A stretch of 64,000 nucleotides of DNA from Azorinus chamasolen. Taxonomy: Eukaryota; Mollusca; Bivalvia; Cardiida; Solecurtidae. Shown one piece after another: positions 1 to 64,000 of the stretch. The stretch is taken from assembly GCA_963576725.1 (NCBI GenBank), contig OY755241.1, positions 76,866,701-76,930,700 of the forward strand, written 5' to 3'. Made by a program: the position numbers and the translations under genes. The notes beneath the pieces were generated by a model. It had not been told where the DNA came from. It searched no databases and worked only from the letters and a program-made list of their open reading frames with translations. Each line of letters starts with the position of its first letter. The first letter of the stretch is position 1.

Positions 1-660
1 TGTTTTGCAAGATATAGTGTTAAAGTAAAATCATCCATTTCCAGTTAGCTGATTGTATTAGCATGAGAACTTTAATTGCACTATTTTTGTAACCAGACAC
101 TGAGACAAAATCAAACTATTCAAAAGTGACAATCCGTGTTATACGGAAAACCTTTCAACATGGCGACTACTTTCAATATGATGGTCTTTCCCAAGGGAAA
201 AAGTGGTATGACTAACGCCTCTTTCAGCTGCCAACTTTATATCAATTACATCATTCAAAACACAATGATTTCCTGTTTGCAAATTAGACATAGATATATT
301 TATAGATATGGGCTGCCCAATGCTAAAATCGGCCGACATATTATTACAAAATGTGTGCCTATTGTCTTAAAATAAGTTCTAGTGTCTAAAAAATATGACA
401 GTCATTTGCACTGGCAAGTTGCACTTCTATTAACTTATTGTATTTACCAATGTTATCAGAAACTCAATAATTACTCACCGTTCCTATGTTGTTGTTCTCA
501 AGGCTCTCAATCAATATGGCAGACTCTCGATAAAGTGATCAAGTGATTTAGTGTCCTGCGTATACGTCACAGAGTCTTGTATTTACGACACAGCTACCAT
601 CCAATCAAAACTGCTCAACTCGTAGGGCTGGAATATTTCAAAAGCAAAAACAAACTAGAT
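1..660. repeat. Diverged long direct repeat, copy A, with duplicated lead-in
   Basis: Positions 128-640 match 7605-8060 in the same orientation, including CAACATGGCGAC, GATATGGGCTGCCCAA, AATGTGTGCCTATTGTC, ACTCACCGTTCC and CAATATGGCG. The lead-in at 1-125 is repeated again at about 775-1110 (AAATCATCCATTTC, CAAAAGTGACAATC). No family is recognised and no open frame is conserved between the copies. Confidence 0.6.
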
Positions 661-774
661 TACAATAAAGCATATGATTTGCCTGATCTATGTCTATCAG
701 GTTTGATGGGGCTTTAAGGATTATGTATGGAAGACGGGGTTAAGAGGTAATGTTCAAGTAAAGGTATGTCTAGC

Positions 775-1110
775 AAGACAGTGTTAACCTAAAATCATCC
801 ATTTCTTACCATTTAAAGTTAGTAGTTTGTATTTTCATGGGAAATTCAATAGCACTTAGGCCTAAACCTACAAAAGCTGTAAGGTATGATGACCCTTTTT
901 TTTATAAGTAGTGGGGTATTGCCCTTCCTGCCAAATTCAGAAGTGGGCTATTGTCCGTTCCCAGTGTTAAAACAGTTAATATCAGTTGGCTGAAATATTA
1001 CTTGCGTCTATTCTTACCCGAAAGTACACATGCTGTGATATTTTTGTAACCAAACACCGAGACAAAACCTTGCTATTCAAAAGTGACAATCTGTGTTTGT
1101 TTGAAAACTT
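775..1110. repeat. Second copy of the 1-125 lead-in
   Basis: TTAACCTAAAATCATCC, TTTTGTAACCAAACACCGAG and CAAAAGTGACAATCTGTG repeat the words at 20-130, about 0.95 kb downstream. About 100 bp in the middle (895-960) holds a 'gggctattgtccg' phrase that recurs near 7.2 kb. I see nothing between 1110 and 1275. Confidence 0.5.
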
Positions 1111-1275
1111 TCTGATTCACCCCGACACAATTTTCGACAATAAATTTTTTATAGAACAAGATCTGGATCAGGAGGTGATTACATCTGTTTGTTATTTGAA
1201 TACAAAATTACCAATTTAACAACAAAAAGTAATTTACATCTAAGCAATTATTTAAAATAGCTACTGTCCATTTCA

Positions 1276-1789
1276 ATATACTTTGTCACTGAATTTTAGT
1301 GGAGATTCCTTTCATTTTGAGTCAAGACTGACCTTAAATCTACTTCATTTAATTGCATCATTTTTCAAGAACTCCCATGCTAAATATCCTTCAATATCAG
1401 GAAGAAAATGCCGAAAACGCATTTTCTACATGCTTATTTCTATCAGCTGTTTCTTTGCAAATGGCCGTCGTATGTATGGATAGTGAAGCGTATCAATTTT
1501 CAGGGGCGAATTGCATACTATGAAATAAATGATGTCATCTTACAAGAGCTATAATTACCATTAGTTAAATTCAACTGTTCCACTTGACGTCAATCGTCCG
1601 TCATTTGCAAATTGAAATGAACATGTTTACAATGGGAAAACAGTTTTTATGCATAAAATCTTTATTTAAAGACAAACGTAAAGGCAACTCAAAGAAAAGT
1701 TCCTGAAAAACAATGACACAGGTGATTTAAATTTGAGCTCAATCCGGTAATGAAAAAATCTCTATTAAAATTCAGTGACAAAGTATTTC
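1276..1789. mobile_element. TIR element, ~0.5 kb, non-coding
   Basis: ACTTTGTCACTGAATTTTAG at 1278 is matched by its reverse complement near 1758-1788 (AAAATTCAGTGACAAAGT), with similarity continuing inward for about 40 bp. The ends are followed by AT/TA. The interior has no gene; the short open frame at 1283 begins inside the terminal repeat. The family is not recognised. Confidence 0.6.
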
Positions 1790-1854
1790 TGTGTTACAGC
1801 AATTTCTAATGAACCTAAATGGAAGTTCTCTGAGATCGAGCCACACACTCGCGG

Positions 1855-2112
1855 GGGAGTTAAATGTCCACCCAAGATACACCACTAGGGGGATGATGTC
1901 CGCCCAGGCCCAAATAGGGGGCAAAGGTCAGGGGGATGTCCTAGAATCATACTGAAAACGGTTCTATGACATTAGGCCCCCCCCCCCCCCCATCAAAAAA
2001 AAAAACCAACACAAAAAACTAACCCAAGTCAAAACTAACCCAAATGTAGTCAAAACTAACCCAAATGTAGTCAAAACGTACCCACCTATTGGTCAAAACG
2101 TACCCAATTTCA
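1855..2112. repeat. Phrase-like short repeats (GTCCGCCC / GTCAAAACGTACCC)
   Basis: Short sentence-like units: AAATGTCCACCC, GATGTCCGCCC, a C-rich run at about 1977-1991, then CCAAATGTAGTCAAAAC repeats and GGTCAAAACGTACCCAATT. The last unit is an exact inverted match to 6718-6737, so this block and 6716-6810 may be the ends of one larger element. Confidence 0.5.
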
Positions 2113-2377
2113 AATAATATTTATGCATGTATTTTCTTTTTAAAATGCAATTAATATTTTAAAATGTAAAACATACATTCATACAACATATATTAAAAGA
2201 GAATTCTTCCATTTAATTTATAAAAAAAAAGTTATAAAATATCTGCCCTGTTTGCTTAGGATATAGATCTGCTACCGTATCTGCCATGGCAACAAATTTC
2301 TCTGTCCATGTGGCTTTATAGCAATTGATCTAAACTATATCCATGATGTTCTTTTTTCTCACTTGAATATTCATGGA

Positions 2378-2385
2378 GTAATGGG
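2378..2385. repeat. 8-bp target-site duplication, left copy
   Basis: GTAATGGG directly before the hAT terminal repeat. The identical octamer follows the right end at 4326-4333. Confidence 0.85.
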
Positions 2386-2555
2386 TAGGGGTGAAACGAT
2401 TCAAAAAATTTCGATTCGATTCGATTTCGATTTTTTACAACACGATTCGATTATTTTTGATTCGATTCGATTTAAGATTGTAATAAAAAGAATGCACTAT
2501 CTAGAATAAATACTGTGTATAACAACTCTGAAAACAGACTGCTTAGACATATACA

Positions 2556-3668
2556 GGTGGAACTAGAACTGTAAGCCAAAGGCTAACGAATACCCCCCCA
2601 CCTGTCTGCTTGTCAGAACACCTATCATCAATCTGAACATATGTACATACAGAAACGTGAAGAGATTTAAAAACAATACATGCCCCAACCCAATTTATGT
2701 AATAAAAATGAAGAATAATTCTTAGAAATAAGACCCTTTCATGAGGTTTTTGTCAAATCCAAAGTTCTAAAGCTAGGTACCTTTTCAGAAAAACATTAAG
2801 TTCAAGGACCATAACTCTGACAAAAATTATTCAACCAGACCGATATTTGAACTTAAGCTGTACCTCATCTAGATTTATTTTTATGTCAAATATGAAGTTA
2901 ATATCTGCAACCACTTCCAAAGAAAGACCGGAAAACTGAAAATTTGACAAAAAATTAAAGTTCAAGGGCCATAACTCTGGCAAAAATTATTCAACCAGAC
3001 TGAGATTGGGAATTAAGCTGTAAATCATGTAGAGTTAGCTTTATGCCAAATATAAAGTAAATATCTGCAACCACATCCAAGAAAAGTCCGGAAAACTGAA
3101 AATTTGACAAAAAATTAAAGTTCAAGGGCCATAACTCTGGCAAAAATTATTCAACTAGACTGAGATTGGGAGTTAAGCTGTAAATCATGTAGAGTTAGCT
3201 TTATGCCAAATATAAAGTTAATATCTGCAACCACTTCCAAGAAAAGCCCGGAAAATCCCAAATTTGAAGAAAAAAATTAAAGTACAAGGGCAATAACTCT
3301 GGAAATAATTATTCAACCGGACTGAGATTGTAACATAAGCTGTAACTTATACAAATTTAGCTTTGTACTAAATATAGAGTTGATATCTGGAGTCACTTCC
3401 ATAAAAAGTCCAGAAAACCGGAAAACATTGGTACGGGACTAAAAAGGGGAGATAACTCCTGAAGTAGTGGTCCGATCATAACGGAAATATGCGGTGCACA
3501 GGTTTATATGGTCATATGGCTATATATGAACTTTCAACAAAATTGAAGCAAAACTGTAGAAGAAGAAGGCCGGACAAAATTGTGTCCACGGACGGACAGA
3601 CGGACGGACGGACAGCTATCAGTTGAAGAGAGATATGACATCTCCCTGTCTCTGAGCAAAAAGCACTA
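2556..3668. mobile_element. HLE14 element nested in the hAT
   Basis: It opens AACTAGAACTGTAAGCC with CCCCCCC at about 2593, carries four ~145-bp core repeats containing GGGCCATAACTCTGGC, and ends in a GGACGGACAGACGGACGG tract at about 3590-3613 followed by GACATCTCCCTGTC. It shares the AACTAGAACT start with HLE2. Confidence 0.6.
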
Positions 3669-3784
3669 GACATTGCTGCGAGTATATTTTAGCCAGTTAT
3701 CAATACACGGCTTCATAAATTTTAAGCATACACAAATTTGCAACCAAGTTTACTGGAAGAAGACGAAGTGTAAATTGCAATACC

Positions 3785-3967
3785 TTGTTTCCGTTCCATA
3801 CGATTTGACAGATTTGTCGTATTTCCTGTGTTGCAGAGAATATTTGTAAAATAATCTTACATGTTGGTTTATTTGTGCTGTTGCTCTCGCGAAATCTGAA
3901 ATCTCCACATTTTGGAGCGATAGTTTTTCGGGGTAGCACGTAGATTGACAGCTTCAGCATCCGACAT
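3785..3967 (-). pseudogene. Decayed BED zinc finger of a hAT/ZBED-type transposase
   Basis: A minus-strand ATG at 3967 opens a frame reading MSDAEAVNLR, then KNYRSKMWRF. The same frame, after two stops, gives ILCNTGNTTNLSNRMERKQ. The intervening TNKPTCKI lies in a different frame. The Trp-x-Phe start, a single Cys, and the NTTNL helix match BED-finger layout. The usual zinc-binding His positions read Arg (NRM) and Gln (RKQ), so the finger is doubly broken. It lies inside an element with hAT ends, which supports the assignment. Confidence 0.6.
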
Positions 3968-4325
3968 TTTGAGAGGACACAAAGACGCTTGAATAAAGCG
4001 CCCAGACGATCAGACTAAGTGCAACGATTGCAACGTGTAATTTGATTGGCTAAAACAGTTGGCCTTCATCCAATCGATTTGGGTCTATCAGAATTCGACC
4101 AGTATGTTTGTTTTGACAGCTCTAATGCCGGGAAAATAAGTATTTCGACTTTTCACGGAGAATTTTCATAGGTTAGTTTCATTTCGCTACCAATCATTAA
4201 GAAACTAGCCTTTTATAATAAAAATCGAATCGAAAATGAGACCTGTTGAACCGAATTGAACCGAACCGAATCGAGGGCAAAAGATCGCGGTTCAATTCAC
4301 ATCGCGATTAATCGTTTCACCCTTA

Positions 4326-4333
4326 GTAATGGG
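4326..4333. repeat. 8-bp target-site duplication, right copy
   Basis: GTAATGGG, identical to 2378-2385. Confidence 0.85.
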
Positions 4334-4372
4334 TTAATTGACCGAGTCCCAAAAACGAAAGTATTCCCACCC

Positions 4373-4651
4373 TTAACCCTTTCCCTATTCCAAATTGCAA
4401 TACCGACATGGACAAAATAGTTGTAATGAAATGATTGATTCCATAAGTAAACAGAGCAGACCCTGATCCGACGGCTCCGGCTCCTTTAGGAGCCGTCTGA
4501 TCTGGGTCTACTCTGTTTGCAAATGCATGAAAAGATGTTTACATTCCATTAACAGCGCAGACCCTGGTCAGACGGCTTCTTCAGAACCATCTGACCTGGG
4601 TCTACTGTTTGCAAATGTGTGAATAGATGTTTACACTAGGGAAAGGGTTAA
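4373..4651. mobile_element. TTAA-P MITE with two tandem palindromic cores
   Basis: TTAACCCTTTCCC at the left and GGGAAAGGGTTAA at the right; TTAA ends suggest a piggyBac-like origin. Two core hairpins (around 4455-4520 and 4551-4614) are present instead of one, the second more diverged. 4652-4945 is AT-rich with nothing identifiable. Confidence 0.8.
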
Positions 4652-4949
4652 GAAAACTGATTTTTAATCTGTGAAATATATGAGTAATTTTCATTCAAAA
4701 TAAATAGACAAAGTTAAAATAATTATATTTATTTCCCAAATTAGAAAACTATCATTGTGGTTTATTTTTATCTAAAATTATAGAAATGTTTCAATTCATT
4801 ACTTCAGTACTGTCAACATTTCCATTTATCATTTTTTATGTATCGTTTTCAAATAAATTTTATTTTATAAATTTGTTATCCAAAACATAAACAAACACCT
4901 GAGGAATTAACACAATATTATATTATATTAATAATTATGGTATAATTAA

Positions 4950-6715
4950 CAAGAGTACCGCATACAGTACATAATACGCCCACTTGCAAACTTTCTCTGA
5001 TTCAACATGCCTTATGGCCATCCTCATATTTGCATAGATTTGCATTGTTTTTTTTAAGTGCAAGGGCCATAACTCCAAAACAACAAATCAAATGATCCTC
5101 AGAATCGACTTTGCTTCAGGTCTTGATGTATTAAACATGTGTATGAAGTTTCATTAATATCTGTCAAACAGTTTTGCCAGAAAACAGCGGAAAAACTATT
5201 TGCATTTTTTTCAAGGAAAATGGCAATAACTCTGAAACGAAAAATCAAATAAACCTCAAAATCGACTCAGCATCAGATCTTAATGCATTTAATATTTGTG
5301 TGAAGTTTCATTAATATCTCTCAAATAGTTTGTCCAAAAAACGGCAGAGAAACTATTTGCATTATTTTTTAAGGACAAGGGCCATAACTGTGAAACAAAA
5401 AATCAAATGATCCTCAGAATCAATTCAGTTTCAGATCTTGATGCATTAAATATTTGTGTGAAGTTTCATTTATATCTCTCAAATAGTTTTCCCAGAAAAC
5501 AGCGGACAAACTATTTGCATAATATTTAAGGACAAGGGCCATAATTCTGAAATGAAAAATCAAATGAACCTCAGAATCAACTCAGCTTCAGATCTTGATG
5601 AATTAAACAGTGGACAAACTATTTGCATGTATTTGCATTATTTTTTTAGTAAAAGGGCCATAACTCCGAAACGACAAATCAAATGAACCTCAGAATCGAC
5701 TCAGCTTCAGATCTTGATGCATTAAACATTTGTGTGAAGTTTCATTAATATCTCTCAAATAGTTTTCCCTGAAAACAGCGGAAAATTATTTGCATATTTT
5801 TTAAGGACAAGGGCCATAACTCCAAAACGACAAATCAAATGAACCACAGAATCAACTCAGCTTCAGAACTTGATGCATTAAACATTTGTGTGAAGTTTCA
5901 TTAATATCTCTCAAACATTTTTCCCAGAAAACAGCAGAAAAACTATTTGCATGTATTTGCATCATTTTTTAAGTAAAAGGGCCATAACTCCGAAACGAAA
6001 AATTGAATGAACTTCAGAATCATCTCATTTTCAGATCTTGATGCATTAAACATTTGTGTGAAGTTTCATTAATATCTCTCAAATAGTTTTCCCAGAAAAC
6101 AGCAGAGAAACTATTTGCAAGTATTTGCATTATTTTCTAAGTAAAAGGGCCATTACTCCAAAACGACAAATCAAATGAACCTCAGAATCAACTCAGCTTC
6201 AGATCTTGATGCATTAAACATTTGTGTGAAGTTTCATTAATATCTCTCAAATAGTTTTTCCAGAAAACAGCGAACAAACTATTTGCATGTATTTGCATTA
6301 TTTTTTAAGTAAAAGGGACATAACTCCAAAACGACAAATCAAATGAACCTCAGAATCAACTCAGCTTCAGATCTTCATGCATCAAACATTTGTGTGAAGT
6401 TTCATTAATATCTCTCAAATGTTTTTTCCAGAAAACAGCGGACAAACTATTTGCATATTTTTTAAGGACAATTTTTTAAGGACAAGGGCCATAACTCTGA
6501 AATGAAAAATCAAATGAACCTCAGAATCAAGTCAGCTTCAGATCTTGATGCATTTAACATGTGTGAAGTTTCATTAATATCTGTCAAATAGTTTTCCCAG
6601 AAAACAGCGGACAAACAAAATGTTGACGGACGGAGGAACAAACGAACGAACGAACGGACGGACAGGGCCACAACAATATACGACCATCTTTATTAGGTTG
6701 GCGTATAATAATATA
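4950..6715 (+). mobile_element. HLE3 element, complete copy
   Basis: It starts ACAAGAGTACCGCATACAG with ATAATACGCCCAC. About ten ~155-165 bp cores each carry GGGCCATAACTC, AAATCAAATGAACCTCAGAA and GTGAAGTTTCATTAATATC. A CGAACGAACGAACGGACGG tail is followed by GGTTGGCGTATAAT. The 5' TACGCCCAC and 3' GGCGTATA words are complementary subterminal repeats. The family recurs at 34909-38188. Confidence 0.8.
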
Positions 6716-6812
6716 ATAATTGGGTACGTTTTGACCCAAAAAATGGGTAGGTTTTGACCCAAAAATGTGGGTACGTTTTGGTATTGGGTACGTTTTGACC
6801 GGCTCCCGCAGT
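6716..6812. repeat. GGGTACGTTTTGACC phrase repeats
   Basis: Four imperfect copies of TGGGTACGTTTTGACCC, in inverted orientation to 2060-2112. 6812-7195 shows nothing identifiable. Confidence 0.55.
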
Positions 6813-7194
6813 CATGCACATAGAAAAGTATCCCATAAAGCATGCTTATATAAGTCAGTATCACAGCATTTACATTAGTATGAAGCTATCACAGATAGAT
6901 ATATTATTGTGAATTTTTGGTTGCGGATAAAATAAAAAAATTAGATCTCTTTAATTGACTAGAGAAAACAAAACTTGGTAAAACAAATAAAAGTCGCTCA
7001 TATTACAGAATCAATGTGTGGTTTTCATGTTAATATTTTAACACTAACAATCAATGTAATTATCCATGATTTATCAAACAGTGTGCAGTGGAAACATATA
7101 AACAAAATTAGGGGCCAAACATCCCTGGTCCGAAAAAAGACTTTTTTCTGTATTATACAGATTCTCGGAACAGTAACAAAAGCAAAAGTATTAC

Positions 7195-7307
7195 TAGGGT
7201 GTAAATCTCGAGGGGTCAACTGTCCGAGTGGGCTAATGTCCAGCTTTGCTATATTACAAGGGGGATAATGTCCGCCCACCAAGAAAACGGTGGACTAATG
7301 TCCGTCC
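7195..7307. repeat. GTCCG/GGGCTAATGTCC phrase repeats
   Basis: GGGTCAACTGTCCG, GGGCTAATGTCCAG, GGGATAATGTCCGCCC and GGACTAATGTCCG occur in succession. A further copy (GGGCTACTGTCCGGGTGGGC) lies at about 7552-7571, beyond the MITE at 7308-7528, so the MITE split the block. Confidence 0.55.
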
Positions 7308-7528
7308 TTAACCCTTTCCCTCATACAAACGTGTTTTCACGCATTTGCAAACAGAGTAGACCCAGATCAGACGGCTCCTAGTTTGCTAATGAAATTTGAT
7401 AGACCTGCGTCTCTAGTTTCTAAAATGGCTACAATCGTCCATCTCACATATTTCATTATAACTATTTTGTCCATGAATAATCAGTAGGTACTGAAATTTG
7501 AAATAAACATAAAACAGGGAAAGGGTTA
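7308..7528. mobile_element. TTAA-P MITE, core half-deleted
   Basis: TTAACCCTTTCCC to GGGAAAGGGTTA. The right arm of the palindromic core is missing: GACGGCTCC runs directly into TAGTTTGCTAATG. Confidence 0.75.
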
Positions 7529-7604
7529 GAGAAATCAGGGGGATGCGGAGGGGCTACTGTCCGGGTGGGCTTATTCCGATTAGGCGATTACCACTGAAAA
7601 CAGA

Positions 7605-8060
7605 TGAATGAGTGAAACCCTTCAACATGGCGACTTTCAACGCTGCGGTATTTCCCAAGGGAAACGTTGTACGACTTACGCCTCTTTCATCCGCCAATAC
7701 AATAATTCAAAATACAATGATTTTCAGTTAGCAATTTGGCCAACGATATGGGCTGCCCAAAGGTAAAATCGGTTGTCATATTAATACAAAATGTGTGCCT
7801 ATTGTCTTACAATAAGTTCCGTTGTCTAAAAACAAAGACTGAAGTTAAACTTGCACGGGCCAGTTACTTACTGTATTTGCCAATTATTATTGTTACAGAA
7901 ACCCAATATTTACTCACCGTTCCTTTGTTGTCGTTCCTTTGTTCTCAATCAATATGGCGGACTCTGGATAAAATGATCACGTGATTTAGCGTCCTGCGTA
8001 TACGTCATAGTGTCTTGTGTATACGACACAGCTAACCATCCAAACAAAACTGCTCGCACC
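7605..8060. repeat. Diverged long direct repeat, copy B
   Basis: Counterpart of 128-640. It contains CAACATGGCGAC, GATATGGGCTGCCCAA, CAATATGGCGGAC and GTCCTGCGTATACGTCA. On the minus strand both copies keep a splice-donor-like GGAACGGTGAGTA. Nothing is identified from 8060 to 8530. Confidence 0.6.
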
Positions 8061-8529
8061 GGTCTACGTCACGCTATACTACTTTTAGTCTCGAACCCAT
8101 GATGTTCGATCTGGTTAAAAACAAAAGAATAGGTGTTTCTTTGTTTATACGATAATAATAATAAAACAATAATTTATATTTTTTGATAGGTTTAAAAGCA
8201 TGGTATACCTTATTTAATTAATCAGCTGCATTTGGCTTTCAGGGCTAATAAGCATAGGCCATTTTTAGGTCAGGACATCCTTTCCGCTTTTGCTAGTCTC
8301 TTAGTATAAGTACACATCCAAACAAAAACAAAACAACATTAATATTGCCACAATTGAACAATATTCGTCATAGTTGTTCCAAATGATCCAATACAGAAAG
8401 TACTTGTCTTACAACACGATCCACATTCATACTTTTTGTAACAAATTGAGCTGATTACTTAAACTACATTTTTGGGCTGAGTAAATCGTTTCATGAGGAC
8501 CGGCTGATTTAAACTCGCAGGTACGCTAG

Positions 8530-9075
8530 AATTGGTGTCTGTGTGTTCACACAGACCCCAAAAACCCAAGTGCGAAATAACTCATGCTAGTGAACAATCC
8601 TGTGAAGTTTGGTGACTCTAGCCCTACTGGTTTCAGGGATATATGGGACACAAAGTTTGTATGAATTTAAGTGTTCATATCAGGGGCAATAACTCAACAA
8701 TTATCAGGGGGAGACAATTCATGCACAACAACTCATGCTGGTAAACATTCCTGTAAAGTTTGATGACTCTAGTGCTAGCGGTTTCAGAGATACACACGAC
8801 ACAAAGTTTTTCTAATTTTAAGTAATCAGGGGCAATAACTCCAAAGTTATCAGGGGGAGACAATTCAAAAATCCCAGGTGCACAACAAATGTTGGTGAAC
8901 ATTCCTGTGAAGTTTGATGACTCTAGCCCAACTTGTTTCAGAGATATGCGCGACACAAGTTTGTTACAGACAGATAGACGGATGGATGGACGGACGTACG
9001 GACAGACAGACAGACAAGTGATCCCTAAGTTACACAAGTTGCCTCTGGGCAGGTTACACAAAAAGTGTACCAGCA
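8530..9075. mobile_element. HLE9 element, probable
   Basis: Three ~150-bp units each contain TGGTGAACATTCCTG-like words and GTTTGATGACTCTAG, followed by GGATGGATGGACGGACG and GACAGACAGACAG. The 5' boundary is uncertain. Confidence 0.5.
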
Positions 9076-9093
9076 AAAATTCAGCTCTTATAC

Positions 9094-9246
9094 AGGGTTT
9101 TCCCTTGACCCCTTCTAAAAGTTCAATTTGAGGGTCCTCTTGACCCCCTGTCTATAAAGTAAAGAACAGACCCTCTTAATTTTGAGGGTAATTTGTAAAA
9201 TGTAAGGGACATTTCAATAGAAATAGGGGGTTAGGGAAAACCCTGC
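9094..9246. mobile_element. Small TIR MITE (CAGGGTTTTCCCT)
   Basis: CAGGGTTTTCCCT at the left and AGGGAAAACCCTG at the right form a 13-bp perfect inverted repeat around ~125 bp of non-coding sequence. Confidence 0.65.
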
Positions 9247-9468
9247 ATATAAAAGCCTTCTGATAAGGGTCCGCTCTGACTTTTGAAATTTTATTGATCT
9301 GATCTAATACTTTTATCTAAAATATTATAATTAAAATGCATGTATTGAATATTCATTAAATGATCCATTCTTGCATAAATGCTCATTAAGGAGAGGATGG
9401 AGATACGGTATGTTAAACATTTGGTTTCAGATAATTATCGAAAAGCTGTACATATCACCATGACTTAC

Positions 9469-9627
9469 AAGAATTGTTCCATGTCAAAGTCAACACGCTC
9501 AGGACATATGTCTTCCATATTGGTGATGAAATCATTCACTGGGAGCCGGAGGGCATCACGTTCAAATGAATTACATCCACTGGTGAAGCCAACCACACAT
9601 GTTGTAAATTGGTTCAACATCAAAACA
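9469..9627 (-). CDS. Exon: helical Cys module (C-x7-C-x22-C)
   Basis: The acceptor TTTTTATTTCAG precedes T-GTT-TTG and the donor reads TTCTT|GTAAGT. The 159 nt start and end in phase 2 and give 52 whole codons. Cysteines at exon residues 10, 18 and 41 reproduce C-x7-C-x22-C exactly as in the exons at 58.9 kb and 42.1 kb. Motifs: QFTTCVVGFTSGC and MEDICPERVDF. The predicted segment is mostly helical, with few Gly or Pro. It joins 14052-14189 as TT+T (Phe). This is the most 3' exon I can find. The perfect donor means the gene continues below 9469, but no further exon is apparent there. Confidence 0.75.
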
Positions 9628-9692
9628 CTGAAATAAAAAGATCATCATTTCTTTGAAAAGTAGTAATAAAGTCATTATTTGTTATATGAATT

Positions 9693-9800
9693 TTAACCCG
9701 TTCCTTCCTATAAACGCATTTTCACAACTTTGTAAAAACAGTAGACCAAGATCTGATGGCTCCTGTAGAAAATTAATGATCTTTAGTACCCACCCCAAAC
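9693..9800. mobile_element. TTAA-P MITE remnant
   Basis: TAACCCGTTCCTTCCTATAAACGC, then half a core (AACAGTAGACCAAGATCTGATGGCTCC), then divergence. 9800-9998 holds nothing else identifiable. Confidence 0.5.
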
Positions 9801-9997
9801 TGGATGTAAAAGAGTTTGGAATCTATTCACATTCTCATTTGTACTGCTTTGTGTGGAACAGTCAAAATTACTGTTTCTATTTAACCCTTTGAATGAGTAC
9901 AAACAATGTTGATTCAGCTCAAAGGGCTCCCAGAGGAACTCTCTGATGTTGGTCTGCATTATTTGTCATTCAACATCCTCTTGTACAGTAATATAAA

Positions 9998-10115
9998 CAA
10001 GAGGGCCAGAATGGCCCTGATATCCGTCAATAGACAATCAGAGAAGATTTTCAAAGTTTTCACTATATGTTTCTATAGAAAACTAGCCGGCCCTAGGGCT
10101 GGGCCAATTTTGTCA
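9998..10115 (+). mobile_element. HLE4 5' fragment
   Basis: ACAAGAGGGCCAGAATGGCC followed by GATTTTCAAAGTTTTCAC and AAAACTAGCCGGCCC, as at the start of the full element at 29799. Confidence 0.65.
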
Positions 10116-10119
10116 TCCA

Positions 10120-10490
10120 TTAGATGCACCCCTGACAAGCTAAGTACTTTTCATCAATTATATGTACTCCTGACTAACTATCAGTAATTACTTGTCACCC
10201 ATTATATGTACTCCTGACAAGAGAAGTACTTGCCACCCATTATATGAACCCCTGACAAGCTAAGTACTTGCCACCCATTATATGAACCCCTGACAAGAGA
10301 AGTACTTGCCACCCATTATATGAACCCCTGACAAGCTAAGTACTTGCCACCCTGACAAGCTAAGTATTTGCCATCTATTAGATTTCTAACAGACATTAGC
10401 TAAGTACTTGTCCATTAGATGTACCCCTGACAAGCTAAGTACCACCAATTAGATGTACCCCTGACAAGTTAAGTAATTGTCCATACATTG
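10120..10490. repeat. Minisatellite, ~38-40 bp unit
   Basis: About nine imperfect copies of CCCCTGACAAGCTAAGTACT plus TGCCACCCATTATATGAA. It directly follows the HLE4 fragment. Confidence 0.75.
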
Positions 10491-10542
10491 TTCATATAAT
10501 ATTATAAACATTCAAGAGGGAATGAGTTATATCATATATATA

Positions 10543-10700
10543 ATAACCCTTTCCTTCATATAAAGGCCTTTTCACACAATCATTTGCATACAGAGTAGGC
10601 TCAGATCAGAAGTCTCCTTTGGAGGTCTGCTGTGTTTGCTTTTGAAATGACATAGAATGGATTTTACAGCTTTTGTCAAAGCAAAAAGTTTTCTTGAAAG
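10543..10700. mobile_element. TTAA-P MITE, partial
   Basis: TAACCCTTTCCTTCATATAA and a degenerate core with TTTGCATACAGAGTAGGC and CTGTGTTTGC. The right end is not preserved. Confidence 0.55.
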
Positions 10701-10721
10701 GTTAACCATATAAAGACTAAG

Positions 10722-10948
10722 TTAACCCATTCCCGCATATAGACGCCTTTTGACGCTTCTGTAAAAGTCACTTTGTGAAACCATTGTGATAAATAGAACA
10801 TTTGCTCCGACAGGAGCAAATGCTCTATTTATCACAGTGGTTTCAAACTACAAAATTTTAAACTTTTCCTTTTCTCTAGTTTATGCTCCTTTTCAGTTGA
10901 TTTATTCAAAGAGGTTGGGTGTAAAAATAGCCTAAGTGGGAATGGGTT
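10722..10948. mobile_element. TTAA-N MITE
   Basis: TTAACCCATTCCCGC to GGGAATGGGTTAG, with core GATAAATAGAACATTTGCTC / GAGCAAATGCTCTATTTATC. Confidence 0.8.
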
Positions 10949-11052
10949 AGTAAATATTCATGATGTTATTTCTTACACCCAGAGTTTCTACAATAACAAT
11001 TTTATTATATACTGTACAATTCCTAATACACACTTCTGGGGAGTTACCTATT

Positions 11053-11124
11053 TTAACCCTTTCCTGCATAGGCTGTTTTTAGACCCAACCTCTACCAAAA
11101 AAAGGAGCATTAACTAGAGAAAAG
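11053..11124. mobile_element. TTAA-N MITE, left half (interrupted)
   Basis: TTAACCCTTTCCTGCATAGGC through GCATTAACTAGAGAAAAG. The rest of this MITE resumes at about 12947-13088, on the other side of HLE1a. Confidence 0.75.
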
Positions 11125-11626
11125 AACAAGAGGGTCGTCACGGGTGACAAATGCCCCCAAAGTGTTTGACACCGAAATGCATTTTGGTGGAAAAACAATA
11201 CAATGTAATGCAGGTGTAACATGAAATTTTGATGCTGTTAAAAATGACACAGGAGTCAGTTCTTAACATTAGAAACAGAACCTTTGACGATTATGATAGC
11301 TAAGAAAAGAGCCAAGCGTCAAAACTTAGTTAAAAAGGACCCTAAGTCATTCTCAACGTTAAAAAGGACCCTGGGTTGATTGTCAACGTTTAAGGTATAG
11401 GAGATATGCTCTGGACAAGCTTTTTGTATCTGGTAAGATATAGGAGATATGCTCCGGACTGTAAAATTGAGGTCAAAGGTCAAGGTCAAGGTCAGTGATC
11501 TGAAAATGGTACATGACTCTCCCCCATCCCAAGATGAACTCACAAACCAAATTTGGATTCCGTAGCTGGTAAGGTATAGGAGAAATGCTCCAGACAAGCT
11601 TTGTGTAAAATCTAGGTCAAAGGTCA

Positions 11627-11641
11627 AGGTCACAGTGACCT
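11627..11641. promoter_or_regulatory. Consensus ERE-like inverted repeat (AGGTCAcagTGACCT)
   Basis: A perfect 6-3-6 palindrome of nuclear-receptor half-sites inside an HLE1 core. It also occurs at 12232-12246, 12547-12561, 21581-21595, 21728-21742 and 22186-22200. Each is preceded by AAGGTCA direct repeats. Function is not shown. Confidence 0.45.
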
Positions 11642-12808
11642 GAAAATGGTACGCGACACACCGCCATCCCAAGATAAACTCACACATTAAATTTGGAATC
11701 CGCAGCTGGTAAGGTATAAGAGATATTCTCTGGACAACCTTTTTTGTAAAATCGAGGTCGAAGGTCAAGGTCAAGGTGACCTGAAAATGGTACGCGACAC
11801 TCCGCCATCTGAAGGTGATCTCACAAACCAAATTTGGAATCCGTATCTGGTAAGGTATAGGAGATATGCTCTGGACAAGCTTTTTGTAAAATCGGTCAAG
11901 GTCAAGGTCAAGGTTAAGGTCATAGTGACCTGGAAATGGTACATGACATTCCGCCATCCCAAGATGAACGCACACACCAAATTTGGAATCTGTAGCTGGT
12001 AAGGTAAAGGAGATATGCTCCGGACAAGCTTTTTGTAAAATCGGTCAAAGGTCATGGTCAAGGTCACAGTGATCTGAAAATGGTATGCGACACTCCTCCA
12101 TCCAAAGATGAACTCACACACCAAATTTGGAATCCTTAGCTGGTAAGGAATAGGAGATATACTCCGGACAAGCTTTTTGTAGCTGGTAAGGTATAAGCGG
12201 TTTTTAAAATCGAGGTCAAAGGTCAAGGTCAAGGTCACAGTGACCTGAAAATGGTACGCGACACTCCGCCATCCCAAGATGAACTCACACACCAAATTTG
12301 GAATCTGTAGCTGGTAAGGTAAAGGAGATATGCTCCGGACAAGCTTTTTGTAAAATCGGTCAAAGGTCATGGTCAAGGTCACAGTGATCTGAAAATGGTA
12401 CGCGACACTCCTCCATCCCAAGATGAACTAACACACCAAATTTGGAATCCTTAGCTGGTAAGGTATAGGAAATATACTCCGGACAAGCTTTTTGTAGCTG
12501 GTAAGGCACAAGCTTTTTTTAAAATCGAGGTCAAAGGTCAAGGTCAAGGTCACAGTGACCTGGAAATGGTACGCGACACTCCGCCATCCTAAGATGAACT
12601 CACACACCAAATTTGGAATCTGTAGCTGGTAAGGTAAAGGAGATATGCTCCGGACAAGCTTTTTGTAAAATCAAGGTCAAAGGTCAAGGTCACAGTGACA
12701 TGAAAATGGTACGCGACACTCCCCCATCCCAAGATGAACTCACACACCAAATTTGGTATCCGTAGCTGATGTGACAAAGGAAATATACTCCGGACAAAAG
12801 GTACACAC

Positions 12809-12897
12809 ACCCACACACCCACCCACCCACCCACACACCCACCCACCCACACACCCACCCACCCACACACCCACACACACACACACCCACACACGCA
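12809..12897. repeat. (CCCACA)n-type microsatellite
   Basis: ACCCACACACCCACCCACC tract near the 3' end of HLE1a. The same tract type sits at the same place in HLE1b (23083-23173) with different internal order. Confidence 0.9.
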
Positions 12898-12946
12898 CGG
12901 TGCGATCACTATATGCCGCCAAAGCCTAGCTTTGGGGGCATAAAAA

Positions 12947-13088
12947 TATCATGATTGTGTAGTATAGAAACCATTGTGATAAAAAGAGCATTTGCTCCAT
13001 AGGAGCAAATGCTCTATTTATCACAATGGTTTTTATAAAGTGACTTTTACACAGATGTAGAAAGGTGTATTTATTGAGGAAAGGGTTG
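12947..13088. mobile_element. TTAA-N MITE, right half (interrupted)
   Basis: Begins TATCATGATTGTGTAGTA, then the core hairpin AAAGAGCATTTGCTCC, and ends GAGGAAAGGGTTGAA. Together with 11053-11124 it makes a full-length MITE. Confidence 0.75.
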
Positions 13089-13089
13089 A

Positions 13090-13168
13090 ATGAAATCAAT
13101 GCAGAAAGCTCTCAAGGACGCTCTTATGGGAGCTTTCTGCATTACTTTCAGTCTGCATTAAACTAATG
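13090..13168. repeat. G palindrome
   Basis: ATGCAGAAAGCTC...GGGAGCTTTCTGCAT with an outer CTGCATTAA. Confidence 0.6.
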
Positions 13169-13330
13169 CCATTACTTTTAAACGTCTGTATTTCTTTATT
13201 TAACCCTCTTCTTCATATACACGTAATTGCATTTGCAAACAGAGTAGACCAACACACACACACAAACACACATCCACCAGATAACAGCGGATGTTTATTA
13301 GAGAGGAGGCATTTATTAGGCAGAATACTA

Positions 13331-13574
13331 TTAACCCTTCCCTTGCTATTCGCGTCAATATACCTACCCTTAAATAGTGCAGACCCAGATGAGACAGCTC
13401 CTGCAGGAGCTGTCTCATCAGGGTCTGCACTATTTACAAGTTGATTGTGCAACCAGTGCATTCTACAGCAGTGATTGCACAGCGAAATACTTGTACACAG
13501 TGAAGATATATGTAATTATACAAAGATGTAAAGAAGGAGAACTGTATTTTAAAATTCAGCAAGCTAAGGGTTAA
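13331..13574. mobile_element. TTAA-S MITE
   Basis: TTAACCCTTCCCTTGC to GCTAAGGGTTAA, with core AGACAGCTCCTGCAGGAGCT flanked by TAGTGCAGACC. Other copies are at 44922-45171 (inverted) and 28230-28408 (truncated). Confidence 0.8.
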
Positions 13575-13584
13575 CAGAGTTCCT

Positions 13585-13700
13585 GATTATAAGATGTGTA
13601 AAATTAATCATTTTCAATAATAGACAGTATAGGTTTTGGTTGAGAAATCACGATTTTGTATTTGGTTGCACACCGTTATCTGTAGCTCTGTATAAATGTT
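13585..13700. repeat. D element fragment
   Basis: AAAATTAATCATTTTCAATA, TATAGGTTTTGGTTGAGAAA and TATCTGTAGCTCTG match one half of the D family. Confidence 0.5.
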
Positions 13701-13928
13701 TAACCCATTCCCGCATATTGACGCCTTTTGGTGCTTCTGTAAAAGACACTTTGTGAAACCATTGTGATAAATAGAGCATTTGCTCCACAGGAGCAAATGC
13801 TCTATTTATCACAATGGTTTCAAAACTACACAATTCAGAAAAATTCCTTTTCCCTAGTTAATGCTCCTTTTTGGTAGATTTAATCAAAGGGATTAGGTAT
13901 AAAAATAGCCTAAGTGGGAATGGGTTAA
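13700..13928. mobile_element. TTAA-N MITE
   Basis: TTAACCCATTCCCGC to GGGAATGGGTTAA, with an almost perfect core palindrome around CTCCACAGGAG. Confidence 0.85.
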
Positions 13929-14051
13929 GCACAAACAGTTTACAATTGATCAATTCATTCCATAACAACAAGTACCTACCTACAGAAGGGTTCCTCATCT
14001 CCTAACCATGATCTCAGTCGATGCATACCTCCTGGGCCTGATAAATGTCAC

Positions 14052-14189
14052 AAACCAATGCCATCACAGAAGCCTACCAGCTGGTGTGAGGCTTCTGTTA
14101 AGCCAGTCTGCAGTCTGTCTATTGCATTCTCTGTGCAGATCTCTTCTGACATGATGTAATCCACAACCGATGATGTCACTTCATATTGG
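14052..14189 (-). CDS. Exon: helical Cys segment
   Basis: The acceptor CTTGTTTCTAG precedes C-CAA-TAT-GAA. The donor GGTTT|GTGACA is weak (GTGACA, not GTAAGT). It is chosen because the next codon boundary leaves 45 whole codons and a phase 2 end that fits the 9.5 kb exon; a few bases later the frame hits TGA at 14048. Motifs: SEEICTENAIDRLQ and LVGFCDGIG, two cysteines 22 residues apart. Joined to 18257-18466 as AG+C (Ser). Alternatively this could be the last exon, with the TGA as stop, but the well-formed in-phase exon at 9.5 kb argues against that. Confidence 0.65.
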
Positions 14190-14329
14190 CTAGAAACAAG
14201 AGAGCAGCATGTATATTTTAACCCGTCAGATGCTAAATATTTCAAAGTGGAAAGGCCAGTCAGTGTTTAGCTGTGAAAGATATTTTTCTAGAGAGGTTTC
14301 AATGAGAAACAGTGCAGACACTGATCAGA

Positions 14330-14430
14330 GGGCTGTACTAGGGGCCTAAAGATCCTCTGCCCCTGTGTTCACAAAGGGCTCTACTAGGGGCCTAAAGATC
14401 CTCTGCCCCTGTGTTCACAAAGAACAAAGG
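14330..14430. repeat. Two-copy tandem duplication, ~60 bp
   Basis: GGGCTGTACTAGGGGCCTAA and GGGCTCTACTAGGGGCCTAA, each followed by AGATCCTCTGCCCC. Confidence 0.7.
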
Positions 14431-14509
14431 GCTTCAATTTCAAATCAGCATGAGCATCCAATCTACGTTATAAATTTTGTTTGTGAATAGATGATTTAAA
14501 ATTTTGCAG

Positions 14510-14636
14510 TTCTGAAACCATTGTGATAAATGGAGCATTTGCTCCCCATGAGCAAATGCTCTATTTATCACAATGGTTTCAAAAGGTGACTTTTTCAGAG
14601 GCGTAGAAAGGCATACTAATGGAGGCAAGGGTTAAC
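14510..14636. mobile_element. TTAA-N MITE, right part
   Basis: Core GATAAATGGAGCATTTGCTC with its palindromic partner, ending GGAGGCAAGGGTTAA. A weak TTAA-P remnant (AGTAGATCCAGATCAGATGG) follows at about 14770-14870. Confidence 0.65.
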
Positions 14637-14940
14637 TCAAGTTTCAACTTTGTATATATGTGTAAACTTGCTAGTGGATTTTGAATGACAAACAGTGCAG
14701 TCCCTGATCAAAGGGCTCCTTAAAGGTCTACACAGTTTGCAAATAACAGTGCATGCATTTCCCAGATTGAAACAGTTAATTCATATAAACACCTTTTCAC
14801 GCCTTCCCTAAAAGAGTAGATCCAGATCAGATGGCTAACGTTGACTGGTCTCTTTGTTTGCTTAGTATATAAATGTATACTACTGATAGAAGTCTGATGT
14901 TTTCTACCAAGGTAAAATATTCCCTTGGTCATAATGCCAT

Positions 14941-16833
14941 TTAAAACTAGAACTATCACTAAAGGTGATGAATACCCCCACACGGCAGCCTTGATTGCAA
15001 ATCCAAGTTTTGAACATGTAACAGGACCAAATAACAAAACTACCCAAAGTTCAAAGAGAGAAAATTCTGTAACTTATGCCAAGTATCAAGTGAATCAGGT
15101 TGAAATTGAAGGAGGAGTTCAAAGTACAAGATTTTGCCTGCCAATTTCAAGGCCAAAGGTCAATGTCAAGGTCACAGAGACCTGAAATTTGTGTCTTGCA
15201 CATCTACTACTTCTGAGTAACATTTATGCCAAGTATCAAGTAAATCAGGTTGAAAGTGAAGGAGGAGTTCGCCGTACAAGATTTTGCCTGCCAATTTTAA
15301 GACCAATTTCAAGGCCAAAGGTCAAGGTCACAGAGATTTTAAATTTGTGTCTTGCACATCTACTACTCCTGAGTAACATTTATGCCAAGTATCAAGTGAA
15401 TCAGGTTGAAAGTGAAGGAGGAGTTCAAAGTACAAGATTTTGCCTGCCAATTTCAAGACCAATTTCAAGACCAACGGTCAAGGTCAAGGTCACAGAGACC
15501 TGAAATTTGTGTCTTGCACATATACTACTCCTGAGTAACATTTATGCCAAGTATCAAGTGAATCAGGTTGAAAGTGAAGGAGGAGTTCAAAGTACAAGAT
15601 TTTGCCTGCCAATTTCAAGACCAATTTCAAGGCCAAAGGTCAAGGTCAAGGTCACAGAGACCTGAAATTTGTGTCTTGCACATATACTACTCCTGAGTAA
15701 CATTTATGCCAAGTATCAAGTGAATCAGGTTGAAAGTGAAGGAGGAGTTCGCCGTACAAGATTTTGTCTGCCAATTTCAAGACCAATTTCAAGGCCAAAG
15801 GTCAAGGTCAAGGTCACAGAGACCTGAAATTTGTGTCTTGCACATCTACTACTCCTGAGTAACATTTATGCCAAGTATCAAGTGAATCAGGTTGAAAGTG
15901 AAGGAGGAGTTCAAAGTACAAGATTTTGCCTGCCAATTTCAAGACCAATTTCAAGGCCAAACGTCAAGGTCAAGGTCACAGAGACCTGAAATGTGTGTCT
16001 TACACATGTACTACTCCTGAGTAACATTTATGCCAAGTATCAAGTGAATCAGGTTGAAATTGAAGGGGGAGTTCAAAGTACAAGATTTTGCCTGCCAATT
16101 TCAAGACCAATTTCAAGACCAAAGGTCAAGGTCAAGGTCACAGAGACCTGAATTTTGTGTCTTGCACATCTACTACTCCTGAGTAACATTTATGCCAAGA
16201 ATCAAGTGAATCAGGTTGAAATTGAAGGAGGAGTTCAAAGTACAAGATTTTGTCTGCCAATTTCAAGACCAATTTCAAGGCCAAAGGTCAAGGTCAAGGT
16301 CACAGAGACCTGAAATTTGTGTCTTGCACATCTACTACTCCTGAGTAACATTTATGCCAAGTATCAAGTGAATCAGGTTGAAAGTGAAGGAGGAGTTCAA
16401 AGTACAAGATTTTGACTGCCAATTTCAAGACCAATTTCAAGGCCAAACATCAAGGTCAAGGTCACAGAGACCTGAAATTTGTGTCTTACATATCTACTAC
16501 TCCTGAGTAACATTTATGCCAAGTATCAAGTGAATCAGGTTGAATGTGAAGGAGGAGTTCAAAGTACAAGCTTTTGCCAGCCAATTTCAAGACCAATTTC
16601 AAGGCCAAAGGTCAAGGTCAAGGTCACAGAGACCTGAAATTTGTGTCTTGCACATCTACTACTCCTGATTAACAATTATGCCAAGTGTCAAGTGAATCAG
16701 GTTGAAACTGAAGGAGGAGTTCGCCGTACAAGATTTTGCAGACAGACCGACCGCCGGACCGACCGCCGGACCGACCGACCGACCGACAGGCTGATTCCAG
16801 TATACCCCCCTCAAACTCTGTTTGTGGGGGTAT
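14941..16833 (+). mobile_element. HLE2 element, copy a
   Basis: It starts AACTAGAACTATCACTAAAG with GAATACCCCCACAC and ends TTTGTGGGGGTATAAT. About ten 160-bp cores carry GCCAAGTATCAAGTGAATCA, GAAGGAGGAGTTCAAAG and AAGGTCAAGGTCACAGAG. The tail is ACCGACCGCCGGACC. It closely matches 35317-37157. Confidence 0.85.
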
Positions 16834-16924
16834 AATAATTCAGGACATTTGATATTCATGTCATTGCATCTAGTAAAATCTCGATAATTCGAAATTTGGA
16901 TATAGAAGAATCTATATAGAACCT

Positions 16925-17030
16925 TTTAGACAGGCAGCTGCTTAATGCATTATGAGAGTCATGCAGAAAGCTCCAAGAGGTGCTCTATACATGACCTTCA
17001 CCTTGCATTCAGCTGTCACCTGTTTTAAAG
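16925..17030. repeat. G palindrome, diverged
   Basis: CTGCTTAATGCATTATGAGAG, ATGCAGAAAGCTCC and TTGCATTCAGC; one arm is degraded. Confidence 0.45.
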
Positions 17031-17200
17031 ATAAATACTTATATGTATTTGAGTATTTTTAATCAAGATTTTACTGTATTTCTTACTACAATTTTATGAG
17101 AGAAAGGGATAAATCAAATTGTTTTCATACATTAGTCGCAATGATCATGAGAATAAGATCTACCCTTGGGGATTCCATTTTTATAATCCTTTCCTTCATT

Positions 17201-17650
17201 TAACCAATTCCCTTATATTGACGCCTTTTGGCACCTGTGCAAAAAGTCGCCTGTTGAAACCATTGTGATAAATAGAGCATATGCTCCTATAGCAAAGTTG
17301 TTTTAAAGTACAAAATTCTCAAATTTTCCTCATCTTTAGTTAATGCTCCTTTTTTGGTAAATTTATTCAAGGAGGTTGGATCTTAACCCTTTTCCCTTAT
17401 ATAAACGCCTTTTCACGCATTTGCAAACAGAGTAGACCTAGATCAGACGGCTCCTATAGGAGCCGTCTGATCAGGGTCTGCTCTGTTTGTTATTGACATG
17501 ATATAGATCTGTATCTAAAGTTTTTGTCTCTGACAGCAAGTTAAAATTATAAAGAATTCATCTTATAAATATTCATGATGTTATTATTTCTTACATGGAT
17601 ATTAAACAGGTAAAGGGTTAAAATAGCCTATGAGACAATGGGCTAAATGC
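17201..17650. mobile_element. TTAA-N MITE interrupted by a TTAA-P MITE
   Basis: The left part runs TTAACCAATTCCC to GGTTGGATC (17382) and the right part AAAATAGCCTATGAGACAATG resumes after 17621. The intruder (17383-17621) is TTAACCCTTTTCCC to GGTAAAGGGTTAA with a near-perfect core, inserted at TTAA. Confidence 0.8.
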
Positions 17651-18226
17651 CTTTTCATTCCTTTGCAAACAGAGTAGACCGAGATCAGATGACTTCTTCA
17701 AACATTTTCATGTACGAAACTATCCTAATATCATTTAACCTCTATGTAAACCTTTCCTTCATTTAAACATTTTTTCATTCCTTTGCAAACAGAGAAGACC
17801 CAGATCAGATGGCTCCTGTAAGAGTCGTCTGATTAGAGTCTGCTCTGTTTGCTTATGAATTAATATAGATACATGTATGATTCTACAGTATCTGCCATGT
17901 CAAAAACTCCTGTCTTCATGAGCCATTATAAAAAATAATTTCATAAATATTCATGAAGTTATTATTTCTTACATGAATACTGAACAGGGAAAGGGTTAGT
18001 AATTACGTTTTACAACACCTTTCAAAGAGAGTAGACCCAGATCTGATGGCTCCCGTAGGAGATGTCTGATCAGTGTCTCACGTACTTGCTCAAGGAAATT
18101 CATGAATATAATTCTACAGTTTCTTCAAATTTCCTTTGTTCATAATTATGTTCTTATAATAATTCAGCTAATAAATATTCATAGTGTAATTATTTCTTAC
18201 ATAAATATTCATGAGGTAAAGGGTTA
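17650..18226. mobile_element. Three TTAA-P MITE copies or remnants in series
   Basis: Remnant at 17650-17740 (AACAGAGTAGACCGAGATC); longer copy at about 17746-17999 ending GGGAAAGGGTTAG; copy at about 18000-18226 ending GGTAAAGGGTTAA. All have the TATTCATGATGTTATTATTT-like right flank typical of the family. Confidence 0.65.
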
Positions 18227-18256
18227 AAAATTTGCATAAATCTTTCAAATTCTCAC

Positions 18257-18466
18257 CTGCAGATGGAGAGCTTGTCAGCCAGACTATTTCTCACCATAGA
18301 TGCAAGGGCAACAAGTGCACTGGTTCCACACATTGGGTCGCCAAAGTCCTTGGCACAGTTATTATTGTCAAATATATCAATGAGCTTGAGGCATGTGACA
18401 TACAGATAGTGGAGAGATATGGCCCGGCAGCCAATGGTACTGGATATGACACACGGGAGACTCACA
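18257..18466 (-). CDS. Exon: helical Cys module
   Basis: The acceptor TTGTTTTTCAG and the donor ATCTGCAG|GTGAGA are both strong. The 210 nt are phase 2 at both ends, 69 whole codons. Cysteines are at residues 5, 13, 25, 37, 46 and 69. The first, second and fourth give C-x7-C-x23-C, the module signature plus one residue. Motifs: LPCVISSTIGC, DNNNCAKDFGDPMC and LADKLSIC. Like the other signature exons it begins in phase 2, five residues before the first Cys. It joins 24777-24864 as AG+T (Ser). No catalytic motif is seen. Confidence 0.75.
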
Positions 18467-18510
18467 CTGAAAAACAATTTCATTGGTTACAGAGCTCAGC
18501 AAAACCTGTC

Positions 18511-18760
18511 TTAACCCTTTCCCTCATATAAACGTGTTTTCACGCATTTGCAAACAGAGTAGACCCAGATCAGATGACTCCTAGAGGAGCCGTCTGATCA
18601 GGGTCCACTCTGTTTGCTAGTGGAATTTGAAAGATCTGTTTCTTTTCTTTCTAAAATGGTTACAATGTTCCACCTTCCATGTTTCATTATAACTATTTTC
18701 TCCATGAATATTCAGTAGGTATTGAAATTTGGACTAAATATAGAACAGGGAAAGGGTTAA
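18511..18760. mobile_element. TTAA-P MITE, full length
   Basis: TTAACCCTTTCCCTC to GGGAAAGGGTTAA, exactly 250 bp, core intact. It lies 44 bp upstream of the acceptor of exon 18257-18466. Confidence 0.85.
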
Positions 18761-18919
18761 AAGATCATTGAATGGTAGCATGTGGTTGCTTAATGTAGGG
18801 TAAAAGTTATATCTAAATGATAAAACAATTTAACCACTTTTGATAATGTTGTTGGTTTTCCATAACACAGAACAATTTTGGTTTACCTGGATAATCTATC
18901 TAATAGCTAAATCTTCATC

Positions 18920-19339
18920 AGACCTTTACTCCAAAAGTATGCATTTTCTGTGCCTTTGCAAACAGAGTAGACCCATGTCAGACAGCTCCTGTAGGAGCCA
19001 TCTGATCAGGGTCTACTGTTTGCTTCTGATATAACAGATATGATTCTTCAGTTTCTGTCATGGCAAAAAATTCCTGAGTCCATTATAATGTTATAACAAG
19101 GTGTGTTTGTGAAACATTATGCCCCGATTTGACCTATGACCTTGATGTATGACCTTGACCTTAAAAAGTCACACCTGAAAATGTTCGCCACAAACCAATT
19201 AACTAACTGACAGACAGGGTAAAAACAATATCCCCCCCCACCCTTTTGATCCGGGGGGAGGGGGGTTCATAAAAATTAATCTTATTCATAATCATGATGT
19301 CATTATTTTTTGCATCAATATTTATGGAGTAAAGGGTTA
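18920..19339. mobile_element. TTAA-P MITE carrying an HLE6 insertion
   Basis: Core at about 18955-19022; the right end GGAGTAAAGGGTTAA is at 19339. The intervening HLE6c runs at about 19097-19272. Confidence 0.7.
19097..19272 (+). mobile_element. HLE6 element, minimal copy c
   Basis: AAGGTGTGTTTGTGAAACAT with ATGCCCCG at the 5' side and CCCTTTTGATCCGGGGGG at the 3' side. Only one short core with TGACCTTGATG and TGACCTTGACC remains. Confidence 0.65.
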
Positions 19340-19349
19340 AGAACATGCA

Positions 19350-19895
19350 TGTATATCTATAAAGTGACTTTCATCGAGAGGTTCTTTTGAAAAATAGGCA
19401 TGTTTATCTATAAAGAGGTTCTTTTGAAAAATAGGCTTGTTTATCTATAAAGAGGTTCTTTTGAAAAATAGGCATGTTTGTCACAAAAGTGACTTTTGTA
19501 GAGAGGTTCTTTTGAAAAATAGGCATGTTTGTCACTAAAGTGACTTTTGTAGAGAGGTTCTTTTGAAAAATAGGCATGTTTGTCACTAAAGTGACTTTTG
19601 TAGAGAAGTTCTTTTGAAAAATAGGCATGTTTGTCACTAAAGTGACTTTTGTAGAGAGGTTCTTTTGAAAAATAGGCATGTTTGTCACTAAAGTGACTTT
19701 TGTAGAGAGGTTCTTTTGAAAAACAGGCATGTTTGTCACTAAAGTGACTTTTGTAGAGAGGTTCTTTTGAAAAATAGGCATGTTTATTTATAAAGAGGTT
19801 CTACTGATAACAGGCATGTTTAGATATCACTAAGTGACTTTTTTGTAAAGAGTTCTTTTGAAAAACAGACATTTTTATCTATAAAATGACTTTTG
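19350..19895. repeat. Minisatellite, ~57-bp unit
   Basis: About nine units of GAGGTTCTTTTGAAAAATAG plus GCATGTTTGTCACTAAAGTG and ACTTTTGTAGA. The minus-strand open frame here reads a repeating NMPIFQKNLSTKVTLVT unit and is a repeat artefact. Confidence 0.85.
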
Positions 19896-19897
19896 TA

Positions 19898-20717
19898 AAC
19901 TAGAATGTGTCCATAGGTCACTGATGCCCCCACTTCAGATTTTTTGTCACAGAAAGTAAGGGCCATAACCATGTATGCAACGACCGAATTGATTTATGTC
20001 TTTTTTGCAAATAAAAGGCTGCTACTCCTAAACAACTGAAGTGATTTACATGACTATCAAACTTGACCAAAATATAATAGTCACAAACATGTGGTACAGT
20101 GTAAAGATTGGTGTGGATTGGACAAATACTTTTCAAGAACGAGCCCGGACAAGATATTTTAAAGCAATACTAGCAATTAAAGGGCCGCAACTCCTAAACG
20201 ACTGTAACGATTTACATGGCTATCAAACTTGACCAGGATATAATGGCCACAAACATGTGTGTAAAGTTTGGTGAGGATTGGAAAAACACCTTCCAAGAAA
20301 GAGTCTGAGGACAAGATATTTTTAAAGTCATTTTTGCAAAGGGACGCAACTCCTAAATGACTGAAGCGATTTACATGGCAATCAAACTTGACTAGAATAT
20401 TATGGCCACAGCTATGTGTGTAAAGCTTGGTGAGGATTGGACTAGTACTTTCCAAGAAAAGGTCTGGACAAGATATTTTTAAAGTCATTTTTGCAAATAA
20501 AGGGTCGCAACTCCTGAATGACTAAAGCGATTCACATGGCTATCAAACTTGACCAAGATATAATGGCCGAAAACATGGGTGTAAATTTTGGTGTGGATTG
20601 GACAAATAGTTTTCAAGAAAGAGCAGGCAGAAATCATTCTAGCTGTCCGTACAGACGTACGGACAGACGTACAGACAAGAGCAACCCTATATGCTACCAC
20701 TTTGTGGGGGCATAAAA
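19898..20717 (+). mobile_element. HLE7 element
   Basis: ACTAGAATGTGTCCATAGG with GATGCCCCCAC at the 5' end and CACTTTGTGGGGGCATAAAA at the 3' end. Four ~160-bp cores carry GCAACTCCTAAA and ACTTGACCA. Tail ACGTACGGACAGACGTACAG. It is inserted in the minisatellite. Confidence 0.75.
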
Positions 20718-20719
20718 AC

Positions 20720-20851
20720 AGGTGTGTTAAAAATTATCACTAAAATGCCTGTTGTACAGATATTCCCCATATGTTCTGTTGAAGAACAGGCAAGTTTATC
20801 TATAAAGTGATTTTTGAAACATGTTTATCTCTTGACTTTTGTAGCCTGTTT
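20720..20851. repeat. Minisatellite continuation between insertions
   Basis: AACAGGCAAGTTTATCTATA and CATGTTTATCTCTTGACTTT continue the array of 19350-19895 and 24426-24770. Confidence 0.6.
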
Positions 20852-21079
20852 CAGGGTTCCCACAAAACAGAAAAAATAAAATTCCCTGACTTTTCACTGA
20901 CTTTTCCCTGACCGAATTTCAATTTTCCCTGACCCCATGTTTACAGAAGTTTAATTGGTCATCTATGAGCATGATCAATAAATGTTGGCCTCCGTCCTCC
21001 CCATCAGCCAATCCTTACCACCTCTCTCTTTATGGCAACTATATATACAGCAGTAGTGTTTTGATCATTTTAAATAAAG

Positions 21080-23224
21080 ACAAGAGGGTCGTCACGGGTG
21101 ACAAATGCCCCCAAAGTGTTTGACACCGAAATGCATTTTGGTGGAAAAACAATACAATGTAATGCAGGTGTAACATGAAATTTTGATGCTGTTAAAAATG
21201 ACACAGGAGTCAGTTCTTAACATTAGAAACAGAACCTTTGACGATTATGATAGCTAAGAAAAGAGCCAAGGGTCAAAACTTAGTTAAAAAGGACCCTAAG
21301 TCATTCTCAACGTTAAAAAGGACCCTGGGTTGATTGTCAACGTTTAAGGTATAGGAGATATGCTCTGGACAAGCTTTTTGTATCTGGTAAGATATAGGAG
21401 ATATGCTCCGGACTGTAAAATTGAGGTCAAAGGTCAAGGTCAAGGTCAGTGATCTGAAAATGGTACATGACTCTCCCCCATCCCAAGATGAACTCACAAA
21501 CAAAATTTGGATTCCGTAGCTGGTAAGGTATAGGAGAAATGCTCCAGACAAGCTTTGTGTAAAATCTAGGTCAAAGGTCAAGGTCACAGTGACCTGAAAA
21601 TGGTACGCGACACTCCGCCATCCCAAGATAAACTCACACATTAAATTTGGAATCCGTAGCTGGTAAGGTATAAGAGATATTCTCTGGACAACCTTTTTTG
21701 TAAAATCGAGGTCAAAGGTCAAGGTCAAGGTCACAGTGACCTGAAAATGGTACACGACACTCCGCCATATGAAGGTGATCTCACAAACCAAATTTGGAAT
21801 CCGTATCTGGTAAGGTATAGGAGATATGCTCTGGACAAGCTTTTTGTAAAATCGGTCAAGGTCAAGGTTAAGGTCATAGTGACCTGGAAATGGTACATGA
21901 CATTCCGCCATCCCAAGATGAACACACACACCAAATTTGGAATCTGTAGCTGGTAAGGTAAAGGAGATATGCTCCGGACAAGCTTTTTGTAAAATCGGTC
22001 AAAGGTCATGGTCAAGGTCACAGTGATCTGAAAATGGTATGCGACACTCCTCCATCCAAAGATGAACTCACACACCAAATTTGGAATCCTTAGCTGATAA
22101 GGAATAGGAGATATACTCCGGACAAGCTTTTTGTAGCTGGTAAGGTATAAGCGTTTTTTTAAATCGAGGTCAAAGGTCAAGGTCAAGGTCACAGTGACCT
22201 GGAAATGGTACGCGACACTCCGCCATCCCAAGATGAACTCACACACCAAATTTGGAATCTGTAGCTGGTAAGGTAAAGTAGATATGCTCCGGACAAGCTT
22301 TTTGTAAAATCGGTCAAAGGTCATGGTCAAGGTCACAGTGATCTGAAAATGGTACGCGACACTCCTCCATCCCAAGATGAACTAACACACCAAATTTGGA
22401 ATCCTTAGCTGGTAAGGTATAGGAGATATACTCCGGACAAGCTTTTTGTAGCTGGTAAGGCATAAGCTTTTTTTAAAATCGAGGTCAAAGGTCAAGGTCA
22501 AGGTTACAGTGACCTGGAAATGGTACGCGACACTCCACCATCCTAAGATGAACTCACACACCAAATTTGGAATCTGTAGCTGGTAAGGTAAAGGAGATAT
22601 GCTCCGGACAAGCTTTTTGTAAAATCAAGGTCAAAGGTCAAGGTCAAGGTCACAGTGACATGAAAATGGTACGCGACACTCCTCCATCCCAAGATGAACT
22701 AACACACCAAATTTGGAATCCTTAGCTGGTAAGGTATAGGAGATATACTCCGGACAAGCTTTTTGTAGCTGGTAAGGCATAAGCTTTTTTTAAAATCGAG
22801 GTCAAAGGTCAAGGTCAAGGTTACAGTGACCTGGAAATGGTACGTGACACTCCGCCATCCTAAGATGAACTCACACACCAAATTTGGAATCTGTAGCTGG
22901 TAAGGTAAAGGAGATATGCTCCGGACAAGCTTTTTGTAAAATCAAGGTCAAAGGTCAAGGTCAAGGTCACAGTGACATGAAAATGGTACGCGACACTCCC
23001 CCATCCCAAGATGAACTCACACACCAAATTTGGTATCCGTAGCTGATGTGACAAAGGAAATATACTCCGGACAAAAGGTACACACACCCACACACCCACC
23101 CACCCACACACCCACCCACCCACACACCCACACACACACACACCCACACACACACACACCCACCCACACACGCACGGTGCGATCACTATATGCCGCCAAA
23201 GCCTAGCTTTGGGGGCATAAAAAT
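21080..23224 (+). mobile_element. HLE1 element, copy b
   Basis: Near-identical over most of its length to 11125-12946 but longer: one ~315-bp double unit (around 22680-22995) is an extra near-copy of the preceding block. Flanking sequence is unrelated, so this is a separate insertion. Confidence 0.85.
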
Positions 23225-23349
23225 ATTATTATAAATGTTTTTGACTTTTTCATTTTTAATTGCTCAATATTGAATGTAACATGCATGATGCCAAACATGT
23301 CCTAATATGCAGCCTAAGTATAAAGCCTCTTGAATCTTTTCTACTTCTC

Positions 23350-23599
23350 TTAACCCTTTCCTCCATGAATTTTTATTAGAGACCCCATCTACTATGAATA
23401 TATAATTAAGCAAAATTTTATTTTTAAGCAAATTTAAGAAATATATTGGCAGTAGACTAAAGTAAAAACTCAGATTTATGATATTTTTCTAAGCAAACAG
23501 AGTAGACCCTGATCAGGCAGCTCCTACAGAAGCTGCCTGATATGGGTCTATTCTGTTTGCAAAGGTGATAAAATGTGTATCTATGGGGGAAAGAGTTAA
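23350..23599. mobile_element. TTAA-P MITE, full length
   Basis: TTAACCCTTTCCTCC to GGGGAAAGAGTTAA, 250 bp, core with GGCAGCTCCTACAGAAGCTGCC. Confidence 0.8.
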
Positions 23600-23684
23600 T
23601 CTTTCAGTTTTTCTGTGTAAGCTGAATTTTAAATAGTACATACAGTGTGTAAGACATTGATATAGCATGCTATTAAAATGGGGT

Positions 23685-23795
23685 CAAAATTGGCCCAGCC
23701 CCAGGGCCGGCTAGTTTTCTATATAGAAACACATAGTGAAAACTTTGAAAATCTTCTCCTCTGATTTTCTGGGGAGCGCCCTCTTGTTTTGCAAT
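23685..23795 (-). mobile_element. HLE4 5' fragment, inverted
   Basis: Reverse complement of the HLE4 start: GGGCCGGCTAGTTTTC, GAAAACTTTGAAAATCTTCT, and a final CGCCCTCTTGTTT. Confidence 0.65.
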
Positions 23796-24425
23796 TTAAT
23801 CAAAATTTTTGCATCACTTGGGATGTTTCTCCCAAATTGGGAAAAATAGGTCCTTTTAACGGGTCTTAGACTGTAGACGCCAGAAAAGGATCTGCACTTT
23901 CACTGTTTTCATAATAGCAGACCAAATATTGCTGCCCTTACAAGTGAAGACACAGTACAGCAGAATGTCCAATATCTAGCACTGCTGCCCTGCCTGTCCT
24001 AACAAGTGAAGACACTACAGTAGAATGTCCAATATCTAGCATTGCTGCCATATTCAAGCACTGCTGTCAAAACGGATGCTGGAGTCTTGCAGAGGTGCCA
24101 GAATTCTCCAATGATTTTGTTTTAACAGACTTCATGACAGATATACTTTAAAATTTGGATGTGAAATATACAAAGCTAATCAAAGATGTATAAAGATGCT
24201 TGGTTTAGTCAAAATTGAAGAAACTGCCTTAGCCTTTTTTTTTCATTCTTTCTCCTTTTTGACATATTTCCTCAGCCCTCATCCTTTGGTTCCAAATTTC
24301 CCTGACTTTTCCCTGACTTTTGCCAAATTTCAAATTTCCCTGACCAATTAAAAAAATCCCTGACTTTTCCCTGACCTTGAAAAAAAATCCTTTTTCCCTG
24401 ACTTTTCCCTGTCCGTGGGAACCCT

Positions 24426-24770
24426 GTGTTTATCTCTAAAGTGACTTTTGTAGCCTGTTTTATCTATAAAGTGACTTTTGAAGATTGTTTATCTCTGAAG
24501 TAACTTTTGTAGCATGTTTATCCATCTCTAAAGTGACTTTTTTTAGCATGTTTATCTCTAAAGCCACTTTTTTAGCATGTTTATCTCTAAAGTTACTTTT
24601 GTAGCATGTTTATCTCTAAAGCCACTTTTTTAGCATGTTTATTCTCTAAAGTTACTTTTGTAGCATGTTTATCTCTAAAGCCACTTTTTTAGCATGTTTA
24701 TCTCTAAAGTTACTTTTGTAGCATGTTTATCTCTTACATGACTTTTGTAGAGAGGCTCTATTGATATGAC
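24426..24770. repeat. Minisatellite, ~30-bp unit
   Basis: About eleven units of GCATGTTTATCTCTAAAGYN plus ACTTTTGTA. Same motif as 19350-19895; it ends seven bases from the exon at 24777. Confidence 0.85.
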
Positions 24771-24776
24771 TCCTAC

Positions 24777-24864
24777 CTGAGTATCACTGTGGGGGTTTGT
24801 ATAATAATAGAAACAGCCGAGAAAACACATTCTGTTGCATTCTGCAAGTCACAAACCCCATCAT
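24777..24864 (-). CDS. Exon: short helical Cys segment
   Basis: The acceptor TTTCTATTTACAG and the donor ACTCAG|GTAGGA bracket 88 nt, phase 1 in and phase 2 out, 28 whole codons. DGVCDLQNATEC aligns with DTVCDLDKAAEC in the 58.9 kb exon: same C-x7-C, same Asp-Leu after the first Cys, same Ala and Glu. It joins the Ly6 exon as T+AT (Tyr) and the next exon as AG+T (Ser). It was missed by length filters because it is under 30 codons. The homology to another exon of the gene is the main support. Confidence 0.7.
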
Positions 24865-24972
24865 CTGTAAATAGAAACACAGAAACAAATAAGTGAAACC
24901 TCAAGTACATTTACATTTTACCTCATGAATGTATTTGGTAAGAAATCATGACATCATGAAAACTCATAAATA

Positions 24973-25172
24973 CAGTAAAACCCCGCTAATGCGACCACCA
25001 AAAAGGGGCATAATTCTGGGTGGCAGAGGCAGGTGGTAGCTTAATGCAGCACGAAAGTTATGCAGAAAGCTCCTATAGGAGCATTCTGCATAAATTTCGC
25101 CCTGCATTAAGCAACCACCTGCTTCAAACGACGCCAGTGGTTGTTTGTGGTCGCATTAGCAGGGTTTCACTG
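24973..25172. mobile_element. CAGT-T related MITE with a G core
   Basis: CAGTAAAACCCCGCTAATGC and CATTAGCAGGGTTTCACTG ends with TA on both sides; interior AGAAAGCTCCTATAGGAGC. Confidence 0.8.
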
Positions 25173-25179
25173 TAATTGA

Positions 25180-25400
25180 ACTTTTACAACAGCTTTATGA
25201 CCAAAGTGATTTTTTACCATGATAGAAACTTCACTCATATCTACATTATTCCATAGGCAAACAGAACAGACCCTTATCATACGACTTCTTAATGTGCTTC
25301 TGATCTGGGTCTTCTCTGTTTGCAAAGGCATGAAAGGGCATTTATATTTCATAGTAAAAAATTTGCAAACTTTTAGCCTTTGCAAAACGTATTGGACTAG
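25180..25400. mobile_element. TTAA-P MITE remnant
   Basis: Core GGCAAACAGAACAGACCC to GGGTCTTCTCTGTTTGCAAA; terminal repeats are eroded. Confidence 0.55.
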
Positions 25401-25475
25401 CCTTTAAAGCGTATCTCTACACTATCAAACAAAAACAGAACAGGCTCTGATGTCTGACAGAGTGGAACTTGATCG

Positions 25476-25700
25476 GACTTCACATTATTAGCTCTTTAGC
25501 TGCCAATGTTGCATCTGTGATTACCTTTGCAAACAGTTTGGATCCAGATGAGACGCCGAGTAACTTGGCGTCTCATAAGGATCCAAACTGTTTCTTACCG
25601 TTACTATTTTATGAAACAAAAATAAAGAAAAAAATGAAAACTGAAAATTGTAGCAGATGACAAAGTTGGCAGATGACAAAAGTTGGCAGCGAAAGAGTTA
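25476..25700. mobile_element. TTAA-K MITE
   Basis: TTAGCTCTTTAGCTGCCAA to TTGGCAGCGAAAGAGTTAA; core CAGTTTGGATCCAGATGAG, GACGCCGAGT and the inverse TTGGCGTCTC...GGATCCAAACTG. Confidence 0.7.
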
Positions 25701-25858
25701 ATACAGTACCTAATCTGGTTTTACACTGTCTGCCAAGCATACAGGTTAGTTTTGTGCCATAGATGATGTGTGTATCCTAATACTAACACTTCTCCATCAC
25801 TGTTTACTGTTTAGGATACTAACAGAGCTAATTCTAAATTATGATTAACCCTTTTCCT

Positions 25859-26515
25859 GTTTAACCCATTCCCTCATAGACTAGTTTTAGAGGGGTACGG
25901 ATTATTGCCCCATAGGATGATTGCCCCATAGGACAGCCCTACAGACCATTGCTTCTGGATGACTGCCTCTCAAGAAAACTGCAAACTAGGACAACAGTTT
26001 TTTCTGCCCCATGGTTATAAAAAACTGTTGAAGTATGCTTTTTTATCAGTCATATAATATCATTATAATATAATCAGATGTTTTTGATGGCTGAATGCCA
26101 AATACTTTGCTTTATGATGAATAAAATATTTGTATTTGTATATCCATATTTACCTACATAACCTATCGAACATATGCTCCCAAAAATGTATTTTGCTGTA
26201 TGATTATTAAGACATTTATAATTACACACTAAATGTTGATAAAGACATCCAGATCATATAGCTGTAATTTTGATTCGGGTCTACCCTGTTTGGAAGTTAA
26301 GGACTAAAAAACGGTTTGTGGTCAATTGGTCATACAATTTATGTTTGTAAAACTTTGTTTTATATACAATATGTGCTAACATTACATTATCCTTAGCTTA
26401 TCAATCTTTTTTAACTGTCACTAAGCTTTTCTTAGTGTGTATTTTCTAATGGAGGCCGGTTGGACTATGCTATTTCTATAGGTTTACATGTCCAAATATT
26501 TTGAGTATATACAAC
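25859..26515. repeat. Truncated TTAA-N end, phrase repeats, otherwise unidentified
   Basis: TTAACCCATTCCCTCATAGAC stops at about 25893, followed by GGATTATTGCCCCATAGGAT and GATTGCCCCATAGGACAG. 25990-26515 is AT-rich with no recognised feature. Confidence 0.45.
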
Positions 26516-26808
26516 ATAGGAGCAAATGCTCTATTTATCACAATTGTTTCAAGAAAAAACTATTACAGAAACTATTAGAAAGGCGTATTTATGGAGGAAA
26601 GGGTTAACCCTTCACCCCATACATATGCCTCTATATGCCTTTGCAAACAGAGTAAACCCAGATCAGATGGCTTCTGCAGGACTTTATAGTATTGGAACAA
26701 ACTGTAGAGTCCTGTCCATCATAAGTTCAAAAGCAAACAGAGCAGACTGTAATTAATGTTCATGATGTCATTGTTTCTTACATGAATATTCATTGAGTAA
26801 AATGTTAA
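26515..26808. mobile_element. TTAA-N right part followed by a TTAA-P MITE
   Basis: Half a TTAA-N core (GGAGCAAATGCTCTATTTATC) ends GGAAAGGGTTAA at 26606. A P copy then runs to about 26808 with TTTGCAAACAGAGTAAACCC and a degenerate second arm. Confidence 0.6.
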
Positions 26809-26924
26809 CCCTTTACCTGATAGAACCGGCTTTTAGCGTGTTTGATTTATTCCTCCGCTGAAGAAAATAGTTCAAATTCATACAGTCATGAACATATTGC
26901 ATAATAAATATTTTCTATATCCTA

Positions 26925-27045
26925 GTAGGTGGTAGCTTAAAGCAGGCTGAAAGTAAAGCAGAATGCGCCTTAAGGCGCATTCTGCTTTACTTTCAGCCTG
27001 CTTTAAGTGGTCATATGTCTTGAAAACTAGAAACAGACTATTGGG
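26925..27045. repeat. G/T-type palindrome
   Basis: GTAGCTTAAAGCAGGCTGAA, AGCAGAATGCGCCTTAAGGC and the exact mirror arm through GCCTGCTTTAAG: about 35 bp per arm. Confidence 0.75.
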
Positions 27046-27181
27046 TAAAGGGTTAATAGGTCAAATATTATCCATAATTAGACATCTTTTGAATTGTTAC
27101 TGTAGAGGTGTTTATTGTTTATATGAATAATCATTTACTTCATGAATATTCATGTAAAAAATAATGAACATTAATTAGAGC

Positions 27182-27410
27182 AAGAGCACCACAAGCGGGT
27201 GCAAAAGCTCGTCTGTCGTCAATGTCAAGATGAACATGCATACCAAAATGTACATGCATACCAAAAATGAAGGTTGTAAATGAAAAATTGAAGAAGTTAT
27301 GGTCAATGTTAAGGTTTCGGACTATGACGATGACAATGACAACGACGATGCGGACCCCCAAGTTACAACAATAGCTCGTGATTTCTTCAAAACAGACGAG
27401 CTAATAACGG
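27182..27410. mobile_element. HLE10 element, small
   Basis: GAGCACCACAAGCGGGTGC and AGCTCGTCTGT near the 5' side, ACAGACGAGCTAAT at the 3' side, with a GACGATGACAATGACAACGA tract inside. Confidence 0.5.
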
Positions 27411-27592
27411 CATAATTATGAACACAGGATTTTTTAGCCATGGAAGAAACTGTAGAGTCATATTTGCATTATTTTGTAAGTAAACGGAGCAGACCCTGAT
27501 TAGACGGCTTGTATAGCAGCTGTCTAATCTGGGTCTACTGTGTTTGCAAAGGTGTGAAAAGGTGTATTTATGGAGTAACGGGATAAAGCGTT
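27410..27592. mobile_element. TTAA-P MITE, partial
   Basis: Core GAGCAGACCCTGATTAGACG, CTTGTATAGCAGC, then GGGTCTACTGTGTTTGCAAA; ends GGAGTAACGGGATAAAG. Confidence 0.55.
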
Positions 27593-27643
27593 GAATAGTA
27601 CAAATAATATGGCCAATGTGTGTGAGCGCCAGTGAAGACTTAC

Positions 27644-27779
27644 AATCAAAATCATCATTTTCATTGCATTTGTGTCCATTACAACAATAACAATTGTCCA
27701 AGCCTTCACAATCAGAGCACATGTCCTCGTCAGCGCAGCTCTTGTGGAGTTCTCCGTCTACATACTTTGTAAGGCACAT
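27644..27779 (-). CDS. Exon: second half of Ly6/uPAR-type domain
   Basis: The acceptor TTTGTGTATTGCAG precedes ATG-TGC-CTT and the donor is GATT|GTAAGT. The 136 nt enter in phase 0 and leave in phase 1. The 45 codons hold eight cysteines and end NCYCCNGHKCNEN; CC-x4-C-N is the closing signature of Ly6/uPAR (three-finger) domains. The internal ATG is a splice-joined codon, not a start. With 34101-34186 it forms a domain of about 73 residues with 13 cysteines, against 8-10 in most Ly6 proteins, so it may contain an extra disulfide. The exon is followed by neither a GPI-like tail nor a stop; the reading continues into the 24.8 kb exon. Confidence 0.8.
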
Positions 27780-27799
27780 CTGCAATACACAAACAATTA

Positions 27800-28240
27800 A
27801 TCCTTTACTCTAAACCTTTTATTCAATGAATATTCATGTAAGAAATCATCAGACATCATGAATATTAATTTAATTAATTGTTTTAAAAGCACATGGATAC
27901 AGGCAGTTTTGTCTATGGCAGAAACTGCAGAATCACATCTACATTCTATAAGCAAATAGATCTAGAGCACATAATCTGATCTGGGTCTACCATAGAAAGA
28001 CATAGTTATGTAGTAAAGGGTTATTACACATTTGCAAACAAAACAGACCCAGATCATGAATCCCCTGAATCAGTCAACTAACAAAGGTCTGCTCTGTTTG
28101 CTTATGGAATTATAAAAATATAAGTCTAGAGTTTCCGTCAGATCACAATTTCCTGTGTTTATGAGCCATTATAAAATATGATCTTATTGATATTCATGAT
28201 GTCATTAACACAAAATATTCATGGAATAAATACATCTTCA
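27800..28240. mobile_element. Two TTAA-P MITE remnants
   Basis: First at about 27799-28022 (TTAATCCTTTACTC to AGTAAAGGGTTATT, core left arm lost). Second at about 28022-28240 with TTTGCAAACAAAACAGACCC and GTCTGCTCTGTTTGC around a deleted centre. Confidence 0.55.
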
Positions 28241-28408
28241 CTGTCTACAATTATTTCTCTGTGCAATCACTGCTGTTGAGTGCACTGGTTGCACAATCAA
28301 TTTGTAAATAGTGCAGACCCTGATGAGACAGCTCCTGCAGGAGCTGTCTCTTCTAGGTCTTCACTATTTACAGGTAGGTGTATTGACGTGAACAGCAAGC
28401 GAAGGGTT
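28230..28408. mobile_element. TTAA-S MITE, truncated, inverted
   Basis: CTGTGCAATCACTGCTGTTG, GACAGCTCCTGCAGGAGCTG, ending AGCGAAGGGTTA. Confidence 0.65.
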
Positions 28409-28529
28409 ATTATACCACATAATGACATTTATACCACATTCTTTTCACACATATAAAGTTACTTGGTGGCTCATCTGAAGTAGCTGTTTGATACGCAGAT
28501 AACCCATTCTATCATTTTGACACCTTCAG

Positions 28530-28735
28530 AAGTCCAGTTAAGATGTGTAAATTAAAACATTTTCAAGAATAACTTCTTTATTTCTCCACCAAACACTATG
28601 CTGTGACCATTCCTTAGAATCATCTCTTCAAGATTCTTTTAAAGAGTGGTCAAAAACATAGGGTTTGGTGGAGAAATGACGATTTTAATATTTGAGCATG
28701 CACATATATCTGTAGCTCTGCACCTTTTCATGCCT
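28530..28735. repeat. D element
   Basis: TTTCTCCACCAAACACTATG and the mirror ATAGGGTTTGGTGGAGAAAT, inner arms CATTCCTTAGAATCATCTC / GATTCTTTTAAAGAGTGGTC. Confidence 0.65.
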
Positions 28736-28906
28736 CGGTAAAAGTCACTTTTTGAAAACATTGTGATAAATATAACATGTGCCAATGGAGCAAATGCTTT
28801 CTTTACCACAATGATTTCTAAACTTCACAATTCTGAATTTTACCTTTTTGTTAGTAAATGCTCCCTGTTGGTTCGGCCTAAAAATACCCTATGAGTAAAT
28901 TGGTTA
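28730..28906. mobile_element. TTAA-N MITE, eroded
   Basis: CTTTTCATGCCTCGGTAAAAG, a damaged core (ATAACATGTGCC/AATGGAGCAAATGC), ending GAGTAAATTGGTTAAG. Confidence 0.5.
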
Positions 28907-29124
28907 AGCCTTTCCCTGTTCTGTGCTTATTCCAAATTTCAATACCTACTGAGTATTCATGGTCAAAATAGTTATAATGAAACATGGGAGGTGGAAAATT
29001 GTAGCCATTTTAGAAAGTAAAGAAACAGACCTTTCAAATTCCATTAGCAAACAGAGCCATCTGATCTGGGTCTACTCTGTTTGCAGATGCGTGAAAACAC
29101 ATTTATATGAGGGAAAGGGTTAAG
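28904..29124. mobile_element. TTAA-P MITE, core deleted
   Basis: TTAAGCCTTTCCC to GGGAAAGGGTTAA; the left core arm is missing, leaving AACAGAGCCATCTGATC. 29125-29450 is unidentified apart from a short mirror (TCCAAGATGGC...GCCATCTTGAA). Confidence 0.65.
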
Positions 29125-29454
29125 GGTTCATCTTGAGCTTCAAAAGCTCTCCAATCTGTATGAAATGTCATGGAAATAGCAGCAAAAACTGTAGAAGTAG
29201 TTCATTCTACAAGGACATTGATAATTTCAAAGTACGGCATCTTCACTTGAAAAAATTATGGCATGCACTGTGTCTCAACATGTCAATTATTTTTAGTGAA
29301 TTTAAAAAAATAATGCAGCTAAAAGTGTTTACCTAGTTTGCTCCACATGGTAACTGCTAAATCCAAGATGGCGATCAGTCAGCCATCTTGAATCCAATCA
29401 GAAAACAAAAATTATGGCACACACTGCACCTCAACATGTTGATCAATTCAGTGA

Positions 29455-29655
29455 AAACTAGTTTGCTTTACAAGATAATTAACCGCACAATTAGTTTGCT
29501 TTACAAGATAATTAACCACACAATTAGTTTGCTTTACAAGATAATTAACCAATTAGTTTTGCTTTACAAGATAATTAACCACACAATTAGTTTGCTTTAC
29601 AAGATAATTAACCACACAATTAGTTTGCTTTACAAGATAATTAACCAGAATCATA
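29455..29655. repeat. Minisatellite, 32-bp unit
   Basis: Six copies of TTTGCTTTACAAGATAATTA plus ACCACACAATTAG; one copy is shortened. The plus-strand open frame repeats LLYKIINHTIS and is not a gene. Confidence 0.9.
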
Positions 29656-29724
29656 AATGAATGCTTTACGAGCATTCCTATTTGCAACTCTATTATTAGT
29701 TTAACTGAAATGTTCTAATGGCAC

Positions 29725-29798
29725 ATGATTTACCTATTGCCTCATATTGACGCCTTTGTCGCCACTATAAAATTCACTTTTTGAAACCACTGTGATAA
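29725..29798. mobile_element. TTAA-N MITE, left half (interrupted)
   Basis: TTACCTATTGCCTCATATTG to GAAACCACTGTGATAA; it resumes AAAAGAGCATTTGCTCC at 31932 and runs to about 32055. Confidence 0.7.
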
Positions 29799-31931
29799 CA
29801 AGAGGGCCAGAATGGCCCTGAAGCGCTCACCAGACAATCAGAGGAGAAGATTTTCAAAGTTTTGACTATATGTTTCTATAGAAAACTAGCCTGCCCTGGG
29901 GCGGGGCCAATTTTGACCCAAGAGGCACAATTTATATAACTTTTGTAGAGGACCTGAACATGATGCTATGTGCCAAACATAAAAAGCTGAGAACCTTCCA
30001 GTTTAAGACGAGAAGATTTTCAAAGTTTTCACTATATGTTTCTATTGAAAACTGGCTACCCCTGGGGCGGGCCAATTTTCACCCCAGGGCCATAATTTAT
30101 AGAAGACCTGAACATGATCTATGTGCAAAATATGAAAGCTGAGAACCTTCCAGTTTCAGAGAAGAAGATATTCAAAGATTTCACTATTTGTTTCTATTGA
30201 AAACTGCCCACCCCTGGGGCGGGCCAATTTTGACCCTGGGGCCATATCTAATACATATTTTGTAGAGGACCTGGACATGATGCTATGTGCCAAATATGAA
30301 AGCTGAAAACGTTCAAGTTTCAGAGGAGAAGGTTTTCAAAGTTTTCCCCACATGCAATTATTTCTATTGAAAACTGCCCACCCCTGGGGCGGGGCCAATT
30401 TTGACCCCAGGGCCATAATTTATATGACTTTTGTAGAGGACCTGAACATGATGCTCTGTGCCAAATATGAAAGCTGAGAGCCATCCAGTTTTAGAGAAGA
30501 AGATTTTCAAAGATTTCACTATTTGTTTCTATTTAAAACTGCCCACCCCTGGGGTGGGGCCAATTTTGACCCTGGGGCCATAATTTATATAACTTTTGTA
30601 GAGGACCTGAACATGATGCTATGTGTCAAATATGAAAGCTGAGAGCCTTCCAGTTTCAGAGAAGAAGATTTTCAAAGATTTCACTATCTGTTTCTATGAA
30701 AACTGCCCAACCCTGGGGCGGGGCCAATTTTGACCCCAGGGCCATAATTTATATAACTTTTGTAGAGGACCTGAACATGATGCTCTGTGCCAAATATGAA
30801 AGCTGTGAAACTTCTGGTTTCAGAGGAGAAGATTTTCAAAGTTTTACTATATGTTTCTATTGAAAACAAGGCACCCCTGGGCGGGGCCAATTTTGACCCC
30901 AGGGCCATAATTTATATAACTTTTGTAGAGCACCTGAACATGATGCTCTGTGCCAAATATGAAAGCTGAGAGACTTCCAGTTTCAGAGAAGAAGATTTTC
31001 AAAGATTACACTATTTGTTTCTATTTAAAACTGCCCACCCCTGGGGCGGGGCCAATTTTGACCCCAGGGCCATAATTTATATAAATTTTGTAGAGCACCT
31101 GAACATGATGCTCTGTGCCAAATATGAAAGCTGAGAGACTTCCAGTTTCAGAGAAGAAGATTTTCAAAGACTACACTATTTGTTTCTATTTAAAACTGCC
31201 CACCCCTGGGGCGGGGCCAATTTTGACCCCAGGGCCATAATTTACATAACTTTTGTAGAGGACCTGAACATGATAATATGTGCCAAATATGAAAGCTGAG
31301 AAACTTCTGGTTTAAGAGGAGAAGATTTTCAAAGATTTCACTATTTGTTTCTATTTAAAACTGCCCACCCCTGGGGCGGGGCCAATTTTGACCCCAGGGC
31401 CATAATTTATATAAATTTTGTAGAGCACCTGAACATGATGCTCTGTGCCAAATATGAAAGCTGAGAGACTTCCAGTTTCAGAGCAGAAGATTTTCAAAGA
31501 TTACACTATTTGTTTCTATTTAAAACTGCCCACCCCTGGGGCGGGGCCAATTTTGACCCCAGGGCCATAATTTATATAACTTTTGTAGAGGACCTGAACA
31601 TGATGCTATGTGCCAAATATGAAAGCTGAGAAACTTCTGGTTTAAGAGGAGAAGATTTTCAAAGTTTTACTATATGTTTCTACTGAAAACAAGGCACCCC
31701 TGGGGCGGAGCCAATTTTGACCCCAGGGGCATAATTTATATAACTTTTGTAGAGGACCTAAAGATGATACTATGTGCCAAAGATGAAAGATGAGAACCCT
31801 GTAGATTCAGAATAGATGATTTTTAAAGGTTCAAATTGTTGACGACGGACGACGAACGACGAACGACGCACGACGACGGACAACGGGCGATCACAAAAGC
31901 TCACCCTGAGCACAAAGTGCTCTGGTGAGCT
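29799..31931 (+). mobile_element. HLE4 element
   Basis: CAAGAGGGCCAGAATGGCCC start; about twelve ~160-bp cores with GGGCCATAATTTATATAAC, CTGAACATGATGCT, AAATATGAAAGCTGAGA and CTGCCCACCCCTGGGG. CGACGAACGACGCACGACG tail; 3' end GAGCACAAAGTGCTCTGGTG. Inserted precisely inside the arm of a MITE palindrome. Confidence 0.85.
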
Positions 31932-32055
31932 AAAAAGAGCATTTGCTCCATAGGAACAATGCTCTATTTATCACAATGGTTTCAAAACTATACAATTCTA
32001 AAAAAAAATATTCCTTTTCTCTAGTAAAAAATAGCCTATGAGTTAATGGGTAAAA
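31932..32055. mobile_element. TTAA-N MITE, right half (interrupted)
   Basis: AAAAGAGCATTTGCTCCATAG with mirror arm, ending GAGTTAATGGGTAA. Confidence 0.7.
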
Positions 32056-32075
32056 CAAGGGCATGTTGTATTGCT

Positions 32076-33197
32076 ATGCAAGACATAAGTCCCCCACCGG
32101 ACTGAAAAAAACCTCCACTCTCCCCACCCCACCCACCCATGGTGTGGTTGACCATGGTATATACATGACCACCTGAATGGTATTAGTACCTACTTTCATA
32201 CATTGAATCAGTAAATAAAAAGTTATTGTTCCGACAAGAAAATATGAAAAAGGGGAGTAACTCCAAAAATATTGATGCTAGAGTTATTGCCCTTGTGCAT
32301 GACACTACCCCTCATCATGCGTGTTCCATATGTGAAGTTTCAAATCAATTGAACCAGTAGAGAAAGAGTTATTGTCCGGACAAAAAAATATGAAAAAGGG
32401 GAATAACTCCAAAAATATTGATGCTATAATTATGGCCCTTGTGCATGACACTACTCCTGATCATGCTTCTTCAATGTGTGAAGTTATAATGAATTTGGCC
32501 TAACTTTGTAGGAGATATTGCCCGGACACGAAGTGTGACAGACGGACTGACAAGAAAATGTGAAAAAGGGGAATAACTCCAAAAATATTGATGCTAGAGT
32601 TATGGCCCTTGTGTATGACACTACCCCTTATCATGATTGTTCCATATGTGAAGTTTCAAATCAATTGAACCAGTAGATAAAGAGTTATTGTCCGGACAAA
32701 AAAATATGTAAAAGGGGAATAACTCCAAAAATATTGATGCTAGAGTTATGACCCTTGTGCATGACACTAGCACTCATCATGCTTCTTCAATGTGTGAAGT
32801 TATAATGAATTTGGCCTAACTTTGTAGGAGATATTGCCCGGACACGAAGTGTGACAGACGGACTGACAAGAAAATATGAAAAAGGGGAATAACTCCAAAA
32901 ATATTGATGCTAGAGTTATGGCCCTTGTGTATGACACTACCCCTTATCATGATTGTTCCATATGTGAAGTTTCAAATCAATTGAACCAGTAGATAAAGAG
33001 TTATTGTCCGGACAAAAAAATATGAAAAAGGGGAATAACTCCAAATATATTGATGCTAGAGTTATGACCCTTGTGCATGACACTAGCCCTCATCATGCTT
33101 CTTCAATGTGTGAAGTTATAATGAATTTGGCCTAACTTTGTAGGAGATATGGCCCGGACAAGAAGCGTGACAGACGGACAGACGGACGGACAGACGG

Positions 33198-33232
<35 letters not shown>

Positions 33233-33282
33233 GAATCGAGCAAACCTATAGTCCCCCAACCGGTAACCGGTGGGGGACTAAT
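32076..33282 (+). mobile_element. HLE5 element
   Basis: 5' CATAAGTCCCCCACCGGAC; cores with GGGGAATAACTCC, TTGATGCTAGAGTTATGG and ATGTGAAGTTTCAAATCAA; a long GACGGACAGACAGACAGAC tail; 3' hairpin CCCCCAACCGGTAACCGGTG. 5' AGTCCCCCACC and 3' GGTGGGGGACT are complementary. Confidence 0.8.
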
Positions 33283-33359
33283 AAGAGACCCTTAAAAGTT
33301 ACTTCGAGATAACAGAAGTTCAAGTCAGCCTATTACCAACTAGAAACCATTCTTGAAGT

Positions 33360-33735
33360 CACAGCTTAATGCAGGTGAAAAGTAATGCAGAATACTGCGG
33401 TAGGAACTTTCACCATTACCTGCAACCTGCATCGAGCTGTTGCATGTCTTTACAGATATACAAAGTAATGCAGAATACTGCGGTAGGAAGTTTCAGCATT
33501 ACCTGCAACCTGCATCAAGCTGTTGCATGTCTTTACAGATATACAGTAGAACCTGTCCTATATATAAGCCATTCATTTATTGAACACACAAGTCTTAAAA
33601 AGGAGGTGGTAGCTTAATGCAGCTTAAAAGCAATACAGAAAGCTCCTATAGGAGCTTTCATCATTACTGTTGACTTGCAATTTAAGCTACTGCATTCCCT
33701 ACAGACCCATAATTAGACCTCTTTTGATGGTCGCT
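33360..33735. repeat. Duplicated G palindromes
   Basis: AAGTAATGCAGAATACTGCG repeats at 33378 and 33463 (~87 bp apart). A third, better palindrome at about 33604-33690 has AGAAAGCTCCTATAGGAGC. ACAGTAGAACCTGTCC at 33544 suggests a damaged CAGT-T end. Confidence 0.6.
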
Positions 33736-33966
33736 TAACCCTTTCCTCCATAAATACGCCTTTCTGCGCCTCTGCAAAAATCACCAGTTGAAACCATTGT
33801 GATAAATAGAGCATTTGCTCCTATAGGAGCAAATGCTTTATTTATCACAATGGTTTCAAATTACAATATTCTAAAAAATTTCCTTTTCTCTAGTTAATGC
33901 TCCTTTTGGGTAGATTTATTCAAAGATGTTGGATCTAAAAAAAAAGGGTATTGGGGAAAGGGTTAA
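33735..33966. mobile_element. TTAA-N MITE
   Basis: TTAACCCTTTCCTCC to GGGGAAAGGGTTAA, core AGCATTTGCTCCTATAGGAG. Here the outer ends resemble the P family while the core is N type. Confidence 0.8.
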
Positions 33967-34100
33967 AACAGGTTCTACTTTATGCAGTGGTACTTTTTAT
34001 TACAAATTTTGGAAGGGATAAAATTTTAGCTGGAGTTATATTGATGTTTGTGTTTCCTGAGTTTTGAGATATCAAGGTTTCCTAGTTTTTCAGTTCTTAC

Positions 34101-34186
34101 CTGTTGGTGTTTAGGGCAGGCACAAGTAGGCTGATCATTACATTTATCATTGTCCTCTAGCCCAATGCAGGTATAACAATGACGAG
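34101..34186 (-). CDS. Exon: first half of Ly6/uPAR-type domain
   Basis: The acceptor TTTTGTTTTGTTTTAG and the donor CAACAG|GTAAGA are both near-consensus. The 86 nt enter in phase 1 and leave in phase 0, 28 codons. RHCYTCIGLEDNDKC with a C-x2-C opening, then QPTCACPKHQQ, is the standard start of a Ly6/uPAR fold. It joins the preceding Ser-Gly exon as G+CT (Ala), and the following exon opens MCLTKYVDG. Ly6 genes commonly split the domain between two exons, as here. The pair is a phase 1-1 cassette, so it can be inserted or skipped without changing frame. Confidence 0.8.
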
Positions 34187-34218
34187 CTAAAACAAAACAA
34201 ACAAAATAATTTACCATC

Positions 34219-34475
34219 TTTAACCCTTTACTCCATGAAGAGTCATGTGACCTCATGTCAGAAATATTGTCATCTTGAATAATAATTAGATTAATTGTTG
34301 TAATAGCACATGGCAGAGGAATTTTTTGTCATGGTAAAAAATGTAGAATCATAGCTACATTATATCAGAAGCAAACAGAGCAGACCCTGATCAGATGGCT
34401 CCTATAGGAGCCGTCTGATCTGGGTCTACTCTGTTTGCAGGAGCATGGAAAAGCGTATTTATAGAGTAAAGGGTT
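34219..34475. mobile_element. TTAA-P MITE, full length
   Basis: TTAACCCTTTACTCC to GGAGTAAAGGGTTAG; near-perfect core arms meeting at GGCTCCTATAGGAGCC. Located 32 bp upstream of the acceptor of exon 34101-34186. Confidence 0.8.
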
Positions 34476-34479
34476 AGAC

Positions 34480-34908
34480 ATGACAATTTACCTAATAAAT
34501 ATTCATGTAAAAGTTCAGGACTGTGTCAACACCAATTAGTGGATTTTACTATAAGCATTATGAACCAGCGATCTGTATCCATAGCAGAAACTGTTGAATC
34601 AGGTATATGATATTCCATAAGCAAGATAGGTAGACCCTGATTAACCTTTAGCCTGCTATGGGCGGATGAGTAAATACCTTTGCAAACAGTTTGGATCCAG
34701 ATGAGACGCCGAGTAACTCGGCATATCATCAGGATCCAAACTGTTTGATACCTTGATTGCATTTTGGTAGCCAAATTGATCATAGCTTGAATTTTGAAAA
34801 TGCAGTTGGTGAACGATTCCACAAATATAATTTGCTCAGCTGGCTAAAGGTTAAACAGTTCATACAGGAGCAGTCAGATCTGAGTCTTCTCTGTTTGCAC
34901 AGGTGTTA
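34480..34908. mobile_element. TTAA-P MITE split by a TTAA-K MITE
   Basis: Left portion with GATATTCCATAAGCAAGATA, right portion AGTCTTCTCTGTTTGCACAG. The TTAA-K insert (34641-34854) is TTAACCTTTAGCC to GGCTAAAGGTTAA with TTTGGATCCAGATGAGACGC core. Confidence 0.75.
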
Positions 34909-37900
34909 ACAAGAGTACCGCATACGGTACATAATACGCCCACTTGCAAACTTTCTCTGATTCAACATGCCTTATAAGTGTTGACATTTTCTAATCTGTG
35001 CTTCAGAACTTGATTTCCATATTAAGGTGATACTATCTTTTAAAAAAATGAAGTGAATATCTTATTAAATAAAAAAGTTAAATAAAAAATATCCTCATAT
35101 TTGCAGATTTTTGAAAAGTGCAACGGCCACAACTCTGTAAAGACAAACTGAATGAACCTCAAAATAAACTCAGCTTCAGATTTTGTTGCTTAAAACATTT
35201 CTTTTAAGTTTCATTTATATCATTTTAATAGTTTTCCCAGAAAACAAGAGACAAACTAAAAGCTGACCGACAAACAAAGCAACGAACACACAAAGTTCAA
35301 GGACCATAACTTTAGAATAAAACTAGAACTATCACTAAAGGTGATGAATACCCCCACACGGCAGCCTTGATTGCAAATCCAAGTTTTGAACATGTAACAG
35401 GACCAAATAACAAAAATACCCAAAGTTCAAATAGAGAAAATTCTGTAAATTTATGCCAAATATCAAGTGAATCAGGTTGAAATTGAAGGAGGAGTTCAAA
35501 GTACAAGATTTTGCCTGCCAATTTCAAGGCCAAAGGTCAAGGTCAAGGTCACAGAGACCTGAAATTTGTGTCTTGCACATCTACTACTTCTGAGTAACAT
35601 TTATGCCAAGTATCAAGTAAATCAGGTTGAAAGTGAAGGAGGAGTTCACCGTACAAGATTTTGCCTGCCAATTTTAAGACCAATTTCAAGGCCAAAGGTC
35701 AAGGTCACAGAGATTTTAAATTTGTGTCTTGCACATCTACTACTCCTGAGTAACATTTATGCCAAGTATCAAGTGAATCAGGTTGAAAGTGAAGGAGGAG
35801 TTCAAAGTACAAGATTTTGCCTGCCAATTTCAAGACCAACGGTCAAGGTCAAGGTCACAGAGACCTGAAATTTGTGTCTTGCACATATACTACTCCTTTG
35901 TAACATTTATGCCAAGTATCAAGTGAATCAGGTTGAAAGTGAAGGAGGAGTTCAAAGTACAAGATTTTGCCTGCCAATTTCAAGACCAATTTCAAGGCCA
36001 AACGTCAAGGTCAAGGTCACAGAGACCTGAAATTTGTGTCTTACACATCTACTACTCCTGAGTAACATTTATGCCAAGTATCAAGTGAATCAGGTTGAAA
36101 TTGAAGGAGTTCAAAGTACAAGATTTTGCCTGCCAATTTCAAGACCAATTTCAAGACCAAAGGTCAAAGTCAAGGTCACAGAGACCTGAAATTTGTGTCT
36201 TGCACATATACTACTCCTTTGTAACATTTATGCCAAGTATCAAGTGAATCAGGTTGAAAGTGAAGGAGGAGTTCAAAGTACAAGATTTTGCCTGCCAATT
36301 TCAAGACCAATTTCAAGGCCAAACGTCAAGGTCAAGGTCACAGAGACCTGAAATTTGTGTCTTACACATCTACTACTCCTGAGTAACATTTATGCCAAGT
36401 ATCAAGTGAATCAGGTTGAAATTGAAGGAGGAGTTCAAAGTACAAGATTTTGCCTGCCAATTTCAAGACCAAAGGTCAAAGTCAAGGTCACAGAGACCTG
36501 AAATTTGTGTCTTGCACATCTACTACTCCTGAGTAATATGTATGCCAAGTATCAAGTGAATCAGGTTGAAATTGAAGGAGGAGTTCAAAGTACAAGATTT
36601 TGCCAGCCAATTTCAAGACCAATTTCAAGGTCAAAGGTCAAGGTCAAGGTCACAGAGACCTGAAATTTGTGTCTTGCACATCTACTACTCCTGAGTAACA
36701 TTTACACCAAGTATCAAGTGAATCAGGTTGAAAGTGAAGGAGGAGTTCAAAGAACAAGATTTTGTCTGCCAATTTCAAGACCAATTTCAAGGCCAAACGT
36801 CAAGGTCAAGGTCACAGAGACCTGAAATTTGTGTCTTACACATCTACTACTCCTGAGTAATATTTATGCCAAGTATCAAGTGAATCAGGTTGAATGTGAA
36901 GGAGGAGTTCAAAGTACAAGCTTTTGCCAGCCAATTTTAAGACCAATTTCAAGGCCAAAGGTCAAGGTCACAGAGACCTGAAATTTGTGTCTTGCACATC
37001 TACTACTCCTGATTAACAATTATGCCAAGTGTCAAGTGAATCGGGTTGAAACTGAAGGAGGAGTTCGCCGTACAAGATTTTGCAGACAGACCGACCGCCG
37101 GACCGACAGGCTGATTCCAGTATACCCCCCTCAAACTCTGTTTGTGGGGGTATAATGACTAACAAAAACCCCCGCAATATATGTGAAAATTCATATTAAG
37201 GTTTAACCATATAAAAAAATTGAAGTAAATATCATTTCAAATGAAAAAGTTATGGCCATCCTGATATATATTTGCATAGATTTGCATTATTTCTTTTAAG
37301 TGCAAGGGCCATAACTCTGAAACGAACAATCAAACGAACCTCAGAATCAACTCAGCTTCAGATCTTGATGCATTAAACATTTGTGTGAAGTTTCATTAAT
37401 ATCTCTCAAATAGTTTTCCCAGAAAACAGTGGACAAACTATTTGCATATATTTGCATTATTTTTTAAGTAAAAGGGCCATAACTCTGAAACGAAAAATCA
37501 AATGAATCTTAGAATCGACTCAGCTTCAGATCATGATGCATTAAACATTTGTGTGAAGTTTCATTAATATCTCTCAAATAGTTTTCCCAGAAAACAGCGG
37601 ACAAACTATTTGCATGTATTTGCATTATTTTTTAAGGACAAGGGCCATAACTCTGAAACGAAAAATCAAATGATCCTCAGAATCAATTCAGCTTCAGATC
37701 TTGATGCATTAAACATTTGTGTGAAGTTTCATTAAAATCTCTCAAATAGTTTTCCCAGAGAACAGCGGACAAACTATTTGCATGTATTTACATTATTTTG
37801 TAAGTAAAAGGGCCATAACTCCAAAACGACAAATCAAATGAACCTCAGAATCAACTCAGCTTCAGATCTTGATGCATTAAACATTTGTATGCAGTTTCAT

Positions 37901-38188
37901 TAATATCTCTTATATAGTTTTCCCAGAAAACCGCCGACAAACTATTTGCATTTTTTAAGGACAAGGGCCATAACTCTGAAACGAAAAATCAAATGAACCT
38001 CAGAATCAACTCAGCTTCAGATCTTGATACATTAAACATTTGTGGGAAATTTTATTAATATCTGTCAAACAGTTTTCCGAGAAAACTGCGGACAAACAAA
38101 ATGTTGACGGACGAACGAACGAACGAATGAACGGACGGACGGACAGGGCCACGCCAATATACGACCACCTTTATTAGGTGGGCGTATA
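34909..38188 (+). mobile_element. HLE3 element, copy b, containing HLE2b
   Basis: ACAAGAGTACCGCATACGG start and GGTGGGCGTATA end as in 4950-6715. Its cores are interrupted at 35316-37157 by a complete HLE2 element. The CGAACGAACGAATGAACGG tail is at about 38113-38145. Confidence 0.8.
35317..37157 (+). mobile_element. HLE2 element, copy b (nested)
   Basis: Same ends as 14941-16833 (AACTAGAACTATCACTAAAG; TTTGTGGGGGTATAAT). Core and tail lengths differ: the (CCGACCGCCGGA) tail is shorter. Confidence 0.85.
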
Positions 38189-38189
38189 A

Positions 38190-38687
38190 AAATGGTAAAT
38201 CCTTTAGTTCATGAATATGCATGTAAGAAATAATAAGATGCGTTATTCTAATGATGGCATAATTATGAACTCAGGAAAACCTGGACAGGAACTGTAGAAT
38301 CATATCACTACTTTTATATAACCCTGTACTCCGTGAATATTCATGTAACCAATAGTGACATTACGAATATTTATTAGCTATATTTCTAAAATGACATAAT
38401 CTACAAAGGATATTTTTATAGTAATAGAAACTGTGGAACAAATTCTCTTCCACAGACAGACAGTCAAATTATCTACTACAGACAGATGGACATACAAACT
38501 CTCCTAAACAGACATTTTGACATGGCAATAACCATATATTAACAGCTTAGCGCAAAACTAATATAACTACATTCCGTAATAATTAATAAGCATTAAAATT
38601 TTGCAAATCATCTTTTTCTTTTATTATGAAAACAATGATGTTTTTTTCCATTTCTTTCAGAATTCACTAGAGGTTTTTGTCAAAAAA
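38190..38687. mobile_element. TTAA-P remnants, otherwise unidentified
   Basis: AAATCCTTTAGTTCATGAATATG and TAACCCTGTACTCCGTGAATA look like two right ends of the family without cores. 38430-38687 shows nothing clear. Confidence 0.4.
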
Positions 38688-39957
38688 ACGGATGTCTCCC
38701 CTCTAAGAAAAACAATATGTAAAGGGAAATCACTAAAAATGTTATGGTCTTGATGAATGATACTTCCCCTCATTATGCGTTTTCCACACTAAATTTTTCA
38801 AGAAGAAAATGATAACAGCTAATAACTCAAAAAATACTGATACCAGATTTATGGCCCTTGTGCATGACACTTACTTTCATCATGCTCTTTCCAAAAATAA
38901 AATGTCATTCCAATAGCATCAGTCGAACAGGAGTTATTGATCGGCCAAAAAATGTAACAAAGGGCAATAACTCCAAAATTATTGAAGCCAGAATTATGGC
39001 CCTTGTTCATGACACTTTCTCTCATCATGCTCTTTCCATGTATGAAGTTTCAATACGATGGCAAGAGCCATGTAGGAGTTATCGTCCGGACAAGAAAGAA
39101 TTAAACAAATGTACAAGGGGCAATAACTCTAAAATTTATTGAAGCTCGAGTTAAGGATCTTATGCATGACACTTTCTCTTATCATGATCGTTACATGTAT
39201 GAAGTTTCACTCCAATGGCATGTGTCACATAGGAGTAATCATCCGGACAAAAAATTGTGATTTTTTTTTACAAAGGGCAATAACTCCAATATTAGTGAAG
39301 CCAGAGTTATGGACCTTGTGCATGACACTTCCTCTCGTTATGATCTTTCCATATATGAAGTTTCAATTCAATGGCATGAGCCATATAGAAGTTATTGTCC
39401 GGACAAAAAAGCGTGATTTTTTTTACAAAGGGCAATAACTCCTATATTAGTGAAGCCAGAGTTATGTACCTTCTGCATGACACTTCCTCTCATTATGCTC
39501 TTTCCATATATGAAGTTTCAATCAACTGGCATCAGGCATTTTGAAGTTATTATCCGGACAAAAAATTATGATATTTTTTACAAAGGGCAATAACTCCAAT
39601 ATTAGTGAAGCCAGAGTTATGGACCTTGTGCATGACACTTCCTCTCATCATGATCTTTCCATATATGAAGTTTCAATCCAATGGCATGAGCCATGTAGGA
39701 GTTATCTTCCGGACAAAAAAGTGTGATTTTTTTTTACAAAGGGCAATAACTCCAACATTAGTGAAGCCAGAGTTATGGACCTTGTGCATGACACTTCCTC
39801 TCATTATGCTCTTTCCATATATAGTTTCAATCAACTGGCATCAAGCATATTGAAGTTATCGTCCGGACAAAAAGTGTGACAGACAGACGGACAGACAGAC
39901 AGACAACTCTCACGAAAACAATATGTCTCCCCCATATAAATATGGGGGGAGACATAA
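38688..39957 (+). mobile_element. HLE8 element
   Basis: GGATGTCTCCCCTCTAAG start and CCATATAAATATGGGGGGAG end. Cores of ~155 bp: GGGCAATAACTCC, TGAAGCCAGAGTTATGG, TGCATGACACTTCCTCTC and ATGAAGTTTCAAT. Tail GACAGACGGACAGACAGAC. Confidence 0.8.
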
Positions 39958-39987
39958 TTATCAGAGTTTCAAACAGTTCAAATCAAG

Positions 39988-40064
39988 GTTCGTTCTCAAG
40001 TTTTTGATTGGTCGGATTTGAGCCTTTGGCTCAAATCTGACCAATCAAAAGCTTGAGAACAAAC
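39988..40064. repeat. Long hairpin
   Basis: TTTGATTGGTCGGATTTGAG and its mirror CTCAAATCTGACCAATCAAA, extended outward by TTCTCAAG/CTTGAGAA; arms of ~32 bp, loop of ~4 nt. Confidence 0.8.
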
Positions 40065-40169
40065 TCAGACTCAACTAAAAACCTTTATAAGCATGGACCC
40101 TGATGAGATATCTATTTACTCAGCAATCTGCTTACACAGGTCATTACTGTTTCACCCCATAGATTGTGG

Positions 40170-40650
40170 TTAACCCATTCCTTCATAGGCTAGTTTTAGA
40201 TCCAACCTCTTTCACCCGTTCCTCCACGAATATTTATGTAAAAATAATGATGTCATTAATATTGTTTAGATTAATTTGTTATAATAATAATTCATAAACA
40301 GGACATTTTGGCCATGGAAAAAACTGTAGAATCTGATCTATAAGCAAATTGTGCAGACCCTGATCAGACGGCTCCTATCAGAGCCATCTGATCTGGGTCT
40401 ACTCTGTTTGCAAAGGCGTAGAAAGGCGTATTCATGGAGGAAAGGGATAAAAAAATATACTGAAAAGGAGAATTCACTAGAGAAAAGGAAGCTTTTAAAA
40501 TTGTGTAGTTTTGAAACCATTGTTCGCAAATGCTCTGTTTATCACAATGGTCTCAAAAGAGACTTTAACAGAGGTGTCAAAATCTGTCAATGTTAGAAAA
40601 TGGATCAAAAGGTGTCACTATGAGCAAATGGGTTAAAAGGTGTCAATGTT
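40170..40650. mobile_element. TTAA-N MITE interrupted by a TTAA-P MITE
   Basis: TTAACCCATTCCTTCATAGGC to about 40212, then a P element (about 40213-40450) with GCTCCTATCAGAGCC core, then the remainder of N with TTTGAAACCATTG and a partially deleted core. Confidence 0.65.
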
Positions 40651-40777
40651 AGGGAATGCAATAAAATGCATCAATATGAGGGAACGGGTTAAAAGGCATC
40701 AATATGAGGGAACGGGTTAAAAGGCATCAATATGAGGGAATGGGTTAAAAGGTATCAATGTGAGGGAATGGGTTAAC
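40600..40777. repeat. Minisatellite, 28-bp unit
   Basis: Five to six copies of AAAAGGCATCAATATGAGGG plus AACGGGTT; it reads as an amplified TTAA-N right end. Confidence 0.8.
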
Positions 40778-41014
40778 ACAGTTTTGCACTAAGCCCTCTA
40801 TATGTACTGATACAATTTGACAGAACTTATGTTGACACATTTCTTCAAACACTTGTTTCATACTGGTCAAGAGCCTGTGAACCATCACACGTTTCTCAGC
40901 TACCAGGACACTAAGGCTTAGGCTCAACACATTTCCAGGCTTCTTCAAACTTCCAACAAAGCTCTGAGATAACATCTCCATAATAGCCGCTGTCTCAGCT
41001 GCTGCTGCCAGTAC

Positions 41015-41445
41015 CTGATCCAGAACCTCTGCTCTCAGATTCAAACTTTTTACCCTAAGCTCCAGAACGTTTGCTCTTAGAGCTAGACCCTTTCCTCTTA
41101 TCCCTTTCTCCTTTGCTCTCAGATCCTGCAGTTCCACCATCAGATCCAGATTCTTTATTGTTAGATCCTGACCCTTTGTGTCCAGGTTTAGATCCATTGC
41201 CATCAGGTCCAGAATCTTTGTTCTCAGGTTTCGATCTTTTGTCCCTTTGTCCAGGACTTCCACCATTAGATCCGGATTGTGTGTGAGATCCAGCGTCTCT
41301 ATCAGATCCAGTCTCCCCAGATTCCTTAGAAGATCGAGACTCATCAGATTGAGACTTATCAGATCCAGTGTCTCCAGACCTAGTCTGACTTGATCCAGAA
41401 TTATCACCAGATTTATCCCATCCAGACTGTGGGCGTCCCTGATTG
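41015..41445 (-). CDS. Exon: Ser-Gly-rich linker, with in-frame TAG
   Basis: The acceptor GTGCTAATTTTAG precedes C-AAT-CAG and the donor is GGATCAG|GTACTG. The 431 nt enter in phase 2 and leave in phase 1. The frame set by the upstream exon reads a low-complexity acidic/basic Ser-Gly chain (SGDNSGSSQTRSGDTGSD, KESGSDGGTAGSESKG) with many SG dipeptides, as in glycosaminoglycan-attachment or shell-matrix type linkers. A TAG at 41055-41057 interrupts it 14 codons before the donor; AAG at that site would fit the repeat. A 239-residue open frame in another phase (40745-41464) is a by-product of the TCTGGATCTGAT periodicity. An alternative donor before the TAG (AAAC|GTTCTG) would also be phase 1 but is weak. 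Confidence 0.6.
41055..41057 (-). other. In-frame TAG in the Ser-Gly exon
   Basis: Reads TCT GGA GCT TAG GGT AAA AAG in the frame forced by the flanking splice phases. It is a nonsense mutation, a sequencing error, or a sign that this exon is optional. Confidence 0.6.
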
Positions 41446-41629
41446 CTAAAATTAGCACAAACATATTTAGAAAATTGAAACCGGGAATTCTAAAATTTGG
41501 AACATTTTACCCTTTACTTGATCAGTATTCATTACAAGATAATTACAACATGAATATTAATTAACTAATAATTATAATGGACTTCTGTGTAAATGATTAA
41601 AGCAACAGGTTAACATCATTCAAATAGCC

Positions 41630-41848
41630 TTAACCCATTACCTCATAGGCTATTTTTAGATACAACCTCTTTGAATAAATCTATCAAAAAGGAGTATTAA
41701 CTAGAGAGAAGGAAAATTTTTGAATTTTGTAGTATGAAACCATTGTGATAAATAGAGCATTTGCTCCTATAGGAGCAAATGCTATATTTATCACAATGGT
41801 TTCACAAAGTGACTTTTACAGAGTCGTCAAAATCAGGGAATGGGTTAA
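41630..41848. mobile_element. TTAA-N MITE in a 410-bp intron
   Basis: TTAACCCATTACCTC to GGGAATGGGTTAA; core AGCATTTGCTCCTATAGGAG. It makes up over half of the intron between the two neighbouring exons and ends 7 bp from the splice donor at 41855. Confidence 0.85.
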
Positions 41849-41855
41849 ACCTTAC

Positions 41856-42060
41856 CCCTGCTCATCTAGTAGCTCCATGATTATTCCATACAGACAGGAA
41901 AGGCAGTCCAGTGGATTAATGTTTGGTTCCTCCGGGGGGCAAACAGGCATATTCGGAGATGAAGTCCACCTGACGGTATAATTCTACCACAACAGACTTC
42001 TCCCACCCAACACAGTCATATGTAACCTGATATATGCAGTCCTTTGTTTCTTCAATCATT
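41856..42060 (-). CDS. Exon: helical Cys module with a C6 frameshift
   Basis: The acceptor TTATTTTTTTCCAG and the donor CAGGG|GTAAGG are strong. It enters in phase 2 as CA+A (Gln) from the 54.1 kb exon. Cysteines at exon residues 8, 16 and 39 match the 58.9 kb exon position for position (C-x7-C-x22-C): ETKDCIYQVTYDC, then FISEYAC. After YACLPP a run of six C's (41934-41939 on the plus strand as G's) throws the frame into a stop 6 codons on. With five C's the reading continues through NPLDCLSCLYG and LLDEQG to the donor in phase 2, matching the next exon. Either the homopolymer is mis-called or the allele is broken. Confidence 0.65.
41934..41939 (-). other. Homopolymer frameshift site (C6 in coding sense)
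   Basis: Both halves of the exon are open in different frames on either side of this run. The downstream frame contains LDCLSCLYG and reaches a good donor, so one extra base is implied. Confidence 0.6.
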
Positions 42061-42113
42061 CTGGAAAAAAATAATAGTACTGCCATTTCATAAAAATAAA
42101 TTGTGTAGCTGAT

Positions 42114-42342
42114 GTAACCCATTACCTCATAGGCTATTTTTAGATCCAACCACTTTGAATAAATCTATCGAAAAGGAGCATTAACTAGAGAAAAGGAAAA
42201 TTTCAGAATTTTGTAGTTTTAAACCATTGTGATAAATATAGCATTTACTCCTATAGGAGCAAATACTCTATTTATCACAATGGTTTAAGAAAGTGACTTT
42301 TACAGAGGCATAGAAAGGCATATCCATGGAGGAAAGGGTTAG
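42114..42342. mobile_element. TTAA-N MITE
   Basis: TAACCCATTACCTCATAGGC to GGAGGAAAGGGTTAG; core AGCATTTACTCCTATAGGAG. It begins about 54 bp upstream of the acceptor of exon 41856-42060. Confidence 0.8.
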
Positions 42343-42427
42343 ATTAAAATCAGCCGTTTGGATTACTATGGTTATATAACCTAAAATGCGCTCATACGTA
42401 TCTAAACAGTAGAACCAGTTATAACCC

Positions 42428-42890
42428 TTAACCCTTTACCTCATATAAACGTGTTTTCACACACTTGCAAATAGAGTAGACCCAGATCAGACAGCTCCTA
42501 GAGGAGCCATCTGATCAGGATTTACTCTGTTTGCTAATAGAATTTGATGTCTCTGTTTCTTAGCTTTCTAAAATGTCTACAATGCTCCACCTTTCATATT
42601 TCTATATAGCTATTTTGTTGATAAATATTGAGTTTTGAAATTTGCAATAAACATAAAACAGGGAAAGGGTTAACTCCATGAATATTCAGACAAAAAATAA
42701 TGGCATCATGAATATTAATTCAATGAATTTTTTAATGGCACTGTGAACAAAATATTTTTTATTATGACAGAAACTGTAGAATCAAATCTATGTTACCTTA
42801 TATATCAAAAGCAAACACAGGAGCCATCTGATCTGGATCTACCATGTTTGCAAAGATGTAGAAAGGCATATTTATAGAGTAAAGGGTAAA
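42428..42890. mobile_element. Two abutting TTAA-P MITEs
   Basis: 42428-42673 (TTAACCCTTTACC to GGGAAAGGGTTAA) shares its last TTAA with a second copy at 42670-42890, whose core has lost its left arm (CAAACACAGGAGCCATC). Confidence 0.75.
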
Positions 42891-42929
42891 GACGCCATCT
42901 AAAAGAGGTCCAACTATGGGTTTGTATGG

Positions 42930-43025
42930 CGGGCAGTAGCTTAATGCAGGTCAAATGTCATGCAGAAAGCTCCTACAGAATTGTTCTGCACTACTTTTGA
43001 CCTGAATTAAGTACCCCCTGCTTTT
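42930..43025. repeat. G palindrome
   Basis: GTAGCTTAATGCAGGTCAAA, ATGCAGAAAGCTCC, then CTGCACTACTTTTGACCTG. 43030-43365 carries a remnant with GTCTGGTCAGATGACTCCTA. Confidence 0.6.
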
Positions 43026-43369
43026 TAAGATTCCTACATTTAATAAATGAATAACCACTTAGGTGACAGGTTCTTCGGTATGTTTTTATAGTCTTTTATA
43101 TGGAGCGTAACTCCAATGTTACTGTGTCCAAAGCAAATGGTGCTGACCCTGATCAGACATCTCCTATAGAGAATTTATGGCTTCATAATAGATTTATAGT
43201 ACATGAGCACTTTGGCAAGAATAGTAGAATCAGTTACATTGTGTATATAATTCTGTAAACAAATTCTGTAAACAAATAGAGAGGAGTCTGGTCAGATGAC
43301 TCCTACAGCAGTCGTCGGACCTGGCTCTAATCTGTTTAAAAAGGCTACAAAAGATGTCTCTATGAGGTA

Positions 43370-43573
43370 CAGTAGAACCTCTCTATAACGGCCACTAAAT
43401 TATGTTAATTAGTTGGTATCTAGGGCAGGAAGCTGCTTAAAGCAAGGTGATAGTAAAACAGAACGCTACTATAGGAGCGTTCTGTTTTACTTTCACCTTG
43501 CTTTAAGCAGCTACCTGCATTTGACACAGAATACTTGATGAAATTTAGTGGCCGTTATAGAGATGTTTTACTG
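43370..43573. mobile_element. CAGT-T MITE, full length
   Basis: CAGTAGAACCTCTCTATAAC to GTTATAGAGATGTTTTACTG, TA duplicated on both sides, 204 bp. The inner palindrome AACAGAACGCTACTATAGGA is near perfect. Confidence 0.85.
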
Positions 43574-43579
43574 TAAAGA

Positions 43580-43777
43580 GTTAAGCCTTTCCTCTACGGT
43601 GTAAGAAATAATGACACTTGAAATTTTAGCCAAGGCAAAACTGTACAATCATATCATTATTATATCATTTATTTATAGCAAACAGAGTAGACCCTGATCA
43701 GATGGTTCCTATAGGAGCAGTCTGATCTGGGTCTTCTCTGTTTGCAGAAAAGCGTATTTATGGAGTAAAGGATTAAG
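43580..43777. mobile_element. TTAA-P MITE
   Basis: TTAAGCCTTTCCTC to GGAGTAAAGGATTAA, core GTTCCTATAGGAGC. 43800-44350 is AT-rich without identified features. Confidence 0.7.
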
Positions 43778-44365
43778 ATACAGTAAGGTACAGTTGTAGC
43801 AAAATTCCTTATATTAGAAACAACACCAATACAAGCGAGGTTTTACGCAAGCGTAAAATGGCTGTCGAACTTTGTATCAGGTGGCAAGATCAGCAGTGTA
43901 AACCAAGAAGCAGATTATATAGTGTACTTGCAAAAAAAAAAAAAATGGAGGAAAAATTTATAAATGAATGGAAATCAGAGAAAGAACATACCTGTTTAAC
44001 ACTTTTATTAACCTGTTGTGTTTGAGAGGTTTTGCTGTGTTCACATTTTTATTATGCAAAATTATTTTGAAATAAAAAGGTTGTATTCAACTAGTTACCA
44101 AATTCAGCTGACATATGGTTAATCAGTAATAAATGGGTATGTTATAAATATTGATAAAAAACCAACATAAGTTTCGTGAATTTTAAAATAGATGAGATAA
44201 GTTATTATTAACAAAAGAAAAATCTGTAGTAGTCGGCAGTTATAGAAACGCAGGAATGCAGTTAATCTTTCAGCACCCAATAATCCCTTACTCCATGTTT
44301 TAGATAATATTAGATTTTACTGAAAGATGGTGAAAAGAGATACACCAACTTTAATTGCAGTTGTT

Positions 44366-44880
44366 TTAACCCTTTCTGTTATATAAACACATTTTCACGC
44401 ATTTGCATAAAGAAGACCCAGATCAGATGGCTCCTATAGTAGCCCTCTGATCAAGGTCTGCTCTGTTAGCTAATGATTGGTGGCAGCAGTGGGATGGAGA
44501 CAAATTCCGGACTGGAATTGCCTTACCCATGGTTATTTCCCAGACCAAATATTGGGTCGAGGTTTCTTGGAGGTGAAAGTAATGTAACAGAGACTAGGCA
44601 CTATAAACTCTCCTTGCCAGGGAGCTTAGCTCTTTTGCGACATCGTTTAAGTGCTTGGAAATGTTGCGAAGTCAACCAACATACTGCGCGGTTACAGACT
44701 GGATGGGTGACTGCCAGGTACTGCCGATGGTGCACAATTTTGTTTACTATCTTGTACATGTATACCTGTTGAACATTTCTTTGAGGGAAATACTGTATGG
44801 GATTGCGTTACAATTAGATATTGTCTATATTCATGATATCATTATTTCTTATATAAACATTCATGGGGTAAAGGGTTATA
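44366..44880. mobile_element. TTAA-P MITE interrupted by a ~0.33-kb insertion
   Basis: Left TTAACCCTTTCTGTTATATAA with core to about 44476; right part ATTCATGATATCATTATTTC to GGGTAAAGGGTTAT at about 44878. The insert is described separately. Confidence 0.7.
44478..44810 (+). mobile_element. Retroelement-like insertion with tRNA-Leu PBS-like and 5S-like segments
   Basis: TGGTGGCAGCAGTGGGAT is complementary to a typical tRNA-Leu 3' end with CCA, as in an LTR-retrotransposon primer-binding site. Further in, GCGAAGTCAACCAACATAC through GGATGGGTGACTGCCAGG resembles the internal control region of 5S rRNA. It could be a 5S-derived SINE or a retroelement leader. No coding domain is present. Confidence 0.35.
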
Positions 44881-44921
44881 CATGTATATGTATACAAGAA
44901 TGTAGAATGCCATGAAGACCA

Positions 44922-45171
44922 TTAACCCTTCACCTGCTGAATTTTAAAACACATTTCTCCTTCTTTACCCATGCCCTGTTGTAAAATTACATATATCTTC
45001 ACTGTGTACAAGTATTTCGCTGTGCAATCACTGCTGTGGAGTGCACTGGTTGCACAATCAACTTGTAAATAGTGCAGACCCTGATGAGACAGCTCCTGCA
45101 GGAGCTGTCTCATCTGGGTCTTCACTATTTACTGGTAGGTTTATTGACGTGAATAGCAAGCGAAGGGTTAA
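44922..45171. mobile_element. TTAA-S MITE, full length
   Basis: TTAACCCTTCACCTGC to GCAAGCGAAGGGTTAA, core AGCTCCTGCAGGAGCT, opposite orientation to 13331-13574. Confidence 0.8.
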
Positions 45172-45369
45172 GTTTTATAAAGGGTTATGAACACAAGATT
45201 GTTTTGCCATGGCAGAAACTGCAGAAAAAAATCAACAGATGTCTGTTAGCAAATAGAGCATGTCCTTGTCACACAGCTCCCATAGAATCTACTCTATTGG
45301 CAAAGGCTATATAGGTATATTGAAGAAGAATACGAACTGGAAGAAAGAATAATAATAAGAATAAGAAGA

Positions 45370-46040
45370 AATGGAGTAAACACCATGTCCCTATATACAC
45401 ATCATTTGGGGGACATAATTATATTACAGTATAACGGCGTTATTTTAACTCTCGTTTTTCCGAGATACCCGCCTATTCCGAGGGAATTTGAGGTCCCGGC
45501 TCAAATTCTATCAAATCTCAATGAAAATACCTGCATAAATAATAGCGATAATCTGAAAGTTGGAGCATGTGTGCTGGTCCCACAGATCATTCTGGTTCCC
45601 TTTATTATTTAATTCGAGCACGGTGTTTTCCCCACTTTCGAGGTAATTATTCACACCTTCTCAATACCTTTTCGTAACACCTTTTGAAAGATCCATATTT
45701 GGGGCATTAGATCTTTCAAATGTGTGTAAAACACATTCATTGAATGTAGACTTTACTTTGGAGTAGATAATGATGAGTCTAATAAACAAAGAGTCACAAT
45801 CATAATTTGCATATGTTCGCAAACGTGTAGGGATATTTCGGTACCACTGAAAGTGTGGTGTCGGGTCAAAAAGGCCCCTACCAAAAAGGCCTAATTTCAC
45901 AAACATTCATAAATGTCAAACATTTTACTGAAAACTTGAGATTAATAATTAATGTGATGACAAGAAATGTATGAAAATAGGATTATCTCCATTATTGCGT
46001 ATTACGGGATAATCTCCCTTGGCCTGTGTCGAACAGTGAA
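45370..46040. other. Unidentified stretch with phrase repeats
   Basis: A short mirror GATCTTTCAAA/TTTGAAAGATC occurs at 45684-45721. GGGTCAAAAAGGCCCC and CCAAAAAGGCCTAA at 45854-45893 mirror 52590-52630. No gene is seen. Confidence 0.4.
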
Positions 46041-46044
46041 TGTG

Positions 46045-46251
46045 TTAACCCTTTCCCTGTACAAACAGGTTATAATGAAATATGGAAGGTGGAGCATTGT
46101 AGCCATTTTAGAAAGTATAGACACAGATCTTTGAAATTCTATTAGCAAACAGAGTAGACCCTGATCAGACGGCTTCTCTAGGAGCCGTCTGATCTGGGTC
46201 TACTCTGTTTGCAAATGAGTGAAAACATGTTTATATGAGGGAAAGGGTTAA
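46045..46251. mobile_element. TTAA-P MITE
   Basis: TTAACCCTTTCCCTG to GGGAAAGGGTTAA; almost perfect core around GGCTTCTCTAGGAGCC. Confidence 0.8.
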
Positions 46252-46299
46252 TTAGTGTGGCACTCATCTAATCTGGATCCACGCTATATAAATGCATTT

Positions 46300-48190
46300 A
46301 ATATTTAGTTAACCCTTATCCTGGTGTAATGTGGTCAGTATATAATGGACAGTTTTATCAGACGTTTTCATTCTCAGTCATGGCTTTCAAAGAGACATTT
46401 TTTACTGGCAGAACGAAGAAGACTGATACCACTGTGGTATATTTGGACACATAATATAACATAATATAATATTACGTAGCGATGTATTTTTGGTTATAGT
46501 GAAAGCATCTGCTACACATATAATATACAGTATATGTGTACCCAGGGCTCGGGACGTGGACCCTGCTTTCATGATGAGCCCCATAATTTAGAAATTCTAA
46601 TGCAACATTTTTGTAACATGCATTCTGATTGGTCCACGTGACAAAATTTGAAGCATATAAACCACCGATATACTGTCGGAAAAATGAATATACTGTCGGA
46701 AACCGAATCACTAGAAAATTTACTACCAAATATTCATACGCGCATTCATAGTAAAATTGAATGAATGGGTCTGAATGAACGAAGACGCTGGCTGAATGAA
46801 ATGTCAAATGTTTTCAATTTGCTTGTTTTTTTCAACACACTTTATGGCTGTAGTCAATGTGAGTCTGGCGATTCTACTCAAATATCTATCGCAAAGTCCC
46901 ACAAGTTGATCCTGAGTCCATTTATTTCACATGTTGACACTGTCCTTGAACAAACGTTTCTCTTCCTCTATTCTGTTATGATGAGTATGTGGCACCTGCA
47001 CCCTGTAAATATAAGATTTAAGGTATATAACCATGTAGCTGTGAGATTTATATCCATGCTGAAACTATTTAAGAAGGACCTAACAACACTTAAACATTAC
47101 CAACCAATCACAGACAATGATCTGAAAACACTAAAAAAACTCAGGTTTCCTCTCTGCCATAAATCACAAATCTTTCCAAAGAAAAGTGGTTTGACATAAC
47201 CTTGAATTTCGCTCTTCTTGGTATACATAGAAAACCTAAGATCTCTGACAAAAATACAATTTATGATTCATGCAGGAAACATGTCTTGAAATCTCTGAAA
47301 ACATACCTGATACAACTGTACCCGTGATCGAACCATTTCATTCAGTAACCAAAACGTTCAGTCGATTATGAAGAATCATATACACATCCAGGCCTGTTGG
47401 TGAGCGTGTGCTGAACGAAATGATGAAAACCATTTCTGCTGATGCTTGTTTCGTCAAAAGTTTTAAAACACAAATCACAGTGTCCGAGAGACCGCAATCA
47501 TGCACTAGCTGTTGGCCTATGCTGGTGTCAAACCTAGGGAAATAATGAAAAAGTCCGGTCCGTCATCAGAATGAAGCCAGTGTCCGAAGCTATAATGCAG
47601 ACTCGTCCGACAATCAGAAGCGGCAGTATTCTTCAATTCTTCAAGGACAGTCCCATAATGAGAATTCGCCCCACCCACTCTAGACCACTCGAGGGCTCGT
47701 TGCAAATTCCAAACATGCCTGTAGATTGTCGCTCCTGATAATTTCCATTTGCACGTCCACTATGCCTATCATCATTCTCATCAAATACACCAATCAGCCA
47801 AAGTATCTTGAATATGCAACCAGTTCCACATTGCAAACAATTTAAAAATAAATAATTCCGTTGTCCATGTGCACAATTATTGTGGAATTTCGAGCAATGA
47901 CGAGGTCAAATTTGATTCATCTTTCGTAGTGTTGAAAGGGACCTACTGTCAGAAATTCAAAGGACCATGACTTAACGGTTTTCATTTGTGAAAATCAAAG
48001 CATCAAGTGAAAACACCAGTTCTTGGTATATTAAATATAAGCACAATTGCTTGGTTCCGGGAGAACTATTTTCTTTATGCGTAATGCGGAGATATGCGGT
48101 GTTTCATGACGTCATGTTATGACGAGAGAGAGAAAATATCAAAGGACTTAAAGTATGGTTTGTTTTTTATCATCTGGATCTATGGTTTCA
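46300..48190. other. Unidentified region with fragmentary open frames
   Basis: No recognised repeat. A plus-strand open frame at 46765-47199 (144 codons, RRRWLNEMSNVFNLL, then LTTLKHYQPITDNDLKTL) and two overlapping minus-strand frames at 47517-47836 (CGTGCIFKILWLIG; LEWSRVGGANSHYG) could be pieces of one decayed gene or element. GCATATAAACCACCGATATA at about 46650 recurs in the hairpin at 48.2 kb. Confidence 0.25.
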
Positions 48191-48196
48191 TTAGAA

Positions 48197-48367
48197 TAGG
48201 GATAACCGTTGCGTATTTGAAGATTTGCAGCAGTATATCGGTGGTTTATATGTCGCAAATAATCGTTTTACATGCTCCGTTAGCGCGTCGCATGTAAAAC
48301 TAAATTTGCGACATATAAACCACCAATATACTGCTGCAAATCTTCAAATACGCAACGGTTATTCCCT
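48197..48367. repeat. Large hairpin, ~77-bp arms
   Basis: GTATTTGAAGATTTGCAGCA and GGTGGTTTATATGTCGCAAA are mirrored by TTTGCGACATATAAACCACC and TGCTGCAAATCTTCAAATAC, with a 17-nt loop. Only a few mismatches. Confidence 0.85.
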
Positions 48368-48469
48368 AAATGTATTTACCCAAAAAAAGTAGTATGAAAG
48401 TATGGGTCGTGTTAATTTTTGAATAGAAATTAAACCCAAAGTTCGAGATGCAAAACTATATTTCAATGC

Positions 48470-48760
48470 TCATAGATCTATATAGCAGGTTTCAGGCCAG
48501 CAACTTTGAGAGTGCTACAAGACCCAAACATGTTAAATTTTTAAATATAGATCGTGGGCCAACAACTTTGAGAGTGTTACAAGACCCAATGAACTATATA
48601 TAGTTTTGACCAAAAGCAGGTTGTGGGCCAGCTACTTTGAGAGTGCTACAAGACCCAAACATGCTAAATTTGGAAATATAGATTGTGGGTCAACAACTTT
48701 GAGAGTGTTACAAGACCCAACAAACTATATATAATTTTGACCTATACATACATGTGATAA
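48470..48760. repeat. R repeat, ~125-bp tandem (unoccupied site)
   Basis: Units with CTTTGAGAGTGCTACAAGAC and GGGCCAACAACTTTGAGAG alternate. The same sequence at 50515-50721 and 52348-52425 is split by HLE6a. Confidence 0.75.
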
Positions 48761-48976
48761 CCTGCTGAGGCATGTCAGGTAGATTTAGGAAATTTGTCAG
48801 GTAGATTTGACTTTTGTCAGGTAGATTTTACTGATGCGACAAAATATATGGAGGAGAAAAAAGAAATTTGCTTGATACCTATGTTTGTTATACTTTTTCA
48901 CATTATCATTCATACTTTACCATAAATGAATATCATACCATTATTAACCTTACATTACACACATAACATTTTGACA

Positions 48977-49408
48977 CTTAACCCTCTCCCTCATATAAAC
49001 ACCTTTTTCATGCATAAATTTGCAAAGAGAATAGACCCAGATCAGATGGCTCCTACAGGAGCTGTCTGGTCAGGGTCTGCTCTGTTTGCTTATGATATAG
49101 GAATGATTCTACACTTTCTGGTTTGGCAAAAAATTCCAATGTGGTGTTAAAACCCCCATTAACCCTTTCCTTCATATAAACCAAGGTTTCACACATTTGC
49201 AAACAGAGTAGACCCAGATCAGACAGCTCCTATAGGAGCCATCTGATGAGGGTCTGCTCTGTTTGCTTTAGGAATTTTAAAAAAGTTTCTGTACTTTCTA
49301 AAATGGCTATAAAGTTCCAATCTCCATATTTCTTTAAAATTACTTAAGAATAAGAATATTCAGTAGGGACTGGAATTAGGAATAAAAATGGAACAGGGAA
49401 AGGGTTAA
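48977..49408. mobile_element. Two TTAA-P MITEs, head to tail
   Basis: A truncated copy (TTAACCCTCTCCCTC to about 49158) and a complete 250-bp copy at 49159-49408 (TTAACCCTTTCCTTC to GGGAAAGGGTTAA). Confidence 0.8.
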
Positions 49409-50514
49409 AAACAAATACTAGTAATTGACATGCAGTAATAATTCTAGATATTTTTCATGGGTCAAAAGGACTCTTTGAAATCAATAGGTCTCAAGCCCAA
49501 AGCACTGGGTTCCTTATTAAATAATGTCATGAAAAAAATCAAGATTTATTACTGTTTTATCATATAATAAAAAAGATATTATATTTTATCTTATTTTATA
49601 ATAACATTTTTAGGGGGTTTGCTTATTTTATAGCCCTTATTTAGCTATACTCCCCAAGGACAACCTTTGCTCAGTTTAAGTTAGTTAAACCTTTACTCAG
49701 TTCAAGTTAGTTACTGCAAACATTGAACAGTCACAGAAATGTTGAAATCCAACAGGTCCAGAGTCCGTGTTTTAGCCCGTATCTACAATCGTCGCGAAAA
49801 CTGATGACATTTCAACTTGATATAGTTATTATTTTTTGAAGAGTTTGCAATGGTAGATAATAATTCATGGTGTTTTCAATTACTTCTTTAGTGTCCTTAC
49901 CACTTATTATATTAATGAAAAATAATTTAGTGTACAAATCAAATTCATGATTATCAGTCCAAGCACTGTTGAAGCAGTCTTATTTTCGAAGTGTTTCGGC
50001 CCATTGCAACAACGAGACCAAGCACAGCTGTCTTTGACAAGGAAGCAGAGAAGCATTTCTATGTCTTATAATTTAATTATGAGAATATAATTCCTATTAT
50101 AGGGTCATGACACTCCCATGTCGCCTCGCTTGAGTAATAAACCTGCTGCATGTGATATTTGTGGTAGACGTTTGCATTTTGACACGACTGGTTCCCGAAC
50201 AATTTATTTGGTTAAGGAGTAGAGTGAAACCCGGAACCACCTCGTGATTATGTAATTCGGGTGTTCTCCATGGTCTTCACAGGGGATTCCCTTGATTGGT
50301 CCCTACCAAAACAGAATAAGCGTGGATCACAGCATGATAACAAGCTAAAGGTGGTCTGTGTGTGTAGAGAACTAACAGATAAACTCCATCAGGGATGAAA
50401 ATATATGTCACTAAAAAAATTGCCTTGGGTCAAATTTCAAAACGGTAGACCATAAAAGTAGAACGGTAAACCACCTCTGAAAACGGTAGAATTCACCTAC
50501 CGTCGGTAGTTATC
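49409..50514. other. No identified feature
   Basis: Mixed AT-rich sequence. No long open frame, no repeat seen elsewhere in the window. Confidence 0.4.
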
Positions 50515-50721
50515 ACATGTATGCCTATAGTGGGTTGTGGGCCAGCTACTTTGAGAGTGCCACAAGACCCAAACACGCTGAATTTGGAAATATAGATCGT
50601 GGGCCAACAACTCTGAGAGTGTTACAAGACCCAACAAACTATATATAATTTTGACCCAAACATGTACTATATATGATATAAAATGGAAATAAAACCCAAA
50701 GTGCCAAAAGTTTGATATGTA
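50515..50721. repeat. R repeat, left part (interrupted)
   Basis: GGGCCAGCTACTTTGAGAG through AAAAGTTTGATATGTAA; continues at 52348. Confidence 0.7.
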
Positions 50722-52347
50722 AACAAGATGTGTTTGTGAAACACTATGCCCCCTCAATATGATATTTGACCCTGAAGGATGACCTTGATCTTGACATGTC
50801 ACTCCTCAAACTGTGCAGCTTCATGGGGTACACATGCATACCAAATATCAAGTCTGTATCTTTAATGGTTCAAAAGTTATGGCCAATGTTAAAAGTTGGT
50901 GACCTTTGACCATGAAGGATGACCTTGACCTTGACATGTCACCCCTCAAACTGTGCGGCTTCATGAGATACACATGCATACCAGTAAAAAGGCTGTATGT
51001 CTACTGGTTCAAACGTTATGGCCAATGTTAATGACCTTTGACCTTCAAACATGACCTTGACCTTGACATTTCACCCCTGACACTGTGCAGCCAAATGAGA
51101 AACACATATATACAAACTATCAAGTCTATCTCTACTGGTTCAAAAGTTATGGCCAATGTTAAAGTCTGTGACCTTTGACCCTGAAAGATGACCTTGACCT
51201 TGACATGCCACCCCACAAAATGTGCAGCTTCATGAGATACACATGCATACCAAATATCAAGACTTTATCTCTATTGGTTCAAAAGTTATGGACAATTTGA
51301 AGTTGGTGACCTTTGACCCTGAAGGATGACCTTGACATGTCACCGCTCAAACTGTGCAGCTTCATGAGATACAAAAGTATGCCAAATATCAAGTCTCTAT
51401 CTGTACTGGTTCAAAAGTTATGGCCAATGTTAAAGTCCGTGATTTGACCCATATGTTTGACCTCTGACCTTTAAGCGTGACCGTGACCTTAACATGTCGC
51501 ACCTCAAAATGTGCGGCTTCATGAGAGACATATGCATGCCAAATATCAAGTCTATCTGTACTGAGTTAAAAGTTATGACCAATGTTACAGTTACAGACAA
51601 AGAAACAGACAATTTGACCTTTGACCCTGAAGTATGACCTTGACCTTGACATGTCACCCATCAAAACGTATAGCTTCATGAGATACACAAGCATGCCAAA
51701 TATCAAGTCTCTATCTTTTCTGGTCCAAAAGTTATGGCCAATGTTAAAGTCGGTGATTTGACCCATATATTTGACCTCTGACCTTGAAGGATGACCTTGA
51801 CCTTGACATGTTACCCCTCAAAATGTGCGGCTTCATGAGATACATATGCATGCCAAATATCAAGTCTCTATCTGTACTGAGTCAAAAGTTATGACCAATG
51901 TTAAAGTTGCGTTAAAGTTACAGCCAAAAAAACAGATAATTTGACCTTTGACCCTGAAGGATGACCTTGACCTTGACATGTCACCCCTCAAAATGTGCAG
52001 CTTCATAAGATACACAAGCATGCCAAATATCAAGTCTCTATCTCTACTGGTCCAAAAGTTATGACCAATGTTAAAGTCAGTAATTTGACCCATATATTTG
52101 ACCTTTGACCTTGAAGGATGACCTTGACCTTGACATGTTACCCCTCAAAATGTGCGGCTTTATGAGATACATATGCATACCAAATATCAAGTCTCTATCT
52201 GTACTGGCTCAAAAGTTATGACCAATGTTAAAGTTGCTGACAAACAAACAGACAAACAGACAAACAGACAAACAGACAAACAAACAAACAAACAAACAGA
52301 CAGGGCAAAAACAATATGCCCCCCAGATTTGATCTGGGGGGCATAAA
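50722..52347 (+). mobile_element. HLE6 element, copy a
   Basis: ACAAGATGTGTTTGTGAAAC with CTATGCCCCCTC start and CCCCCCAGATTTGATCTGGG end hairpin followed by GGCATAAAA. About ten ~150-bp cores: TGACCTTGACCTTGACATG, TGCGGCTTCATGAGA, AAATATCAAGTCT and AAAAGTTATGGCCAATG. Tail ACAAACAGACAAACAGAC. Minus-strand open frames here are repeat shadows. Confidence 0.85.
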
Positions 52348-52425
52348 AATATATTTTAATGCTAATAGATCTATAGCAGTTTTCAGGCCAGCCACTTTGA
52401 GAGTGCTACAAGACCCAAACATCAA
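52348..52425. repeat. R repeat, right part (interrupted)
   Basis: ATATATTTTAATGCTAATAG and GGCCAGCCACTTTGAGAG align with 48455-48530. Confidence 0.7.
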
Positions 52426-52449
52426 TTCATAGGAGTGGCGTACAGCTGT

Positions 52450-52640
52450 CCGACGGTCTTTAGGAATTCTGACGTCTGCCTGGTCATTTTAGAAACATAT
52501 CTTTAACATTAATAATAGCAAACAGAGCAGACTTTGATCAGACGGTACCTATAGGAGCCGTCTGATATGGGTCTACTCTGTTTACAAATGCGTATGGGGC
52601 CTTTTTGGTAATGGGCCTTTTTGACCCGCATTCGCTGCGC
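52450..52640. mobile_element. TTAA-P MITE remnant plus phrase repeats
   Basis: Core AGCAAACAGAGCAGACTTTG to GGTCTACTCTGTTTACAAA at about 52508-52587, then GGGCCTTTTTGGTAATGGGC and CTTTTTGACCCGC. Confidence 0.6.
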
Positions 52641-52983
52641 TTTGTTATGATTCGTGATTTCCGGGGTCCGCTATACTAGATTCTTCCCAAAACTGCATGT
52701 AAATGTGACAACCAACTGCACGTAAAATTTCCAAGTTATTTGACCTCGACCTTGGGCTTGCGGGCAGCATGGATGGGGTGCCAAATGATAGCACAGATGG
52801 TAATTGCTGTATGTGAAGTTTCATGGGTGTAAGTGTAGAAATTACTGACTTATAACACTTGAAAAACTGTGACAACCAACTGCACCTAAAAGCGTGACAC
52901 AGACAGATGGACAGACAGACAGACGGACAGACGGACATGTGCAAAACATAATGCCCCTTGACTATCATCAATGGGGGCATAAC
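52640..52983 (+). mobile_element. HLE11 element, short
   Basis: GTGACAACCAACTGCAC twice; tail GACAGACAGACGGACAGACG; end TAATGCCCCTTGACTATC and ATGGGGGCATAAC. Confidence 0.6.
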
Positions 52984-53229
52984 AAAACGAATCAGGACAA
53001 TAACTTAATTACAATGGACATTTTATGATTAAAGTCAATGAAGAGTTAGCTCGTATGTAGAAACAGGATGAGATTGCTTTTATACGGGTCAGAGATCGGC
53101 CAAAATCAATGCCACTAAAATAATACAACAGTTTCAAAATAATAGACATTGTTATAATGACATTTGATATGACATCTTGTTACAGTAGATTTATTTTGTC
53201 AGGGAAAATTAAGTTCAATATTTTACAAT

Positions 53230-53335
53230 GTAAAGCCGTGTATCAATATATGGGGCCTGTGTGACTGTGCAATATATGGGACCTGTGTGACTGTGCGACA
53301 TATGGGGCCTGTGTGACTGTGCCAGGACAGTAACA
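53230..53335. repeat. Minisatellite, ~27-bp unit, three copies
   Basis: TATGGGGCCTGTGTGACTGT repeated with GCAATA or GCGACA spacers. Confidence 0.75.
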
Positions 53336-53341
53336 TTAGAA

Positions 53342-53830
53342 ACAAGAGAGTCGTCACGGGTGACAAATGCCCCCAAAGTGTTTGACACCGAAATGTATTT
53401 TGGCGGAAAAACAATACAATGTAATGCAGATGTAATATGAAAATTTGATGCTGTTAAAAATGACACAGGAGTCAGTTCTTAACATTAGAAACAGAACCTT
53501 TGACGATTATGACAGCTAAGAAAAGAGCCAAGGGTCAAAACTTAGTTAAAAAGGACCCTAGGTCATTCTCAACGTTAAAAAGGACCCTGGGTTGATTGTC
53601 AACGTTAAAAACAGATCCTGGGTAAATTCTTAACGTTTTAAAAAAAAAGACATGGGGTCAAATTTCAATGCATAAAAAACATGCTATGTTGATTGTTACT
53701 GTTAAATTGATTCTCAACGTTTAAGAAAGACCCTATTTCGATCCTTAACATTAAAAACATACCCTCAGTCAATTCTAAACGCATGGTCAAAGTTTCATGT
53801 AAATCATTTCCCTAATGCAAAGGGTTAAAG
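53342..53830 (+). mobile_element. HLE1 5' fragment, copy c
   Basis: ACAAGAGAGTCGTCACGGG and AATGCCCCCAAAGTGTTTG as in the complete copies, but it stops before the ERE-bearing cores and ends in AAAAGGACCCTGGGTTGAT-type ~36-bp repeats. Confidence 0.75.
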
Positions 53831-53940
53831 AACCAGGGAACTCAGAGACGGTCATTCTGTATTGTGAATTCCCTACATAGCAAATATATGGACATCAACA
53901 AATAAAATAAAACAACTCACATACTGACACACTGACTTAC

Positions 53941-54163
53941 TGACAAATAGTATCATCAATGGTAGCCTCTATGTTTTGACTCAAGAAGGACACAGACACA
54001 TCTATAGCATCAATAGGAGAACGCTCATATGGGTCATAGTCTGGGCAGGTATTTGGGTCAAAATTGGCCACAATAGAACCATCACCACAGTTGTCATCAT
54101 AATCATTCCACGCCTGTTGCAGATCTGTCAGAGTTTGGGAAGCCTCCATACAGTTCACTACGT
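53941..54163 (-). CDS. Exon: acidic helical Cys segment
   Basis: The acceptor GTGCTATAAG precedes AC-GTA-GTG and the donor is TTTGTCA|GTAAGT, a consensus donor. The 223 nt enter in phase 1 and leave in phase 2, 73 whole codons. Cysteines at residues 4, 25, 39 and 73: VVNCMEASQTLTDL, DYDDNCGDGS, PNTCPDYDPYE and IDDTIC. Strongly acidic (many Asp). The first residue is T+AC (Tyr) from the 58.9 kb exon, and the last is CA+A (Gln) into the 42.1 kb exon. It separates two copies of the C-x7-C-x22-C signature. The acceptor is weak in pyrimidines, the only soft point. Confidence 0.75.
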
Positions 54164-54231
54164 CTTATAGCACAATTTGACATTCTTCTTGGATCTGGTT
54201 TGGAAAACAGAAGCAAAATAAAACAAGGTAT

Positions 54232-54399
54232 AATAAAACCTCTCTATAATTGTCACTAAATTGTGTTAATTAGTTCGTATTTAGGGCGGGTGTCTGCTTA
54301 AAGTGTTCTGTTTGACTTTCACCTTGCTTTAAGCAGCCACCTGGATATAACACAAAATACTTGATGTAATTTAGTGGCCGTCATAGAGAGGTTTTACTG
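54232..54399. mobile_element. CAGT-T MITE, internally deleted
   Basis: AATAAAACCTCTCTATAATT to GTCATAGAGAGGTTTTACTG; the central palindrome has lost its left arm. Confidence 0.75.
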
Positions 54400-54439
54400 T
54401 ATTTTTTAAGAGTCTAGCACAAAATCATTGTAATTACAT

Positions 54440-54680
54440 TCTGTAATATCTATGAGTAGAGCTACAGATAAAGGTGCATACTCAAATACTAAAATCATCA
54501 TTTCTCCACCAAACCCTACATGTATGTTGTTCTCAAAGAGACGATTCTAAACAGGGGTTGCAACATAGGGTTTGATTGAGAAATAAAGAAGTTATTCTTT
54601 AAAATGATTGAGAAATAAAGAAGTTATTCTTTAAAATGATTTTTCCTATGTACACATCTTATCTGGAGCTATGTATAACC
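54440..54680. repeat. D element
   Basis: TTTCTCCACCAAACCCTACA and CATAGGGTTTGATTGAGAAA; followed by a 33-bp direct duplication (AAAGAAGTTATTCTTTAAAA). Confidence 0.65.
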
Positions 54681-54734
54681 ATTTGCAAATAGTCTTCTTT
54701 CATTCTAAAAAAGAGTGTTTTCTTCCATTTTTTT

Positions 54735-54830
54735 TTTCAAATTCATGATCACATTGCAAAAGAGTTTGATTCTGATAAGGTGCTGAGTTATTGGCGTCTC
54801 ATCTGGATCCAAACTGTTTGAAAACGTCAT
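54735..54830. mobile_element. TTAA-K MITE fragment
   Basis: GGTGCTGAGTTATTGGCGTCTC and GGATCCAAACTGTTTGAAAA; the left arm is decayed. Confidence 0.5.
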
Positions 54831-54890
54831 CACTGTTATGCCCCATAGATAGTAGTAACTAGTTACAGCAGGTTTTTGCCAAGCCAATGA

Positions 54891-55103
54891 TTAACCCATT
54901 CCCTCATAGGCCTTTTTCAGAATCAACCTCTTTGAATAAATCTACTAAAAAGAACATTTACAAGGATTATTTTTAGAATTGTGTAGTTTTGAAACCATTG
55001 TGATACATACAGTTTTTGCTCCTATGGAACAAATGCTCTTTTATCACAGTGGTTTCAAAAAATGACTTTTACAGAGGCGTGATAATATAAGGGAATGGGT
55101 TAA
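54891..55103. mobile_element. TTAA-N MITE
   Basis: TTAACCCATTCCCTC to GGGAATGGGTTAA; the core is eroded (CATACAGTTTTTGCTCC). Confidence 0.75.
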
Positions 55104-55290
55104 CACTAAATATCTGGGCACCTAATCTCCTCTTATAAGGGAATGGGTTAACACTAAATATCTGGGCACCTAATCTCCTCTTATAAGGGAATGGGTTAAC
55201 ACTAAATATCTGGGCACCTAATCTCCTCTTATAAGGGAATGGGTTAACACTAAATATCTGGGCACCTAATCTCCTCTATCTGTTTGTAAA
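55084..55290. repeat. Minisatellite seeded by a MITE end, ~49-bp unit
   Basis: Four near-identical copies of TAAGGGAATGGGTTAACACT plus AAATATCTGGGCACCTAATC and TCCTCTTA: each unit contains the MITE right end plus ~35 bp of flank. Confidence 0.9.
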
Positions 55291-55329
55291 ACTGAATAAG
55301 CAAATTCTGCACTGTTTGGATACATTATC

Positions 55330-55756
55330 CCTTTCCTCCATGAATATGCATATAACAAAATGTGACATCATGAATATTTATTAGATTAATTTGTTATAAA
55401 AGCACATAGACACGTGAAATTTTGGCTTTGACAGGAACTTTAGTATCATATCTACATTATATCAAAAGCAAACAGAGTAGACCCTGATCAGATGGCTCCT
55501 GTAGGAGCTGAGTGGATACTAAGTAGTTACTCCTTTACCTGTTCAATATTCATGTGAGAAAATAATGACAGCATGAATATTTATTTGCTGAATTTTCGAG
55601 GGAATTGTTGGCAATGACAGAAATTTAATTATAGAATCAAATCTACATCATATAATAAGCAGGCTCTGATCAGACAGCTCCTATAGGGGTCATCTAATTT
55701 GGGTCTACTCTATTTACAAAAGCCTGAAAAAGCATTTGTATGAGGGAAAGGGTTGA
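55330..55756. mobile_element. Two TTAA-P MITE remnants
   Basis: One at about 55330-55520 (core left arm only) and one at about 55525-55756 ending GGGAAAGGGTTG. Confidence 0.6.
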
Positions 55757-55780
55757 ACACTGATGGGCTATACATTCTAA

Positions 55781-57590
55781 CAAGAGGGCCAAGATGGCCC
55801 TTAATTGCTTACCTGATTACCATAGATTTAAGATTATAGCTGGGTAGCCCCAAGATTAGGCCAATATTGACCTAAGTGACAATATTTGAACAATGTTGAT
55901 AGTGGATCATGAGCAGTAGTTCTGGAGAACAAGATTTTCAAAGATTTAGAATATTGATTTTATCATGGCAATCATTCTATCAAGACAATCATTCTGACCA
56001 ATGAAGATTTGGCTAAAATGTGCCCCTAGAGTAATTTTTCTAAGATTTGACCTAGTGACCTAATTTTTTTATCCCACCCCACCCATGATCAAACTCAACC
56101 TTGCTATCACCAAGACAAACATTCTGAGCAAATTTGAGAAAGATTGGGCTAAAGATTTATGGCTTTTCTAAGATATGACCCAGTGACCTACTTTTTACCC
56201 CACATAACCCACTTTTAAAATCATCCAAGATTTTATCAGGGTAATTATCCTGACCCAGTTTCATGAAGATTTGGCTAAAAATGTGACCTCTAGAGTGTTC
56301 ACAAGGTTTTCCTTTTATTTGACCTTGTGACTTAGTTTATAACCCCGCATGCCCAATTTTATATCTGGACCGAGATTTTATCAAAACAATCATTCTGACC
56401 AAGTTTCATGAAGATTGGACAAAAAATGTGACCACTAGATTGTTCACAAGGTTTTTTGTATTCTTTGCAAAGCAATAGAATACAAAGGTGGCGTTCCACA
56501 GCCAAACCATGGTACCCTCGTCGGCCTGACAAAATAGTGGGCGCACGGATATACAAATATCAGTCACATGAAGAAATCACGTGATCATAACATGAATGAA
56601 AATACTCAATGAATAAAGAAGCGTGAGTCGGATGACCTTATGCAAGCGATTAGGTAATCACGCCAACAACTGCGAGTGGTCAGTGTGATAATAAGCATAG
56701 TGGGAAACGGCTGAAGTGTCAGCTGCAACTGTATCATCAACTGGATAGAGCCTTCCCTTATAGATACGCAATTCCATGCCAAAGCGAACTTGTTCGATAT
56801 CAGATTGATACCATGCAAAGAATACTGCAGCATTTACAACGCTTTGATCTACTGTTTAATCTAGTGAGACTTTTTCTGACCCCACTTGGCCCACTTTCAA
56901 ACTTGTACCAGATTTTATCAAAACAATAATTCTGATAAAGTTTCATAAAGATTCGGCTAAAAATGTGACCTCTAGAGTGTTCACAAGGTATTCCTACTAC
57001 CTGACCCAGTGACATAGTTTTTGATCCCACATAACCCACTTAAAAACTCGTCTGAGATTTTATCAATACAATCATTCTGATAAAGTTTCATAAAGATTCT
57101 GCTAAAAATGTGACCTCTAGAGTGTTGAGAAGGTATTCCTACTACCTGACCCAGTGACATAGTTTTTGACCCCACATTACCCACTTAAAAACTCGTCAGA
57201 GATTTTATCAAAACAACCATTCTAGGTTTCATGAGAATTGGAAAAAATGTGACAACTAGTGTGTTCACAAGGTTTTTCCACTGTTTGACCTAGTTGACCC
57301 ACTTTCAAACTTGTCTGTGATTTTATTAGGACAATCATTCTGACCAAGTTTCATGAAGTTCGAGCTAAAAATGTGACCTTTAGAGTGTTCACAAGGTTTT
57401 CCTACTATTTGACCTAGTTTTAAAACCAACTTAATCCACTTTTGAACACGTCCGAGATTTTATCAAGACAATCATTCTGACCAAGTTTCATGAAGATTGG
57501 ACTAAAATTGTGACCACTTGAGTGTTCACAAGCAAATGGTGACGATGGACAACACACGCCAGACATTCAAGTTTCTCTAAAAAGTCTAAA
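55781..57590 (+). mobile_element. HLE12 element
   Basis: ACAAGAGGGCCAAGATGGCCC start; ~150-bp cores with AGTTTCATGAAGATTGG, AAAATGTGACCTCTAGAGTG and TTCACAAGGTTTT; end ATGGTGACGATGGACAACAC. About 56465-56870 is foreign to the core pattern and may be a nested insertion. Confidence 0.75.
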
Positions 57591-57609
57591 CCTTTCATTA
57601 ATATTCATC

Positions 57610-58225
57610 AAGTTAAGCCTTAGCATCAGTGCTACAGATAAATGTGTATACCCACATACTAAAATCGTCATTTCTGCACCAAACCCTGAACTGTGACCAC
57701 TCTTCAGAATAGTCTCTTCTAGATGCTTGTAAAGAGTGGTCACAGTAAAGGATTGGTGGAGAAATAAAGGAGCTATTGTTGAAACTGTTAAAATTTATTC
57801 AAATTTTATCTGGACCTCTGCTAAGCATATACTGATATTTCCATTCAGAAGAAACCCCAATTCTTCATTATGAACTAGACTTCCTCTCATTTGTATTTAA
57901 AGATGAACTAGTGTGTCAAATGGTATGGCTCCTGATAAGACACAAAGTAGCCTTGATGCGACAACAAGCTATTTTCTGTCAAACCTACAACTAAACTGTG
58001 TGAAAAGGTAATCATAAATTCACCTATTCACAGAGGTCCAGATAAGGTTAAAACATTTTCTAGAATAAATCGTTCATTTCTCTACCAAACCCTATTCTGT
58101 GCCCTCTCTTTAGAATTGTCTCAGAGAGATGATTCTAAAGAGTGGTCGAAGTATAGGGTTTATTGGAGAAATGATGATTCTATCATTTGGGTATGCACCT
58201 TTATCTGTAGCTCTGTATCCATGCC
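57610..58225. repeat. Two D elements
   Basis: Copies at 57630-57800 (GCACCAAACCCTGAACTG; AAGGATTGGTGGAGAAATAA) and 58040-58220 (CTACCAAACCCTATTCTG; ATAGGGTTTATTGGAGAAAT). The short frames overlapping 58116-58433 follow from this hairpin. Confidence 0.65.
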
Positions 58226-58404
58226 AAAAGTTGATGTCAGTTGTCTTGGAGGAAAAAAAGTACATGTACCCGTCTGCAGAGTTAACATTCAGCACTCTAC
58301 TAGCAAATGTGTAATTGCCTTCACTAGAAGTTTGGATACAGAGAGATGGAGAATGTCAAACAGTTTATATCCTACTGAGGTACTCACTGTTTCATTAGCA
58401 TATA

Positions 58405-58608
58405 CAGTAAAACCTCTCTATAATGGTCACTAAATTACAGCAAGTATTTAGTGTTAAAGGCAGATGGCTGCTTAAAGCAAGGTGAAAGTAAAACAGAATG
58501 CTCCTATAGGAGCGTTCTGTTTTACTTTCACCTCGCTTTAAGCGGCCACCTGCCCTAAATGCCAAATAATTAACACAAATTAGTGTCCATTATAGAGACA
58601 TTTTACTG
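58405..58608. mobile_element. CAGT-T MITE, full length
   Basis: CAGTAAAACCTCTCTATAAT to CATTATAGAGACATTTTACTG, TA on both sides, 204 bp; inner palindrome AACAGAATGCTCCTATAGGA. Ends 95 bp from the exon at 58703. Confidence 0.85.
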
Positions 58609-58702
58609 TAAATTGTTCGACAATCATGTTCTATCAAGCAATGTGAGAAACTACATTTCAGCATTTGCAAAGCATGCTAAAAATCAAACAACATCAAATT
58701 AC

Positions 58703-58953
58703 ATGCATATTTCCTCATCAGTAGGTCCAATTCATGTTGTTCCTCATTTTGGCACTCGGCAGCCTTGTCTAGGTCACACACTGTGTCCAGATCAATCTTT
58801 GTGGTCTCGCATACAAGAAGCTGCAAGTTATTATCACAGTAGGAGTTGCCAACCAATCCTTGAAGTCTTGTCAGTCCATTATTTATGCTGAGTCGCTCAC
58901 TATCACAATCACCAATTTCTTCATAGAGGCATTCTAGGGATTTGATCACATGC
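58703..58953 (-). CDS. Exon: helical Cys module (C-x7-C-x22-C), long form
   Basis: The acceptor TTTTCTGCAAATTTCAG and the donor TATGCAT|GTAATT bracket 251 nt, phase 2 in and phase 1 out, 83 whole codons. Cysteines at residues 8, 16, 39, 48, 59 and 67. The first three form the signature (SLECLYEEIGDC, VGNSYC); the last two, DTVCDLDKAAEC, are the segment that is a separate exon at 24.8 kb. It reads mostly helical and acidic. The apparent start at GTG 58949 is not a start: the coding reads through from the acceptor. Upstream it needs two bases from a phase 2 exon, which the 63.8 kb exon does not supply, so an exon is missing between them. It can also splice in frame to the Ly6 exon or the 24.8 kb exon (all phase 1). 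Confidence 0.8.
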
Positions 58954-58976
58954 CTGAAATTTGCAGAAAAGACAAT

Positions 58977-59190
58977 TAACCCATTACTTCATAGGCTATT
59001 TTAAAACCCAATGTCTTTAAATTAATCTATTAAAAAGGAGCATTTAATAGAAAAAAGGAAAAATTTAGAATTGTTTAGTTTTGAAACCATTACGACAAAC
59101 AGCATTTGCGCTTATAGAACAAGACTAGTACTCAATATCACATTAGTTTCAAAAAGTGACTTTTACACAGATGTCAAAAGTCATCTACAT
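58977..59190. mobile_element. TTAA-N MITE, eroded, beside a splice acceptor
   Basis: TTAACCCATTACTTCATAGGC to ACTTTTACACAGATGTCA, core damaged. It begins 22 bp upstream of the acceptor AG at 58954-58955, just outside the pyrimidine tract. Confidence 0.7.
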
Positions 59191-59560
59191 GTATATGTCA
59201 AAAAAGTGACCTTGATCTAATTTCAAATATCTTTATATCAACTTAATTTAAGGCCTTTACCAAAACCATCTGTATACCAAAGATGAATTGCCTAGCATTT
59301 GTAGTTCAGACATTATAACAATATTAAAGTTTGTTAAAAGCGACGAAGTTTTTGAAATAGTGAACTTGACCTTGACCTGATTTCACGTATCCTTGTATTA
59401 AGTGAAAGGCCTTCACCCAAGCTATCTGCATATCAAACATGAATTGTCTAGCTTACGTAATTAAGATGTTACTTATGCAATGTTAAAGTTTTAAACGACG
59501 ACACACTGACTGCCCGCCAGCCAGCCCGCCCAAAAAGCCAAAACATGTCGGCCCGCCCAT
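59190..59560 (+). mobile_element. HLE13 element, two cores
   Basis: TGACCTTGATCTAATTTCA and TTGACCTTGACCTGATTTCA ~165 bp apart, AGGCCTTCACCCAAGC, then CGACGACACACTGAC and CCGCCAGCCAGCCCGCCC. 59560-59867 shows nothing identifiable. Confidence 0.55.
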
Positions 59561-59867
59561 ATTAATTGCTGATCTATATGATTGTATTCATGTTCACCTT
59601 CAATAATGTTCTTTGATATAATGTATTCAAGAAATAGTTGAGTAATTTAGGAGTATGATATTAAGCAAATATACTGAATTCCAATTTGCTAAGGAAATTC
59701 ATTGGGAGAGCGAGGATGTGTTACAGAGCTATGAAAACGATACAATGTATTCAAATATTATGTTTTGATATAATTTAGAAATGGGTTATCAAAATCATAT
59801 TGAGTTATTATAAAGAAATGTATAAATTGTGAAGAATTAGTGCACTGATGAGTCTACACAGATATTA

Positions 59868-60106
59868 GTTAAGCCATTCCCACATAGGTTATTTTTAGAT
59901 CTAATCACTTTGAATAAATCTACCCAAAAGGAGCATTAACTTGAGAAAAGGATTATTTTTAGAATTTTGTAGTTTGGAACCATCGTGATAAATAGATCAT
60001 TAATTTTGCTCCTATAGGAGCAAATGCTCTATTTATCACAATGGTTCCAACAGGTGATTTTTACAGAGGCATAGAAAGTCTTATTTATGGAGGAAAGGTT
60101 TAAATA
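59868..60106. mobile_element. TTAA-N MITE
   Basis: GTTAAGCCATTCCC to GGAGGAAAGGTTTAA; core GCTCCTATAGGAGCAAATGC. Confidence 0.75.
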
Positions 60107-60279
60107 ATTGCAGATATAACTGATTGATCTCTGAAGACTCAGCTTTGGAAATTGCTGGTCCTGTTAAGCATGATAATCAGTCTTATCGATGTAATTGAAC
60201 AAACATTAGGACAGCCTGACCAGCATTGTGCAAAAAAAGTTTGTTAAGCTATGGCTAAACCTCTAAATTAAGGTGACAC

Positions 60280-60690
60280 TAAGATGTAACAAAGATAGGC
60301 TGTGAAGGTTTGAAGACAACAGATTAGTATGAGAGGCAGTGGTCTTTGTCGACAATGACAGACGAACATATATATAATGAGAGGCAGTAATTAGTGTAAT
60401 TGGGAGTTTGTACAGAATGAAAGGTGGATGATGAAAGATGAATGGAAGAAGATGGTTGGTTGATAAGAGTTGTGTGGGTGTGGATAGAATCAGGAGAATT
60501 GAGAGAGAGTTGAGGTTGAGAGTACGAAAGTAATATTGAACAGTTAAGACAGTAACAGTTGAAGTGAAGAGTAGAAATTTGAAGTTAGGAGCGAAGAGAT
60601 GAAGATTAGGGTTAAAGATGTAAGGCGGACAGAATATGATAAGATATAAAGTAAAGGATAGAAACACAGCATGCAAGTGGCTTATAGGCT
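60280..60690. repeat. Strand-asymmetric purine-rich tract
   Basis: About 400 bp of A/G-dominated sequence with TGAGAGGCAGT twice and many GAAGA/GATGA words. The 137-codon minus-strand frame follows from the missing stop words and is rejected as coding. Confidence 0.6.
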
Positions 60691-60731
60691 AAATACGCTA
60701 GAGTCGTAGAGCGGACCCCAGTGACAGTAGC

Positions 60732-60963
60732 TTAACCCATTCCCGCATAGACTATTTTTAGACCCAACCTTTTTTAATAAATCTACCGAAAAGGAGAATT
60801 AACTAGAGAAAGGGAAAGTTTTAGAATTTTGTAGTTTGAAACCATTGTGGTAATTAATACAACATTTGCTCCTATGGGAGCAAATGCTCTATTTATCACA
60901 ATGGTTTGTTAAAGTGACTTTTACACAAGCATCAAAAGGGGTCAATATGCGGAAATGGGTTAA
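60732..60963. mobile_element. TTAA-N MITE
   Basis: TTAACCCATTCCCGC to GGAAATGGGTTAA; core CATTTGCTCCTATGGGAGC. Its right TTAA is shared with the next copy. Confidence 0.8.
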
Positions 60964-60992
60964 CCCATCCCCACATAGGCTATTTTTAAAAA
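60960..60992. mobile_element. TTAA-N MITE, left end (interrupted)
   Basis: TTAACCCATCCCCACATAGG and CTATTTTTAAAAAA, then HLE6b; the MITE resumes at about 62060 (AATGAATAAATCTAC) and ends GGACAGGGTTAA at 62229. Confidence 0.75.
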
Positions 60993-62059
60993 AACAAGAT
61001 GTGTTTGTGAAACACTATACCCCCTCAATATGATATTTGACCATGAAGGACGACCTTGATCTTGACATGTCACCCCTCAAACTGTGCAGCTTCCTGGGAT
61101 ACACATGCATACCAAATATCAAGTCTGTATCTCTAATGGTTCAAAAGTTATGGCCAATGTTAAAAGTTGGTGACCTTTGACCATGAAGGATGACCTTGAC
61201 ATGTCACCCATCAAACTGTGCAGCTTCATGAGATACACATGCATACCAGTATCAAGGCTGTATATCTACTGGTTCAAATGTTATGGCCAATGTTCATGAC
61301 CTTTGACCTTCAAAGATGACCTTGACATGTCACCTCTCAAACTGTGCAGCCAAATGAGAAACACATGTATACCAACTATCGAGTCTGTATATCTACTGGT
61401 TCAAAAGTTATGGCCAATGTTAAAGTTGGTGACCTTTGACCCTGAAAGATGACCTTGACATGTCACCCCAAACTGTGCAGCTTCTTGAGATACACATGTA
61501 TACCAAATGTCAAGCCCGTATCTCTACTGGTTCAAAAGTTATGGCCAATGTTAAAGTCGGTGACCTTTGACCCTGAAAGATGACCTTGACCTTAACATGT
61601 CACCCCCAAACTGTGCAGCTTCATGAGATACACATGCATACCAAATGTCAAGTCTGTATCTACAGGTTCAAAAGTTATGGCCAATGTTAAAGTCGCTGAC
61701 CTTTGACCCTAAAAGATGACCTTTACCTTGACATGTTGCCCCTCAAAATGTGCAGCTTCATGAGATACACAAGCATGCCAAATATCAAGTCTCTATCTCC
61801 ACTGGTCCAAAAGTTATGGCCAATGTTAAAGTCGGTGATTTGACCCATATATTTGACCTTGAAGGATGACCTTGAACTTGACATGTCACCCCTCAAAATG
61901 CGCGGCTTTATGAAAGTCATATGCATGCCAAATATCAAGTCTCTATCTGTACTGGATCAAAAGTTATGACCAATGTTAAAGTTGCTGACAAACAAACAGA
62001 CAAACAGACAGACAGGGCAAAAACAATATGCCCCCCAGATTTGATCTGGGGGGCATAAT
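60993..62059 (+). mobile_element. HLE6 element, copy b
   Basis: ACAAGATGTGTTTGTGAAAC start, CCCCCCAGATTTGATCTGGG end hairpin; about seven cores with TGACCTTTGACC and AAAAGTTATGGCCAATG; short ACAAACAGACAAACAGAC tail. Confidence 0.85.
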
Positions 62060-62229
62060 AAAAATGAATAAATCTACAAAAAAGGAAAATATTACAATTT
62101 TATAGTTCTGAAACATTGTGATAAATAGAGCATTTGCTCCTTAGAAGCAAATGTTCTATTTATCACAATGGTTTCAAAAAGTGATTTTTACAGTGGTGTA
62201 GAAAGGCGTATTTATGGAGGACAGGGTTA
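62060..62229. mobile_element. TTAA-N MITE, right part (interrupted)
   Basis: Core GAGCATTTGCTCCTTAGAAG with mirror arm, ending GGAGGACAGGGTTAA. Confidence 0.75.
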
Positions 62230-62285
62230 ATGGAGGACAAATATTATGCAGAAAGCTCCTGAAGAAATCATCATTTCTCACATAC

Positions 62286-62330
62286 CTTCCCTTATCTCCG
62301 AGTTAGAACAACAGGTTAAGATTTCCTTAT
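62286..62330 (-). CDS. Possible 45-nt micro-exon
   Basis: CACGTGTTACAG | 45 nt | GTATGT. It is open only in the phase 1-1 frame, reading KEILTCCSNSEIRE between split codons, and would join the 63.8 kb exon as T+AT (Tyr). It has a plausible acceptor and donor and two cysteines, but no homologue elsewhere in the gene and it does not by itself fix the phase conflict with the 58.9 kb exon. It could be chance. Confidence 0.2.
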
Positions 62331-62451
62331 CTGTAACACGTGTAAGATCACTTTAGAACGTATGACGTCAAGCCATGAAAACCTATGTTTACATGTCATT
62401 TAAACGGCAAAAATACACTTTTTTGATATGTGAGAAAAAGAATCTGATGCT

Positions 62452-62571
62452 CGTTGTCTTTTAAGATCACATGTTCCTAAACTCACCAAGAAAATGTTAT
62501 TAAGCTCGCCAAGGCTCACTTAATGACATTTTCTAAGGCTCGTTTAGGAACATGTGATCTTAAAAGACAAC
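62452..62571. repeat. Hairpin, ~33-bp arms
   Basis: TTTTAAGATCACATGTTCCT and mirror AGGAACATGTGATCTTAAAA, extended by TTGTC/GACAA; the loop region itself carries AAAATGTTATTAAGC/CTTAATGACATTTT mirrors. Confidence 0.8.
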
Positions 62572-62574
62572 TCG

Positions 62575-62740
62575 CAACAGATCCTCTATTTCTATACTAA
62601 ACCCTACACTGGGACCACTCTTTAGAATCATCTAGGAGACTATTCAAAAGAATGGTCACAGTATAGGGTTTGGTAGAGAAATAAAGGAGTTATTCTAGAA
62701 AATGTTTAAATTTATGCATCTTATCTGGACCTCTGTGGTT
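62575..62740. repeat. D element
   Basis: TACTAAACCCTACACTGGG and TATAGGGTTTGGTAGAGAAA; inner arms CTCTTTAGAATCATCT / AAAAGAATGGTCACAG. Confidence 0.65.
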
Positions 62741-62744
62741 TTCA

Positions 62745-63046
62745 ATCTGTTACCTGATATAAACACCATGTGGTGCAATAGTAAACAGAGTACACACAGA
62801 TCATATGACTGCTGTAGGTCTGCTCTGTTTGCTTATGAAATACAGTAAAACCTCTCTATAATGGCCAGTTAAATTACATCAATTATTTTGTGTTAAAGGT
62901 AGGTGGCTGCTTAAAGCAAGGTGAAAGTAAAACAGAACACTCCTATAGGATCGTTCTGTTTTACATTCACCTTGCTTTAAGCAACCACCTGTCCTAAATA
63001 ACATCTAATTAGCATGAAAACACATTTATATTTGGGAAAGGGTTAA
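62745..63046. mobile_element. TTAA-P MITE split by a CAGT-T MITE
   Basis: Left part GTTACCTGATATAAACACC with a shortened core, right part CATGAAAACACATTTATATT to GGGAAAGGGTTAA. The CAGT-T insert is at about 62845-63010; its right TIR is missing. Confidence 0.65.
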
Positions 63047-63099
63047 ACTAGCAGTTTGATTTGGGACTGGTCTATCTATCATAGCCCTTTCAACCCAGG

Positions 63100-63237
63100 A
63101 CATGGCTGCATGTACTGTCAGTGTAGTAGACCAAGATCAGAGGACTCATAAAGGAGCCCTAAAATCAAAGTCTGCGCTGTTTGTCACTGAAAATCATCTT
63201 GTATGTTTAAGCCTTTCACACTGACGGGATTCTATAG
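63100..63237. other. Degenerate P-like core, otherwise unidentified
   Basis: GTGTAGTAGACCAAGATCAG and AAATCAAAGTCTGCGCTG resemble worn core arms. Confidence 0.4.
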
Positions 63238-63457
63238 TTAATCCTTTCCTCTATAAATACGCCTTTCTACGCCTCTGTAAAAGTCACTTTATGAAACCAT
63301 TGTGATAAATAAAGCATTTGCTCCTATAGGAGCAAATGCTTTATTTATCACAATGGTTTTGAACTTCAAAATTTTCCTTTTCTCAAGTTAATGCTCCTTT
63401 TTGGTTAATTTATTCAAAGTGGTTGGATCTAAAAATAGCCTATGGAGGAATGGGTTA
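63238..63457. mobile_element. TTAA-N MITE
   Basis: TTAATCCTTTCCTC to GGAGGAATGGGTTAA; perfect-looking core AGCATTTGCTCCTATAGGAG. Confidence 0.8.
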
Positions 63458-63690
63458 AACATTGGTGGGCTGTTCAACTCTGATTAGGTTTGAAAGGGTT
63501 ATGGTTTACCGTTTCATACTGATAAGACTCTTTAGAAAACATTGATGAACTATTTCACTTTTATTATTCAGGGTAGAAGGAGTTAATATTTAGGATATGT
63601 AGGTATAATTATTACATGCAATCATTTTCATCCAATGACACGTTTTTGTTGAAGAATGTCATGACAGGATTCAAGCACATTTCCAGTCAC

Positions 63691-63833
63691 ATGATCGCTC
63701 TTCCTCTTCTTCCCAGCAGATGGCACGAGACAATGATTCAAAGCACGCTGTCACACTATCAATGCGTGATGCCATCTCTACTGAGCAGTCCTGTTTGTAT
63801 GTCTCTATCTGTGTACTAATCGCTCCAAGGCCC
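63691..63833 (-). CDS. Exon: helical Cys segment (most 5' exon seen)
   Basis: A pyrimidine tract (TTTTCTCAAATTTTCCTCAAG) precedes G-GGC-CTT. The proposed donor is CGATCAT|GTGACT, giving 143 nt, phase 2 in and phase 1 out. Reads GAISTQIETYKQDCSVE, then DSVTACFESLSRAIC and WEEEEE. C-x8-C resembles the C-x7-C opening of the other modules. The frame hits TGA 6 codons after the donor. The phase 1 exit does not fit the phase 2 entry at 58953, so an unseen exon or a different donor is needed. Plus-strand frames over the same bases look like shadows. Confidence 0.6.
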
Positions 63834-63938
63834 CTTGAGGAAAATTTGAGAAAATGTGAGTTCAGAGGAAGACAGGTGTCATCTACTGAAAATGTAAGAA
63901 AATATGAAGGATTAGTGATCCCTAAGTGTAACTCAGAT

Positions 63939-64000
63939 TAACCCCTCTCTTCATATAAACACCTTTTCATGCATCTGCAAACAGAGTAGACCCAGATCAG
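63939..64000. mobile_element. TTAA-P MITE, cut by window end
   Basis: TTAACCCCTCTCTTCATATAA followed by CTGCAAACAGAGTAGACCC; continues past the window. Confidence 0.75.

Follow-up and report, generated by a model that had tools for sequence, protein, structure and literature searches.

Exons at the locus

The window analysed here, a stretch of 64,000 nucleotides from Azorinus chamasolen (C7:76,866,701-76,930,700; genome of 1.72 Gb), carries eleven exons on the minus strand, collinear with a second copy at C11:70.081-70.139 Mb in which the same exons lie in the same order and on one strand. The exon boundaries in the window were taken from the C11 copy. Flanked by AG and GT, these exons begin at ~63.8, 58.9, 54.1, 42.0, 41.4, 34.1, 27.7, 24.8, 18.4, 14.1, and 9.5 kb; ten of them fall in the interval from 58.9 to 9.5 kb, in agreement with the initial annotation. 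Because the same exons recur in the same order on C11, a chance assembly of the window exons is very unlikely, and the collinear copy backs the reading of a single multi-exon locus, on one strand, with Cys-rich modules around a Ly6/uPAR domain and a Ser/Gly spacer.

All exon coordinates below are on the minus strand. E1 (63616..63833, 218 nt; C11:70080625-70080849) is a Cys-rich exon whose acceptor, at window position 63833, aligns with the C11 acceptor, and which relative to C11 has a 6-nt deletion in frame and a 1-nt deletion in an A-run that breaks the frame. E2 (58703..58953, 251 nt; C11:70082318-70082584, 267 nt) encodes a C-x7-C-x22-C module and a CDLxxAxEC motif, with the frame broken by a 16-nt deletion near 58736, and E3 (53941..54194, 254 nt; C11:70086079-70086336, 258 nt), another Cys-rich exon, is broken by a 4-nt deletion near 54163. 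E4 (41856..42060, 205 nt; C11:70119132-70119335) encodes a further C-x7-C-x22-C module and has one extra base in a C-run at ~41939; the C11 counterpart is open across the run, which backs the removal of a homopolymer base proposed earlier for this exon. E5 (40831..41445, 615 nt; C11:70119530-70120137, 608 nt), a Ser/Gly-rich spacer continuing into a Cys-rich stretch, has two stops (TAG at 41055-41057 and TGA at 40995-40997). It also carries an inserted base near 40919, and its donor at 40829-40830 reads AT instead of GT, whereas the C11 exon has an uninterrupted frame and a GTAAGT donor.

E6 (34101..34186, 86 nt; C11:70122331-70122416) is the first exon of an LU (Ly6/uPAR) domain, and E7 (27644..27779, 136 nt; C11:70125409-70125544) the second, with 45 of 45 residues identical between C7 and C11. 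E8 (24777..24864, 88 nt; C11:70129861-70129948) is a short exon with a CDLxxAxEC motif. The Cys-rich exon E8b (18257..18466, 210 nt; C11:70132896-70133114, 219 nt), with a C-x7-C spacing (CVISSTIGC) and phase 2-2, is open apart from a 9-nt deletion in frame and has 95.6% identity to C11 over 68 residues. E9 (13980..14189, 210 nt; C11:70135320-70135544, 225 nt), also Cys-rich, has a 14-nt deletion near 14055, a 1-nt deletion near 14015, and a stop between the two; a donor at GT 14076-14077 was rejected, as this GT sits within the exon. E10 (9469..9627, 159 nt; C11:70138734-70138892) encodes a C-x7-C-x22-C module in phase 2-2.

The minus strand holds three C-x7-C-x22-C modules (58836-58931, 41943-42038, and 9504-9599), and the Ser/Gly-rich exon and the LU exon pair of the initial description are present too. 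In 100 shuffles the minus strand gave a mean of 0.15 such modules and a maximum of 1, and the two matches on the plus strand are copies of one minisatellite.

The counterpart on C11

Joined together, the eleven C11 exons encode 824 residues with 56 Cys and no stop. All ten joins are in phase, with boundaries selected with phase in view, and seven of the eleven exons are of whole-codon length; E9 has two fair donors, one of them out of phase, and the E1 donor is weak. In the surrounding C11 DNA, the same strand carries two Kunitz domains, an LU domain significant in Pfam, and additional stretches rich in Cys, so that the architecture first proposed holds as read in the window and is incomplete as a description of the gene. 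C-x7-C spacings in acidic open stretches of C11 number 28 on the coding strand versus 6 on the other, against a null mean of 4.55 and maximum of 11 (60 strands).

Beyond the eleven exons the C11 chain is a draft, predicted with an exon finder written for this analysis; a number of its exons lie within minisatellite and look false. The finder puts five exons between E3 and E4, which are therefore probably not adjacent on C11. When seven C11 stretches from this interval were searched by tblastn against 134 kb of C7, six gave no match and the seventh matched a dispersed repeat only.

One alternative is that the exons are divided among several adjacent genes, at least two, from a single family. 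The long introns and the strong divergence among modules would fit such an arrangement, as would the fact that neither a first exon with a signal peptide nor a last exon was found in the C11 sequence covered (70050001-70190000) by the exon finder, which had no model of either. Set against this are the ten in-phase joins through acceptable splice sites on C11, and the conservation of order and strand for all eleven exons in both copies, and we regard a division into several genes as unlikely.

Probable decay of the C7 copy

Relative to C11, the window exons carry 10 disabling changes: 7 frame-breaking indels (one each in E1, E2, E3, E4, and E5, and two in E9, with the extra base in E4 as one of the 10), 2 nonsense codons, and 1 lost splice donor, the last three all in E5. 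The initial annotation held that the exons join in phase and are all of whole-codon length, which fails in the window, where only 4 of 11 (E5, E8b, E9, and E10) are multiples of three. With another set of splice sites in the window, E1-E2 and E9-E10 fail to join and E5-E6 joins only through a weak donor. Given its indels, nonsense codons, and missing donor, the window copy does not look functional. Retained introns, disabling changes, and a collinear, intact-looking paralogue are the marks of an unprocessed pseudogene, and the 10 lesions together with the collinear exons mark the window copy as a probable unprocessed, duplicated pseudogene. We put at roughly 0.8 the probability that the window holds part of a segmentally duplicated unprocessed pseudogene whose apparently intact C11 counterpart encodes a very large modular protein. 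The C7 copy presumably yields no full-length protein, and its RNA could still skip some lesions. The pair of copies also corrects the record, in that a gene annotation at the C7 locus would introduce a false protein.

Protein identity between the copies is 91-100% where aligned across all 11 exons. At the DNA level, identity is 96.7% in the exons (2424 aligned bases) and 95.2% in the other aligned DNA (19045 bases), which forms long collinear blocks. The exon differences comprise 30 synonymous and 44 nonsynonymous changes (dN/dS 0.38, p=9e-5 against neutrality) and still carry the signature of selection.

Bivalve haplotypes can diverge strongly, and with such identity and collinearity outside the exons the two copies might be alternative haplotypes of a single locus, with one put in the wrong place by the assembly. 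However, each copy lies on its own chromosome-sized contig (98.5 and 88.0 Mb), the intron arrays are located in different introns in C7 and C11, and the disabling changes in the 11 exons are one-sided (10 on C7, 0 on C11), making this explanation improbable. Least probable of all is a working C7 gene in which the lesions are sequencing or assembly errors: two lesions are indeed one-base homopolymer changes (the A-run of E1 and the C-run of E4), the copies differ with a dN/dS of less than 1, and E8b is open apart from its in-frame gap, but the two nonsense substitutions, the donor changed from GT to AT, and the deletions, which remove 16, 14, and 4 nt, are atypical of consensus errors, and beyond the window C7 has a stop in one exon, a 20-residue in-frame gap in another, and a match to C11 70172957 that is divided between two frames.

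LU and Kunitz domains

The ending CC-x4-CN is a hallmark of LU domains. E6 and E7 together contain 13 Cys, with CYTC at the start and CCNGHKCN near the end, and show the ten-Cys LU pattern in our own assignment of the ten canonical positions. The introns flanking E6 are in phases 1 and 0 and those flanking E7 in phases 0 and 1 (E6 lead 2, tail 0; E7 lead 0, tail 1), so that the pair has the two-exon, phase-1-flanked layout of LU domains, and the other LU pair on C11 (LU1) has the same exon layout. The window domain (LU2) scores 11.2 bits against PF00021 versus a cut-off of 24.8 (E=0.56) and, within a longer piece, is again under the cut-off (E=3.4), whereas LU1 lies above it (30.6 bits, E=4.9e-7) and scores higher still against the three-finger family PF00087 (33.4 bits, E=7.9e-8). 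LU1 and LU2 align over 31 aa with 48% identity (E=8e-6). A PDB sequence search, made with the window LU alone, gave two weak matches, the better being a three-finger protein (E=0.64). Kunitz domains (PF00014) were found on C11 only, in two stretches (61.5 bits versus a cut-off of 21, E=8.7e-17).

In a review of LU proteins (PMC6600238), the domain is described as encoded by two exons with phase-1 introns on both sides, and as mostly solitary or accompanied by other LU domains, the exceptions named being GPIHBP1, SP-10, and the ectodomains of TGF-beta receptors; its status as a mobile module is doubted there. The E6-E7 domain resembles LU proteins in its CYxC start, CC-x4-CN end, and two-exon phase-1 set. 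The gene differs from the pattern in the review in that its LU domains have Kunitz domains, seen on C11, and Cys-rich modules of no matched family for company. Likewise, the two C11 Kunitz stretches above the Pfam cut-off recall multidomain extracellular proteins of the Kunitz/BPTI type, and no Kunitz protein combining LU with these Cys-rich modules was noticed among the literature matches listed. The C11 gene looks like a counter-example to LU immobility: two LU exon pairs amid Kunitz domains and unrelated modules would be direct material against the view that LU is not mobile.

The Cys-rich modules

None of the scanned Cys-rich modules reached the cut-off of a Pfam family in four scans. DUF19 (PF01579), suggested initially, was absent from the results of these four scans, which covered 27 pieces and listed matches at E up to 10. 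The modules resemble CPG4 and DUF19 domains in being Cys-rich, and CPG4 (PF15481) was dropped as their identity: one C11 exon gave 13.5 and 12.7 bits versus a cut-off of 32.7 (E=0.11-0.2), a PF15481 search of the whole genome gave no match in this locus, and no CPG4 paper was on point by title among the matches listed. A WAP-like reading of the C11 exon at 70053895, a purely visual impression, was also set aside, WAP not being listed by Pfam. Scans of bacterial and archaeal genomes and of viral contigs found no relative. Literature searches on Ly6/three-finger proteins in bivalves or Lophotrochozoa, and on Ly-6 in shell matrix proteins, found no publication, which is no proof that none exists.

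A profile built from four modules picked up one further exon only, weakly (E=0.07), and since it does not spread through the C11 gene, the case for one repeated domain comes mainly from Cys spacing. E8b matches the C7 counterpart of the C11 exon at 70071730 with 30% identity over 46 residues (E=0.006). The sole structure model, an AlphaFold prediction of E2 made from the sequence without an alignment, has a mean pLDDT of 34.8. The unmatched Cys-rich module is a candidate for a new domain family.

The predicted C11 protein

On evenly balanced odds, the product of the C11 gene is a giant extracellular protein whose helical, Cys-rich modules form a family as yet without a name and lie on exons with phase-2 introns at both ends; two LU domains would have been shuffled in as phase-1 exon pairs beside Kunitz domains. 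If so, LU is truly mobile as a module in this lineage, while C7 preserves a giant gene duplicated over >120 kb and dying.

As predicted, the protein would consist of many small Cys-rich modules linked by flexible Ser/Gly- and Ser/Glu/Lys-rich spacers, most of the modules being encoded by exons that have a phase-2 intron on either side. To these are added two Kunitz domains and two LU domains, as inserted pairs of phase-1 exons. It is probably secreted, and its Cys-rich modules are probably helical and disulfide-bonded. Such a protein may serve as an extracellular scaffold or lining, in which the knotted modules would resist proteolysis, the Kunitz domains would inhibit serine proteases, and the LU domains would bind a partner. 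The Ser/Gly-rich stretch could carry chondroitin-like chains.

An apparently intact counterpart of the window exons

The 1.72-Gb assembly that contains the window (C7:76866701-76930700), the one genome in which all comparisons were made, carries a collinear copy of the gene on a second contig, C11. A protein search with the Ly6/uPAR (LU) part and exons E8-E10 returned 19 matches, including E6-E10 in order on C11, and eleven of the eleven window exons were found there on one strand with their order kept (C11:70060001-70170000). The C11 exons are E1 (70080625-70080849), E2 (70082318-70082584), E3 (70086079-70086336), E4 (70119132-70119335), E5 (70119530-70120137), E6 (70122331-70122416), E7 (70125409-70125544), E8 (70129861-70129948), E8b (70132896-70133114), E9 (70135320-70135544), and E10 (70138734-70138892). 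Spliced together, they join in phase at all 10 junctions to encode 824 residues with 56 cysteines and no stop, with the qualification that exon boundaries were chosen with phase in view and that E9 has a second fair donor, which is out of phase. Seven of these exons (E1-E4, E8b, E9, and E10) have phase 2 at both start and end, a layout that is open to shuffling, and C11 probably has additional exons in the interval from E3 to E4.

The window copy of the gene

The initial annotation proposed a gene on the minus strand, with ten to eleven exons spread over 9.5-63.8 kb of the window and joined in phase. Candidate exons with splice sites near the implied places are present, E8b being the exon at 18.4 kb, but the phase does not hold: the initially chosen sites give no join at E1-E2 or E9-E10, the E5-E6 join needs a weak donor, and the frame of E4 requires removal of one base. 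Repeated cysteine modules, a Ser-Gly spacer, and an LU module were also proposed. Three C-x7-C-x22-C motifs lie on the minus strand, one each in E2, E4, and E10, compared to a mean of 0.15 and a maximum of 1 on the minus strand of 100 dinucleotide shuffles of the window; the two plus-strand matches are both copies of one minisatellite unit. Within the window, E2 and E8 also have CDLxxAxEC in common (8 of 12 residues match; E=0.017 when E8 is the query and 0.17 when the query is E2). E6-E7 shows a CYTC start, a CC-x4-CN ending, and two exons flanked by phase-1 introns, the arrangement described for LU genes. The Ser/Gly-rich exon (41058-41489) is open in two frames, the second being a Leu-Asp-rich ORF of 253 residues (40748-41506) that is most likely meaningless.

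Exon-by-exon alignment with C11 as reference identified ten disabling changes in the window exons versus none in the same C11 exons, a count that leaves out in-frame indels of 6 nt in E1, 6 nt in E5, and 9 nt in E8b. Deletions of 1, 16, and 4 nt are found in E1, E2, and E3, and a 1-nt insertion in E4. The spacer exon E5 has a 1-nt insertion, TAG and TGA nonsense codons, and a donor changed from GT to AT, and E9 has 14-nt and 1-nt deletions that are together in frame, with a stop in between. E6, E7, E8, E8b, and E10 have no disabling changes. Use of C11 as reference possibly biases the calls towards C11; however, if C11 were broken, its versions of these exons would contain stops or breaks in phase, and they contain none. 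We consider the window copy to be a pseudogene, with a probability of about 0.8.

For a view beyond the window, 20 C11 stretches and 19 C11 draft exons (overlapping sets) were compared with 134 kb of C7, the contig of the window, and seven have clear counterparts. That of E8b is inside the window, those of 70071730, 70075218, 70076325, and 70078311 lie at approximately +71.5 to +99.4 kb in window coordinates, and those of 70142680 and 70172957 at -23 kb and -27.5 kb. The counterpart at +99 kb has an in-frame gap of 20 residues, the one at -23 kb carries a stop, and the match at -27.5 kb is divided between two frames. Neither the Kunitz stretches nor the remaining C11 stretches have a clear counterpart in the 134 kb of C7, a span that may end before reaching any counterparts of stretches upstream of 70071730; their other matches are weak and outside the collinear order. 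Between E3 and E4, six of seven C11 stretches are without a match in this span, and 70094563 matches only a dispersed repeat. These stretches may have been either lost from C7 or gained on C11.

Divergence and selection

In aligned codons of the eleven exons, C7 and C11 show 30 synonymous and 44 nonsynonymous differences (dS 0.063 and dN 0.024, giving a ratio of 0.38; p=9.0e-5 in a binomial test against site proportions), and 28 and 41 with E8b excluded (ratio 0.37, p=1.3e-4). Exon identity is 96.7% (2424 aligned bases) versus 95.2% for other aligned DNA (19045 bases, gaps left out), the latter taken from blocks of at least 150 bp within a single collinear chain; a minisatellite array with 98.4% identity is part of this chain, E8 is not, and E8b counts as non-exon. 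Together, the ratio and the identities indicate a genuine coding frame that was constrained during part of the period after the two copies separated, as would be expected with one copy living and the other decaying. Two minisatellite-type arrays in the window resemble a single C11 array: the one at 11125-12946 is 97.5% identical to it (1835 bp), and the one at 21080-23223 is 98.4% identical over 1678 bp of its length. The C11 array is located between E7 and E8, and the window arrays in the E9/E10 and E8/E8b intervals; thus, the arrays moved or multiplied after duplication.

Domains and the proposed protein

Cys-rich open stretches occur all along the C11 sequence examined (110 kb, then 140 kb). 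In open stretches of at least 35 codons in which acidic residues make up 10% or more, C-x7-C occurs 28 times on the coding strand versus 6 on the opposite strand (mean 4.55, maximum 11 in 60 order-1 Markov strands), some of the 28 being within Kunitz domains and at least one within a minisatellite. Two stretches are recognised by Pfam as Kunitz domains (E=8.7e-17). An upstream exon pair encodes a three-finger domain that passes the cut-offs of both PF00087 (E=7.9e-8) and PF00021 (E=4.9e-7). The window LU pair falls below the Pfam cut-off, scoring 8.6 bits inside a longer piece, and is 48% identical over 31 aa to LU1, the other LU pair on C11. Apart from the eleven exons, the C11 chain is a draft, and several of its exons are likely false, such as those at 70127408-70128401 in a minisatellite. 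Four Pfam scans of 27 pieces placed the Cys-rich modules in no family above cut-off. A weak match to CPG4 (PF15481) was rejected after a whole-genome profile test, whose sole match (C4:44787905-44788060) is weak (E=0.45) and has an internal stop.

The C11 gene possibly encodes a multidomain extracellular protein, of a kind already known, with a module that may be new. We tentatively picture, at slightly less than even odds, a large secreted disulfide-rich scaffold, in which Ser/Gly and Ser/Glu/Lys stretches would be flexible spacers, Kunitz domains would inhibit serine proteases, and LU domains would serve as binding modules. Ser-Gly pairs beside acidic residues could be putative carriers of glycosaminoglycan chains. 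A review of LU proteins describes two exons flanked by phase-1 introns, and a 'proto-module' that occurs mainly by itself or together with other LU domains, apart from a few named exceptions (PMC6600238). In contrast, the two LU exon pairs here sit amid Kunitz domains and unrelated modules, exceeding the review's picture.

A 702-nt open stretch of mostly repeated Ser-Glu-Lys codons (C11:70183945-70184646) lies in the region that holds the Cys-rich exons. Extra copies of the LU exons are found on C7 at approximately 66.43, 66.72, 68.28, 68.70, and 69.07 Mb (73-97% identical over matched parts); the LU stretch was copied more than once. E7 copies at four places have an identical in-frame stop.
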